Shown in pieces: positions 1 to 64,000 of a stretch of DNA of 64,000 nt. Within the stretch, counting starts at the first letter, position 1. Every line of letters begins with the position of its first letter. Source of the stretch: Sphaerolaimus hirsutus (lineage: Eukaryota; Nematoda; Chromadorea; Monhysterida; Sphaerolaimidae); NCBI GenBank assembly GCA_964036195.1, contig OZ038452.1, forward strand, positions 26,857,785-26,921,784. The letters run 5' to 3'. The notes below the pieces were generated by a model, which was given only the letters and a program-made list of their open reading frames with translations, did not search any database and was not told the origin of the DNA. The translations under genes and the position numbers were made by a program.

Positions 1-617
1 CTTGTATCCAAATGTTGAGTAGACAAATAAATGGAATGACTGAGAAGTTGGCAGCTAGCCAAAAGTTTCGTAATCGCTATAAATATACATAAAATGGGTA
101 AATAACCATGATATAGACAAAAAATAGTAATTATGAAAGTGAAAATTGGCAATATGGAGCAAATTTTAACCTTCACTTCAGCGGGGCCAGCTTTCACTCT
201 CCTTCGTACAATACACAATCTGTAGCTTGGACGTGGGCCAACTTCACATATATGACCCGATCCGGTGAAAGGGCAATTTGGCTGGAAAAGTGCCAAAGAT
301 TTGAGTAAAGTCGGTGTTAGTGAGCGTTGCGGGCACCGGGCAGAGATGCGCAGGGCGGGCGTGCTAGCGCCGCCGCTGGACGATCTGGTGGGCTTTTTGA
401 ATTTGGGTTTGTTCTCTATTAAATTTTTTCCTTTGTCTAACTTCGTTGCGTCGCGTGTTACGTTAATTCATTTCCACATGCAAATTGTCTTGCGACGCGT
501 CAACTAAAATCAAATCAACATGGAAGCCAGTTGACAATGTGTGCGTAGCGTCTTTCTATACGTTATTGACCCTCCCATACGTTTGCGCTCACTGCCGCTC
601 AGCCGTGCCAGCGACGC
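1..617. other. upstream of ICMT, no gene seen
   Basis: AT-rich at first, becoming GC-rich from about 310 and again from about 600. It probably contains the promoter and 5' UTR of ICMT, but I see no recognisable core motif. Short open frames here look like chance. Confidence 0.4.
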
Positions 618-3600
618 ATGGAGTTCGCATCGAGCGTGGCGTCTTTCGCCGCCGGCACTGGCGCCTCATTGCTGCTGTGCACGTGGCGCGGCGACGTCCT
701 GTCGCCGGTGCTGTGCGGCTGCGGCGCCGTCGCTGCGGGCGGCAGTGTGCTGCTCGTGCTCAGAGGTGTCTACTCGAAGGGCGACGCGTGGAAGAAGGGG
801 GTTTTGGTTGGTGAAATGGACTGGCTTATTGCTGTATTTACTATTTTGGACCAGTTACTCGCTATAGATAGGGATGGTACGCCACCAAATTTGATGCAAA
901 AGTCATCGCAACAAGCACCGCGGTTACTATATTTGCTCGAATATTTCCCCTGTAAATTATTTTTTTGTCAGACTTCAGGGGGGAACTGTTAAATTATTCA
1001 GGGGGGAATTATTATTTCGTCAAGTTTTCAAAGCATGTTTCTTTCAAATCATCTCATAAAATATGCTTTATAACGAGAATAGCATGCCATTTTTGTTTTT
1101 ATTGAACCCAGGCCAGGGACACATCAAATGTACACTATGCCTAAAAGGGAATTTGTCGATGAGGAAATATTCCATATGCGAAACTGGACTGGTAAAGCTT
1201 GCGAGCAATTTTTTTAACCATTTTACCTGGTGCATAAATACCGGTCCTTTTTTGCTAACCCATAACAGTTTTTGCTAAAGATCCTTTTTTAAATCAAAAC
1301 TTGAAAATCGCTCACCACCTTTAATGGGTGCATAGCAGGTTTCAAAAACACGCATCGCTCGCAGGCCCCATGCGTGACCAGCGCGGTGCTGGGCGCTGTG
1401 GTCGGCTGCTCTGCCACCTTCTGCTTGACCGGCACCGAATCGCCGCCGCCGCTGCTGCAGCTGGGCGACGGGCGCAGCGTGCCGCTGCAGCGCGACCTGT
1501 TCGTGCCGCTGTCCGTGTTCGCGCTGCTGGTGCCACTCCCAGACCCTGTAAATGCCCTGTAACATGTCAAATGTCATGCAAAGTGTCAAAAGTCATGAAA
1601 AATGCCCGTCATTTTGTCATGAAAAAGTGGCAAACGTGGGCACTTTATAGGGTCTGGGAGTGCCCCCTGGCGAGCGTGTTCCATTTTGGCGAGTACGCGG
1701 CTATGGCGCTGATCCGCGAGCGTCAACTCAGCTGGGACTCGTTCGTGATCAACCACTCGCGCGAGTACGGCCTCGCCCTGCTGGCTGCTTTGGTTGAGTA
1801 CTGCCTGCTGGCGTACTTTGCTCCTGGTGCGTTTTGTAGTTCTTCAGACTAGGGTTGGCACTTGATTTTTTTTAAACTGATTTTTTTTTAATTTGATTTT
1901 TTTTTATCAAAGGGGGGAAACTGATTTTAATTTTTTTAAATCAGAAGGCAAAATTTCTGGTAGACTTGCACTAGGTATTTTGCAATTTTTTGGCGCGCAA
2001 GCGCGCATTTTCTCATACACATTACCATTGGTTGGGTTTTTCATGGATTTTGGGCATTTTTAGTGTAAAACAGGGGTATCGAATGGGGGGGGTTACCCCC
2101 CCCCCCAAACCGCCCAGCTATCTATCTATCCCGGAGGCTGCTCAGCTATCTATCTATCCCGGAGGCAAAATTTTGGGCTACTACCCCCTAAACCCCCCCC
2201 CCCCAAATCGCCCAGCTATCTACCTATCTGGAGCGATTTTTGCGAAACTATACCCCAATTTTCGCTTAAAATCGCTATTTTTCATACCTTTTTATAGATT
2301 TTCACTTCCAAAATCATGGTTCTGGTTTCTATTTGCTTTTTTCAGCTATATTTAGTACGATATGCTCTTGTATACCCATTTTGAGCCATTTTACACCTAC
2401 TTTTAGCGATTTTTCTCCCTTTTCTTCCTTCTATGCCCCGAAAAAGCCTATATATCTAACCACCACAACCCCCCCCCCGACCCCCAACCCCCCCAGAAAA
2501 TTCTCAGCTAAATTTTTATCTATCCCTCCAGAGGAGCGATTTGCTATCTATCCAACCACTCGGAGGGTCAAATTTCAAGATACCCCTGGTGTAAAAGCTT
2601 CCATTTATTCATGCTACCAGGTAATAATAAGCCGTGATATGCTAGTGTAGTATACAATGTGTGTAAGATCACTGTCAATGTATTAGCCTTCTCTTACAAC
2701 CTTATTTAAGCACTACTCTATGCTGAACCTCACTTTAAGTTACGAATGTTCAACAAAAGGTGATATATTTATGTAATAAGTGGACATAAAATTTTTTATT
2801 TTTGAAAGAAATCACTGCTTATAATGCTATACCATGATTCCACAGTCATAATATTTATGGCCACAATAGACATAAAACAATACATTGTCTGACACTTAAC
2901 ATACACATATTTTTTCTCTAAACCCCCATTTTGGACGATTTTAAAAAAATCTGATTTTTATTTAAAAAATTGATTTAAAAAAATCAAGGCGTTTAAAAAA
3001 ATTGATTTTTTTCCAACCTACTTCAGACAACACCTGGGATGGCACTTGATTTTTTAAAACGGATTTTTTCAACATTCGATTTTACAATTAAAAAGTCAAA
3101 TTTCTGGTAGGCTTGTGATTGAACGAAAATGGGTACTCTCAGTCTCAGATATACTTTTTACCGTATATCTTCGACTTCCGTCATTTTTTCGTTGGACTTT
3201 TTGACTGGGGTGTTTTTCGAGGTGGGGGGCTGTATCGAGGATATAAGGAGATGTAAATATATATAAATTTATTTTTTTGGTGTGTTTAGAGCATATTGTT
3301 TGTAGCACGGTTTTATACCATCGCTAGTGGGGATGCAGGCAGCAAGCAGCACTACCGGGGCGTGTGCGCGCTGGGCGCGTGCCTGTGCGTGTGCGGCGAC
3401 GTGCTGCGCAAGACCGCCATGCTCACCGCCGGCGGCAACTTCACGCACCAGGTGGAGCGCGTGCGCCGCCCAGACCACCAGGTGCCACTCACAGAGCATG
3501 AAAATGTCCTGCACTATGTCTAATGTCATGCAAGGTGGCTAAGGTCATGCGAAACGCTGTATCAAAAGTCAATGCAAAGTGTCAGTCGTGTAAAATGTCA

Positions 3601-4049
3601 AAAGTTATATAACGTGTCAACAAGTAATGTAAAATGTCAAATGTCCTGCAAAATGTCAAAAGTCATTGAAAATTCTTTCTGAAAAGGGCAAACCTCAGAA
3701 TGACATTAGAAATTCCACAGGACATTTCCCATGGTCCTTGAGTAACCGCCAGCTAGTCACCGGGGGTCCCTACTCACTGTGCAGACACCCGAGCTACGGG
3801 GGTTGGTTCCTGTGGGCGGTGGGCACCCAGCTGGCCCTGTGCAACCCCCTGTGTGCGCTGCTTTACGCGCTCGCCGCGCAGAGGTTTTTCCGCGAGCGAA
3901 TCAGCGACGAGGAGCTGTATTTGATACAGTTTTTCGGCTCCGCCTACGTGCAGTACAAGCGGCGGGTGCGCTTTAGCGGCGTGCCGTTCGCGCCCGGCGT
4001 CGATATGAGTCACTGGGAGCACGGCGTGCATTTGGGCGCTATTTGGTGA
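618..4049 (+). CDS. ICMT: Protein-S-isoprenylcysteine O-methyltransferase, 5 exons
   Basis: Methylates the C-terminal prenylcysteine of CaaX proteins such as Ras, using S-adenosylmethionine, in the ER membrane. Exons: 618-806 (donor 801 is also possible), 1365-1529, 1661-1826, 3339-3481, 3753-4049; phases agree and give about 319 aa (human about 284). Exon 3 carries the family signature FHFGEY followed by SFVINHSREYGLALLA. Exon 4 encodes GDVLRKTAMLTAGGNFTH. Exon 5 encodes the cofactor-binding core LVTGGPYSLCRHPSYGGW and the C-terminal RFFRERISDEE / FFGSAYVQYKRRV. Many hydrophobic segments fit a polytopic membrane enzyme. Introns 2 and 4 are each a single introner-like element; intron 3 holds a hAT element. 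The N-terminal exon is poorly conserved, so the start is the least certain part. Confidence 0.93.
1530..1660 (+). mobile_element. Introner-like element forming ICMT intron 2
   Basis: The 131-base intron is one inverted-repeat element. Its 5' end GTGCCACTCCCAGACCC is the splice donor and its 3' end GGGTCTGGGAG is the acceptor. The interior carries the family motif (TGTCAAATGTCATGCAAAG). The frame joins ...FALL to CPLASVFHF exactly. Confidence 0.85.
1850..3020. mobile_element. hAT-type non-autonomous element in ICMT intron 3
   Basis: Ends TAGGGTTGGCA and CCAACCTA are flanked by an exact 8-base duplication CTTCAGAC (1842-1849 and 3021-3028), the mark of hAT insertion. The arms are T/A-rich (GATTTTTTT). 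There is no transposase. It carries a nested element at 2071-2588. Confidence 0.85.
2071..2588. mobile_element. hAT-type element, CAGGGGTC family, nested
   Basis: Ends CAGGGGTATC and GATACCCCTG with an exact 8-base duplication GTGTAAAA on both sides. The interior has C/G runs, GCTATCTATCTATCCCGGAGG blocks and AGCGATTT motifs shared with the copies at 17178, 21597 and 41057. Confidence 0.85.
3030..3120. repeat. Fragment of the TAGGGTTGGCA hAT family
   Basis: Begins like the element at 1850 (GGATGGCACTTGATTTTTT) and shares AAATTTCTGGTAG, but I find no matching right end. Confidence 0.5.
3482..3752 (+). mobile_element. Introner-like element forming ICMT intron 4
   Basis: Donor CACCAG|GTGCCACTCACAGAG matches the family 5' terminus. 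The last bases before the acceptor (GGTCCTTGAGTAACCGCCAG) are a diverged inverted copy of it. The interior repeats the TGTCAAATGTCCTGCAAAATG type of motif several times, so it is longer than other copies. The coding frame is continuous across it. Confidence 0.75.
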
Positions 4050-4074
4050 TACTGCCCTCGTGATGCTTCTCGAA

Positions 4075-4291
4075 GGGCCCACATGCTATTTAGTTGACAT
4101 TGTAATTCGCGTCAACCCGATTTTGGTTAATTATGTGTTTTCAACTTACCTAAATATGTGATAGAGCTTAGTTAATTTTTTATCGTGATACCTAATTACC
4201 GTTCTTTCTGTGAAGTTAGACATTTTTTTCTGTTATTTAGTTGAATTTCAGTTGACATGAATTTGCGATGTCAACTGGTGTGTGTGGGCCC
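4075..4291. mobile_element. GGGCCCACA / GTTGACAT inverted-repeat MITE, 3' of ICMT
   Basis: Bounded by GGGCCCACA and TGTGTGGGCCC, with GTTGACAT...ATGTCAACT next to them in inverse orientation. Related copies lie at 7261-7491, 30293-30452 and 32104-32351. No clear target duplication. Confidence 0.6.
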
Positions 4292-4600
4292 ATTCTGCCG
4301 CATTTCACTTTTTTATATAGATAGCTAGTTTCGTTTCCGCTCGGTTTTGCAGTCTAGTGATGGTAAATGTACCCATAATAGAATAGAAGTTGACAGGAAT
4401 ATTTGTAGAGACGCGGCTAGAAAAATTGTTGAAGTAAACCAGCAGCAATTGTCCAGCAGCGTTGCATTTACGAAACATGTCCATTTTCCATCACTAGTAA
4501 ATGCAATCTCAAGACAAAAATATTTGTTTTGTTGATGGCTTTAATATGGGTCAGTATTTGGAGAAATGAATGAAAAGACAAATTTACCATGATGGCTGTG

Positions 4601-4837
4601 TAGGTTTCGGACGATGTGACTTTTCGATATTGATATTTTTTCCATATTTTTTCCTGTAACTCAATATTCGATATCGATATGGTCCCTCGCCGATATCAAT
4701 ATTAAATGGGAAAAAATGGTCGATATTCGATATGAAAAAATTGTCGATATTCGTTTTTTAAATATTTTTTTAAATTAGATATGGAACAAAAACTGGTCGA
4801 TAATTGATATTCGATACGACACATCGTCCCGACTCTA
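4601..4837. mobile_element. hAT-like MITE with ATCGATAT arms
   Basis: Ends TAGGTTTCGGACGATGTGAC and ACATCGTCCCGACTCTA enclose arms made of GATATTCGATATCGATAT. It matches the element at 10970-11728, where the target duplication is exact; here it is not clear. It lies just upstream of LAMTOR3. Confidence 0.6.
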
Positions 4838-4961
4838 CCGCGCTGTGTGTATTATTTGTATCGGGTAATATCCCTGGCGCCGCCCCGTCGGCACCTCTAT
4901 CCTTCACCGCCCCTAGCATGCCTCCGAGCAGCAGCGTGTCCACGTGTCCGTGCAGCGCGGC

Positions 4962-6456
4962 ATGGCCCAGCTGGAAGCGGCGCTGCGGGCGGCCGTGCAG
5001 TCGGTCGAGGGCGTGTACCAGGTGCTCGTCACCGACAGGGACGGCATTCCCATGGCCCAGGTGCGGGCGCTTGAGTTGGGCGTGTGCGTGAGACACTTCG
5101 AGACTGGTAATGCATCTGCATTGCGAATGTTGGCTCGAACTTTTTTCAGGGCATACGTTAACGTCAAGGACGTACGCAGGGGGGGGGGTAACGGGGGTTA
5201 ACGTAAATAATTTTTTCTAACACCCCCCCCCCCAGTTCAGAAAACAGGAAATTTTTTAAATTTTACTTACGAGTAAACGTGAATAAAATACTTTTCCACA
5301 GAAAACTTATAGCGACTATTTTAGAAAAATTTTGCTACAATTTTCACTCAAAATAACTAATCGTCATATTTTTTGCCTATTTTCACCTTCAAATTAGTCT
5401 ATTTTAAGCTTTTTGGTTATATTTATATGATCTTATATAAAATTTTTTGGCTATTTTTTTACTATTTTTAGAATTTTTTCACCATTTTCACCCTTCCATG
5501 CCCCGAAAAACTCGCTTATCAGAAATAAGATAAGATACTAACTGATTTAAAAATATTTTTTACAAAACGAAATAGTTAAATTAAAGACCCAAAAGGTAAA
5601 CGTAATAGGGGTGCCAACTCTTAAGAACACGCTCACTAAGATCTGGTGTCATGTGATCTGAGTAACATAGTGGTTAGTGCACTGGAGGGTGGTGGGTTCG
5701 ATTCCCACCTCAGATCATACATTTTTTCAATACTTTTTCTGTACTCGTGTACTTTCAAAAAGTATACGTAAAACCGAGTACAGGAATTTTTTCGGGGGAA
5801 ACGTACACGTATTTACTCTGCATTCGAGTACATATACGTATTTCACATTTTTCAGTTGGCGACGGCCGGGTGCGCCGAGGGCGGAGCGATGGCCGCGCGG
5901 CCGGCCCTCTTGTCAGCGTACAGTGCCGCCCTGGACCAGACCAAGCGACTCGCAAAGGAGGCTCAGAGGTGCGCATTTTGTTGATTGGGAACCGCTTGAT
6001 CGAAGCCGTTTATATTTGAATATGATTTCATTTTATGTTAAAATGCCAAATTTTTCATTTTTTTGTGCCGAGGGACTGGTGCCAGTCCCGCGCCTTTTAA
6101 GTGTAGACTTTGTCAAATGACTTTGACTTTGACAGTGTCAATGTCAAAGTTCAGCAATGAAATCGGTTTTCTTCTAATTGACATTTGACACATTACAGGG
6201 TGCAGGAGTGCCGCCAGAGGAGCGATTTGACATTTAGGATCACAATGCCTGATACCCCCTGTATTCTGCGCGCAGATCGATGGTGTGCGAGTACGGCAAC
6301 GTGCAGCTGGTGATTCTGAACTGCGCGCCGCTGTGCGTCACCGTGCTGGCGGCCAGCTCGGCCAACACGGGCGCCATCCTGGCGCTCAGGGACACCCTGC
6401 AGCCGCAATTGGACGCCGCCGCGGCCGCGTGCGCCAGTGCCTTGCCCAGGGATTGA
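4962..6456 (+). CDS. LAMTOR3: Ragulator subunit LAMTOR3 (MP1), 3 exons
   Basis: A roadblock-fold scaffold that pairs with LAMTOR2 on late endosomes and lysosomes in the Ragulator complex, which anchors Rag GTPases for mTORC1 and also scaffolds MEK/ERK. Exons 4962-5060, 5856-5968 and 6276-6456 give 130 aa (human 124) with matching phases (0, 2). Exon 1 encodes the family start (SVEGVYQVLVTDRDGIPMAQ), exon 2 SAYSAALDQTKRL, exon 3 QLVILNCAP...SSANTGAIL, aligned to human LAMTOR3 throughout. The start ATG has a good context (GCGGCATGG) and matches the human N-terminus in position. Intron 1 carries a repeat with a tRNA-like segment; intron 2 contains an introner-like element. Confidence 0.93.
5150..5850. 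repeat. GTAAACG / GAGTAC repeat in LAMTOR3 intron 1
   Basis: Contains a long C/G run, ACGAGTAAACGTGAATAAAA near its left and GTACTCGTGTACTTTCAAA ... GAGTACATATACGTATTT near its right end. The same organisation recurs at 34680-35160, and diverged ends surround 61165-61870. Limits are approximate. Confidence 0.5.
5656..5717 (+). repeat. tRNA-like sequence lacking an anticodon arm
   Basis: Acceptor-stem halves ATCTGAG and CTCAGAT pair over 7 bases. A D-arm / A-box-like TAACATAGTGGTTAGTGC and a perfect T arm GTGGG-TTCGATT-CCCAC (B box) are present, but only about 11 bases separate them, so no anticodon stem-loop fits. Best read as a tRNA-derived pseudogene or SINE piece rather than a working tRNA. 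Confidence 0.6.
6076..6217 (+). mobile_element. Introner-like element inside LAMTOR3 intron 2
   Basis: Starts CTGGTGCCAGTCCCGCGCC and ends GGGTGCAGGAGTGCCGCCAG, with TGTCAAA...TTTGACA motifs inside. It lies within the intron (5969-6275) rather than at its splice sites. Confidence 0.7.
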
Positions 6457-7077
6457 GACAGCCTGGGGGAACCGACAGTGCAATGAATGATTCCAAGATA
6501 TTTTTTGAACTATTTTTGACAGTGTGTTTTGTGATCATTTCGGAGGAGTATACTATTTATGATTGTTATTGATGTAAATATTCACATTTATTCAAATGTA
6601 TGGTGTGTATTTAGACAAATATTTACGGAAATGCGCAAACATGAAAAAATATCTTGCGGCAAGTGCAACACGTTTTCTTTCACTTTACTCATAAATACAA
6701 AGTTTGGATAAAATGTTCCAAAATCAGAAAATTTGAAGGGCCCTTGAAATCAAGAAATCCATATGAAATCCACGATGGAACGGTGTTGTTGCAAGACACT
6801 TTTCCATGCTACCGGTGCTCCAATAGTAATATAAATACGAGTGAAGATAAACTATCCCATAGCTGAATACTCTGTCGCTAGCTTGCAGTTGCCTCGCGGC
6901 GCGGCCGCCCTCTCCGGGGCTTTCTTCCAATTGCAATTATTTGTCGCTTTATAAAGCTTGAAATGTCCTTTTGCCGGTACTAACCGGCTATTGGTTTGTC
7001 CACACTTATGCACCTTTTTAGATAGGTATAATAAAATTTTTGCGAAAACTTGACGCGTGCATTGGCGCCGCGCAAAC

Positions 7078-7222
7078 AGTACACCAGTGAAATTTGGGAA
7101 GCTCATAAATCTGTTTTGAACACATTTGAGTTTACCAGAATGAAGAGTCTGTCAACTGCCATTGATCAAAAATCATTCATTCTGCGTAAGCATGTGTTCA
7201 AAACAGATTTACGAGTTTCCCA
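7078..7222. mobile_element. Palindromic MITE
   Basis: GTACACCAGTGAAATTTGGG ... AAATCTGTTTTGAACACA is mirrored by TGTGTTCAAAACAGATTT ... CCCAAATTTCGACGGTGTAC. A diverged copy lies at 16966-17130. Confidence 0.65.
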
Positions 7223-7260
7223 AATTTCGACGGTGTACTAATCTATGCGGGGGCCGCAAT

Positions 7261-7491
7261 GGGCCCCCACACACTGGATGTCAACTGAATTCGTGTCAAC
7301 CAAATGTCAACTGAATTTAAGTAATACTGTGATTTCAACTTATCTATCTGATACAGTATAGTTAATTTTACACCATGACACTTCATTTTCATTGTTCCTG
7401 TTAAGTGTGATGCTTTTTACAAACTTCTTGTTTTATTCAATTGACACTGAGTTGACGCGAATTTGCGATGTCAACTAGTGTGTGTGGGCCC
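7261..7491. mobile_element. GGGCCC / GTTGACAT MITE upstream of VPS35
   Basis: Ends GGGCCCCCACACACTGGATG and AACTAGTGTGTGTGGGCCC are inverted copies, with TGTCAACTGAATTCGTGTCAA and TTGACGCGAATTTGCGATG inside. It ends about 190 bases before the VPS35 start codon, so it may overlap the promoter or 5' UTR. Confidence 0.7.
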
Positions 7492-7682
7492 AATGTGCGG
7501 ACACCGTTGTTACAAACGTGACGCGGGCAAATCAATACACCACCACTTACAGCTGGATTGCGCGTGGGAACGTGTCAACTGCGAATTGTTGCGAACTCAA
7601 CGGAACTGCGTGTGAAACTGCACGTGTGCAGTCGCGTCGCGCTGCCACAGGTGTTCATTGCGTGTCCGGAAGAGAGCTAGCC

Positions 7683-10600
7683 ATGGAAGCGGGCGGCGCG
7701 GCGAGCGCGGCCGAGCAGGAGAAGCTGCTGCAGTCTGCCGTGCACAGCGTCAGCTCCGAGGCCTTCCAGATGAAGCGATGCCTCGTGCGTTTGTTATTCG
7801 GTCATGCATTTGCGTGTGCTCGTGTCACATGCATGGCGCGCGCAGGACGGCGGCCGGCTCATGGAGGCGCTCAAGCACGCGTCGCAGATGCTGTCCGAGC
7901 TGCGCACCGGCGCCCTGTCGCCCAAGTACTATTATCGGTTGTGTGAGTTCGTCTGCATGTCTATTGTATTCCGTTTGGCCACGCGTAGCGGCAGCGAAGC
8001 GAAATTTGGAAAATACTTCGGACAGCTGAAAATAGATTCTTTTTAAACAGATAACTATCCATTTTTCGTATTTCGCGGGAAATTCAACGTTTAATTCGAT
8101 GTTGTTCAAAAAATTCTAAATAATTTTCGTCAAAATTGTAAAAAAATTCGAAAAGTGATTTTTTCAAACAGTTAAAAAATTTGCAACACTTGTTTTGGTT
8201 GCCTTCTCATAGTGAATTACTCGCGTGCACGTACACGGCGGCATTAGCTTAGTGACGTTGACGCGCAGACATCGACATCACCACCGAGCTGCAGCACCTG
8301 GAGCTGTACCTGGTGGACGAGTTCCACAAGGGCCACAAGGTGGCCGACCTCTACGAGCTGGTCCAGTACGCCGGCAACATCATTCCCAGACTGTGCGTGC
8401 CAATTTGTGATCGGGTCGGGATTGTTTTTTTGTGTTTTCGTGATCGGGATTGTGGTCTCGGGATTTGAATAGGGATTTTGGCCAAAGTTCTAGTATTGAC
8501 GGTTTTTCTCTGTTCTATTGAGGGTCACAAAAAAAGTTAAAAACACACTTGAATGACAGAGAAGTGGCATCAAAGCACACTGGACGTTTCCGTTCACATT
8601 TTTCAGTGCAAAAAGTCATTTTTCCTAATTTTTATTATCATTTCCACTCATTTTCTGGAATCGGGATTAGAGTCCCGGGATCGGGTTCGCGATTTGAAAA
8701 TCCTCCGAATTAGGATTTCCAAGGATCGGCATTACGATTTTCACATTTCGATATCCACACCCCTAGTGAACCCCAGTAAAATACCACCTAACATGCCCCT
8801 TGCTCGCAGCTACCTGATGATCACGGTGGGCACGGTGTACATGAAGTGCGGCGAGGGGGACGCGCGCGTCATGCTCAACGACCTGGTGGAGATGTGCCGC
8901 GGCGTGCAGCACCCGCTCAGGGGCCTCTTCATCCGCAACTACCTGCTCCAGTGCACCAGGAACCTCCTGCCCGACGCTGTGCAGTGAGTCCAAGATTCAG
9001 TTGTGTGTGCTGTGTATGTATTTAGACTATCGCCGATCAGTGGGGTTGGGAGGATGTGTCATTTAGATGTCAAAAATTTTGTAGACAACATACTGAATAT
9101 AGACTATTTTTAATATCGAATATCGACCATTTTTTCTTTTGATTATCGATATCGAAAGTCCATATCGATATCGATGTCTAATATCGAGTTTCAAAAAATA
9201 TCGAATATCGATATCGAAAAGTCATATCGTCCCAACCCTACCTCTCACCCGCTGTCACGCGCTTGCATCCGAACATGCGTTTTCACCAGAAGAATCTATT
9301 AAGAGCACCACTTAGTTCAGCCAGCCATGGTGGGCAGAACGCTTTCACATTACCTATATTCATTTTATATTCACATCTTGCATACCAATTCGTAATTTTT
9401 TTAAAATCTGTAGTAAATAGGTAGTTGATTTAAATGACTACAAGTTCAACAAACTATTGTAGATGAGCTTGTAGGAACTTCAGCCGACTATTATTTACAA
9501 TTCGAATCACGCCCAATTCACTGTAGCGGTTTTTGCGACGGGTATCATGGTTCACTTAAATTTATATTCGAGATATGGCAGTTTTCCATCCATGGGCGCC
9601 TTGGAGCGTTTGTACTTGTAGTTGAACATGGGCCAGCCGCTGGGGTGCTCCACCTCTGCGGGGGGATATACTTTACATTTGTGACTAGGGTTGGCCGATG
9701 TTTTTTTTTAAACGTTTTTTTAAAAAAAAAAACGTTTTTTTTTTAAAAAAACATAACGTCCGAAATGTTTTTTTTTTAAAAAAAACATCGGCCGAAATTT
9801 TTAGTACTAAGCACTAGGTATTTTGCAAAATTTTTGCGCGCAAGCGCGCAATTTCACACACAAATTGACATTGGTGGTTGTTTTCATTGGTTTTGTTGCA
9901 TTTTTAGTATCAAAACATCCATTTCTATGTGCTACCATGGGTGAATAAGCCGACATATGTTGCTGTAATATATAATATTGAGGTAATGTGCTTCCATGTA
10001 CCTCCACAGTGTGTAACTTCACTCCCAAAGTAACAACCTCCTTTTATAACCTTGTTTGATCACCATTCCGTGCCAAACTTTACCTGAAGTCACGAACATT
10101 CGACTATAAGGCGATATACGAACGATATGTCGACGAAAAATGGATATTTTTGACACAAATCACCACTTATAATGCTATCCCATGGCTCCACAGCCATTAT
10201 ATGGTCATATTTAACATCACAGAGTATTGCCAGTGTCTGATATACCTATATATGTTGACACTAGGTCATATCTGGGAGCTTTTAAAAAAAAACGTTTTTT
10301 TAAAAAAAAAAACGTTTTTTTTTAAAAAAAAACATCGAGTTAAAAAAAAACGTTTTTTTTCCAACCCTATTTGTGACTTTACATTTGTGACTTTACACCT
10401 TGCATGCGCGGTTCTCGCTGGAAGCGTGCCAACCATTTTTAACACATGCGATTCTCATTAAAAATCGCAAAAAGTTAATTCCTGTTATAGCGTTATACGT
10501 TATACATATACATATACTTATACGTATACACAATAACGATTTTTATATATTTTAAAGAAAAAGCGCATGCTTTAATTGTCATTGGCACGCTTCCAACGTG

Positions 10601-13600
10601 GGACGTGAATAAGTGCGAGTGCAGAGTATCAAGTCTGCCGAGTGTAGGTAGATCGCATGGTGATTTGGCGGGGGGCGGGGTGTTCAGGGGATAGTAGCTC
10701 AAAATTTTGGGGTGCCCCCACCACTGTCCGGTACCCCCCCCCCATTGGGGACCTTGTGGCCCGCTCACCCTTTGTGCTGGAGGGCGGCGTGGGCGTGGGC
10801 ACGGGCGCGGGGGCGGGCGTGGGCAGGGGTGCTGTCGGCGGCGGCGTGGCCTGTCTGGTCTGCGCGCCCGCCTCGCTGGTGGGCGCACTGTCCGTCTGCG
10901 CGGCCGCGTGCACCGTGTCTGGCGGGTCGGGCCAGTCGCCGTCGAACTGCACCTGGGGGCAGTCCCAGATAGGGTTGGGACGATATGACTTTTTGATATC
11001 GATATTCGATATTCGATATTTTTTTCTGCAACTCGATATTCGATATCGATACGATATGGACCCTCGATATCGATATTCGATATTCGATATTAAAAAATGC
11101 TCGATATTCGATATCGATATTTCGATATTTTCGATATTTTCGATATTTTGCTTTTGGTATAGCTGGGCATATCTCATTTGGCATATTGCATTTCCATTTG
11201 ATCACAAACCCAACTGATCATCTCTACTGAAAAGTAGATGATACAAATTTAAATGGCACACCACGATCAAAATGAGAAAATGATTTAAAAATGTGACAGA
11301 TGTGGTAAGGAAAAGGTGCCAGCCCCATTTATAGGTGCCATGACATGGTGCCATTGATATTTCCATGGTGTAAGTGGCTATTAAACATACATATACTCTT
11401 ATGTGAACATCTGAGAGAGAATTTGCACAAGATTTGATGCTTAAGTGCTTAAGCAAAAATACCAGTCATGTGAGAACAAAGTGCGCACTTGCGCGCAAAA
11501 TTTGTCAAAATTGCTTATGAAATCGCCTTCTAACAGTGCCATTCCTGGCTTATTTGAAGTCAGGCCCAGGGAGTATAGAATATCGAAAATATCGAAAAAA
11601 TGGTCGATATTCGATATCGATATTCGATATTTTTTCAAAATTTTCGATATCGATATTCGATATTCGATATGAAAAAATACTCGATATCCGATATTCGATA
11701 TTCGATACGATATATCGTCCCAACCCTAGTCCCAGACCCTGTAAAATGCCCTGTAAAGTGTCAAATGTCCTGTAAAGTGTCAAAAGTCATGGAAAATACC
11801 CTGCAAAATGGCAACCGATTTGCCATTTTGCAGGGCATTTTCCATGACTTTTGACACTTTGCATGACATTTGACACTTCACACGGCATTTTACAGGGTCT
11901 GGGACTGGCACCTGGGCGTCGCGCATGCCCGCCGCCTCGGCTACGGCCGTCTCTATCTGGTCGAGCTGCTTGTTGCTGAGCAGCGACTTGAGCCAGGGGT
12001 TCTTGCTCAGCTCGGCCGAGATGTCCGCCTGCGGCGTGGATGACCGTGTAGGGCGGCGTGGGGGGTGTAGGCATAGCGGATTTTGGGGTTAGCATTTGGG
12101 GGGGGGGGGGGTCAGCCGGTCAGCACGCGTTACTAACTCGGGAACCGCTTAGCGAAAAATGTTGAAATTTGGATATGTTATGGTTTCAGGTCGGGGCTCT
12201 TCCAGATTTCGACGTTTTTGTTCTACGACCCCCCAGACCGGAGATAGGGATGGTCATAAAAACACTGTAATTTGCGTTTTTTTGGGTGTCGCCAAGAACA
12301 TGCAAACTTTGAACATCAATAGCTCGGTCATTTGTGAACCGATTTTAGTCATTAAAATGTTAAAATAGTCACAAATGTTCGGAGAGTTCATTTCTGAGGT
12401 CAAATCAGAGATACACATTTGTTTATATATCGATTTAGCCCGATTTCGAAATGCAAAATTTCCGCAAAAGTTTGCTTTTTGAACATGCCATCCTATTCTC
12501 CTGATCGAGAGAAACCCAATGAAACAAAAATGAGATCGATATCTCTCTCCGATCAAAAGTTATAGCACTTCAAATCTTCGCGTCCCATCCATGTAAATAA
12601 CCGCATGAAGGTCAATGCGTTCAAATTCAAAACTCCATATCTCGACCATTTCTCAGCCGATTTTTACCAATGAACACTTAAAATGATCAGAATAACCTAA
12701 AGAGTCCAGTTGTATGTTCAAATTGTCAATATGCCTTTTCATAATGATAATTTCATACAAGAGTTTGCATTATTTTCTTGTGTGGGAAATTTAAGTTAGG
12801 ATACNNNNNNNNNNNNNNNNNNNNNNNNNNNNNNNNNNNNNNNNNNNNNNNNNNNNNNNNNNNNNNNNNNNNNNNNNNNNNNNNNNNNNNNNNNNNNNNN
12901 NNNNNNNNNNNNNNNNNNNNNNNNNNNNNNNNNNNNNNNNNNNNNNNNNNNNNNNNNNNNNNNNNNNNNNNNNNNNNNNNNNNNNNNNNNNNNNNNNNNN
13001 NNNNAATTAATGCGAACTCTTGAATTAAATTGTCATAATGAAAATGCATACAAATAAACTGTGGATAAAAATGATATCTACATGTCATTCTGATCATTTG
13101 AAGTGTGCATCAGTGAAAATCGGCTGAGAAATGGCCGAGATATGGAGTTTTGAAGTTGCATGCATGTGCTTATTTATGTGGATGGGAGGGAAAAGTTTGA
13201 AGCGCCATAACTTTTGATCGGAAAGAGATATCGATCTCATTTTTGTTTCATTGAGTTTCTCTCGATCAGGAGAATAGGATAGCATGTTCAAAAAGCAAAC
13301 TTTTGCGGAAATTTTGCATTTCGAAATCGGGCTAAATCGATATATAAACAAATGTGTCTCTCCGATTTGACCTCAGAAATGAATTTTCCGAACATTTGTG
13401 ATCATTTTAACATTTTAATGACTAAAATCGGTTCACAAATGACCGAGCTATTGATGTTCAAAGTTTGCATGTTCTTGGCGACACCCCAAAAAACGCAAAT
13501 GACAGTGTTTTTATAGATCCCCCTATCTCCGGTCTGGGGGGTCGTAGAAAAAATCGTCAAAATTGTGCGTAGCCCCAACCTAGAACTCTATCATATCCAA

Positions 13601-16600
13601 ATTTCAACATTTTTCGCCAAGCGGTTCCCGAGTTATTAGCACGCGCCGGCAGGTTAACCCCCCCCCCCCAAAATGCTAACCCCAAAATCCCCTATGGGTG
13701 TGGCCCACCTTGCCGTCGGGGTTGCTGCGCATCTCGGCGGCCATCGTCTCGGCCACTTGTGTGGCGAAGCGTTCGATTTTGTTGTTGATGGTGTTCCAGC
13801 ACATGGACATGATGGACATGCCCACCACGAGCAGCATGAAGCCCAGGAAGCGGGTGTAGGGCGTGCTCGGCGTGATGTCGCCTGCGATCGGTGCCACCCT
13901 ATTGCATTGTGCCCCCTACCCTGGCAGAACGTCTGGTGCCAGTTCCGCAAAATGAGAAGTTAGATGTGAAATGGCAAAGGCGAAGTAAAACCGCAAAGGC
14001 AAAGTGAAATGGCAAGTGAAATGGCAAAAGCGAAGATAAATTACTTTCTATTTAGTTTTATTTTTACTTCGCTTTTGCCAATTCACTTGCCGGTTCACTT
14101 CGCCGTTGCGCTTTTACTTCGCCTTTGCCATTTCACTTCTCACTTCTCATTTTGAGAACTGGCCCCTGGTGCCAATTTCGCACATACAGAAGTAAAAAAG
14201 CCATTTTGGAAGCGAGAAGTTAAAGGTTAAAAGCGAAATAAAATGTTAAGTCAAATACGAAATTTTCATTTCTCTTAACTTTACACTTCTCACTTCTCAA
14301 ATCGTCTCTACGTCTCTAGTTGTGGAATTGACCCCTGGCCGAATGGCGCACTCACCACACCGGAACCGTTCGAATGAAATACACGTCAAGCGGTCCGGTG
14401 TCTCTTTTTTAATAGCAGAGTTTTATCTGATGCCGTGCACGCATGTATAAAAATGGACAACTTACCGAAACCGATGGTGGTGAGGCTCTGAAACACGAAA
14501 TAGCCCGCCTCCCAGAGGGTGAGCCTTGGCCACTCCATGACCCAGTGCAGCACCGTGGTCAGCAGCATGTACACCACCAGCGCGGCCAGCTCGAAGAAGA
14601 ACGGGAAGCCCGACACGTCGTCCATGGGCGGCGCGGGCTCTGGGGCAGTCCCGAACCCTGTAAAATGCCCTGTAAAATTTCAAATGCCATGCAAAGTGTC
14701 AAAATTCATGTAAAATGCCCGATAAAATGGCAAACGTACGTCATGTCATGTAAAATGCAGAGTTGCCATTTTGCAGGACATTTTCCATGATTTTTGACAC
14801 TTTGCATGACATTTGACGTTTCACAGGGCATTTTACAGTGTCTGGGACTGGCACCCGGCGTCTTGCTCTTGTCGCTGCTGCTGTGCGACGAGACGCCCGT
14901 CAGCGTGGTGGTCAGCGTCGTGCTGTGCGACCCCACGCTGGCGTTCGATTTGACGCTGGCCTTCGACCCCACGCTACCCTTCGATTTGACGTTCGTTGGT
15001 ACCGGCGACACTTGGACGCTCGTCTGCGCGTGTGGTTAAGTACACACTTGTGACACTTTGTCATTCGTTTGCATCGCGATTACCGTAAGTCCTCGAATAA
15101 GAGCCCAGGGGAGTTATTTTTCGTTAGAAGTATTTTAGGGTGGAGTTATGTTCTAGTTTGAGTTATCAGTAAAATATGATGAAATATCTTTCTCTCCCAT
15201 CAGACAGGGTGGGGGGTTTATTCAAGGGGCAGTTATTTTCCCGCACCGGGTCAACAGGGGGAATTATTCAAGGTGGTTGCATTCGAGGATATACGGTAAA
15301 CGGAGATCGCGTATCATGTATCAGTGAAGTTTACCTTTCTGCGGAACAATAGTCCGGCTTTATCGTACAAACTCGCAACATTGGTGCCGATCACTGCCAA
15401 AACGTAGGCCGTCAGCGGAATTCCAACTAAAGCGTACAAAACAACGAAAATTTTGCCAGCGCTCCTCCGTGGGAACACGTTTCCATAGCCAATTGTACTG
15501 CGAGAGTGCATTTATGTATTTATGTGCACAGGGAATTTACCGCATCTGATCCAAAAAAATTCCCTTGGGGAATAATTTTTTCGCCAGAATTTTTGGGAGG
15601 GAGGTATTTCAGGCGGGAATATTTCGTCAATATTTTCATGCATGCTTCTCTCAACTTATTTCACGAAAAAAATTTACTGATAGAAAAGCATGCCTATTTC
15701 GTTTAAATTGGACACTACAAATTGATCATGTGTATAAAAATGTATAATTTTTTCCTCATCGCTCTAACTGCGGGGGTATTATTCAAGAGAGGGAATTGTT
15801 CAAGGGGAGGGATTATTCAAGCATATGCGATATTTCAATGACAGCGAAACAGGGATTCTCCCAGTGTCTTTGGGGAAACGTGCCTGTAGACTGTGCCTGC
15901 AAAGTAGACTGCATCCTCCAGTGAAACAGTATATGCGGGTGACTCGGCAGCCTTTCTCCTGGTGCGATTGTAGGCTGCCTGAAATGATTTTTAGGTGCTG
16001 CATTTAGCATTGGAAAAATGTCTTGGAGATTCATATTTAGAAAATACCAGAAGATAAAAAATGTATTTTTTATTTTTGCCAGGATTTTCCAGAGAATTTG
16101 ATCATATTTTTTTGATGATATTTTTGATCATATGATTTTCTGCAATTTGTTTAACTGAAATACTCTCAATTATATACTATTGATATTTATTTATTTTCCA
16201 TTTCCATTTTTATTGCCCCAGAGAAAACAAAATTTATTCTATATATATTCTGTCATCCTTTTTGATAACTTTTTCTGATTAAATATTTAATTAGGTATTT
16301 ATATTTCCTCAAAATCACCCATGTTTTCACTGCCACCTGCATTGTACATGGTGGGGGGGGCAGGGACTCCGTAGCTGCAGCTAACCCTTAGCGCAGCGAC
16401 GGCCTGCGCGCTGAGCACGGTGTCGTTCAGCGAGGCGACCGCGTCGTCCACGAACAGCTGCTCGAGCACCTCGCCGCTGATGCCGTGCAGCTCTGTCTGG
16501 AGCATGTCCGTCTCGATAAAGTAGTAGATGACGCCGCCCAGCAGCGAATAGGCCATTAGCAGCGCCAGCGGCACGAGTATTCTGAAGACGGTCTTGGCCG

Positions 16601-19600
16601 TCGACGCGAGCCACCTGTGCCGCTTCGGCCGCGCCCTGATGAACAGCATCGAGCCCGTGCTGCGAGTCGTTGGGCGATTAGCAATGAAAAAATCATCAAT
16701 TTTTGGAAAAGATAATCTCAGAAAATTTCTCAACAATAAAATATAATTGAATCTCTCAAAAAACCTGGAAAAAATAAAAATAAAAATCAGAATTTGAGAG
16801 ATTTTCTGATATTTTTAAAATCTCAGAAAATCTCTCAAAACGAAAATAAACTTTAATATCTCTGGCAAATCGCGGAAAAACATAAATCTCGAAAATTTTA
16901 TATTTTCTTGAGATTTTTCAAATATAAATATTTTTCAACAATGTGAAAGGTAAAGCGCGCCGGCAGAGATTGCATAAATCGTAAATCTGTTTTGAACACT
17001 CGTAAATCTGTTTTGAACAGATTTGAGTTTACCAAAATGACGAATCTGTCAACTGCTGTAAACTGCGATCAATTCATTCTGGTGAACTCGAATGTGTTCA
17101 AAAAGATTCCCAAATATCTGCGGTGTACGAGTGCGTGGCCGTGTCCGGAAGTACAGTCGGAATGTCAGGCGTGCCGGCAGGGGTCTCCTAGGGGGGGGGG
17201 GTTGCCCTCTCCCCAAATCGGCCAGCTATCTATCTATCCCGGAGGCCGCTCAGCTATCTATCTATCCCGGGGCAAATTTTTTGGCTACTACCCCCAAGCC
17301 CCCCCCCCAAATCGCTCAGCTATCTATCTATCTGAAGTTGTTTTTGAGAAATTTTGCCCCAATTTTCGATCAAAAACACTAATTTTCGCACCTTTTTATA
17401 GTTTTTCACCTTCAAAATCGTGCTTTCCGTCTATATGCATGGTTATATACCGATTTTTAGCCGTTTTAAACCTACTTTGGCTACTTTTAACTGATTATTA
17501 GCGATTTTTTCCACTTGCTGCCTTCTTAACCTTGAAAAAAGCCTATATATTGTGCCCCCGGCAGCCCCCAAGCCCCCCCAGCCCCCCCGCCCCGAAAAAT
17601 TTTCAGCTATCTATCCCTCCGGAGGAGCGATTAGCGATTTATCCAGCCCCCGCGAGGGCCAAAATCTTGGAGACCCCTGCGTGCCGGGCATGTCGGGCAT
17701 GCCTTCCTTCCTAATAAAATCTAAGGCTTGATGTGTTATGTCAGAAACGCTGGTGATTTCAGAAATCTCCACACGGACAACTTGTGCCCGCAATCATTTT
17801 CTAGCGAACCTGTTTCTGCGCTGCACCTGCTCATGCTTGAAGCTTATACCCGCTGGCATTATGTCAAAATGTTTTTTTTATATATTCTCTGATTGGTGTA
17901 TTTTAAACATATTCATTTTTCAATCTTTTCCTTTTGGACCGTGCTTACAGAAATTTACAATCACATATTTTTGGTTTGAAGGCGTGCACATAGCTACTTT
18001 GGCTGTCAGAGTTGAGTATTTTGCATAATTCATGATGTGGTCGCCATGGGCAGAATGGGTTCGCTGCGGGTTTCCAGTGGGACGAATTCACGTCATTTTC
18101 CCTACTCACGTGTCATAATTGTATTACAAATTGATTTAAGATTGAACTGCTGATTAGTTTAGATGAAAAAGCCTTGTGTCAAAACTGCCAGCATGATTTC
18201 ATTACGTGGAAACCACATTTTTGACGTTACAATTGCCCAAATTCAATTTGAACATAAGATATATATATATATTGTTTTCAAATATATATATGGTCTTCAA
18301 AATGACGTAAGTCCCCCCTTGAACAACTCCCCCGTCAAAAAAACCCCCTGTTAGCGCAGCAGAGCAAAAATAACTCCCCCTGTTAGCCGAGTGACAAACA
18401 ATAACCCCTCCCCCCTAAAATAACAACCCGCATAGATGGCTGGGAAAGATGTAAGACGACAGTCGCTGTTTAAATTGATGCTACCACCACAGCTTCAGAT
18501 ATTAGGGGGTAAATACAAGTCTGAAATTTGGTGCACGACCAGTCCCCTCGATTTTCACCCTCACGGGGGTTAAATAGATTGATAGCAAATCGGCATACTT
18601 TTCAGGGGGGGGGCTCACAGGAGCATAATACAGGGGTCTGAAAGGGGGTTGTGGTAACGGTAGCCGGGACTATAAATCAAAGCTGAAATGGCGTGACATG
18701 GCACCTGCAGTTAATTTTACACTTGCTGCATTAATGTTTTAAAAGCTATTGTAACAGAATTGTAGAAAATGTTGTCCTAATAAATATTGCATTGTGGATA
18801 ACAGTTTAATGGTTTAACAGTTCAAAATTCCTTATGGGCCATTTTCAATATCTCTTTTCGATCAAAAGTTATAGACAGACTATAAAATAAGATAAAACTA
18901 ATATAAAATTATGAAACTATAAAATAATACATATATTGGACAGCTTCTGCACAAAACAAGAAAAGTCTCAACTATTCTGAACAAACTAAGTGAATCTGTT
19001 ACTGCACTCAGAAGATATGCAGATTTGAAATCTGAAAACAGTCATTCAGGACACATGTTTCCAACTCCACAACTTCACCGTTTTGTGCACACACAATATT
19101 GTGCAGTTGTGCAGTTGACTAAAAATCCAGTCGAAAATTAGCAAACTGGTTTGTGGTGTGCTGCGCGGCACTGGACTTGGGGGTGCCCAAAGCGGCAGAC
19201 GGGGCGGGGGTGGCCCACGTGGAGGTGTTCGGCGCACCATTCGAAATGGCAATCGTTCCCTGTGCAGCATGTTTCCACCTAAGAAATGGGGAGAGTCAAT
19301 GGTCAATTGACATTTAGGGTGAATTGACACCTTGGCAGTTCACAATTTGTAATAGGTCCATATTCTGAAAATTCCACGAGGCACAACATATTCGATTTTT
19401 TGTTATATCAAAATATGCCTTGCAGGGTGACAACAGTTTGATAGATGAGGGACAAAACTTCCCACCCATCTAGCACATTTTTTTATATTTTTCCTTAAAA
19501 AATGTGTCTACAATTTAATGAACCTCAAAATTTCACCTTCAAAATGTGCCTTTTTACCTATTTTTAGCTATCGTTGTGCTGATATACCCTTACTTTTAGC

Positions 19601-22600
19601 GATTTTCCCCCTTCACGCTTTCTAGAATCTAGGATCAGAATACCAAAATTTTGAATACCCCTAACACAATATATAGTCTTTTTTCAAGCTTTAGAAGGCA
19701 GAAAAAGGAAAAATCGCAACAAAAAATAGGTGAAAAGTAGCTCAAAATAGCCATTACCTACCTAAGCACATATATGGCTCAAAATAGCGATTTTGAATGT
19801 GAAAATCGTCAAAGTGTAGCAAAAATGGAGCGATTTTGAGTGAAAAAATGCTTAAAATTTGCTTCACATAACCAGATATACATAGCTGAGCGATTTTGGG
19901 GGGGGGGGGGGGTGCTGACGAGATAGTATACCAAACTTTTGCCTCGCGACAGATAGATAGCTCGCCGATCTGGGGGATCACATGTTTGACCTACAGTGAG
20001 AAGTCGAGTCAAGTCAGGTTTGAGACCTACCGGATGAAGCTCATTTTTTGGTAAATTGCATAATGAAGGTGCTCTATTCAGCTACTCAACGATTTGAATA
20101 TAACTACTGAAAGTAGAAATCTTATCATAAAATTGATTAGATTATTATAAGTGTTGTTTGAACTTTTTTAAAGTTTGTTTTTATGAAGTAACCAGTTTTG
20201 GGACATTTATGATGCCCCAGATTTTCTTATGTCCTTTCATATTCTGCACACGTTTTTGATCGCTCTTACGCCTGATTGCTTAGGATTGTACAAAAAAATT
20301 CTTTTCTTTATTTTGTCGCATCAATTATGCATGTAACTAGAACACAATTGTATAGCTATAAGTTATTCGACTCGATATAAAATTACCAAATATCGCCTCA
20401 CAAGCAGTAAACCTAGTTTTAGGCTATGTATGATAAATATAATTCTAAAAATTCTCCCATCAGGACATAAGACATGACATAATTTATTGACCATTTAAAA
20501 AAAGCATTTCATTTCCAGATAAACCAAATTATTGCGCTGAGTGTAGGTATTTAATATAAATCAGGCTGCAGCATTTCGCAAAGCTCAGAGACGAGTGACA
20601 TCATTCCAACACTAGCTGCATAAATTCTGTGCCGCGCCATTGTTAAAAACTGCAGCGGCATGAAAAATTGCCCACTGTGACTATTGCAAAAATACATTTG
20701 CAATGTACAAATAAGTGAATCGTAATTCACTACAATCAGTTGTCATGGATATAAAAACATCTTTCACTCTTCGCGGAGTGGCTTTACAGCTAAAAGTGCA
20801 CTATATTTTGGGCCTTACACTGAAATTTTAGTGCATTCGCTCAGTGCGCCTGCAGTTGTGAACCCTTTAATTCAGCATTTTTCCATATTGGTGCCTTAAA
20901 GGCATTTGTCCCGGCCAGCCTGCATCCCTAGTTGTAACCTAACATTAAATTTACAATTAAATGGGTAATGTAAAAAATGACCAAAGGCAACAAAAAGCTG
21001 ACGCTGCACACAAAAATTACTCAGATATCTGTGCCTCTGAATGTAAAAAAAAACAAAATGCACTTTTACAGTGCCAAATTGATCTTACGTGAAGCAATGA
21101 ACATGCAAACGCACAGTGAGTAGACTCTTCAATGAGAAGTCATGTTGAAATGCTCCTGCTAGCATCATATCTTAATATCACATGAAGTGCAAACTTAAAT
21201 ACCAAGCATAGTATTTGTGTGGAATGATTGATGGCGGCAGCACATCAATGGAAAACCCATGTATCTATGTATTTATTTGAAATGGATAATGCTTTGGTAG
21301 GCCAGCTGACTATCGTGTAGCGATTATTTGATATTATATTTCTTTACTAACAAACTCAGTACCTGAAATCACTGAAAAAGTTGTCTCACAAATTTTTATA
21401 AAGGGATTTTTTTAACTTTATGCTTTCAAAAAATATATATCAGAGCAGTTGTCCGGGAGGGTAAAGTGCTCTCGAGTCGTGGCTGTTCCATAAAATGCAT
21501 TTGGAAACGTGCAGAATAGTTAATAGTCGTAAGTGGACTAGTTGACTTGCTGAAATCACTCGTGTACTTGTTGACATTTTGCGAGAATCCCTATGACAGG
21601 GGTCTCCTAGGGGGACAGGGGGGATGCTGCCCCCCCCCAAATCCCCCAGCTATCCAGCTATCCGGGTCGCTCAGGCTCAGCTACCTATTTTTCCGGATGC
21701 AGGGGTCTTCTAGATTTCGACCCTCCGGGGGGTTGCATAGATAGCAAATCGCTCCTCCGGAGGGATAGATAGCTGAAAAATTTTCTGGGGAGGGGGTTCG
21801 CGGGGGTCCAATATATGGGCATAGGAGGAAGAAAAGGGAGAAAAATCGCTAAAAGTAGGTGAAAAATGGGTATATAAGCACATATACTACTAAAAATAGC
21901 TGAAAATAGGCAGTTAGACGCATGAACTAGTGATTTTGGAGGTGAAAATCTATAAAAAGGTATGAAAAATAGCGATTTTGAGCGAAAATTGGGGTCGTGT
22001 TTCTCAAAAATCGCTCCAGATAGATAGATAGCTGGCCGATTTGGGGGGGGGGGGGGTTTAGGGGATAGTAGCCCAAAATTTTGCCTCCGGAATAGATAGG
22101 TAGATAGCTGAGCGGCCTCCGGGACAGATAGATAGCTGGGCGGTTTGGGGGGGGGGGGAACCCCCCCCCCCCCAACCCCCCCTTTCCTACCCCTGCCCGG
22201 AGGCAAATTTTCTGGCTATGTATCCCCCAAATCGACCAGCTATCTGCCCATCTGGAGCGATTTTTTAGAAATTTCGACCCAATTTTCGCTCAAAATCGCT
22301 AATTTTCGTACCTTTTTATAGTTTTTCACTTTCAAAATCGCGGCTTTCATCTATACACATGTTTATATACCGATTTTTAGAGTATTTTAGCTACTTTTTA
22401 CCTGATTTGAGCGATTTTTTCCCCTTTCTGCCTTCTGCATTGAAAAATCTATATATTTTGCTCTCGCGAGACCCCCCCTCCCCAGCCCCCCGAGAAAAAT
22501 TTTAGCTATCTATCGCTCCGGAGGAACGATTTGCTATCCATCCAGCCCCCGCGAGGGCCAAAATCATGGAGACCCCTGCCCTATGAACTTGTCAACTTCT

Positions 22601-25600
22601 TGCCAGGGGTCTAGTAGGGGACGGATTGGGGGCAGGTGATTCCGAAAACTCGAAAATGGGGATTCGAAAACCAGGCCCTAAACCTGATCTCAATCCCCAG
22701 GACTAATACCCGAACCGAAATCTGACACTAAATTTTATGGACCCGCAACCTAATGCCCGGATATGAAAATTTAGAAATTTGGAACCCAAGTTTTTTATGC
22801 ATTTGGCACAATTCCAGCAGTTTTTGACATTTAGATCGAAGACCGCCTTCTAATTATTTCCAGGAACACCCGATACCCGATAACCACCGCGGTTCGTAAC
22901 CCTTCCATTTGTAATCCAAAGTATTCATGTCGGTTGTAAAGCCAAAGTAGCTTTATTAACGACATACTTTGGCTTACGAACCGATGGGTTAAATATCGGG
23001 TAGGTTAAATTAGGGATGGCAAGCGCTTTTTTTCAAGCGCTTTTTTTAAAAAAACGCCGCTTTAAAAAAAAGCGCTGACAAAAAATTTTGTACTTAGACA
23101 CTAGTTATTTTGCTATTTTTTTGTGCACAAGCGCGAAATTTCACATGCAAATTACCACTGGTGGTTGTTTTCATTGGTTTTGTGGCATTTTTAGTGTCAT
23201 TGCTTCTATTCCTGCATGTTATCCTGTAATAATAAGTTGTGATATGTTAGTGTAGTATAGAATATTCAGTCAATGTGCTCCTACATACTTCTACAGTGGG
23301 AAACATTAGTCTCAATATATTAGCCTTCTCTTATAGCCTTATTTATAAGCACTATTTCATGCCTAACTTCACTTGAAGTCACGAAACATTCACAAACAGC
23401 GATATACATAATGAGTCAACATAAAAAGTAATTTTTTTTGGCAGAAATCACCACTTATCATGTTATCCCATGACTACACAGCCATTATATGGCTATATAT
23501 CATCACAAGTACTGCCACTTGTCTGATATACCTGTATATATTGATACAGAACCATATTTGAGAGCTTTTGAGGGAAAGTCTCGACATTTTTTGAAAAAAA
23601 GCGAAAAAACGCGTTTTTTTCTTCAAAAAAGCGCTTTTTTTAAAAAAGCGCCTTTTTCCATCCCTAGGTTAAATATCGCTATACTCTGATAATTTCGTAG
23701 CCCAAATAATATCAAAAAGTGTACCTTCTATTGGAAGAAATACGGTAGCTGTTCTAGTTGAAAGAAGACAAGTTTGTTTGTTTTGTTTGAACAGTTTAGA
23801 ATTGGTTCCATTACAATATCTATCTGTGACACGATCTGCTTAAATTTTATCAAACATGATTAATGAAGCACCCAGAAATAATATTTGCAACAAATGAGTT
23901 GAAAGAGGTCAGTCACATCGAATGAACTTTATGCCGTATTTGATTGATGTGTGATAATTATGCGACAAATACTTTTTACGACAATTTGACATGTCTGCTG
24001 TGCATAAATATAAAGCTGTACATGTATATAGCATGCTTTTCAATTTCATGCTAGTTTTACCGTTTTTGCGTTAAATTTTTTTCATTTCGGCTACTTTTTT
24101 ACACGGCACATATTGAAGTGATCAATTGAGATTGTACGGATATTTTGCATCGGCAACATTTTTAGACTTTTGTCAAAGAACGTGCGCCAGAAAAATGGCC
24201 GACTCTTGTCGTATGCGGGGGGCCAGTCTCGCACCCTGTAAAGTGTCAAGTGTCAAATGTCATGTAAAATTAAAGGAAAAAAGAAAAATTTTACTGAAAG
24301 TTTGACATATGCATCACATTGACAAATCAAAATGACATTTTACATGATATTTGACTCGTTACTTTACACTTTACAGGGTGCGGGACTGCCACCTGACCGT
24401 TCCTCCCGCTTGTAGCATTTTATTCATTTTAACACTTTCGTCTACCATGTTTCCATGGTTCATACGGCTATAATCGAGAGTGGCTAATTATTACATCATA
24501 CTAAAATGTATTTACTAGCTATATGCTAATTTATTAGAGGGGGCAATGCAAGTATTTATTGTTTCATTGTGGACAGATGAATATATTTCAAATTTTCAAA
24601 GCGGACGTAAATAATTTTCAGTGCCGTCATCGACCGCAGCTAATAATAGTCCATAGGGCATACGGTTCGACGGAAACAGATAGTCCATATTATTTTTGAA
24701 GTGAAATTCCATGTACGAAACCGATATTTACAATGACCCTGCCCCTACACACACCGGTTGAAACATAATTTCATAATCATGAAGTCATAATTCAGACTAA
24801 AAATTCGAAAATGCAATATTTTGAGGGAATTTTTTTTTGAAAAGTCAAAAAAGATTCGAAAATTTGAAAAGTAATAAAAAAGATTAGAAAATTCAAAAAC
24901 TATTTTTGAAAAAAATTCGAAAAGTCGTTTTCGAAAAAACACTTAAAAATTTGAATACTCTTCTCATGACGGTTTGCCATCGTTACTGAGCTGCAACAAC
25001 TGCAAATTATTTAATGTCTCTTATAACTCACGCAAGCACAAATTATCCTGGCGCTTTTGTTCTTGGCGCCACTAAAAAAAACGCGCTAGCGCAGTAATCA
25101 CATGCTCGCTTGACGCATTTGATTTCATTGCAGCCATATAAACATAGCAAATACATCCGTGATAAATGGTACTTGCATATTTCACATCAATCTATAGAAT
25201 GCAAGCCGAAGTGAACTGACAGAGTTGGGGGTGGGAGGGGGCATTGTCCCTGTGGCAACAAGCTTAGAACACACGCAGCTGGCGCCATTACCAGACCCTA
25301 TAAAAGTAAAAGTTCATACAGAGTGTCAAATGTCGTGTAAAATGCCCTGTGAAATGTCAAATGACAGGCAAAGTATCAAAAGATATGTACAATTCCCTGT
25401 GAAATGTGAAAAGTCAAAAGTCATGTAAAATGTCCTGCTTAATGTCAAACACGGTTTACCATTTTCTCGCAGTCTGAAAAGTCATAAAAAAGGCTCTAAG
25501 TTTGCCCCCTGCACGCACACATCCACCCAACACCCTGCCTTGCGGTGCGCAGGGAGGGCGGGCAGCTGGCGGCGCAGACGAGCGGCGGGCTGGCGGGGCC

Positions 25601-28600
25601 GGCGGGCACGCTGCACTCGTCCATCTCGTTCATCCTGCTCAACTTCGCCGAGATGAACAAGCTCTGGGTCAGGATGCAGTACGCAGGTATTTGCGACAAT
25701 TGGTTTTATGGCGTCACGGGTGGTCTTTGCAAAGTTGGCCAGCGATACTTGGCTCCGCGGACCGCACGCTATTCGGTTTTCTGAAGGAAACCCCATTATG
25801 ACGTCATCGTTTATTAAATAAAGATCAGTCTAACAAAAAAGCAAAGAAACGTTTCAGGGAAAAACATTCGTCGCTTGTACGTGACTCCGCCTTTTTCTTT
25901 TTAAATGTTTTTCCTTTTTTTTGTGAAAGTGCATTCATAAATATCCTGCTGGCGCGTTATCGACGTAAACATAAGTAATTTTGGGCGCATACTTTGCGGT
26001 CCGTCGAGTATAAGCTAAAATGGTGCCAGTGCTTTTGGCGCTTGGCACAAATGGTGCCTCAGAAAGAGTGTAAATATGAAGCGCCAAGTGTACCAAAGTA
26101 TGCTAATCCTAAAAGTAAACAAGTGACTTTGGTGTTGTTTGATTCGTGGATCATTTTTGAACTGTCTTGGTTTGGAATACTCACATAATTTTTTGGCATG
26201 GGTATGTTGGGTATAGGTATATAGTGTTCGCTTGCATATAGGTAATGATCAGGAAATTAGTCCATCACAGTCACAGTACATCGACACCTTAAAAAGCCAC
26301 ATTCTAATAGAACACATCAATACTATTTAATGCGAAAATGTAGATTGGCAATGTTTTTCAGCAAAAATTGCGCTATTTTCTTCACAGTGAAACTTACATT
26401 TTACAAACTTACATTTTGAAGCGTACATTTTACATTTTACAAACTGCCACTGGGTCGTTTGCAGGTAGCTCTAAGCTGGCCGAGCGGCGGGAGAAGGAGC
26501 GCCAAGAGCTGCGCATTTTGGTGGGCACCAACTTGGTGCGCCTGAGCCAACTGGACAACGTCGACCTGCCCGTCTACAGACAGGTCGGCATCCACGATCA
26601 GTTCTAGGGGCACCTTCTAGGATGCCGGCCCGAAGGCGTCGTATTTGTGCTGGTGCCCCGCTAGTTGGCACTTGTGAAATAGGAAAGCGGCGAAAATCGT
26701 GTAGAGATGAGTCGGGAAGTGTCAGCGTAATGTCACTTCACGACGCTTTACCACCTCTATCCACACCACATTTTTTGCTGTGATAGGGGAATCCAGAATT
26801 CTAGGGTGATTAAAAAAATACACGAAAAATATGCGATAAATTTTTATTTAACGTTTCATATTTCTAGCAAAAATGTTCTGTATTTGTGAGAAAATTCATA
26901 TTTATTTTTTTATCGCTCTCAGAGGTGATTTGGAAGAAACATTGGACTCAATTTCACTGAAGCGATTTTTTAAAATCAGATTCAGACAGCCTGAAAAATC
27001 GATCTTTACAAACCGTAAATCAAGCGCCTTACATTTGCACCTGCATAAATGTGCAAAACGATTGCCTTGAATATCGTGCATGGGTTTTGCGTGTTCGCTT
27101 TGAGTCCGTGCCTATATATTGGCTCGCTCGCAGACCGTGCTGCCGGCAATGCTGGAGCAGGTGGTGTCGTGCAGGGACGCCCTGGCGCAGGAGTACCTCA
27201 TGGAGTGCATCATACAGGCTAGCCGCTCTTTTGTTGCCCATCGGTTTGGCACCGTGCCAATCACAGGTGCCCTGGCTTGCTCAGGTGTTTCCGGACGACT
27301 TCCACTTGAGCACGCTGGACGAGCTGCTGGCAGCCTGCGCCGAGCTGCACCAGGCTGTGCAGGTGCGCCCTGGCGCCAGTCCCGGACCCTGTAAAATGTC
27401 CAATATCATGCAAAGTGTCTAATGTCATGGAAAAGCAATTTTGACATTTGATGGGGCATTTTACATGACTTTACAGGGCTCTGGACTGGGACTGCCCCCT
27501 GGTTCCAATTCTGACAGTGGACAAGTGGCAAAAGAAGTGCTTGATGATCAGTAAGGCTAGGTGCTATTTACTCAAGCGACAAGTGTACATAACACGTATT
27601 GTCATTGTAAATTTACTTATCATTGACACAATAGCCTGTTCCCTTCTAAATAACTCGACTTATGATTAAGCACTGTTTTTCCACTTCACTAGCGGGGCTG
27701 GCGCCAAAGGCTTTACGTCGCTCGGCGCTCAGTGCCCATCTAACTGTGCAGGGCTCTCCTATTTTTTTACCCTCCGGGGGGTTGGATAGATAGCTGAGCG
27801 GCCTCTGGGATAGATAGATAGCTGGAAATTTTTGGGGGGGTTTGGGGGAACAAGAACTGGTAATTTTGGAGGTGAAAATGTATAAAAGGATATGAAAAAA
27901 GACCCCTACAACGGTGTCTCGCCGCGGCTCAGATGCGCACGGTGCTGATCGCGCTGATCGACCGCATCGCCGTGTACTGCGCCGAGAGCGAGCGGCGGCC
28001 CGAAGGCGCCCAACAGCCCAACGAGCACCTGTTCGAGGTGTTCAGCGAGCACACGAACAAGATCGTCGCCAGCAGACACGACATGCCCCTGGAGGACGTG
28101 GTCGCGCTGCAGACGGCGCTCGTGCGACTGGCGCTCCGCTGCTACCCCGACCGCAAGGACTACGTGGACACGGTGCTCGCCATCGTAGAGTCCGCCTTCG
28201 CCAAGCACCAGGTGCCAGTCCCCCGGACCCCGTAAAATGTCTAATGTCATGCAAAGTGTCAAAAGTCATGGAAAATGCCCGGTAAAACGTACGTTTGCCA
28301 TTTTACCGGGCATTTTACATGACTTTTGACACTTTGCATGACATTTTACAGGGCATTTTACATGACTTTTGACACTTTGCACCCCCGATGCGCCTCCAGG
28401 CGCAGCTGGCGCACAACGGGCGCGTCGGCCGCGAGCTGCTCAAACTGATCCGCCTGCCCGTGGAGCACTACGGCAGCGTGGTCGACCTGCTCGACTTGCC
28501 GCACTTCAAGGCCGCCTACGCGCCGCTCGACTACCGCGGGCGGACGCTCGCCTGCCTGGCCGTGTGCCAGAGGGCGCTCGAGACGGCCGCGTTCATCGAC

Positions 28601-31456
28601 CAGGTGTCGCAGGTGCGTGACTCCGCCCCCTTTCCCACGCGTCTGCGCGTGCGCCCGTGAGCTCAGCCTCTCTCGCAGGCCGAGGGCATCGTGGAGTTGC
28701 TCGAGCCGCTGGTGAGCGACCAGAGCGACCAGCCGGCCGACGTGTTCGACAGCGACGAGTTCGGCGAGGAGCAGCACCACGTGGCCCGACTGATAGCCCT
28801 GCTGCACAACGAGACCAGCGCCGACACGCAGTACTTGGTGCGTCTGTCAGGGGCAGTCCCACTCAGACCCTGTAAAATGTAAAATATCATGCATAAAGTG
28901 TCAAGTCATGTAAAATACCCTGCAAAAGCGCAACTCGGTTGCCTTTTTTATGACTTTAGACACTTTGCATGACGTTATACATTTTACAGGTCATTTTACA
29001 TGGCTTTGGTATTGGCACCTGGTCATCCTCTTTGCAACCAATTCACACTGACCCTTTCGCCGCGCTGCAGATTCTGGCTGCGGTGCGCAAGAAGTTAGGC
29101 ACGGGCGGCTCCAATCGGATGCGCTTCACGCTGCCGCCGCTCGTGTTCGCCGCTTACAAGCTGGCGCGCCGCTTCAACGCGCACGAAACCAAGGTCGCCT
29201 GACGTCGTTTTGTGGTTTCCGTTTGAACGTTAAAAAACTCATGTTCGCAAGTGTTTGCGGAATTGTGGGGTTGGGATCATCTTTTTCGGGTTCGGGTATC
29301 GGTTCCAGTAAATTTTGCGGAGATCCGTTTGGGTTCGGGTCGTAGAGCCAGGCTCGGTTATCCGGTTTTTGGTTTCAAAAAATGTGCGGGTACGGGCTTC
29401 TTGTCGGGTCGGATTGCCAACCGTAACGCAACCGTGAAACAGGGGTCGCGCCCGTCGTAGGACGAGGTGTGGTCGAAGAAGCTGTCCAAGGTGTTCAAGT
29501 TCGCGCACGACACGGTGGCGGCGCTGTGCAAGGAGGCGGACATGGCCGCCCTGCCGCTGCGCCTCTACTTGGCCGGCGCCCTAGCCCTGGACCAGTGCGA
29601 CCAACAGTTCGCCCCCAGGGAGTCCATCGCGTATGACTTCGTGTCGCAGGTTGCGCTTGCACCCATTTGAACGCTCGCGTCGGACACAGCATGCAAGGAA
29701 TTGGGGACGGCATTTTTAGGGCGGGTCCAGACTAGGGTGTCAACAAAAACTTTTTGGCGGAAAACGGAAACAGAAACGGAAAAAAATCTGCACTTGCCGG
29801 AAAACGGAAATGGAAACGGAAAAATACTTGCACTTGCCGGAAAACAGAAAACGGAACAATTTGCTGAAATTATGCCGGAAACAGAAAAAAAATTGCTAAA
29901 ATTTTGCCAGAAATGGAGAAAAAAATTTGCAGAAATTTATCCGGAAATAGAAAAATTTGCTGAAATCATGCAAGAAATAGAAATAATTCACATAATTGAG
30001 AACCTGCATGCATTTTTACGAGTTTGGCTGAAACAGAAAAGGAAAATTGAGCTGGTCAATAAAAAAACGTTGGCACAACAGACAATTGAGCCGGAAAATG
30101 GAAAAAAGACGGTAAAACTGAAAATTTAGCCGGAAAAAGGAAAATGGGCCGGAAAAACGGAAACGGAAACGAAAAACAATTTAACAGCCGGAAAACGGCA
30201 ACGGAAACGGAAAAAAATTTGCCTGCAGAAACGGAAAACGGAAAGTTGACACCCTAGTCCAGACTTATGTTTCGTCCCATTGAGCCCACGCGCCGTAGTT
30301 GACTTCTACATCAAATGTCAACTGGTGCCTATCCCGATTGAAAGCTTGATGTTGAGCCGACGAACGACGTTCAGACGCAAGCTTTTAGTTGGAACTTAAC
30401 CAGTTGACATTTGGTGTCGATGTCAACTAGCGTAGCGTATAGGGCCATTGACGCCACAACACTAGTTGACATTAAAATGTCAACTGATATATGTCAACCA
30501 AAAACAGCACAATGGGACGACAGGAGAGTCTGGCAGACTGCCCCCTAGAATGCCAACCCCAATTCACTCTATGAGGGGGGGTTGCGATCCCTACAGATGG
30601 TGGGCGCGACTTGCAGGCGTTCTCGATCTACGAGGACGAGATCAGCGACAGCCGGTCGCAGCTGGCCGCCGTGTGCGTGATCACGGCCGCGCTGCAGCAG
30701 ATGCGCTGCTTCGGCGCCGACAGCCACGAGCCGCTGCGGACCCAGTGCGCCCTGGCCGCCGCGCGACTCTTCAAGAAGCCCGACCAGTGTAGGGGGCTCT
30801 TCGGCGTGGTACGTCCCGTATATTGGACAAATGGCAAATGTTATGCAAATTGTTGAAAGTCGTGTAAAATGCCATGGTGTTTTGCCGTTTTATCGGGGAT
30901 TTTACATGACTTTTGACACTTTGCATGACATGTGACTTTTTACAGGGTCTGGGACTGCCCCCTGGGAAACGTTATGGCAGCGGGTGATTCGCTCGCGCAG
31001 CGTGTAAAGATTAGCCGCGCAGGCGCACTTGTTCTGGTCGGCCACGGTGGCCGGTCAGGAGGGCCAGCTGCGCGACGGCAAGCGCGTCGCCGACTGCATG
31101 AAGAAGGCGCTCAAAGTGGCCGGCCAGTGCAGCATGGACCCGGCGCTGCAGCTGCAGCTGTTCATCGAGGCGCTCGACCACTACCTGTACTTCTACGAGG
31201 CGGCGTGCGGCGACGTGACGCCGGTCACGCTCAACCAGCTGCTGGGCAAGATCAGAGAGACGCTGCCGCAGCTGGAGGACACGGCCGAGCACGAGCAGCT
31301 GCGCGCCCACTTCCAGGTGCGTCGCCGCCGCCGCGCGTCATCTTTCTGTCGTGTAGTTCGTGCCGCGCCGCGCAGAACACGCTCGTCTACGTGCGGCAGC
31401 GAGCAGAGGCCCCGCCCGCGCCGGACGCCGTGCCTTTCGACGGCATCATACTGTGA
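7683..31456 (+). CDS. VPS35: Retromer subunit VPS35, 16 exons, complete
   Basis: Central alpha-solenoid of the retromer (VPS26-VPS35-VPS29), which recycles receptors from endosomes to the Golgi or plasma membrane. Coding exons: 7683-7784, 7846-7942, 8269-8392, 8810-8983, 25553-25686, 26465-26583, 27134-27217, 27285-27362, 27933-28211, 28400-28612, 28679-28837, 29071-29193, 29461-29649, 30617-30808, 31023-31316, 31376-31456. Phases agree at every junction and give 813 aa (human 796). Seen: FQMKRCL at the start, [11 protein letters not shown] (residues about 100-110, the VPS26-binding PRLYL motif), [96 protein letters not shown], ending FDGIIL. Intron 4 is 16.6 kb and contains the K2P gene on the other strand. 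Intron 7 (27218-27284) starts with GC instead of GT. Intron 9 is an introner-like element. Confidence 0.96.
9041..9240. mobile_element. hAT-like MITE with ATCGATAT arms
   Basis: Ends GGGGTTGGGAGGATGTG and CATATCGTCCCAACCCTA, with repeated ATATCGAATATCGATATCG inside; same family as 10970-11728. Target duplication not clear. It lies in VPS35 intron 4. Confidence 0.6.
9552..16649 (-). CDS. Two-pore-domain potassium channel (KCNK/K2P), 9 coding exons
   Basis: Background potassium channel of the plasma membrane; two such subunits form one pore. Coding exons in transcript order: 16649-16386, 15978-15884, 15497-15335, 15023-14855, 14639-14466, 13881-13709, 12028-11912, 10952-10769, 9655-9552. Phases agree throughout; 480 aa. 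The first exon begins at an acceptor (16659) with ATG at 16649, so an upstream exon exists and could add residues. TM1 is [20 protein letters not shown] (about 22-42), then a cap region. Selectivity filter 1 is TIGYGN (121-126), preceded by [12 protein letters not shown]. Filter 2 is TIGFGD (285-290). TM4 is [14 protein letters not shown], followed by a long polar tail ending YLEYKFK. A Ser/Lys-rich loop (about 175-230) with [12 protein letters not shown] repeats separates TM2 and TM3. The exon 2 donor is GC (AG|GCACGT). Two introns (14640-14854 and 10953-11911) are introner-like elements. The gene lies wholly within VPS35 intron 4. Confidence 0.9.
9686..10369. mobile_element. hAT-type element, AACGTTTTTT arms
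   Basis: Ends TAGGGTTGGCCGATG and CCAACCCTA with an exact 8-base duplication TTTGTGAC on both sides. Arms are TTTTTTTAAAAAAAAACG runs. It lies in the last K2P intron. Confidence 0.85.
10953..11911 (-). mobile_element. Introner-like element forming K2P intron 7, split by a hAT element
   Basis: On the minus strand the donor is GCCCAG|GTGCCAGTCCCAGACCC and the acceptor GGGACTGCCCCCAG|GTGCAG, i.e. both element termini are the splice sites. The inner TGTCAAATGTCATGCAAAG motif and its inverse are present at 11733-11900. A hAT element (10970-11728) sits inside, inflating the intron to 959 bases without touching either splice site. Confidence 0.85.
10970..11728. mobile_element. hAT-type element nested in the introner
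   Basis: Ends TAGGGTTGGGACGATATG and CGTCCCAACCCTA with exact 8-base duplication GTCCCAGA (10962-10969, 11729-11736), which lies within the introner terminus. Both arms are ATCGATAT repeats around about 400 bases of unique sequence. Confidence 0.88.
12073..13695. mobile_element. Large palindromic element with the assembly gap at its centre
   Basis: About 700-base arms: 12078-12800 reads as the diverged reverse complement of 13005-13690 (for example ACTCGGGAACCGCTTAGCG against CGCCAAGCGGTTCCCGAGT; GACCCCCCAGACCGGAG against CTCCGGTCTGGGGGGTC). Outer ends are GGATTTTGGGGTTAGC and its inverse. It lies in K2P intron 6. Arms contain no coding region I recognise. Confidence 0.8.
12805..13004. other. 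Assembly gap of 200 N
   Basis: A run of exactly 200 N, probably a placeholder length. Open frames that cross it are artefacts. Confidence 0.99.
13933..14338. mobile_element. Two adjacent elements of a second introner-like family
   Basis: Copies 13933-14169 and 14167-14338 abut. Each starts TGGTGCCA and ends CCCCTGG like the main family, but the interior differs (GTGAAATGGCAAAGGCGAAG with its inverse, AAAATGAGAAG). They lie inside K2P intron 5 and do not form its splice sites. Confidence 0.65.
14640..14854 (-). mobile_element. Introner-like element forming K2P intron 4
   Basis: Minus-strand donor CCGG|GTGCCAGTCCCAGACACTG and acceptor GGGTTCGGGACTGCCCCAG|AG. The intron is 215 bases and entirely the element. 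The phase-1 junction restores ...[17 protein letters not shown] in frame. Confidence 0.87.
15083..15296. mobile_element. Tc1/mariner-type MITE, CCGTA...TCCTCGAATAA family
   Basis: Ends CCGTAAGTCCTCGAATAAGA and CATTCGAGGATATACGG between TA dinucleotides. It lies in K2P intron 3. Related copies are at 37426, 43434, 45033 and 60278. Confidence 0.65.
15540..15825. repeat. Diverged GGGGAATAATT / TTCAAGGGG repeat
   Basis: Begins CCTTGGGGAATAATTTTTTCG and ends GGGGAGGGATTATTCAAG, resembling the MITE at 15083 and fragments at 950-1030, 18309-18430 and 38112-38440. Limits uncertain. Confidence 0.45.
16966..17130. mobile_element. Diverged copy of the 7078-7222 palindromic MITE
   Basis: Shares AAATCTGTTTTGAACA, GAGTTTACCAAAATGA, CTGTCAACTGC and CTGCGGTGTAC with that element. 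The first arm contains a short tandem duplication. Confidence 0.6.
17178..17679. mobile_element. hAT-type element, CAGGGGTC family
   Basis: Ends CAGGGGTCTCCTAG and TTGGAGACCCCTG with exact 8-base duplication CGTGCCGG on both sides. The interior is like that of 2071-2588. Confidence 0.88.
17680..21596. other. VPS35 intron 4, mostly unassigned
   Basis: No exon I can place. It holds a C-rich TAACTCCCCC fragment (18309-18430) and a decayed CAGGGGTC-type piece (about 19620-19985). A GC-rich stretch at 19150-19285 opens on the minus strand after an acceptor-like TTTCTTAG and might be an upstream K2P exon, but I find no convincing donor. Confidence 0.4.
21597..22578. mobile_element. hAT-type element, CAGGGGTC family, outer copy
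   Basis: Ends CAGGGGTCTCCTAG and ATGGAGACCCCTG with exact 8-base duplication CCCTATGA. It is interrupted by an inverted copy of its own family. Confidence 0.87.
21700..22195. mobile_element. CAGGGGTC family copy inserted, inverted, into its relative
   Basis: CAGGGGTCTTCTAG ... CTACCCCTG in the opposite orientation to the host copy (its GCTATCTAT blocks read on the minus strand). Flanks TCCGGATG and CCCGGAGG look like a diverged duplication. Confidence 0.75.
22579..23010. other. Intronic, CCCGA-rich repeat remnant
   Basis: No gene. Contains AATCCCCAG, ACCCGATACCCGATAACC and similar degenerate repeats like those at 61270-61790 and 29255-29440. Confidence 0.35.
23011..23666. mobile_element. 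hAT-type element, AAGCGCTTTTTT arms
   Basis: Ends TAGGGATGGCAAGCGC and TTCCATCCCTA with exact 8-base duplication GGTTAAAT. Arms are runs of AAAAAAGCGCTTTTTT. The middle (AGTGTCATTGCTTCTATTC ...) matches the middle of the elements at 1850 and 9686, so these are one extended family. Confidence 0.87.
23667..25278. other. VPS35 intron 4, AT-rich, one introner copy
   Basis: No exon seen. It contains the introner-like element at 24216-24395; the rest is AT-rich without recognisable structure. Confidence 0.4.
24216..24395. mobile_element. Introner-like element, deep intronic copy
   Basis: GGCCAGTCTCGCACCCTGTA ... TTTACAGGGTGCGGGACTG with TGTCAAATGTCATGTAAAA inside. It lies far from any splice site. 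Confidence 0.75.
25279..25445. mobile_element. One-ended introner-like element near the VPS35 exon 5 acceptor
   Basis: Starts CTGGCGCCATTACCAGACCC and carries several TGTCAAATG / TGTAAAATGCCCTG motifs, but no clear inverted right end before the exon at 25553. Confidence 0.55.
25754..26012. mobile_element. CGGACCG / CGGTCCG inverted-repeat MITE
   Basis: Left TCCGCGGACCGCACGCTATT, right GCATACTTTGCGGTCCGTCG, with TGACGTCATC inside. It lies in VPS35 intron 5. Other copies: 38011-38548 and, inverted, 51070-51330. Confidence 0.6.
26700..26785. repeat. 3' fragment of the CACAGCAAAAAAT element
   Basis: GTCGGGAAGTGTCAGCG ... ATTTTTTGCTGTGATA matches the right part of the element at 42034-42389. It lies in VPS35 intron 6. 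Confidence 0.55.
27369..27502 (+). mobile_element. Introner-like element 6 bases inside the VPS35 intron 8 donor
   Basis: Exon 8 ends GTGCAG|GTGCGC and the element starts almost at once (GGCGCCAGTCCCGGACCCTG), ending GGGACTGCCCCCTGG. The intron continues to 27932. Confidence 0.75.
27751..27908. repeat. Shortened CAGGGGTC-family hAT copy
   Basis: CAGGGCTCTCCTATTTTTTTA ... AAAGACCCCTA with CCTCCGGGGGGTTGGATAGATAG inside; much of the element is missing. Confidence 0.6.
28212..28399 (+). mobile_element. Introner-like element forming VPS35 intron 9
   Basis: Donor CACCAG|GTGCCAGTCCCCCGGACC is the element 5' terminus. The interior has TGTCATGCAAAGTGTCAAAAG and its inverse, with the right arm partly duplicated, up to a diverged end GCGCCTCCAG|. 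The 188-base intron contains nothing else. Confidence 0.8.
28848..29022 (-). mobile_element. Introner-like element in reverse orientation in VPS35 intron 11
   Basis: CAGGGGCAGTCCCACTCAGA ... GGTATTGGCACCTGG, the reverse of the splicing orientation. The exon uses its own donor just upstream (TTG|GTGCGT) and a distant acceptor at 29070. Confidence 0.7.
29733..30256. mobile_element. hAT-type element, CGGAAAACGG family
   Basis: Ends TAGGGTGTCAAC and GTTGACACCCTA with exact 8-base duplication GTCCAGAC. The body is repeats of GGAAAACGGAAACGGAAA. It lies in VPS35 intron 13. Relatives: 35696, 46035, 51745. Confidence 0.88.
30293..30452. repeat. GTTGACAT-type MITE copy
   Basis: GAGCCCACGCGCCGTAGTTG ... 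GATGTCAACTAGCGTAG and AGGGCC form weak inverted ends like those at 4075 and 7261. Confidence 0.45.
30820..30965 (+). mobile_element. Introner-like element in VPS35 intron 14
   Basis: The right end is clear (TTTTACAGGGTCTGGGACTG then CCCCCTGG); the left end near the donor is diverged (AAATGTTATGCAAATTG). It lies between exon ends 30808 and 31023. Confidence 0.65.
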
Positions 31457-31696
31457 TAATCCGATGAGCTCGACGCCGGGCAAATTGTATTTTTATTATT
31501 AAGATGTGTATTTATTCCATGGAACGTGGTGTACTACAATATATATACCTATAAAGTTTGTCTAAAGTTTATTTTACGAAACCAATGTGCCATTGACGTC
31601 AAGTCGTGTAATTAAAAACACTCCTAAACCCCCGGAAAGGGTGCCAGTTTACAAAACAGCCTATAATCAATCTCAATCCGGCGCGGGCCGGCTCGA
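31457..31696. other. Short interval between VPS35 and the convergent peptide gene
   Basis: The stop codons of the two convergent genes are 240 bases apart, so their 3' UTRs probably approach or overlap. I see no canonical AATAAA. Confidence 0.5.
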
Positions 31697-33296
31697 TCAC
31701 AGGCCCATGGGGCGTTGCGTCCACATCCAGTGCCACCTGGATTTTCGCTTGCGCACGTGCGGCGCTTTGTGCGCCCTGGTCCGGTCGTCCTCGTGCTGCG
31801 TGATGAAGTGGGTCGCCTCGAGCTGGCCGTCGCCGCCTGGCGGCAGTCCCGCACCTTGGAAAGTGTGAAGGAATGTGTCTAATGCCGTGTGAATGAATGG
31901 CGATTAAAATGGAGATGGAAAAGATGTTGTTTCTGAACTTTTGACATTTTACACGACATTTGACTGTTTACTTTACACTTTACAGGGTGCGGGACTGCCA
32001 CCTGCCCGCGCGCCCGCCCGCTCGCTAGCCACGTTCCCTTGACCCGTCCTGCAGACAGAGTTGTTTTCATAAATATCATATTTGTCGACACGATTCCCAT
32101 AATGGTCCCACACACGCTAGTTGACGCCAAAATTAGCGTCAACTCAGAGTCAACTGGTCAAAAATTCAATTGACTCTGAGCCATTTACAATATGTATCCA
32201 AAAAAAACCTTCTTTCATTCTACATCAATCGACTTCTCAATATTTCTTAATCAACACAGGTAAAAAGTTAAAAATAGTTATACTTAAAACAGTTGACTCT
32301 GAGTTGACTCAATCGACTTCTAAAAAGTAGCGTCAACCACCGTGTGGGGCGCCAATCGCCGAAAATAAACTGCTCCCCACCCAAGTTTGGCAGTTACTGT
32401 GTTGTTGGATGATGTCTACCACAGCTCCAGATATCGGGGGAGTAAAAGTCTGAAAATTTTGTGCGTAGTGCTCAACGGCCCTGTGCCGGTGCTGATCTTT
32501 ACCCGGTGTGCATCCTGCGCTTTCCGGTGCTCATGTTTACTCATTGCTAGGGGTATCCTAGATTTTTACCCTCCGGGGGTTGGGTAGATAGCAAATTGCT
32601 CCTCCGGAGGGATGCATAGCTGAAAAACGCGATCTTTAAGACGATTTAGTGGGTTCAGGGGATAGTAGACAAAAAATTTCCTTCCGGGATAGATAGATAG
32701 TTGGGCGGTTTGGGGTCTGGGTTACCTTGGAGACCCCAGCGCGGTGCTCATCGTGCCCCCCACGATAAGCATGGCAATTGCCGTAAATGAGCAGTAGATG
32801 AGCTCCGGGTAAAGATGAGCTCGGGTCCTTAGTCGTATTTACCCAACACCCCCCCCCCACACACTACTATACGCTGCCTGAGGATGGCCAGCGGAGTGGT
32901 TCACCCGAACTAGAACCCGATCCAAAGCGGAAAAACCGCGAATTTTTGGACTGATACCCAAGCAAGCTGAACCTTTTTGACCCGGTACCCGACAACTGGA
33001 CCCAAAAATTGGATGATTGCCAAGCCTACTGCGAGATTACCTCGTTTGGGCGCGGGCGACGGCCGCCCGCGGCAGTAGCAGTGCGGCCGGGGGCCACTCC
33101 CAGACCCTCGAAAGTGTCAAATGTCACGCAGAGTGTCTAAAGTCATGTAAAATCCCCTGCAATATTGCAATGTTTGATATTTTCCAGGGCATTTCGCATG
33201 ACTTTTGACATTGCACGACCTGTGACATTTTACAGGGTCTGACAATGACACCAACAAAATGGCCAACATGCAGCGTAACTGCTTGCCCTCCATCAT
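31697..33296 (-). CDS. Putative secreted peptide precursor, 4 exons, unrecognised
   Basis: Exons in transcript order: 33296-33252, 33096-33041, 32048-32002, 31836-31697; phases 0, 2, 1 agree and give 95 aa. The start MMEGKQLRCMLAILL plus the first residues of exon 2 (WPPAALLLPRAAVARA) form a signal peptide split by intron 1. An in-frame TAG lies just upstream of the ATG. The mature part has no cysteine, is charged (FITQHEDDRTRAHKAP) and has a tetrabasic RKRK before the tail SRWHWMWTQRPMGL, an arrangement usual in neuropeptide or hormone precursors. Introns 1 and 3 are introner-like elements. I do not recognise the family. The joined signal peptide and consistent phases support a real gene; function is inference. 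Confidence 0.6.
31837..32001 (-). mobile_element. Introner-like element forming intron 3 of the peptide gene
   Basis: Minus-strand donor GGGCAG|GTGGCAGTCCCGCACCC and acceptor GGTGCGGGACTGCCGCCAG|. The interior carries TGTCGTGTAAAATGTCAAAAG and weaker inverse motifs. The whole 165-base intron is the element. Confidence 0.8.
32104..32351. mobile_element. GTTGACGC-type MITE in peptide gene intron 2
   Basis: GGTCCCACACACGCTAGTTG ... TAGCGTCAACCACCGTGTGG with TTGACTCTGAG repeated inside. Same family as 7261-7491. Confidence 0.6.
32549..32740. repeat. Shortened CAGGGGTC-family hAT copy
   Basis: AGGGGTATCCTAGATTTTTA with CCTCCGGGGGTTGGGTAGATAG, ending CCTTGGAGACCCCA; internally deleted. Confidence 0.6.
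33097..33251 (-). mobile_element. Introner-like element forming intron 1 of the peptide gene
   Basis: Minus-strand donor TTG|GTGTCATTGTCAGACCC and acceptor GAGGGTCTGGGAG|TGG. The acceptor mode is the same as in ICMT intron 2. The 155-base intron is the element and splits the signal peptide in phase 0. Confidence 0.8.
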
Positions 33297-35695
33297 CGCA
33301 GTGCGCCGCTCGACTCGCTATTGCCAACCCGCAACCGTTAGATAAGCTCTGCCGTTGAGTGAAAGACAAATATATCAGGAAGTCTTGGTAAAATTAAGCA
33401 TGGTGTTGAATGATTCAAAATTATTGTGACGGAACAGAATGGTTTTTGTAATGTTGCACAGGGGGCCACTTGTTTTGCTCACTCTGTGAAGTGGTCACAA
33501 TTTCATCTGCCAAAGAAAATGTCTAGTGCAGGTTTTTTGCTATAATTGAAGTGTTGATGTGATATTCATGTACGGTGAACAGTTCATGCACTTATGGTGC
33601 ATGGAACTCTGCACTGGAAAAATGCCACTGCTGAGTTAATTAGCACAAACGATATTGCTGCAAGATGTAAAAAAATAATCTCCTGGCAGTCGCAATAAAA
33701 AATCTAATGTTGAAAACATGTGGACGCATCAACCAACCAGTGAATAGTGATGGAAAAGAACATTAAAACAACATTTTTGAAAAAATGGCAGCTGAGATAT
33801 TTGGCATTTTTAGTGTGAAAGTGTCAAGCATTTTCTGCCTGCTACAATGTAATAAAAAGCCATGATAAATATGCTGGTGTAGTATGTGACATCCAGCCAA
33901 TGTGCTTCCACAGTGTGGAACTCCACTCTTACTGTATCAATCTTCTCGTAACATTATTTTAGCACTATTCCATGACAAACTGCACTTATAATCAGGAACA
34001 TATAACAAAAGGCAGTGTTCAAGTCTTCAAATGTCATAAAAATGTACCTATTTTTTTGCAGAAATAACTAATAATGATATTTATCCGATATGGCTCTACC
34101 CACAGTCATTGTATGGCTATATGTAACATCACAAAGTACTGCCAGTTGTCTGATATACCTGTAGATGTTGACTCATCATAACCATACTTGAGAGTTTTAA
34201 ACACTGGTTTTATCTTAAAAACTATTAAGATGAGGTTGTTAAAACAACTTTTGTTACCATCCCAATTTGCATCTGGTTTACAGCTCATCCTGGGCCCTTC
34301 ATTTTGCCTCTGGTGCTAACAAAAAACCTCTGAAAAAACACTAGCACTGGTGCTATTCTGAAAAAAATGGCAGTAGCAGCGACCAATGGGGCACCTCTGA
34401 AAGTGGCAAGGGCAGCGCACCAGCACCGGTGCTGGTGCTGTTTGGTGCCAAGCACCGGTGCCCCGGTGCCGTTCCATTGCTACTGGTGGGTGAGCTGATG
34501 TGTACCACGAAGTCGCCAGCTCAAATGGCCGATTGCATTGCACTTGTGGACTCGTAAAAGTTGAATTAAGAGCTCAATTTGTGTAGCAATTTTCTTAAAA
34601 TAGAAGCTAAGATCAACTAAGCAAGTAAAGGGCTGATCCCGCATGTGTGTGTGTCAGAGTTGTGAAAGGACCGAACTTTTTTCAAAGTGTATGTAAACGT
34701 AAAGTATTTATTTTTTACTCACCCCTTGAGTACAGAAAACGTAATGTATCTTTTTTAACTTTTACTCATGAGTAAACATGACGTGAGTAAACGTAATTCC
34801 CCCCCCCCCCCGTAAACGTAAACGTGAGCATTTTTGAGAAATGTCACCCCAATTTTCACCCGAAATCACTGATCATAACTTAATCATTTTTTAAAGTTAA
34901 TTTTGGCTAGAGATGGGCTTATATATTCATTTTCGACTATTTTTACCTTATTTCTAGCATATTCTCTCATTTATTACCTTCTATGCTGTCAAAAATTTAT
35001 ATCAATGACTATCCGAAATACGTTTTCTGTACTCGCGTACTTTCAAACGTATACGTAAAAGCGAGTAATGGAACTTTTTTCAGAGGAAACATAAACGTAT
35101 TTACTCTGTACTCGAGTACACGTGTTTATCGAGTTAAAATAAATACGTTTTAACAACTATGGTGTGTGTTCGTATTGCATTGTAAATGTACCTTCGTGTT
35201 GCCATGTAAATGTACCCTATATCTTCGAATAATACCCGCTTTAATTAAGAACATCCTTAAAGACAGACTAAATTTAGCTGCGTCTAGGCTAATTCATCGA
35301 ATGCAACTTCACTGCAGTTTGTGAACGAAAAGCACAAGGATGTTAGCCTACACAGTGACATCGGGCGTAATGTGTAGGTACGTTGTTTATACACTCTTTT
35401 TTGTTGTTGTCGTTAAATTTTTATGGCCCAATTTTCATTAGGAGGGCTTATTTCTGTCCTTCCTGCATGTTGCCTGTGCATGGGTCCAAGGCAAGATTTA
35501 TGTTAAACGAGATTCAATTGAGTATTGGGTCCAGCAAGCTTCTGTTCGACATAGGTAACTATAAAAATACCTGTTATGCATGGAAAGCAATACTCCTCGC
35601 ACCAAAAGCCACCGCCTGACAGAATTTCAGGTAAATTTCATTCGGCTAGGGCATGGGGTCAACATCACTAGCGGCCAGAATAGTTGACTCTCCAC
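33297..35695. other. Intergenic, no gene seen
   Basis: AT-rich. 33780-34190 resembles the middle of the hAT family at 1850/9686/23011 (GTGTCAAGCATTTTCTGCC, GGCTATATGTAACATCAC). 34310-34470 is GGTGC/GCACC low-complexity sequence. 34680-35160 is the GTAAACG/GAGTAC repeat. Confidence 0.45.
34680..35160. repeat. GTAAACG / GAGTAC repeat, second copy
   Basis: GTATGTAAACGTAAAGTATTT ... C-run ... TACTCGCGTACTTTCAAACG ... CTCGAGTACACG; same organisation as 5150-5850 but without the tRNA-like segment. Confidence 0.55.
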
Positions 35696-36109
35696 TAGGG
35701 TGTCAACTTTCCGTTTTCCGCTTTCCGCAGGCAATTTTTTTTCCGTTTTCCGGCTGCTAATTTTTTCCCGTTTCCGTTTTTCCGGCTCATTTTCCGTTTT
35801 CCAGCTAAATTTTCAGTTTTTTTTGGCTTTTTCAATTTTCACATTCAATTTTCAAAATTTTTATTTCCGGATAAATTTCAGCAAATTTTTTTCTGTTTCC
35901 GGCAAAATTTCAGCAAATTTTTTTCTGTTTCCGGCAAAATTTCAGCAAATTTTTCTGTTTCTGTTTCCGTTTTCCGGCCTTTTTTACCGTTTTCCGTTTT
36001 ACGGCAAGTGCCAAAATTTTTTCCGTTTCCGTTTCCATTTTCCGGCAAGTGCCAAAATTTTTCCGTTTCCGTTTCCGTTTTCCGCCAAAAAGTTTTTGTT
36101 GACACCCTA
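35696..36109. mobile_element. hAT-type element, CGGAAAACGG family (reverse)
   Basis: Ends TAGGGTGTCAAC and GTTGACACCCTA with exact 8-base duplication CTCTCCAC. The body is TTTCCGTTTTCCGGC repeats. Confidence 0.88.
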
Positions 36110-37425
36110 CTCTCCACCGTTGTCTCATAAGGGAAATTTGTTCAGGTGAGGTCCGACTGTGTTTGCATGCACGTCACTCCTCAACCGCTGAGCAAAAATA
36201 GTTGATATTTAAATATAATGTAATTTTATGTCGGGGCTAACGTGAAAATCGATGGCATCTTTCTATGACTCGCCTGACCCAAGATATGGTGTGTCTGAAA
36301 AAAGTCAATTTTTCCCTAAAAATTTGGGTGTCGCCCAGAAATAACAAAATTTGCATGTCAATAACTTGTTCATTTGTTGATCGATTTTTGTCAATCGACT
36401 TCTAAAATGATCACAAATGATTGGAGAGTTCATTTTTGAGGTCAAATCGGTGATGTAGAATTGTGCATATATTTACTGGTTACGACCACAGTTCAAAGCT
36501 TGCCGACGAGTAACACTGCCCATCATTGTATGCACATATATTTTCTTCTATTTACTTTGCACATACCGCAACAAAAAAAATTTGAAATTTTTTGACACCC
36601 TTTCTGCTTTTCTGCCCCTTTCTGGCTGGAAGCGGAGCACGAGGTAGTCCTTTTTTTTGCAAGTAGCCAGTTTATTTGACCAATTGTTTAATAAACCATT
36701 TGGCCAGTTTATCCAATTGTTAAATCCGAGAACAAGATGAGAGATGGTTTTTGGCTCAATGCCAAAGTCTCATGAGTTGCTTTGGAGTCCTGTCCATCAC
36801 AGACGACAATTTTTTTCTACATACTGATTGATTGCTTGGATGGAACTTAAGTATTTTTATCCGTAAGTATGTGTTGAAGTTAAAATAGTTTTATTTTCAG
36901 TAGAATATACATATTTTTGCGATGAACGATAACAAATAAGTATAATATTATACTTGTCTCACAATTTGAAAACATATTCAATAACACAAATGGATTTTTT
37001 TGTACTTTCCTACTACCATGAAATCACTATTTTCAGTTTTTGCACGGGCATCGGTCCCACTTGCACACACCTCATCCAACAATTTACCAAAGAAAAATCA
37101 AACATAAGGAGATGCATTTGACCCCGACACCCAATAGTAAGTCATATTAAAGTATCGAAATATATTACTACCGACCGTATTTCATCGTATTTCATCTAGT
37201 GACATACCGTATTTCATCAAAATACCCACCCCCTTGAATTAACCCCCCTCCTACGAAATACCCCGAGGTCTTTTCGAGCTGAGAAAAAATCAACCCCCTC
37301 GAAGTACCCTCGAAGTCTGGAATAAAGTTCATCATGTAAAAATATAAGAAATCCGGTAAATAGTGAACAGAAACACACAGGACATTTTAAGTTGTCACAA
37401 TCTGTACTTCCCATCGTTATTTCTA
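36110..37425. other. Intergenic, no gene seen
   Basis: AT-rich. A one-sided CCGTATTTCATCAAAATACC fragment with C-rich TTAACCCCCC and CTCGAAGTACCC follows at 37206-37320. Confidence 0.4.
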
Positions 37426-37720
37426 CCGTATTTCCTCGAATTACCACCTGGGGGTTTATTTTTTCAGAGTGAAAATTTTGACAGAAAAACGCGACAAATG
37501 CAACAATAACTACCATTTATAAGTTTTTACAGCCTTATATAAGGATGTAGATGTTATAAAAATTGTTCTAACGCAACACAGTAAGTGTTTTGAACGTCTG
37601 TTATGCATTTCCCGGACCACAAATTCATAGTGCCCATTTTGAGGGGAGGGGGTATTTCGAGGGGGGGGGGGGGTATTTCGAGGGGGGTATTTCGAGGGGG
37701 GGTATTTCGAGGAAATACGG
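37426..37720. mobile_element. Tc1/mariner-type MITE, CCGTATTTCCTCG family
   Basis: Ends CCGTATTTCCTCGAATTACC and GTATTTCGAGGAAATACGG between TA dinucleotides, with G-rich GGGGGGTATTTCGAG repeats at the right. Confidence 0.75.
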
Positions 37721-38010
37721 TAAAGACAGTTCATCATGTTTTTACATATAAATACAACGTTTATCTATCTGTAACACAGTACTCTACACCTCCCATGCAC
37801 GTAGGTAACTACAATAGCTTGGTTTGAAATTTGAAATAAATACCTAGGTAATGCAAATATTTATGGTGATTTTAATAAGTTCGACAAATGAAATGAGGCA
37901 TCTGCTTCGAAAAGTCGGAAAGTACAAAATTCCAAAAATTGTGTGGCGCCCAGATGTGCGCTGAAGGATTTCTCGACTTTTGGAAATAGACGCTGCAAAT
38001 GTAATTTATA

Positions 38011-38548
38011 CACCGCGGACCGTATGCTATGCCATTTACCGAAGCACTCCATCGTGACGTCATCATTAATAAAAATTAAAATTCTTTTTAAAAAATGATT
38101 AAAAAAAAAAACCGTATTTGCTTGAATAGTACCCCCCCTTGAATAATTCCCCCCCTCGAATAATCCCCCCCTGTAAGACGAGTGAGGAAATAACAATTCC
38201 CCCCTCGAATAATTCCCCCCTTAAAAGATTTAAACAATTGTTTGTGTCCAATATTAACAAAAATGGCACGTTCTTGTGTTTAGAAAGCATATTTCATGAA
38301 ATGTGTTGATAGAAACATGCTTGAAAACTTTGACGAAATAATAATTCCCCCCCTCGAATAATTCCCCCCCTCGAATAGTTCCCCCCTCAAAAAAGACTGA
38401 CGAAATAATAATCCCCCAGGGGGATTATTCAAGCGAATTATATATATTTTTTGTAAATGTGCATACATATGTAAGAATCCTGCTCGCTCGTTATCGACTA
38501 AGGCATAAATATTGTAGGGCGCATACTTTGCGGTCCGCCGAGTGTAAG
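38011..38548. mobile_element. CGGACCG / CGGTCCG MITE with a nested C-rich repeat
   Basis: CACCGCGGACCGTATGCTAT ... GCATACTTTGCGGTCCGCCG, as at 25754. About 38112-38440 is a separate insertion of AATTCCCCCCTCGAATAA repeats. Confidence 0.6.
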
Positions 38549-38942
38549 TAATTCGAAGAATTTTTCCGATGATTATGTCAATTTGAATTCACTCAGCTCT
38601 CAGCTGACATTTGGAATGTATAGAGACGTGCCGATGTATTTATAGAAGCGCCAAGTGACGTGGCTCATGGCACCCCGAACAACAAAGAGCCAATTCAGCA
38701 AAGTGCAAAGGAAAGTGCTAAGTGATCAGAAAAGTGCCTGCGCTATGTCAAGTGTCAAGTAAACTGAGCAGTGTCTGCTGAGTTGTTTCAGAGGGTAACA
38801 TCAAGCTCCCTCTCTCACTGGCGCTGACGACGTGTTGCACTTTTCTAGCCACTTTTGACCTCATAAATTGGCAGATAATTGCAATGATTGCATGACAAGA
38901 ATTAGAGAGAATATCGCAGCGTTTTCTCGTAGCGGCCGGCGG

Positions 38943-39138
38943 CCAGGGTGAACTTCCAGACCGTGTAAAATGCCCTGTAGCATGTCAAATGTCATGCAAA
39001 GTGTCAAAAGCTATGTAAAATGTCATGGACGATAAAAGACCCTAAAAAGTCGTTTGACGATTTTCAGGGCATTTTCCATGACCTTAGACACTTTGCATGA
39101 CATTTAACATTTTACAGGGTCCCGTGAGTGGCACCGGG
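38943..39138. mobile_element. Introner-like element just 3' of the PKA-C stop codon
   Basis: CCAGGGTGAACTTCCAGACCG ... CATTTTACAGGGTCCCGTGAG then TGGCACCGGG, with TGTCAAATGTCATGCAAAG and its inverse. It lies 40 bases beyond the stop, so probably in the 3' UTR. Confidence 0.7.
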
Positions 39139-39177
39139 CGCTGGTATGCGCCGCGGAGGGGACCGAAGGGCGCCGGT

Positions 39178-44569
<5,392 letters not shown>

Positions 44570-45032
44570 GCTGCCGCGTCGCCGCGGCGCCGCCACCGAG
44601 ACGCGGTTGCCCGGCCTCAAACGCTCATCCCCGACGATCACGCGTGGACGATCACCACCGCGCGGCGACAAATCGCACTGCTAGCAGCTGCGGCTGCGCG
44701 ACGGCTGCTGCGGCGTGTCGCCGCGCCGCCAATCTCATCGATCTAAGTTAGCCGACCGCGGCGACGCGGGCGTCCCTGCGCGCTCGCAGTCTGGTCGCAG
44801 TCGCAGCCGCTCGCGGCGCGCGGGGATCAATGACGCTCGCGTGTCTTTCGTGCGGCGTCCCGCGCGATTCAGCCCGGCACTCGCCTCTCTGCGCTGCGGC
44901 GAGCGGCTGCATGCGCGCCAGATACTAACAAGTGTGCCCTCGTGGACGAAAGCGCTTTGCTTTGCAGTGTTTGCGGCGACTTCGTACGGCCGAGCGGAAA
45001 GTCTTACGTGTATGTACGTGTTGGATGAGGTA

Positions 45033-45424
45033 CCGTGTTTCCTCGAAACACCCCCCTCGAATAACCCCCCCTCGAAATATCACCGGTATTTTCGAGCTGA
45101 GGAAAAAATACCCCCCTCCCCTCTAATTTCCCCCGTCTGGAATGATGTATATCATGTATGCAATCTACTACTCATACAGCAGATACTCATATACGCTAAT
45201 TTGTGTAAAGATGTACCTAACCTAGGTACATTTATATGTCCCGTAATACCTATTTGGTCACGTTTATTATTGGTTTTGGGTATGTAAATGCATATTCTTT
45301 ACTATGAATTTCATGAAAAATTTTGACGAAATAATAAACCCCCCTCGAATTTGCTCGCCCTCGAAAGACCCCCTCATAATTATCATTCTGAAAAATAAAC
45401 CGGCTGTATTTCGAGGAAATACGG
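45033..45424. mobile_element. Tc1/mariner-type MITE, CCGTRTTTCCTCG family
   Basis: Ends CCGTGTTTCCTCGAAACACC and GTATTTCGAGGAAATACGG between TA dinucleotides. Confidence 0.75.
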
Positions 45425-46034
45425 TATATAAGAAAACAGATCATGTAAATTTAACACATAAATTCAAAAAGTAGAAAATTCAAAAACGTTTTAAGTTTCT
45501 TTATGCTTGTATAACGCATTGAGCATTACAAAGATTTTTTTGAGAAAGTATAGCGGAGTATTTATTTAAAATCTCAGAACTCCCCAAGAGAAAACACATT
45601 GAACCATCCACTTCTAAAAGTAAGTACCTAAATCCATACTTTAGAAAATTGAGTTAAGCATGGAAATAGCGGGCACCTATAATCGGTTCGCACATTTTCA
45701 CTTTTACCTAATTTTCTCAAAGTCACTTGCCCGTTTAAGAGTGTCACATTTCGTTGACTTTTGGAACAATAAAAAAACATCCAACAAGATGTTGTTAAGC
45801 TAATGTTTTATCAAGCAAAAAGTCGATAAGTCCATGCCTTTTGTGGGAAACACAGCAAGTTGAAAAGTCCATTGTAAACACTGATTTCTGAAAGTCAATG
45901 AGTCCATAAATTGCCCATAAGTCCAAAAATTGTCCAAAAACTTTCCACAATTTACTGGACTTCTTCCTTAAAGTGAAATTTTCTTGAAATCAATTTTTTG
46001 GACTTATCGACTTTTTCGAAGTAGACGCCACAAT
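45425..46034. other. Intergenic, nothing recognised
   Basis: AT-rich without a credible open frame or repeat boundary. Confidence 0.4.
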
Positions 46035-46595
46035 TAGGGTGTCAAATAATTTTTTTTACGGAAAACGGAAAAGGAAACGAAATTTTTTTCAGCGGCCTGA
46101 AAATGGAACGGAACCCGGAAAAAAATGTGCACTTGGCGGTAAACGGAAATGGAAAAAAATTTCAGTTGCTGGAAAACGGAAAAAGGGGCCACATAAACGG
46201 AAACGGAAAAATGAAATATAATTTTGCCGAAATTTTGCTGTAAGTGGAAAAAATTTGCAGAAATTTTGCTGGAAACAGAAATTTTTTTACATGATTGACA
46301 ATCTGCATGAATGTTTACCAGTTTGGCTGATACAGAAAACAGAAAGTTGAGTCAGAGAAGGTAAAATGAGGCTGAAAAATGGAAAATTGAGGTGGAAAAC
46401 GGAAAAAAGTGGAACAACTGGAAATTGAGGTGGAAAACAAAAAAAAGGCAGAAAAACTGAAAATTTAGCTGGAAAATGGAAAATGAGCTGGAAAAAGTGG
46501 CCGGAAAACGGGAAAAAAATTTAGCAGCCGGAAAACGGAACGGAAAAAACTTGCATGCGGAAAACGGAAACGGAAAACAGAAATTTGACACCCTA
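46035..46595. mobile_element. hAT-type element, CGGAAAACGG family
   Basis: Ends TAGGGTGTCAAAT and ATTTGACACCCTA with exact 8-base duplication GCCACAAT. Confidence 0.88.
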
Positions 46596-46689
46596 GCCAC
46601 AATTATATTTAAGTAGCCACTAAATGAAGACCAAACTCCCTAAAGCAGTGAGCTTCAAGCTTTTTCCAATTGGACAGTACATGTGCAGT

Positions 46690-47060
46690 GGCACAAAGGG
46701 AATTGCTGCCTAGGTCGGTTCGGCCGCGGCGGCGGCAGGGGGCGTCGCGGCGCGGCGGGGGCGCCGCCGCAGCGACAGGTGCACGCGAGGGTGCCGCCGC
46801 GCGACTGCACCCAGCGCGATGCGGCGCGGCGCAACGCAAACAAGGCGGAGGCTTGGCCGGCCGCCCGGCGCGAGGCGCGCTCTAACCCAATGTAATCTAA
46901 GCGCCCCGCTGCTGTTTTATTCATTCCTTCGAGCGGGCGCTTCCGATCCTAGCGGCGACGGTGCAGCTGCAGCGGCAGGCGGCCGCAGCGCGACTGGCGA
47001 CGCGGCAGCGAAAGACAGGGCAAAACTGAAGCGTGCCGCTGCACAACAGTGTGCCTACTG
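46690..47060. promoter_or_regulatory. Orphan CpG-rich island
   Basis: CpG-dense sequence (GGCCGCGGCGGCGGCAGGGG and similar) like the PKA-C promoter. Open frames on both strands look compositional. It could be an alternative promoter or 5' UTR exon of a minus-strand transcript. Confidence 0.35.
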
Positions 47061-48899
47061 CGGGGCCGCTTCATAGCTGCATGCAGCCGATATCTTTTAC
47101 GTTTCAGCGGGTACTCTAGTGCTGACTTGTAAAAAAATGCGTTTTGGAAAGTGGGCTTAAATGACATGCATTTGTTTAGGATTTCACTAGCATTTCTCTC
47201 GTTAGAAACGTAACTGTTTTGCTTTAAAAACGTGATTGATGTCAATGCTTGAATTATGAAATTTGTATTCTGGCAGACTTATGGAATTAAGTTAACCCCA
47301 TTCATATTAAAACAATAAATTGATCATGCTTCTTTATTTAAAATTCTAAAAATGAAAAATTTTCAAACCTATCGGATAACTCGTCCTAGAATAACCCAGC
47401 AGTTAAAATGTTTGTGATGAAGTCGGAACTTCTTTGGGGGATTATTCAATTATATATGGTATACAACTTCCCGCTCAAGTCCGGCACGGCTTTTGACTTC
47501 ACTTCGAGTACCTTTTTTCAGTTGTGGAGGGCATATGAAGCTGACATTTGTAACACCCCGTAGACTCTAGAGGCCACAGGCCCACAGTTACTGGGTCACC
47601 ATATCTGCAACAATTGTCTCCAGCTTTTTCACTGTCCCACACAGGTCTGACACCCACTTGATATCTTACACTACTACTGGATAATATTTCCAGCTGCATG
47701 GGCGGTTGAAAGCTTAAATCCAGGGCAATAGTGGGTGCCGGGGTGCAGCCCCCGCAGAGTGGGGGGGGCGTTAAACCTACGGATAACCAAATCAGTTGCA
47801 TATCCCCCCCCACAACTGGAAATAGGGATCCCAAAATGTGAATTCAAAATTTGTATGCCGGACTTAAGTGGGAAGGTGTTTAGTTTCCCATGGCCCCACT
47901 TCAATGACAAACGTCAAACACCAAAAACTGCTTCAAAAGCATTAAAGCAGTAAAACAAAACAAAAATGGTTGCATGGATGCGCAGTGAAGAAACGTGAAC
48001 TGAAGAAACGTGAAGTGTCTTCACGCTGACGTTCCCGACGCTTCTCCGCACGGAACACTAGAGCACAAGTCATGCTAGTTTCTCATTTTGCAACATGAGA
48101 TTTTGCATGGAAAGCCGCTTTTGTGCGTGTACGCACCCAAGTGCCGTGCATGTGAGGGCACGTGTTGGAACGGTGTGGCGCATGTGCAAAGTTGCGTGAA
48201 ACAATTGCGTTTTTAGTCACACTTGTGGAGTTTCTGATATCGCGGAAGACGGTATAAGATGACCGCCCTGGTCTGGATTACGATCTGGGCTTGTAAAAAT
48301 GTGATGTGGTGTTGGCAGGAGAAATTAGTGTTTGTAGAAATTGTTTTTAAAGTTTCATATTTTTGGAATTTAAGTTAACTTTTGTGAGAAAAGGCAGTGA
48401 AGTATACATACTACTTGAGTGTACAGTGTACATATATAGATGTTAAGTTTGAGATAATTTGTACTTGTCGGTCATAAGTTATTGGCATTTAAAATTATAT
48501 GTTGTCGCAGCGTTGTCGCGGCCGCGACAGCACTTAATTGCCTTTTCTCCCAAATAAAGACATTTTTTTGACAAATGAAACTCAAAATATTTTTGTTTTG
48601 TTTTCACTTGTCTTTCCTGTAAACATCACCTGACAATTTTCGCAAATTCGACCGTATAGATTACATCATTTGACATTAAATATCATCAAATTCAATGAGA
48701 AATGGAGAACGCCCTGCAACATGAGCGGATAAAAAGCGGATGATAAAGCATTGAAAAGCATGAGAAGGTTTTTTTGTGATGTGTTGATGTTTTATTTGAG
48801 GAAAAATATCGTATGGATTTATACTTCGTGAGTTTTCTAAAAATGGTAAAAATGTTGATTGATAATGAATATTTACATTATCGAATGATATTTAAATAC
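47061..48899. other. Intergenic, no gene assigned
   Basis: AT-rich. A minus-strand frame at 47834-47499 (111 aa, with a short cysteine- and proline-containing stretch) resembles nothing I know and is not spliced plausibly. 47960-48060 is a fragment of the CACAGCAAAAAAT element. Confidence 0.4.
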
Positions 48900-49325
48900 C
48901 TTATTACCTCGAAATACCTCCATGGGGGTTTATTATTGAGGGGCAAAAATTGAGGAGGAGTTAATTCGAGGGGGGGTATTACTGGGGGGGGGGTTATTAT
49001 TTCGTCAGAAATTATCGTAAGAATCGTAGTAAATAGCAGGCATTTGCGTACCCAAAACAGGTAATAAATGTGTCCAAACAGGATATATTTGGACATAAAA
49101 ACGTAGATAGCTACCAAACTAGTCTATGTGTAGCTGCAATGCAAATTAGCAGTAATATACATCATGTACATTGCATACATGACGTATATTTATTATGTAC
49201 ATGACGTACATCATTCCGAAGGGGGGTTATTCGAGGGGGGTTATTATTTCCCCAGCCCATGTTGAGGGGGGGGGGGTTAATTCGAAGGGGGGGTTCATTC
49301 GAGGGGGGAAAATTCAAGGTAATAC
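48900..49325. repeat. Diverged Tc1-type MITE with G-rich blocks
   Basis: CTTATTACCTCGAAATACC ... GGGGGGAAAATTCAAGGTAATACGG; contains a duplicated GTACATGACGTACATCAT-like stretch. A relative lies at 55802-56122. Confidence 0.5.
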
Positions 49326-49553
49326 GGCAGTATTAGCAATGACCCCAATCGTTTCATTAGATGCACTAAACCAATTCCGTGCTGGGTTTCCCTTTTCACG
49401 TGAAACCCGCTCCACAGTGATCCACACAAGTAACGATGGCAAACAGCAAAGTAAAAGTATTTACAAATTTTCTTCGAATTTTCACACTTTTATGGATTTT
49501 CGGGAATTTTTTTTGATAAAGCAACCAGAAAACACTAAAAGTGTTTGCAGTTT

Positions 49554-49640
49554 TCCAGCGCATTTTACATGACTTTTGACACCTCGCATTTACCTGACAT
49601 TTCACATTTTATAGAGCCTGGGACTGCCCCCAGGGGGTGC
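49554..49640 (-). repeat. Half introner-like element beside a candidate exon
   Basis: Minus strand: CCTGGGGGCAGTCCCAGGCT then ATAAAATGTGAAATGTCAGG, ending in TGTCAAAAGTCATGTAAAATG-type motifs. Confidence 0.55.
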
Positions 49641-49675
49641 TGCGCGGGGGGGGGGGGGGTGGAAAGGGGGTGCAC

Positions 49676-49810
49676 CTCCAACTGACAAGTGTTCGCCTGA
49701 CTCTGGGCTAGCTGCGACGGCTGCGCGGCCGCGTCCCTGCCGGGGCTGGCGGCGGCGGCGCCGCTGGACTCTCCCCCGTTGTCGCCCTTGCCTTTGAGGA
49801 ACTTGAACAT
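49676..49810 (-). CDS. Candidate first coding exon (MFKFLKGKG...), gene unknown
   Basis: ATG at 49810 in a CpG-rich, exon-like island opens 45 codons: MFKFLKGKGDNGGESSG, then an Ala/Ser/Gln-rich stretch, to a donor GAG|GTGCAC at 49676 (phase 0). A second donor ACTT|GTCAGT at 49687 is in phase 1. That phase would splice onto PKA-C exon 2 (44093), making this a possible alternative PKA-C N-terminus. Alternatively it starts another gene whose remaining exons I cannot find. No conserved domain is visible. Confidence 0.35.
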
Positions 49811-50164
49811 GACGCCGCTGCGACGGGCGCGCCGCCGCGCCGGCTGCGGGTTGATAGCGACGCGGCACCGCGTCAACTGCGAGAAGCCGCCCCGCTGGCC
49901 ATGATGCGACGCCGATCTTGGATTGCTAGTGGAGCTATTTAGATTCCATCGTTGCGTTCACATGCCTGAAATTAGTGATCCTGATTGGCTGTCAGAAACA
50001 GATGTTGGCATGGACGACATTTCGCTGAGAGAATATGAACTGCCATATATCCTCGAATAAGTCTCCCCTCGAATGACTCCCCTCCCTAGAATAACTCCCC
50101 TGCCCCTCGAATAACTCACCTGCCCCTCGAATAAGCCCCCCACCCTCTTGTGAGTGTGAGGAAA

Positions 50165-50760
50165 AATTAGGGCCAGGCCTATTTCGCACATAAGCCTGTT
50201 TCGCACAAACGCCCGTTTCGCACACACATGAAACCCGTGTCGTACAAACGCCCGTGTCGACCAAAAACGATGCCTGTGCGAAACGGGCCTATGTGCGGAA
50301 CAGGCGTATGTGCGACACAGGTGTCTGTGCGAAACAGGTGTCTGTGCGAAACAGGCGTCTGTGCGTGTGAGTCGAGTGTGTGACCGGGCAACCCCACCTT
50401 TACCCCCCAGCACAATTGGTTCCAGGCGGCGCAAGGTGGCTGTACAATGCGCAGACAATGTAACATATTGAATGACGCAATGCGACAGGGTTTCAGTCAT
50501 GTCATGCAAAGTGTCAAAATTCAAGGAAAATTCCCTGTAAAATGCCGGGTGGTGGTAAAGTTTGGGTGCCCGGACACGCGCCAGTGACACACACATAGGC
50601 GTCTGTCGCAGATACGCCTGTTTCGCACATAAATAGGCCCGTTTTGCACAGGCATCATTTTTGTGCTAAGCGGGCGTTTGTGCGACGCGGGTTTCATGCG
50701 TGTGCAAAACGGGCGTTTGTGCGAAACAGGCGTATGTGCGAAACAGTGCACCCTCGAAAA
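50165..50760. repeat. Array of inverted GTGCGAAACAGGCG motifs
   Basis: About 16-17-base units: TTTCGCACAAACGCCCG-type on one side (50185-50255) and GTGCGAAACAGGCGTCT-type (50275-50365) on the other. A second set lies at 50590-50755, separated by unrelated sequence containing an introner fragment (50500-50545). Confidence 0.6.
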
Positions 50761-51069
50761 ATTATTCCACTCTGGAATAACTCCCCCTCACTTTGATGGG
50801 TAGAAAACGTTTCACAACATTTCAGATTTAGGGGGAGTTATTCAAGTGGGGTTGATATTCAAGGGGAGGAGTTATTTTTTCCTCAGGTTATGCACTTTAT
50901 TCATTGTATTTACCATAAATACTCAAATGTATTGCCTTGAATAAATCAACCCTGTTGGCGGAGCAGAAAAACAAGTCGCACCCATCGAGTAACGCCCACC
51001 TGTTGGCGTGAAACATGTAAATATAAAAAACATTTGCTGTCGATAACAGACTGAAAAACGAGGTACCTA
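50761..51069. repeat. Diverged TTCAAGGGG/CTCCCCCT repeat
   Basis: GAATAACTCCCCCTCACTTTG ... GGGGGAGTTATTCAAGTGGGG; no gene. Confidence 0.4.
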
Positions 51070-51330
51070 TACTCGGCGGTCCGCAAAGTCTGCACCCAAA
51101 ATCACTTATGTGTTACGCGCCAACGCATCAACACGATACTTGTGCACGCACTTTCACAAAATAAAACAAAAACAAACATATTTTGAAAAGAACGAGTCGA
51201 TTGCAAGATGTTTCGAGCCTGAAATCACATATTTTTTTTTGGAATAATTTAAAAAAAATTAATGATGAGATGACGTCGTGAATGGAGTGTTTTCTTCAGA
51301 AAGATGCATAGGGCGCAAGCCGCAGACGGG
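51070..51330. mobile_element. CGGTCCG MITE, inverted copy
   Basis: ACTCGGCGGTCCGCAAAGTC ... GATGACGTCGTGAATGGAG ... CGCAAGCCGCAGACGG; reverse of the copies at 25754 and 38011. Confidence 0.5.
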
Positions 51331-51744
51331 TGTCCGATTCATGAATGCAAACGCAGCGCTGTAGCATGTGCAACGATACAAATGAATGTAGTATACTCGG
51401 CGGACTTGATACTCTGCACTGCACCCGCACTTGTATAGGTCTCACGTTGGAAGCGTGCCAATGTTCATTTAACCATGAGACTTTGTAAAAAGATTTCGGA
51501 AACCATCGTTGTGAATATGAAGGGTGTGCTTCTAAAAGTACCGATCTACAAATTTTTCAAATTTGAGTTAGGACCATTTTTGGGGTCCCCATAAAAATGC
51601 GCTTCAAAAATATATATAATATGTGGGGGGTGCGAAATTCAATTTTGAGATATGGGGGGTCGAAAAAAGCAAAAAAATCTCAAAATACAGTTTTTGAAAT
51701 TTTAAAAGTACCGATCTACAAGCTTTTTCAGCTTTTGTGTCTTT

Positions 51745-53669
51745 TAGGGTGTCAAAAAATTTTTTTTACGGAAAACGGAAAACGGAAAGGTAAAAAAAAA
51801 TTTCTGCCGGAAAACGGAAAGGTAAAAAAATTTCACTCAGCGGAAAACGGAAAACGGAAAGGTAAAAAAAAATTGTCGGCCGGAAAACGGAAAACGGAAA
51901 AATGAAATGCCGGAAAACGGAAAACGGAAAGCAAAATTTTCACGGAAACGGAAAAAAATAAAGTGAAATTAGCACGGTAATAGACAAATTTGTAGAAGGA
52001 AAACCTGCATGCAGCATTGCCTGTTTGGCTTTGATTGTGGTAGCTGTACATTCTGCAACTATGGATCATGCCTGTAACTTCACTTGTAGTTCAAGCTTAA
52101 CTGAACCAACAAAAAAATCATCAAAAAGTAGCCATAGTGGCCATAGGAAATGAAACACTACGACAATTTCACAGTCTAGAAGCAGTGGGAATCACTGATG
52201 ACCCCTATGCAATTGATGACAACATTGCAGAGGAGATGATAATAAATAGCATAAAATTCAACAACAACAACAAACAATACTATATTGACTGGCCGTATAA
52301 AGAGAGTATCAGTGACCTGCCCACGGGAAAAGCAGAAGCCTTGGTGCGGTTTAAATCACTGATAAGAAGATTCAACAAAGATCCAAACTTATTCGAACAA
52401 TACCGGAAAGTTTTGGATGATCAACTAGAAAAGGGAATAATTGAGATCTGTGACAACAAAACAGACAACAAGGGGATTCATTACCTGCCACACCAGCCAG
52501 TAATCACGCCGGGCAAATCGACATCATGCAGAATCCTGTACGATGGGTCGGCAGGTAAGCCCAGTTTCAACGAGTGCCTTTTTAGAGGACCAATTACAAC
52601 ACCATTAGCACTGGGCCTACTCCTGAGGTTCAGGGCAGGCAATCTAGCATTAATTGCCGATATTGAAAAGGCATTTTTGCAAATAGGATTGCATGACCAA
52701 GCTAGAGACTACACACGATTTTTTTGGCTGAAAGATTCCTCAAAACCAGTAACTGAAAATAACTTAATAGTACTTTGTTTTAAACGCGTACTGTTTGGAC
52801 TTGTGTGCAGCCCAGCAATTTTGGGAGCAGTCATAAAATACCATTTAAATGTGACAATAAACAACATGAATGAATATGAAGAAAATGAAGGGGAATGAAA
52901 CAAGTTGGCGATGATTATAAACAACATTTTTGCAATAACTTCATCATGAGTGTCACGAATGAAGCTGAAGCTTTAGAACTATATTACAAAGTCAAAGCTT
53001 TATTTAACCACTGTTCTATGAACATGAGGGAATGGCTGTCAAACTCCAGATCAGTCATGAATGAAATAGCAGAAAACGACAGGAGTCCAAAGGTGAATAA
53101 AATTGTCACAGTAATGGGCATGAAATAAAATCACCGAACAGACATGCTGGCAATATCAACACCAAAATTGCAAATTGACAGCATCACAACACCAACCAGA
53201 TGAAACTTGAATAAATTATTGGTGTCAGCATATGACCCAATTGGGTTCACAGCACCTGTTTCACTGACCCTGAAATCCCAGTTGTCAATGCTGCTCCAAG
53301 AGACAAAAACAACACAATGGGATGAGCCAATTGAAGATAAATACAGATTAGAAAAACAATGGAAAAATGCCAGTAAACTGAAAATCGAGCCAGAAAATGG
53401 AAAAATGGCCTGGTAAAACGGAAACGGAAAGGTAAAAATTTTTCAGCCGGAAAACGGAAAAATGGCCCGGAAAAATGGAAACGGAAAGGTAAAAAATTTT
53501 CAGCTGCCGGAAAACGGAAAACGGAAAGGTAAAAATTTTTCGGCTGCCGGAAAACGGAAAACGGAAAGGTAAAAATTTTTCGGCTGCCGGAAAACGGAAA
53601 ACGGAAAGGTAAAAAATTTTCCTGCGGAAAGGCGGAAACGGAAAACGGAAACGGAAATTTGACACCCTA
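51745..53669. mobile_element. hAT-type element, CGGAAAACGG family, carrying BEL/Pao sequence
   Basis: Ends TAGGGTGTCAAAAAAT and ATTTGACACCCTA with exact 8-base duplication GTGTCTTT. The outer parts are GGAAAACGGAAAGGT repeats; 52030-53380 is retrotransposon-derived. Confidence 0.87.
52137..53380 (+). pseudogene. Decayed BEL/Pao retrotransposon pol fragment
   Basis: An open frame at 52137-52898 shows the reverse-transcriptase region typical of BEL/Pao (YLPHQPVITPGKST, RILYDGSAGKPSFNECL, ADIEKAFLQIGLHDQARDYTRFFWL, FGLVCSPAILG). It then breaks. Continuation in other frames (52901-53128, SVTNEAEALELYYKVKALF; 53207-53350, VSAYDPIGFTAPVSLTLK) is recognisable. At the usual catalytic YVDD-type site the sequence reads FCNNFIMSV, so the active aspartates are lost. 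No LTRs, protease, RNase H or integrase seen. It is a dead fragment inside a hAT element. Confidence 0.8.
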
Positions 53670-54133
53670 GTGTCTTTAAAAGTACCGATCTACACACTTT
53701 TTTCAAAATTGTTCTTTTAAATGTACTGATCTGCACATTATTTTTTGTGCTTCTAAAAGTACCGATGTCAGATCGGTGTCCGGTTGCGCAAAAACTCATT
53801 TTGTGCTTTTTTATTATGGGTAAAAGTACCGATCTACAGCTTTCTGATTTTGTGCTTTAAAAAATACCGATCTACACGCTATTACCAATTTGTTCCTTTA
53901 AAATGTATTGTACTACAAAAATACAATTCCCTAAATTTTATATAGCTAGTGTTATGTGTATAATCAATGATTATACCCATGCATGTGGATACCCAACAAT
54001 ATGGCCGAAATACCCTTACCCAAAATTCCCATACCCAATACCCATGTATGGGTATTGCATGATCCAAACTTTCAATCACGATTATCTCAAAATCGATTTT
54101 TTGTAGATGGGTACTTTTAGAAGCACACCCTTC

Positions 54134-55334
54134 ATATGTTAACTTATATTCTTATTACAACGATATTTCAACTATTTATAACATAATTTCATAACATACC
54201 TAACTAATAATTTCAATTCTTCAATTTTTTATGAAAAACGAATGCGTACCATACGTTGGCACGTTTCCAGCGTGAACCACGCGTGCAAGTGCAAAGTGTA
54301 AAGTCACTGGAATGTACTCACTGCAGTAATCAACATCACATTTATAAACGCGAAAAAAATTTTGTCTACAGTCCAGGCACGGTACATGCACACAATGTGG
54401 CATTTGCCCCATCAAATCGCCTGGGAAATTATTTTTGTAAAAAATTTTTTTGTGGGGAACTAGGTAATCAAGAGGGATACGTTAATCAAGGGGGATTACT
54501 ACATACCTATTTACATCAACATTTTCAAACACGGTTCTCTCAATTAGACAGCAGTTAAAAAGAAATGGGGTAATACAATGGCATCTCCAATAGAACGGCA
54601 GGTAAAAAAGTTGATGAAAAAATAGAAGGTCGCTCTTCTATTATACGAAATATGGTAACTCAATTTATTTTGAACTCATTGACTTTCAGGAATGGATAAC
54701 TCGGCTCAAATGTTACGTGCATTATAGCAAAATAATTGCTTCGGGAGTGCATAATAAAAGAATGCAGATATCTGGCATTTTTGCGGTGATGTCATTATGT
54801 TCGGAAGAGTGCACTATGAGCAGTTAGAAGTGAGCACCTACAGCGGAACATACCGTATCACCTACAATAGAAGGTATCCTCTTACTGAACGTACAGTTTT
54901 AGCCATTTTAAAACGTTTAAAGACGAAATAAATAAAAGGCCTACCTCCAATAGAAGGCATACCTCCATTAAAAGTGCAGTTGGCTGCATGCCAAAATGTG
55001 TAAAATCGTACAAACGGTGACCAAACATGATGCTGCAGCCTGCATGGCGTCCAGACAACTTTGTGTCAACTTGTATTGACTTGGTGCAAAAGTTTTTGCC
55101 ATTTCAGTATCGTCTCCCATTGGCGCCACACAAGCTGGTTTTCAAGGTTCCCTCTGTGAAAACCCATTATTTAGTTTTCAAATTCATTTAAACACTCTGT
55201 GTAATCAGCAAAACGGCCGCCATCTTTGTTTTTTTATATTTTTCCGCCGGTAGAACACATATTTGAAAACTCGTAAAACAGTAAAATGCTGCAGACAAAA
55301 TATTTTTTTTGTGGAATAAGTATGCATTTGTAGG
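54134..55334. other. Intergenic, no gene seen
   Basis: AT-rich with short motifs shared with other repeats: TTGGCACGTTTCCAGCGTG at 54255, CTACCTCCAATAGAAGGCATA near 54940, GGGGGATTACT near 54490. Confidence 0.4.
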
Positions 55335-56487
55335 CAACGATGGGTAAGTTCTCCAAAAAAAACACTTTCTGTGTTTTGAGTTTTTCAAAAATGAATACCT
55401 GTGTTTTGAGTTTTTTTCTCAAAAAAACTTGAGTAACTCTGTTTTTATTTCTGTGTTTTTTTGTAAAAACTCAAGTTTTTTGAGTTTTTTTTCTAAAAAA
55501 CCCAAGTTTTTTCACCAAAAAATTCGAGTTTTCCCCCAACAAAATTTCGATTTACAGCATTTCGATCTAGAAACAGTGGTTTTCTTATAAAATATTGGTT
55601 TTACACATGTTTTAACCCCACATAACATTTGTGTATTCATTCAAGTGTCAAGAAAGTCCATAAAAATGTCCACAATGAGGACATCAACATCACAACACCA
55701 GCAAGAAAATGCCCAGAAACGACAATTTACGCAGTACTCCAAAATTCTTCAATGGATGTGCACTGTATGGAAGACTACAAATTGATTTGAACTACAACTA
55801 CCATTTACCTCGAAATACCCCCATGGGGGTTTATTATTTCATCAGAAAGTTTTGTAAGGATCATAGAAAATAGTAGGCATTTACGTACTCAAAACAGGTT
55901 ATAAATGCGTACAAACAGGATATATTTGAAATAAACATGTAGATAGCTACACAACCTAGTACAGTCTATGTGTAGCTGTGATGCAAATTAGCAGTAATAA
56001 ATACATCATGTACATTGGATACATGATGTACATCATCCCAGAGGGGGCTATTTCGAGGGAGGGGGGGGCTTATTATTTCACCAGTCCATTTTGATGGGGG
56101 GTTAATTCGAGGTAGTAAGGTATACTTAAATGTCTAAACTTAAATTGTCAAATCCACCGTGAGATGTGCATGCCATCTTGAATTTCTTTTTTGTACCATT
56201 ATAAAATATGAATACATTATGTACATATTTACATACTATACATGCTTATTTTATCTTGTTTAGTTTAACTGAATTAATGTGCATGCAACCGCTTTGCTGA
56301 AAAAAACACAAAAACTCAAAAAAACTTTTCTGTGTTTCCGTGTTTCTGTGTTTCTGTGTTCTCCAAAAAAAACTCATTTGAGTTTTGAGTTTTTCAAAAT
56401 TTATGAGTTTCCGTGTTTCTGTGTAAAACAAAAACACAGAAACTCAATGAGTTTCTGTGTTCAATTTCTGTGTTTTTTCCATCGTTG
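55335..56487. mobile_element. hAT-type element with GAGTTTTTTT/CTGTGTTTTT arms
   Basis: Ends CAACGATGGGTAAG and TTTCCATCGTTG with exact 8-base duplication TTTGTAGG. Arms are AAAACTCAAGTTTTTTGAG repeats. A diverged Tc1-type MITE (about 55802-56122: ACCTCGAAATACCCCCATGG ... GGGGTTAATTCGAGGTAG) is inserted in the middle. Confidence 0.85.
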
Positions 56488-58839
56488 TTTGTAGGACAAG
56501 CTGTAAGCGGCATGTGATGCAGAAAATTATGCTTGATTTTTGGGACTGTATTGTATATTTTATATCTGTGATACATTTAAAAAAAAATAATTTGTTTTCT
56601 AACTATAAATATTTTTTTAAATTCTGTTTTAAATTGTAGATGATATCCATCTCATATATATGTCCAGTTTTTTTCTCTTTCATTTGATACCATGTTTCAC
56701 TATAGAAGTTCAAACATGATGGAGAAATTGTTGTGATGCTCAAAACATTACATAATTTTTTAAAATTACATCTCTGTATCTGTTATCACAGTAAAAAGCC
56801 CTTATTTTTTCACATGAAAAAACAAACAAACTGAATTCAATAACATTTCCACAAAACAAATAATGATATTTTTATACAATCAACTTCATAATTTTTTTAA
56901 AAATCACAAGTGCAATTCAAACAGCTGATTTTGTGTGTAAATGAAAGCCAAAAAAATAAACAACAAGTGAACACTGCGACGATTTCACATTCAATACGCT
57001 AGCACAAAAAAATAAAAACAATTTTATTGTATTGTTTTCAGAAATGTTTTCATTTCATATTAAAATCTGTCACGAAATTTAACATAAACATGAAACGTGC
57101 ACAAAATAAGACATATGTAATATGCATAAAATCAGGTTTGTCACCTGGCCAGATACTGTTTAGTTGTTTGGTCACCTTGGAGTGTTGATGCTGGTATTGA
57201 CCCAAAGATTATGCAAGCAGTTGGTCATACTGGATTAATTCACCAATGACTGGCAATTGAGCAGTATCTAAGTCTGCCATGAGTACATTTAAACCAGTCT
57301 TTCAGTTTCTCTGTGATGGGCCGGGCATCTTGCATTTCATCCCTGTGATTTACATCTGAAATTTCATTTAGCCCATGGTACAGAGCGCCAAACTTACTGC
57401 ATGTAAACTTTCACAAACATTTATCAATTAATGCAATGAAAAATTATATATATATATATTTTAATGCAAGATCATTACTAACAATTGCATGGTACAAACA
57501 AATTTCAGGAAGATTGATTTAATTAACAGTAGTACCAAGTCCCAGATTCTGTGTTGTTGATAAATTAATGAATTCTGTCATGTGATAAGTACTTTTCAAG
57601 ATTGGTAATAACTTATGGAAACAGGTGACATATGCAGTTGTCACCTTAAACATTGCCACAGTGACGTTGATTGAAAAAATTTATTTTATCTTATATGAAT
57701 CCCAAGTTTTCTACAACCCCATCATTACATGCAGCATAAAATACTGCATGTACACTCTTAATTTTACATCAACCCATCCATCCAGTTGTTTTAAAAGGAT
57801 TTTGGAGTAAGTTGGCAAAAATCCATAAACTAGCGATGCGACAATTTTGCTACTTTTGGTGTGAACAGCGACACATTTTCACATATGTTGCACAGATATT
57901 GAAAACTGGCAGTACAGTGAGGTACAGCCGACATTGCCGTACGTCGCTCTACATCAACGTCCACGCTCACTTTTCACAAATGTTCTGCAAATTTGAAAAC
58001 TGTAATGTACATTTTTGAAAACTACATTATTCAATTTTAAGTTTTCAAAATTGTCTTCAGAGTATTATGTTGCCACGCGTCGCTGCTACAGAGGCGACGC
58101 GTCACGTACAGCTTTCAAAAATGTTCTGCAAATGTGAACTTTGAACGGCAAATGTGACTTGCTGAAACCAATATTCACATATGCTTTCACTTATTGAAAA
58201 ATAAAAGTGCAAATTGCACACTTTTGAAAAGCGAACAGCGACGCGTCGCCCAGAAGAGTTTTCAAAAAGGAACATTGAAAGCCAGCTTGTGTGGCCACAT
58301 TGGATCGTACTGGATCGTGAGGTTTCAGTGGGGGTATATATGAGCTGGAATTACAGCTCGACGTATAATTGAAGAATAAAAGTCTAGCGCAACATTTAAG
58401 TAGATGATTATAAATGTCACTTAACTTTATGTTTCCAACTGATCTTACATTGAAATTTCATTGAAAAATCGAAAACTTTGGAAATGGTGGGCCGTGCATG
58501 TAGAGTTTTGGACATCCATTTTGGACATTATTGTGAAATGGATTAGGACTGGATCCGTGATCAATTTTTCAGTAAAATTTCACACTTATAATTAATGCCT
58601 GAAAGAAACCCCACTGATCATCTGAACGCTCCAATGCGAAATGATCCGGAAATGGCAAAAACTTATGCAACGATCAATACTAGGCCTGGTTGACCATTTT
58701 GTTACATTCCAGTTTGATAAGAAGAATTGCGTAATTGTTCACTGTTGGTTAAATGTTTGCAAAATCTAGCGAAAACAATAATAAAAGGTACAGAAAAACG
58801 GACTAAAGTATACCTACAATCGTAGCTAATACGGTAACA
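56488..58839. other. AT-rich intergenic, no gene seen
   Basis: Contains a TA dinucleotide run near 57444 and scattered GCGACGCGT palindromes (58073, 58095, 58245). No frame or splice pattern I can support. Confidence 0.4.
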
Positions 58840-59560
58840 CGTTGCAGGCGGGCGATACGCAACCGCGCGACTGCAGAATTCATTTGGTTCGCATGTCTGC
58901 AGACGACTGGCGGCCTCCGCCGGGCATTCGCCGCTTTGCGCTAGCCGCACGTTAAATGACGTTAGAGCTTACGGAATCAAAAGACTAGCGCGACGCACAC
59001 GCGTTGCATGCTCGCCGTGCAGCGCAGCGCACTGCAGCAGGCGCTCCCATCGCGGCGGTAATGCGGGCCGTGCGGGCGACATGATAACCGAGTCGAGCCG
59101 GGCCGCCGAGCGGGCGCAAAAGAGCCCCTGATCGAAAGCCCGCCGCTCGGCCGCGCCGAGCGGACATTGCGCGCCGCGGTGCACACGCAAACTTGGCCGC
59201 CGCGGCCGGGTGGGCGCGCCGCCGCCGCATTCGAGCGCAAATGAACAACTCGCGGCCGCCGCGAGTCGGCCGCGCCGCCGCCGCCGCCGCCAGTGTCCGG
59301 CCGCGAGGCTTGAATTCCATTAGAATGAATGTAAGGCGCGCGCGCCTAGGGCGCCCCGCAAGTGGGTGGGCGCTGCAACAGCGCCCACTACAGGCAGCGG
59401 GCGGCGGCGCGACGGCCGCGGGCGCCCTACGTTGGAAGTGAACGGGCGCCCGGAGCGCGGCGGCGCGCGAGCGGGCGTCGACCGCTTGGCTTGGCGCCGA
59501 TGCTTTTGCATGACGCATGTACGTACTCGCCTGTAGTGATGGCAACGGACGGAAGCGTGA
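58840..59560. promoter_or_regulatory. Large orphan CpG-rich island
   Basis: The longest CpG-dense stretch in the window, at the level seen in the PKA-C promoter. Long frames on the minus strand (Ala/Arg-rich) are composition artefacts. A donor-like TTCC|GTAAGC at 58974 on the minus strand would suit a 5' UTR exon of a leftward transcript. Confidence 0.4.
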
Positions 59561-60277
59561 GCATTCGCTGCCAGTTGCAACGCTCGCTCGAATGCGACCA
59601 TTCTGGGAATGCCGTAAATATTTTGAAAAGGCCCCCTCGAATAGCCCCCTCCATTGAAAAACTCACCTTTTTTAGTAGAGTTGGGAAAAACTTCCCGACC
59701 CCCGTTGGTTAAATCGACCACCCCTCAGACTGGTAGGAGGGAAAGATGTAACATGTAGAAAATCTTTTGATGGATGTTTTCCGTCAAGACATGTATTTTT
59801 GGAGCTGATGTTCTCTAGTATGATCCAGTGTGAGTTCACTCATTGTAAATACGCCTGCCGCCTGGGTCACGGCTAGCATTGAAAAAAATCATCAATTTTT
59901 AGATAATATAATTAAATATAATCTCAGAAAATCTCTAGAGAAAATATATAATTAAATCTCTCAAAAAACTGGAAAAAAATATAAAAAAATATAAATATCA
60001 GAATTTGAGAGTTTTTATGATATTTTTAAAATCTCAGAAAATCTTTCAAAAAGAAAATAGGTATAATTAAACCTCCCTAGGAAATCGTGAAAAAATATAA
60101 TCTTAATTAAGAAAATATTATATTTTCTGAGATTTTCTAATATTTTTTAAATATAAATCTCCCAGAGATTTTTTTCAATTCTAGTCACGGTTCACGCTGG
60201 AAGGGTCAATGCTGGAAAGGCCAATGATATCTGATGCATGTGATTTTCATAAAAAAAGTTGAGAAAATTCATTGCTA
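59561..60277. other. Intergenic, AAAATCTCTC-rich repeat
   Basis: 59885-60180 has AATCTCAGAAAATCTCTC motifs and their inverse (GAGATTTTCTAATATTTTT). The same unit occurs at 16740-16930, 60750-60890 and 61980-62130, so it is a dispersed repeat. Confidence 0.45.
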
Positions 60278-60691
60278 CCGTTTTTCCTCGAAATACCCCC
60301 CTCTCGAAATACCCCCTCAAAATGAACACTATGAGTTTATTAACGCCCCTCGAAATACCCCCCAAATTCAGTGTATATAGAACGTAGATGACAAAAGCTC
60401 CGGGAAACGCAGAACACACGTGAAAAACAATGACTGTGTTATGTTAGAACGGTGTTTATGCCGTTGACATACTTGTACAAGTCTATAGAGTCCTATACAT
60501 TATGGTTTTTGTTGCATTTTCCGACATCTGTGTACATACGTTTCAGACGACAATTTAGTACTGGGACTTCAAAAATTTCTGGCGAAATAATAAACCCCCT
60601 CGAAATACCACCCCTCGTTTAACCCCCCTCAAAATTTCCACTCTGAAAAAATAACCCCCCCCGGGGCCGGGGGTTATTCGAGGAAATACGG
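60278..60691. mobile_element. Tc1/mariner-type MITE, CCGTTTTTCCTCG family
   Basis: Ends CCGTTTTTCCTCGAAATACC and GTTATTCGAGGAAATACGG between TA dinucleotides. Confidence 0.75.
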
Positions 60692-61164
60692 TATAGTCAA
60701 ATTATGCATCAACGTAGCCACATTGAGCATTGCAAAAAATGGCCAATTTTGAGAAAATATAATTAAATATTATCTCAGAAAATTTCTCGAGAAAAAAATA
60801 TAATTAAATCTCTCGGGTCATTTTTGAAAAAATAATTAAATCTCTGAGAAAATCTCTCACAGTTCAAAAAATCTCAGAAAATCTCTCAACTTAAATCATG
60901 CTATAATCGATATTTCAAGGTGTTTGAACCATTCAGAGTAGATATTAAAAACCTTATGTGTTGTTCAAGCTTTTCATTCAGAATTTCAAATGATAACAAG
61001 ACACTGTCTACTGAAAGTACACTTTGTACTACCATGTATTTACTATCTGAATAATCAACAAAAATATAATTTAGGAACATCTTTCATCATAATAGAATAA
61101 ATCACTTTCACGTGTGATGATCCCCACAGAATTTATCAAATGTTTTTTTCACCAAATTTTGTAA
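60692..61164. other. Intergenic, no gene seen
   Basis: Contains a copy of the AATCTCAGAAAATTTCTC repeat (60750-60890); the rest is AT-rich. Confidence 0.4.
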
Positions 61165-61870
61165 CTATATTCACAAAGTGTGTTTACTTTTACTCCAAAA
61201 ATACATATACTTGAATACTGAGTAAATACATCTAGGTATACTGACTCTGAAAAAGTAACAGTACCACGGGTGCAAACAGGATCCTGGTCTAGATCCCGAA
61301 TCCCGAATTTTTTTTGGGATTTTGTGGTCCCAATCCTGAAATCTCAATCCCAATCCTGTAATCTAAAAAAACTAATCCCGATCCCGAAACTTTTGAAATT
61401 CGAATCCCAATCCCAATAATTTTTCTTCAATACCGATCCTGTTGTGGAAAAATTTGCCAACTTTGTTAAATTGTTTGCACTAAGACATGTGAATATAAAC
61501 CTGAAATGTCCTATTTATGCCACTTTTCTGGCATTTAGGTGTTTTTAGACCATTTTTGCCACAGATTAGAGAAAAACCTCTAATATCAGAACTTTTTCAA
61601 AAATCCCAAACCTGAAAAAATGCCTATCTCAGTCCTGATCCTTATCCTGAGACACCAAACCCAGATCTAATCCTGAAATCTCTAAAAAACAATCCTCATC
61701 ATGATAATGGTCCCGAGATCCCAGCCCCGGTCCTGAAATCCTAAAGAACCAATCCCAAAAAGTCGACCTGTTTAAAGTACCCGACCGACGCAGCAGTACC
61801 CATGTGAACATACACTTTTTCAAAGTACTAGAGTACATAAAATATATTTCAGATAGACTTTTTCAAGCCA
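61165..61870. repeat. GTAAACG/GAGTAC repeat split by a CCCGAATCCC element
   Basis: TACTTTTACTCCAAAAATAC at the left and TTTTTCAAAGTACTAGAGTAC at the right resemble the repeat at 5150-5850. Between them (about 61270-61790) lies a block of AATCCCGATCCCGAAA-type repeats with weak inverted ends. Confidence 0.4.
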
Positions 61871-64000
61871 TGGAAGGGAATTTTCACTGTTAGCCATTTA
61901 AAATTATTGCGCTTTGTTAATTTTATCAGCTGAATATTCAATCATTGCTCAAAATCAATAGATCACACATGTTCTTATAGGGAGATTTTCTCGAGAGATT
62001 TTCTAAATCAGTAAAAATATAATTAAATCTCTCTGGAAAATCGTGGAAAAAATATAAATCTCAGAAAATCTTTTATTTTCTGAGATTTTCTGAGATTTTT
62101 TAAATATAAAACTCCCAGAGATTTTTGCAATGCTAGCCACATTTCACAACAGTTAAATTTTTTCATATTTTTACAAAAAATCCATGCTTTAACCAATATG
62201 CCATATCGTTGGCACACGCTTCCAACGCCAGACGAAAATAAGTGAGAGTACATACAAAGTATCCAGTATGCCGAGTACCGTATTTCCTCGAAATACCCCC
62301 TCGAAATACAGCAGCCTGAACGAGTGTAAATTACACAAACTTCAGTTTTCAAGTTCTTCAATGTAGGTTATCGTGACATCTTTCAACGTCTGCACTCTGC
62401 ACATGTTACAAACAATGAGTAATTTATTGGAGTTCATAAAAATCCTGGCGAAAGAATAAACCCCCTCCTCGAATAGACAACCCCCTCCAAATTTGCAATT
62501 TGATATTTTGTAAAATTGTACAAAGATTTGAATTTCTACAACTTCCATAAAATAAAAAAAAATTTTTTGGATGTTTGTGGAAAGGTTGTGAAAAATTTAT
62601 GTTCTGTAGCTTAAGTTTCTGCCCGTCAATTTGCAGAACTGGTACGTTGTTGTTGCTTTTTGTTGTTGCCAAAGGCACCGCAGAAAGAGGGCGCCAAGCG
62701 CCAAAGGCGCCGTGGCGCCATTTGAAAAAGGGTGCCAGGCACCAGGATAATTAAGTGCGTACAAATGTACAATAGTCTGCGTGTACTAATAATTCTTCTC
62801 CAGCACTGTAGTGCACGCATTCACTTTTTTATTCATGTTCTCCAGGGTGTTATCAACAAAATCAAGACTAGCAACACAATTTTATGCATTAAAATCGTAC
62901 TCAAACGTGACCCTCAATTGAAACGCAATGAAAATTCTCATTGGACAAAACAATACATTCACACAATAAATTCAATACATTCAAATAAGTTTTTTCAATT
63001 TATGTTTTCTTGAAGTTGATGAAAACCGAATTTCGACAATTTGAATCCTTTGTTTTATGAGTTTGCAAGTTCTACACTCCCTGATTCTCTGCTTCTGATC
63101 CGTCAGACGCGTTTAATGTACGAAATTGTTAAATAAAAATATGTTGGACGAAATATTTGCGTCCACTGGCAGCACTCCGTCAATTTTTCGATTTCGATTA
63201 TCCACGTACGCCTATCGTAATTTTTTCTTCATTTACGCAGTACCCACATTGACTCCCTGCTGGCGCCATTCCGGCGCTTTTTTTGGTGCAGGACATCATG
63301 TAAAAAGGACACCAAGCGCCAATGGCGCCATGACGTGGCGCACTATAGCGCCCTCAAATGTAGCAAGCGCCATGGCGCCATTTACTCCACCCGTGTGAGT
63401 CACGTTCAGAAAAAAGTAACTCGCCTCGCTTGAAATATTGTTTGTATACAAAAAAGCTCCGGGGGGATATCAATAACAAATAAAAAAGAGTCCGCGGTGC
63501 GCTTCCGCGAAAAAAGTATGTAAGGAATGCCGAGCAGCATATAGGGAAAAATCTGACAACAAATTCTCCAAAAAATATCTTTTTCAAAATAACCCACGTT
63601 GGCGTGCTGTTGACAACATGAAATACGATACGCCGCTATGTTTATTTGTCATCATCGAAATGGGTGTGCTGCATATATTGGCTGGTTTGTAAGGTTGTAA
63701 AATATAAATTTTTAGTCTATGTGTAACTGCAATGCAAATTGGCAGCAATTAATACATCATGTATGTAGGTAGATTTCATTGGCATATATGATGTATTTAC
63801 ATTTTTACAGACGGAGATACGGAGATTCGTTTGGGGGGGGGGGGGGGGGTCATTTTTCTCGGCCAAGGCCTTCATGGCATCTAAACCGCTTGGCATCTGG
63901 ACCCGGATGGCATTAGTTTCTCCCCGCTTGGCATCTAGACCCGCATGGCATCCATCCAGTGCCAGATGCCAAGCGGACGGTTGCATAGATGGGTAGGGCC
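61871..64000. other. Intergenic, repeats only
   Basis: 61980-62130 carries the AATCTCTCTGG/GATTTTCTGAG repeat. 62278-62500 is a one-sided CCGTATTTCCTCGAAATACC MITE. 62660-62750 and 63250-63385 are GGCGCCA-rich. The right edge has a G-run and CATCTGGACCCGGATGGCAT repeats. No gene is supported. Confidence 0.4.

Follow-up and report, generated by a model that had tools for sequence, protein, structure and literature searches.

How new introns originate is an old open question for which animal cases are few; the non-canonical introns of the larvacean Fritillaria reportedly have a transposon origin. The window analysed here, a stretch of 64,000 nucleotides from the nematode Sphaerolaimus hirsutus (contig OZ038452.1, positions 26,857,785 to 26,921,784), raises this question directly, namely whether several introns of its genes are each a copy of one short inverted-repeat element whose ends provide the splice sites. 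An element family is present in the window far above chance, with 25 matches to CAGGTGCCAGTCCC at up to three mismatches against 2.4 expected, and with 27 element ends scoring at least 19/26, where 20 block-shuffled windows averaged 1.75. The family also extends far beyond the window, as its 22-base core has 2,158 exact matches (1,091 + 1,067) in the 348-Mb genome and none for the reversed control, each copy holding at most two cores. We regard it as very probably an introner family of non-autonomous, hairpin-forming inverted-repeat transposons with predicted splicing, and the CAG/CTG duplications, genome-wide copies, in-frame joins within conserved genes, excess of splice-ready copies and empty paralogous sites make the introner-like MITE proposed in an earlier, sequence-only reading of the window the best interpretation.

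The element is a hairpin MITE of about 190 bp with the 5′ end GTGCCAGTCCC and the 3′ end GGGACTGCCCC, and these ends are unequal, with GTGCC starting one and GCCCC closing the other. Both ends pair in a hairpin of -117.7 kcal/mol (z -17), and a search of the window against Rfam gave no match at gathering thresholds. Copies are flanked by a duplicated 3-bp target, CAG (CTG on the opposite strand), with matching CAG/CTG repeats at a fixed offset in 43 of 86 oriented copies, 19 of the 43 in the CTG orientation, in a genome sample partly selected by a CAG motif. The insertion preference at 45 sites is C|CAG|G, with C at -1 in 71% and G at +3 in 47% of sites, compared with 24% and 21% of 6,780 background CAGs. 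As this motif is similar to the proto-splice site, the sequence that exons commonly have where they flank introns, insertions may be spliceable through the transposase's own choice of target, and duplication of such a target offers a mechanical reason for the tendency of introns to lie between CAG and G.

In the sense orientation, [CAG]GTGCC...GCCCC[CAG], the GT at the start of the element would function as donor and the second CAG as acceptor; splicing would remove the element together with one target copy and would therefore leave the coding sequence unchanged. A CACTCCC variant would bring its own acceptor, GGGAG|. The sequence-only reading had placed seven such introns in four genes, and all seven boundaries are recovered at the same positions (Table 1). 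Five are in recognisable genes (ICMT and K2P, two each, and VPS35), the other two, attributed to a peptide gene, having plausible open frames. Each had been described as a single copy, which needs amending for the K2P intron with a nested insert, and the CAG said to precede the donor occurs in four of the seven, with CTG, CGG and TTG in the rest. An acceptor from the element's 3′ terminus, as had been claimed in general, fits only the two variant copies at 1530 and 33251, with GGGAG|TG inside the end, and the CAG copies would use the second target copy instead.

Table 1. Element copies and associated features in the window
Feature	Positions	Strand	Details
ICMT intron 2, CACTCCC-variant copy	1530..1666	+	intron 1530-1660, GTGCC donor, predicted acceptor GGGAG|TG inside 3′ end
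Target repeat of ICMT intron 2 copy	1527-1529 and 1667-1669	+	CTG
ICMT intron 4, diverged copy 3482-3749	3482..3752	+	second CAG is predicted acceptor
Target repeat of ICMT intron 4 copy	3479-3481 and 3750-3752	+	CAG
Copy within larger intron	6079..6214	+	CTG left, CAG right; host gene perhaps LAMTOR3-like (sub-threshold Pfam match)
K2P intron	10953..11911	-	CAG|GTGCC...GCCCCCAG, interrupted by hAT-like insert
hAT-like insert nested in K2P copy	10970..11728 (ends approximate)	-	inverted repeat TAGGGTTGGGACGATA, 8-bp repeat TCTGGGAC; presumed hAT, given the length of its repeat and the kind of ends
Related second family, CAGTTCC core	13936..14165	+	GT/GG ends, CTG repeat
K2P intron, copy with near-complete hairpin	14640..14854	-	target repeat CGG left, CAG right
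Family copy, coding flank not seen	24220..24392	-
Copy within VPS35 intron	27373..27498	+	begins 10 nt past donor
VPS35 intron, copy 28212-28396	28212..28399	+	target repeat CAG 28209-28211 and 28397-28399
Copy within another VPS35 intron	28850..29018	+	begins 12 nt past donor
Truncated copy within VPS35 intron	30820..30961 (start approximate)	+	single recognisable end at 30961
Small-gene intron	31837..32001	-	CAG at both sides; plausible open frame
Same small gene, intron 33097-33251	33091..33251	-	acceptor type GGGAG|TG; no recognisable target repeat

The main alternative is an ordinary MITE that often inserts into pre-existing introns, its flush ends being coincidence or gene-model error, which we consider very improbable. 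Several window copies do lie within larger introns, and two PKA introns contain single element ends (41776 and 42972) without being formed by the element; since not every copy in the window makes up a whole intron, the presence of one in an intron is insufficient on its own to indicate intron gain. Against this alternative, all five introns in recognisable genes have the element's first GT as donor and terminate at the second target repeat in four cases and within the element end in one. The three joins aligned to homologues argue in the same direction. In many introns of the window and the genome sample, similarity between copies reaches end to end to both predicted splice sites, placed from frames and homologues. 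Both ICMT joins align without a gap to ICMT 5v7p, intron 4 at HQ|LVT and intron 2 with only six residues aligned upstream of the join, where splicing would leave nine extra nucleotides in frame, and the VPS35 join KHQ|AQL has a one-residue gap at the join against VPS35 7bln. For the K2P intron at 14640-14854, an ion-channel match lies in the following exon and does not span the join. Among joins picked by the analyst from open frames, Pfam matches above cut-off span 7 of 20 read with the GT end first and 0 of 10 read the opposite way, and at loci L055 and L067 the match extends past the join by only 3-4 residues. In a crude codon-score test of polarity, GT-first (6) did not significantly outnumber GG-first (4) among 47 copies (p = 0.75), and we do not count this test in favour.

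Genome-wide counts also favour the introner reading. Splice-ready copies number 171 compared with 87 in the CTG/CTG orientation (p = 2e-7). Part of this excess may stem from subfamily or length effects, because the search pattern holds 11 bases per end and a single length class fixed. Where the two target repeats differ, AG is on the acceptor side in 35 copies and in the mirror position in 11 (p = 5e-4), which speaks against simple insertion into existing introns, and the reversed controls gave 0 in all four counts. The two excesses have the form of a selection footprint and would be an indirect sign of splicing.

Intron-less gene copies also weigh against insertion into pre-existing introns. 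An element-free paralogue that spans the join with neither a break nor a difference in length was found for 4 of 22 joins, a partial one for 2 and none for 16. The four are locus L072 (142/142 nt, 92%), L040 (140/140, 91%), L027 (136/136 at 88% and 135/135 at 87%) and L074 (143/143, 76%). Paralogues are located at C1:6157599, C1:7909193, C1:5742872 and C496:59473. A local search for empty sites within the sampled loci gave five matches, three of which were the family or the own locus matching itself (L069, L013). Judged by these sister copies, the data point to the origin of new introns through insertion of the element. A single genome contains the source element together with its target rule, its splice-site anatomy and genes in both filled and empty copies.

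The copies in the CTG orientation would have a donor and no acceptor, and some seem to have acquired one when the CTG next to the acceptor end became CAG. Those without AG at the 3′ end interrupt Pfam-confirmed exons at four loci (L046, L059, L065 and L067), and a pure AG rule does not by itself explain exonic copies of this kind. Together with haplotype-like duplicates in the assembly, they favour a second alternative, in which exonic insertions are unspliced and a single assembly happens to have captured pseudogenes or null alleles that still segregate. This explanation has a very low probability, as the VPS35 copy and one K2P copy are filled on both C3 and contig C705 with flanks 96-97% identical, a search for empty alleles of five CTG-orientation exonic copies found none, and 12 of 13 exonic copies diverge by 5-11% from the majority sequence (27% in the other). 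The AG bias at the acceptor side, furthermore, has no obvious reason unless copies are spliced. A spliceosome-independent removal of the element from RNA, driven by the very strong hairpin that pairs both ends, is exceedingly improbable, since a GT donor, an AG acceptor and a proto-splice setting are spliceosomal features and the selection footprint falls on AG.

An extension of the introner interpretation, rather unlikely, is that both orientations yield working introns, CAG copies as GT-AG and CTG copies as GT-TG via the duplicated CTG, with AG arising later by selection. If true, a Harbinger-type transposase targeting the proto-splice site could seed introns whichever strand is sense. The use of TG as an alternative 3′ splice site in human U2 introns, as described in PMC2374985, would set a precedent should splicing of CTG-orientation copies occur at CTG|, with the difference that the copies here are without AG at the element end. 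Other candidate acceptors for these copies are an ACAG lying 16 nt upstream and in-frame AGs 21-36 nt downstream. The CTG-orientation copies thereby form a natural experiment on whether an acceptor AG is strictly required.

Mobilisation of the family probably depends on a NuwaI/Harbinger-type transposase, judged from the target repeat and one end only. According to PMC4482050, the NuwaI group of PHIS (PIF/Harbinger-ISL2EU-Spy) transposons has been reported solely from animals and combines a 5′-CWG-3′ duplication with inverted repeats of 12-61 bp that usually start with GGG; the word "intron" is absent from the main text of that source. The family here likewise has the CWG duplication; one of its ends starts with GGGG and the other with GTGC, and, unlike NuwaI, a group defined by its transposase, it is known from target repeat and ends. 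The DDE transposase domain PF13359, expected in NuwaI elements beside a Myb/SANT protein, has 163 matches in the genome, and among those listed for part of contig C1, 0 of 4 lie within 10 kb of a listed exact element end; no autonomous element with the family's ends came to light. Two other assignments were set aside. A hAT or P assignment, with CAGTCCC as the element's end and a repeat of 8 bp, was rejected because the inverted match runs on beyond CAGTCCC and the 3-bp CWG repeat fits. CACTA/EnSpm elements have a 3-bp repeat, and this class was dropped as most repeats here are CWG and neither end begins CACT(A/G).

Among known introners, those described in Gozashti et al. 2022 (PMC9860276) are closest, with transposon copies forming whole introns, one splice site supplied by the target duplication and mRNA length left the same; in the Chrysochromulina type the element carries the 5′ splice site and the 3′ site comes from the duplication. 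The present family differs in its animal host, introners being noted there in only two animal groups, in its 3-bp CWG repeat, in an acceptor repeat resembling the proto-splice site and in its inverted repeats, which are absent from the Chrysochromulina example. The newly gained introns of Daphnia (PMC4202315) are also recent gains in an animal. Fritillaria (PMC13326754) is another animal genome with unusual introns, 95% of its introns escaping GT/AG, for which introner transposons are discussed as one cause; unlike these, the ordinary VPS35 and PKA introns of the window, read by eye, are GT/AG. At locus L042 of the genome sample, a kinase piece lies in a long open frame.

The inverted-repeat family works like an introner, with copies that are predicted to be spliced out, and its ends and core recur throughout the assembly. 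In the window, 64 kb of contig C3, CAGGTGCCAGTCCC with up to three mismatches has 25 matches vs 2.4 expected, and 27 element ends are present vs 1.75 on average over 20 block-shuffled windows. Across the searched genome (348,482,957 bp in 762 contigs), this 14-mer occurs 873+833 times vs 3 for its reversed control and the 22-mer CAGTCCCAGACCCTGTAAAATG 1,091+1,067 times vs 0, corresponding to at least 1,079 family copies because one copy may carry the 22-mer at both ends. Alignment of 66 copies of 120-200 bp yields a majority sequence of 189 positions, with a median divergence from it of 9.6%. The K2P copy at 14640-14854 is predicted to form a hairpin of -117.7 kcal/mol (z -17), a stability reached by none of 200 shuffles, and the predicted fold places the donor next to the acceptor.

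Among 98 paired copies from the window and the fetched loci, 86 can be oriented by their ends, with one end, GTGCCAGTCCC, exact in 42 of these and the opposite end, GGGGCAGTCCC, exact in 36. Counted from the GT end, the repeats are CAG on both sides in 24 of the 86 (A type) and CTG on both sides in 19 (B type), in a sample that was partly selected by a motif containing CAG and retains some haplotype duplicates, and in which some further copies gain matching repeats if an end is shifted by one base. Across 45 separate sites whose repeats match, C precedes the target in 71% and G follows it in 47%, vs 24% and 21% of 6,780 background CAGs, and the preferred target is therefore C|CAG|G. The copy near position 3044 of locus L031 (minus strand) lies within a tandem repeat, the other units of which keep an uninterrupted site. 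A second MITE family, CAGTTCC...AAAATGAGAAGTG, shares the GT/GG ends and, in most cases, the CWG target repeat.

In the proposed splicing of the A type, [CAG]GTGCC...GGGACTGCCCC[CAG], the element would supply the donor and the second target copy the acceptor, and the product would equal the pre-insertion sequence; the B type, [CTG]...[CTG], would have the donor and lack the acceptor. A variant with a CACTCCC end, which includes ICMT intron 2 and the copy at 33251, would use an internal acceptor, GGGAG|TG. The sequence-only reading had drawn the acceptor from the 3' terminus of the element, which would fit this variant and would give way to the second target CAG in the A type. When four target classes are counted genome-wide with both ends exact and in one length class, A-type copies number 171 vs 87 of the B type (p = 2e-7), and the unlike pairs [CTG]..[CAG] number 35 vs 11 for [CAG]..[CTG] (p = 5e-4), with reversed controls of 0 for each class. 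The comparison of unlike pairs is the cleaner of the two, because neutral change should yield both kinds about equally often. AG is retained or created on the acceptor side, and mutation context could contribute.

Empty sites, defined as contiguous equal-length matches with at least 60 nt on each side of the join, were sought by genome searches with 22 flank pairs (7 + 15) joined across the removed element. They are found for four joins, those of L072, L040, L027 and L074, while partial matches cross the join for L086 and L034 and the remaining 16 match only their own locus or a filled copy. The copies at L072, L040 and L027 belong to the A type and lie in open frames, with Pfam support for L027 only, and their sister sequences are without the element and without one of the two CAGs; for L040, two remoter relatives on contig C15 also cross the join, each with 9 nt extra. 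L074 is a CTG copy. A transposase-like gene with a CTG-orientation copy is filled at three places and is without the copy at C6:4046572.

Coordinates and domain matches of features at fetched loci (L), on contigs (C) and in the window
Feature	Location	Length	Match
Second MITE family	window 13936-14165		
Second MITE family	L026 1944-2128		
Second MITE family	L033 489-722		
Second MITE family	L034 4307-4517		
Second MITE family	L042 613-841		
L072 empty site	C1:6157599-6157740	142 nt	92%
L040 empty site	C1:7909193-7909332	140 nt	91%
L027 empty site	C1:5742872-5743007	136 nt	88%
L027 second empty site	C496:59473-59607	135 nt	87%
L074 empty site	C6:4046572-4046714	143 nt	76%
Transposase-like gene, filled	L074 317-506		
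Transposase-like gene, filled	C2:29427403-29427735		
Transposase-like gene, filled	C4:21609057-21609389		
Between ordinary donor and element end (VPS35 and PKA introns)	27363-27372		
Between ordinary donor and element end (VPS35 and PKA introns)	28838-28849		
Between ordinary donor and element end (VPS35 and PKA introns)	42973-42982		
Between ordinary donor and element end (VPS35 and PKA introns)	41777-41786		
PF13359 with in-frame TGA	C7:3244940-3245572		
PF13359 with in-frame TGA	C4:29627453-29628085		
Pfam match spanning join	L046		xanthine/uracil permease
Pfam match spanning join	L059		Oscp1, 42 residues on 42 positions
Pfam match spanning join	L065		CHGN
Pfam match spanning join	L073		amino acid permease
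Pfam match spanning join	L055		LRR, by 3 residues only
Pfam match spanning join	L067		CBS, by 4 residues only
Pfam match spanning join	L027		PAN

For the genes in the window, the ICMT protein without both element introns aligns to the solved ICMT 5v7p (E 7e-56), which we take to be the Tribolium enzyme, with no gap at either join, the alignment including only six residues before the join of intron 2. The VPS35 alignment to 7bln (E 8e-56) opens a gap of one residue at the join. Both K2P joins are in frame, and an ion-channel match (PF07885) in the exon after one of them stops short of crossing the join. The other K2P copy contains a later hAT-like insert with an 8-bp repeat, so the earlier description of each intron as a single copy needs amending for this one. 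Contig C705, probably the other haplotype, has filled counterparts of the VPS35 copy and of one K2P copy, with flanks 96-97% identical to the window. Haplotype-like duplicates in the assembly, besides this contig, are L019/L020, L024/L025, L075/L077 and L076/L078, the members of each of the first two pairs being mutually inverted. In PKA, 316 of 318 residues align without gap to the solved PKA 7e11, and its copies look like insertions into older, pre-existing introns because the introns there contain element ends but are not formed by the element. Four element ends in VPS35 and PKA introns begin 10-12 nt past ordinary donors, a spacing that could reflect insertion preference or donor shift.

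Copies within exons were assessed in an unbiased sample of exact-core copies at 0.97-7.83 Mb of contig C1, in which 57 were found, 51 paired and 6 unpaired, leaving 47 once haplotype duplicates are dropped, 5 of them not orientable. With a codon model trained on exons of the window, among which one from PKA had been entered in the wrong frame, in-frame coding on both sides is scored for 6 of the 47 read with the GT end first vs 1.9% of 4,236 background CAG sites (p = 3e-4). Read GG-first, 4 of the 47 score as such (p = 0.01), and the two orientations do not differ (p = 0.75). Reading of the joined frames suggests that the codon score misjudges AT-richer exons; the frame of L080, scored GG-first and with no Pfam match, is more protein-like when read GT-first. 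For 7 of 20 analyst-chosen GT-first joins a Pfam match above cut-off spans the join, and L026 shows a weaker VWD match. None of 10 joins in the opposite reading has an above-cut-off Pfam match across the join; in the zinc-finger frame of L082 such a match lies to one side, and those that cross the join are weaker.

B-type copies split conserved exons at L046, L059, L065 and L067, and probably also at L085 and L054, exact excision being in frame in each case. In all of these except L067, splicing at an ACAG that lies 16 nt short of the end would retain 19 nt and shift the frame, use of an in-frame AG 21-36 nt downstream would remove 6-11 residues, and no empty alleles are found in the assembly. 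An additional in-frame AG 42 nt upstream in L059 would add 45 nt, and in L067, whose copy is shorter by one base, the ACAG would bring in 18 nt and keep the frame. For the exonic B-type copies, splicing could take place at CTG or at a different AG, or the copies could be null alleles; the genome-wide counts (171:87 and 35:11) speak for CTG being no more than the poorer acceptor.

In its CWG repeat and one end starting with GGG, the family resembles the NuwaI group of Harbinger-type transposons, reported from animals only (PMC4482050). The present genome is itself probably an animal's, judging by K2P, PKA, VPS35 and further types of gene. In the literature listings covered, one work, on fungi, mentions both introners and Harbinger elements, and none of the papers listed contains the term 'proto-splice site'. 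Matches to the PF13359 transposase occur at 163 places in the genome. In the part of C1 for which matches were listed, none of four lies within 10 kb of an exact element end among those listed; a further match, at C1:27123437, has a complete B copy 3.3 kb away. Matches with in-frame TGA may stem from a gene reading TGA as if for tryptophan, or from a dead master that was amplified many times. Most of the matches listed have near-identical score and length and share a count of about four in-frame TGA codons, and only 3 of those listed contain a stop other than TGA.
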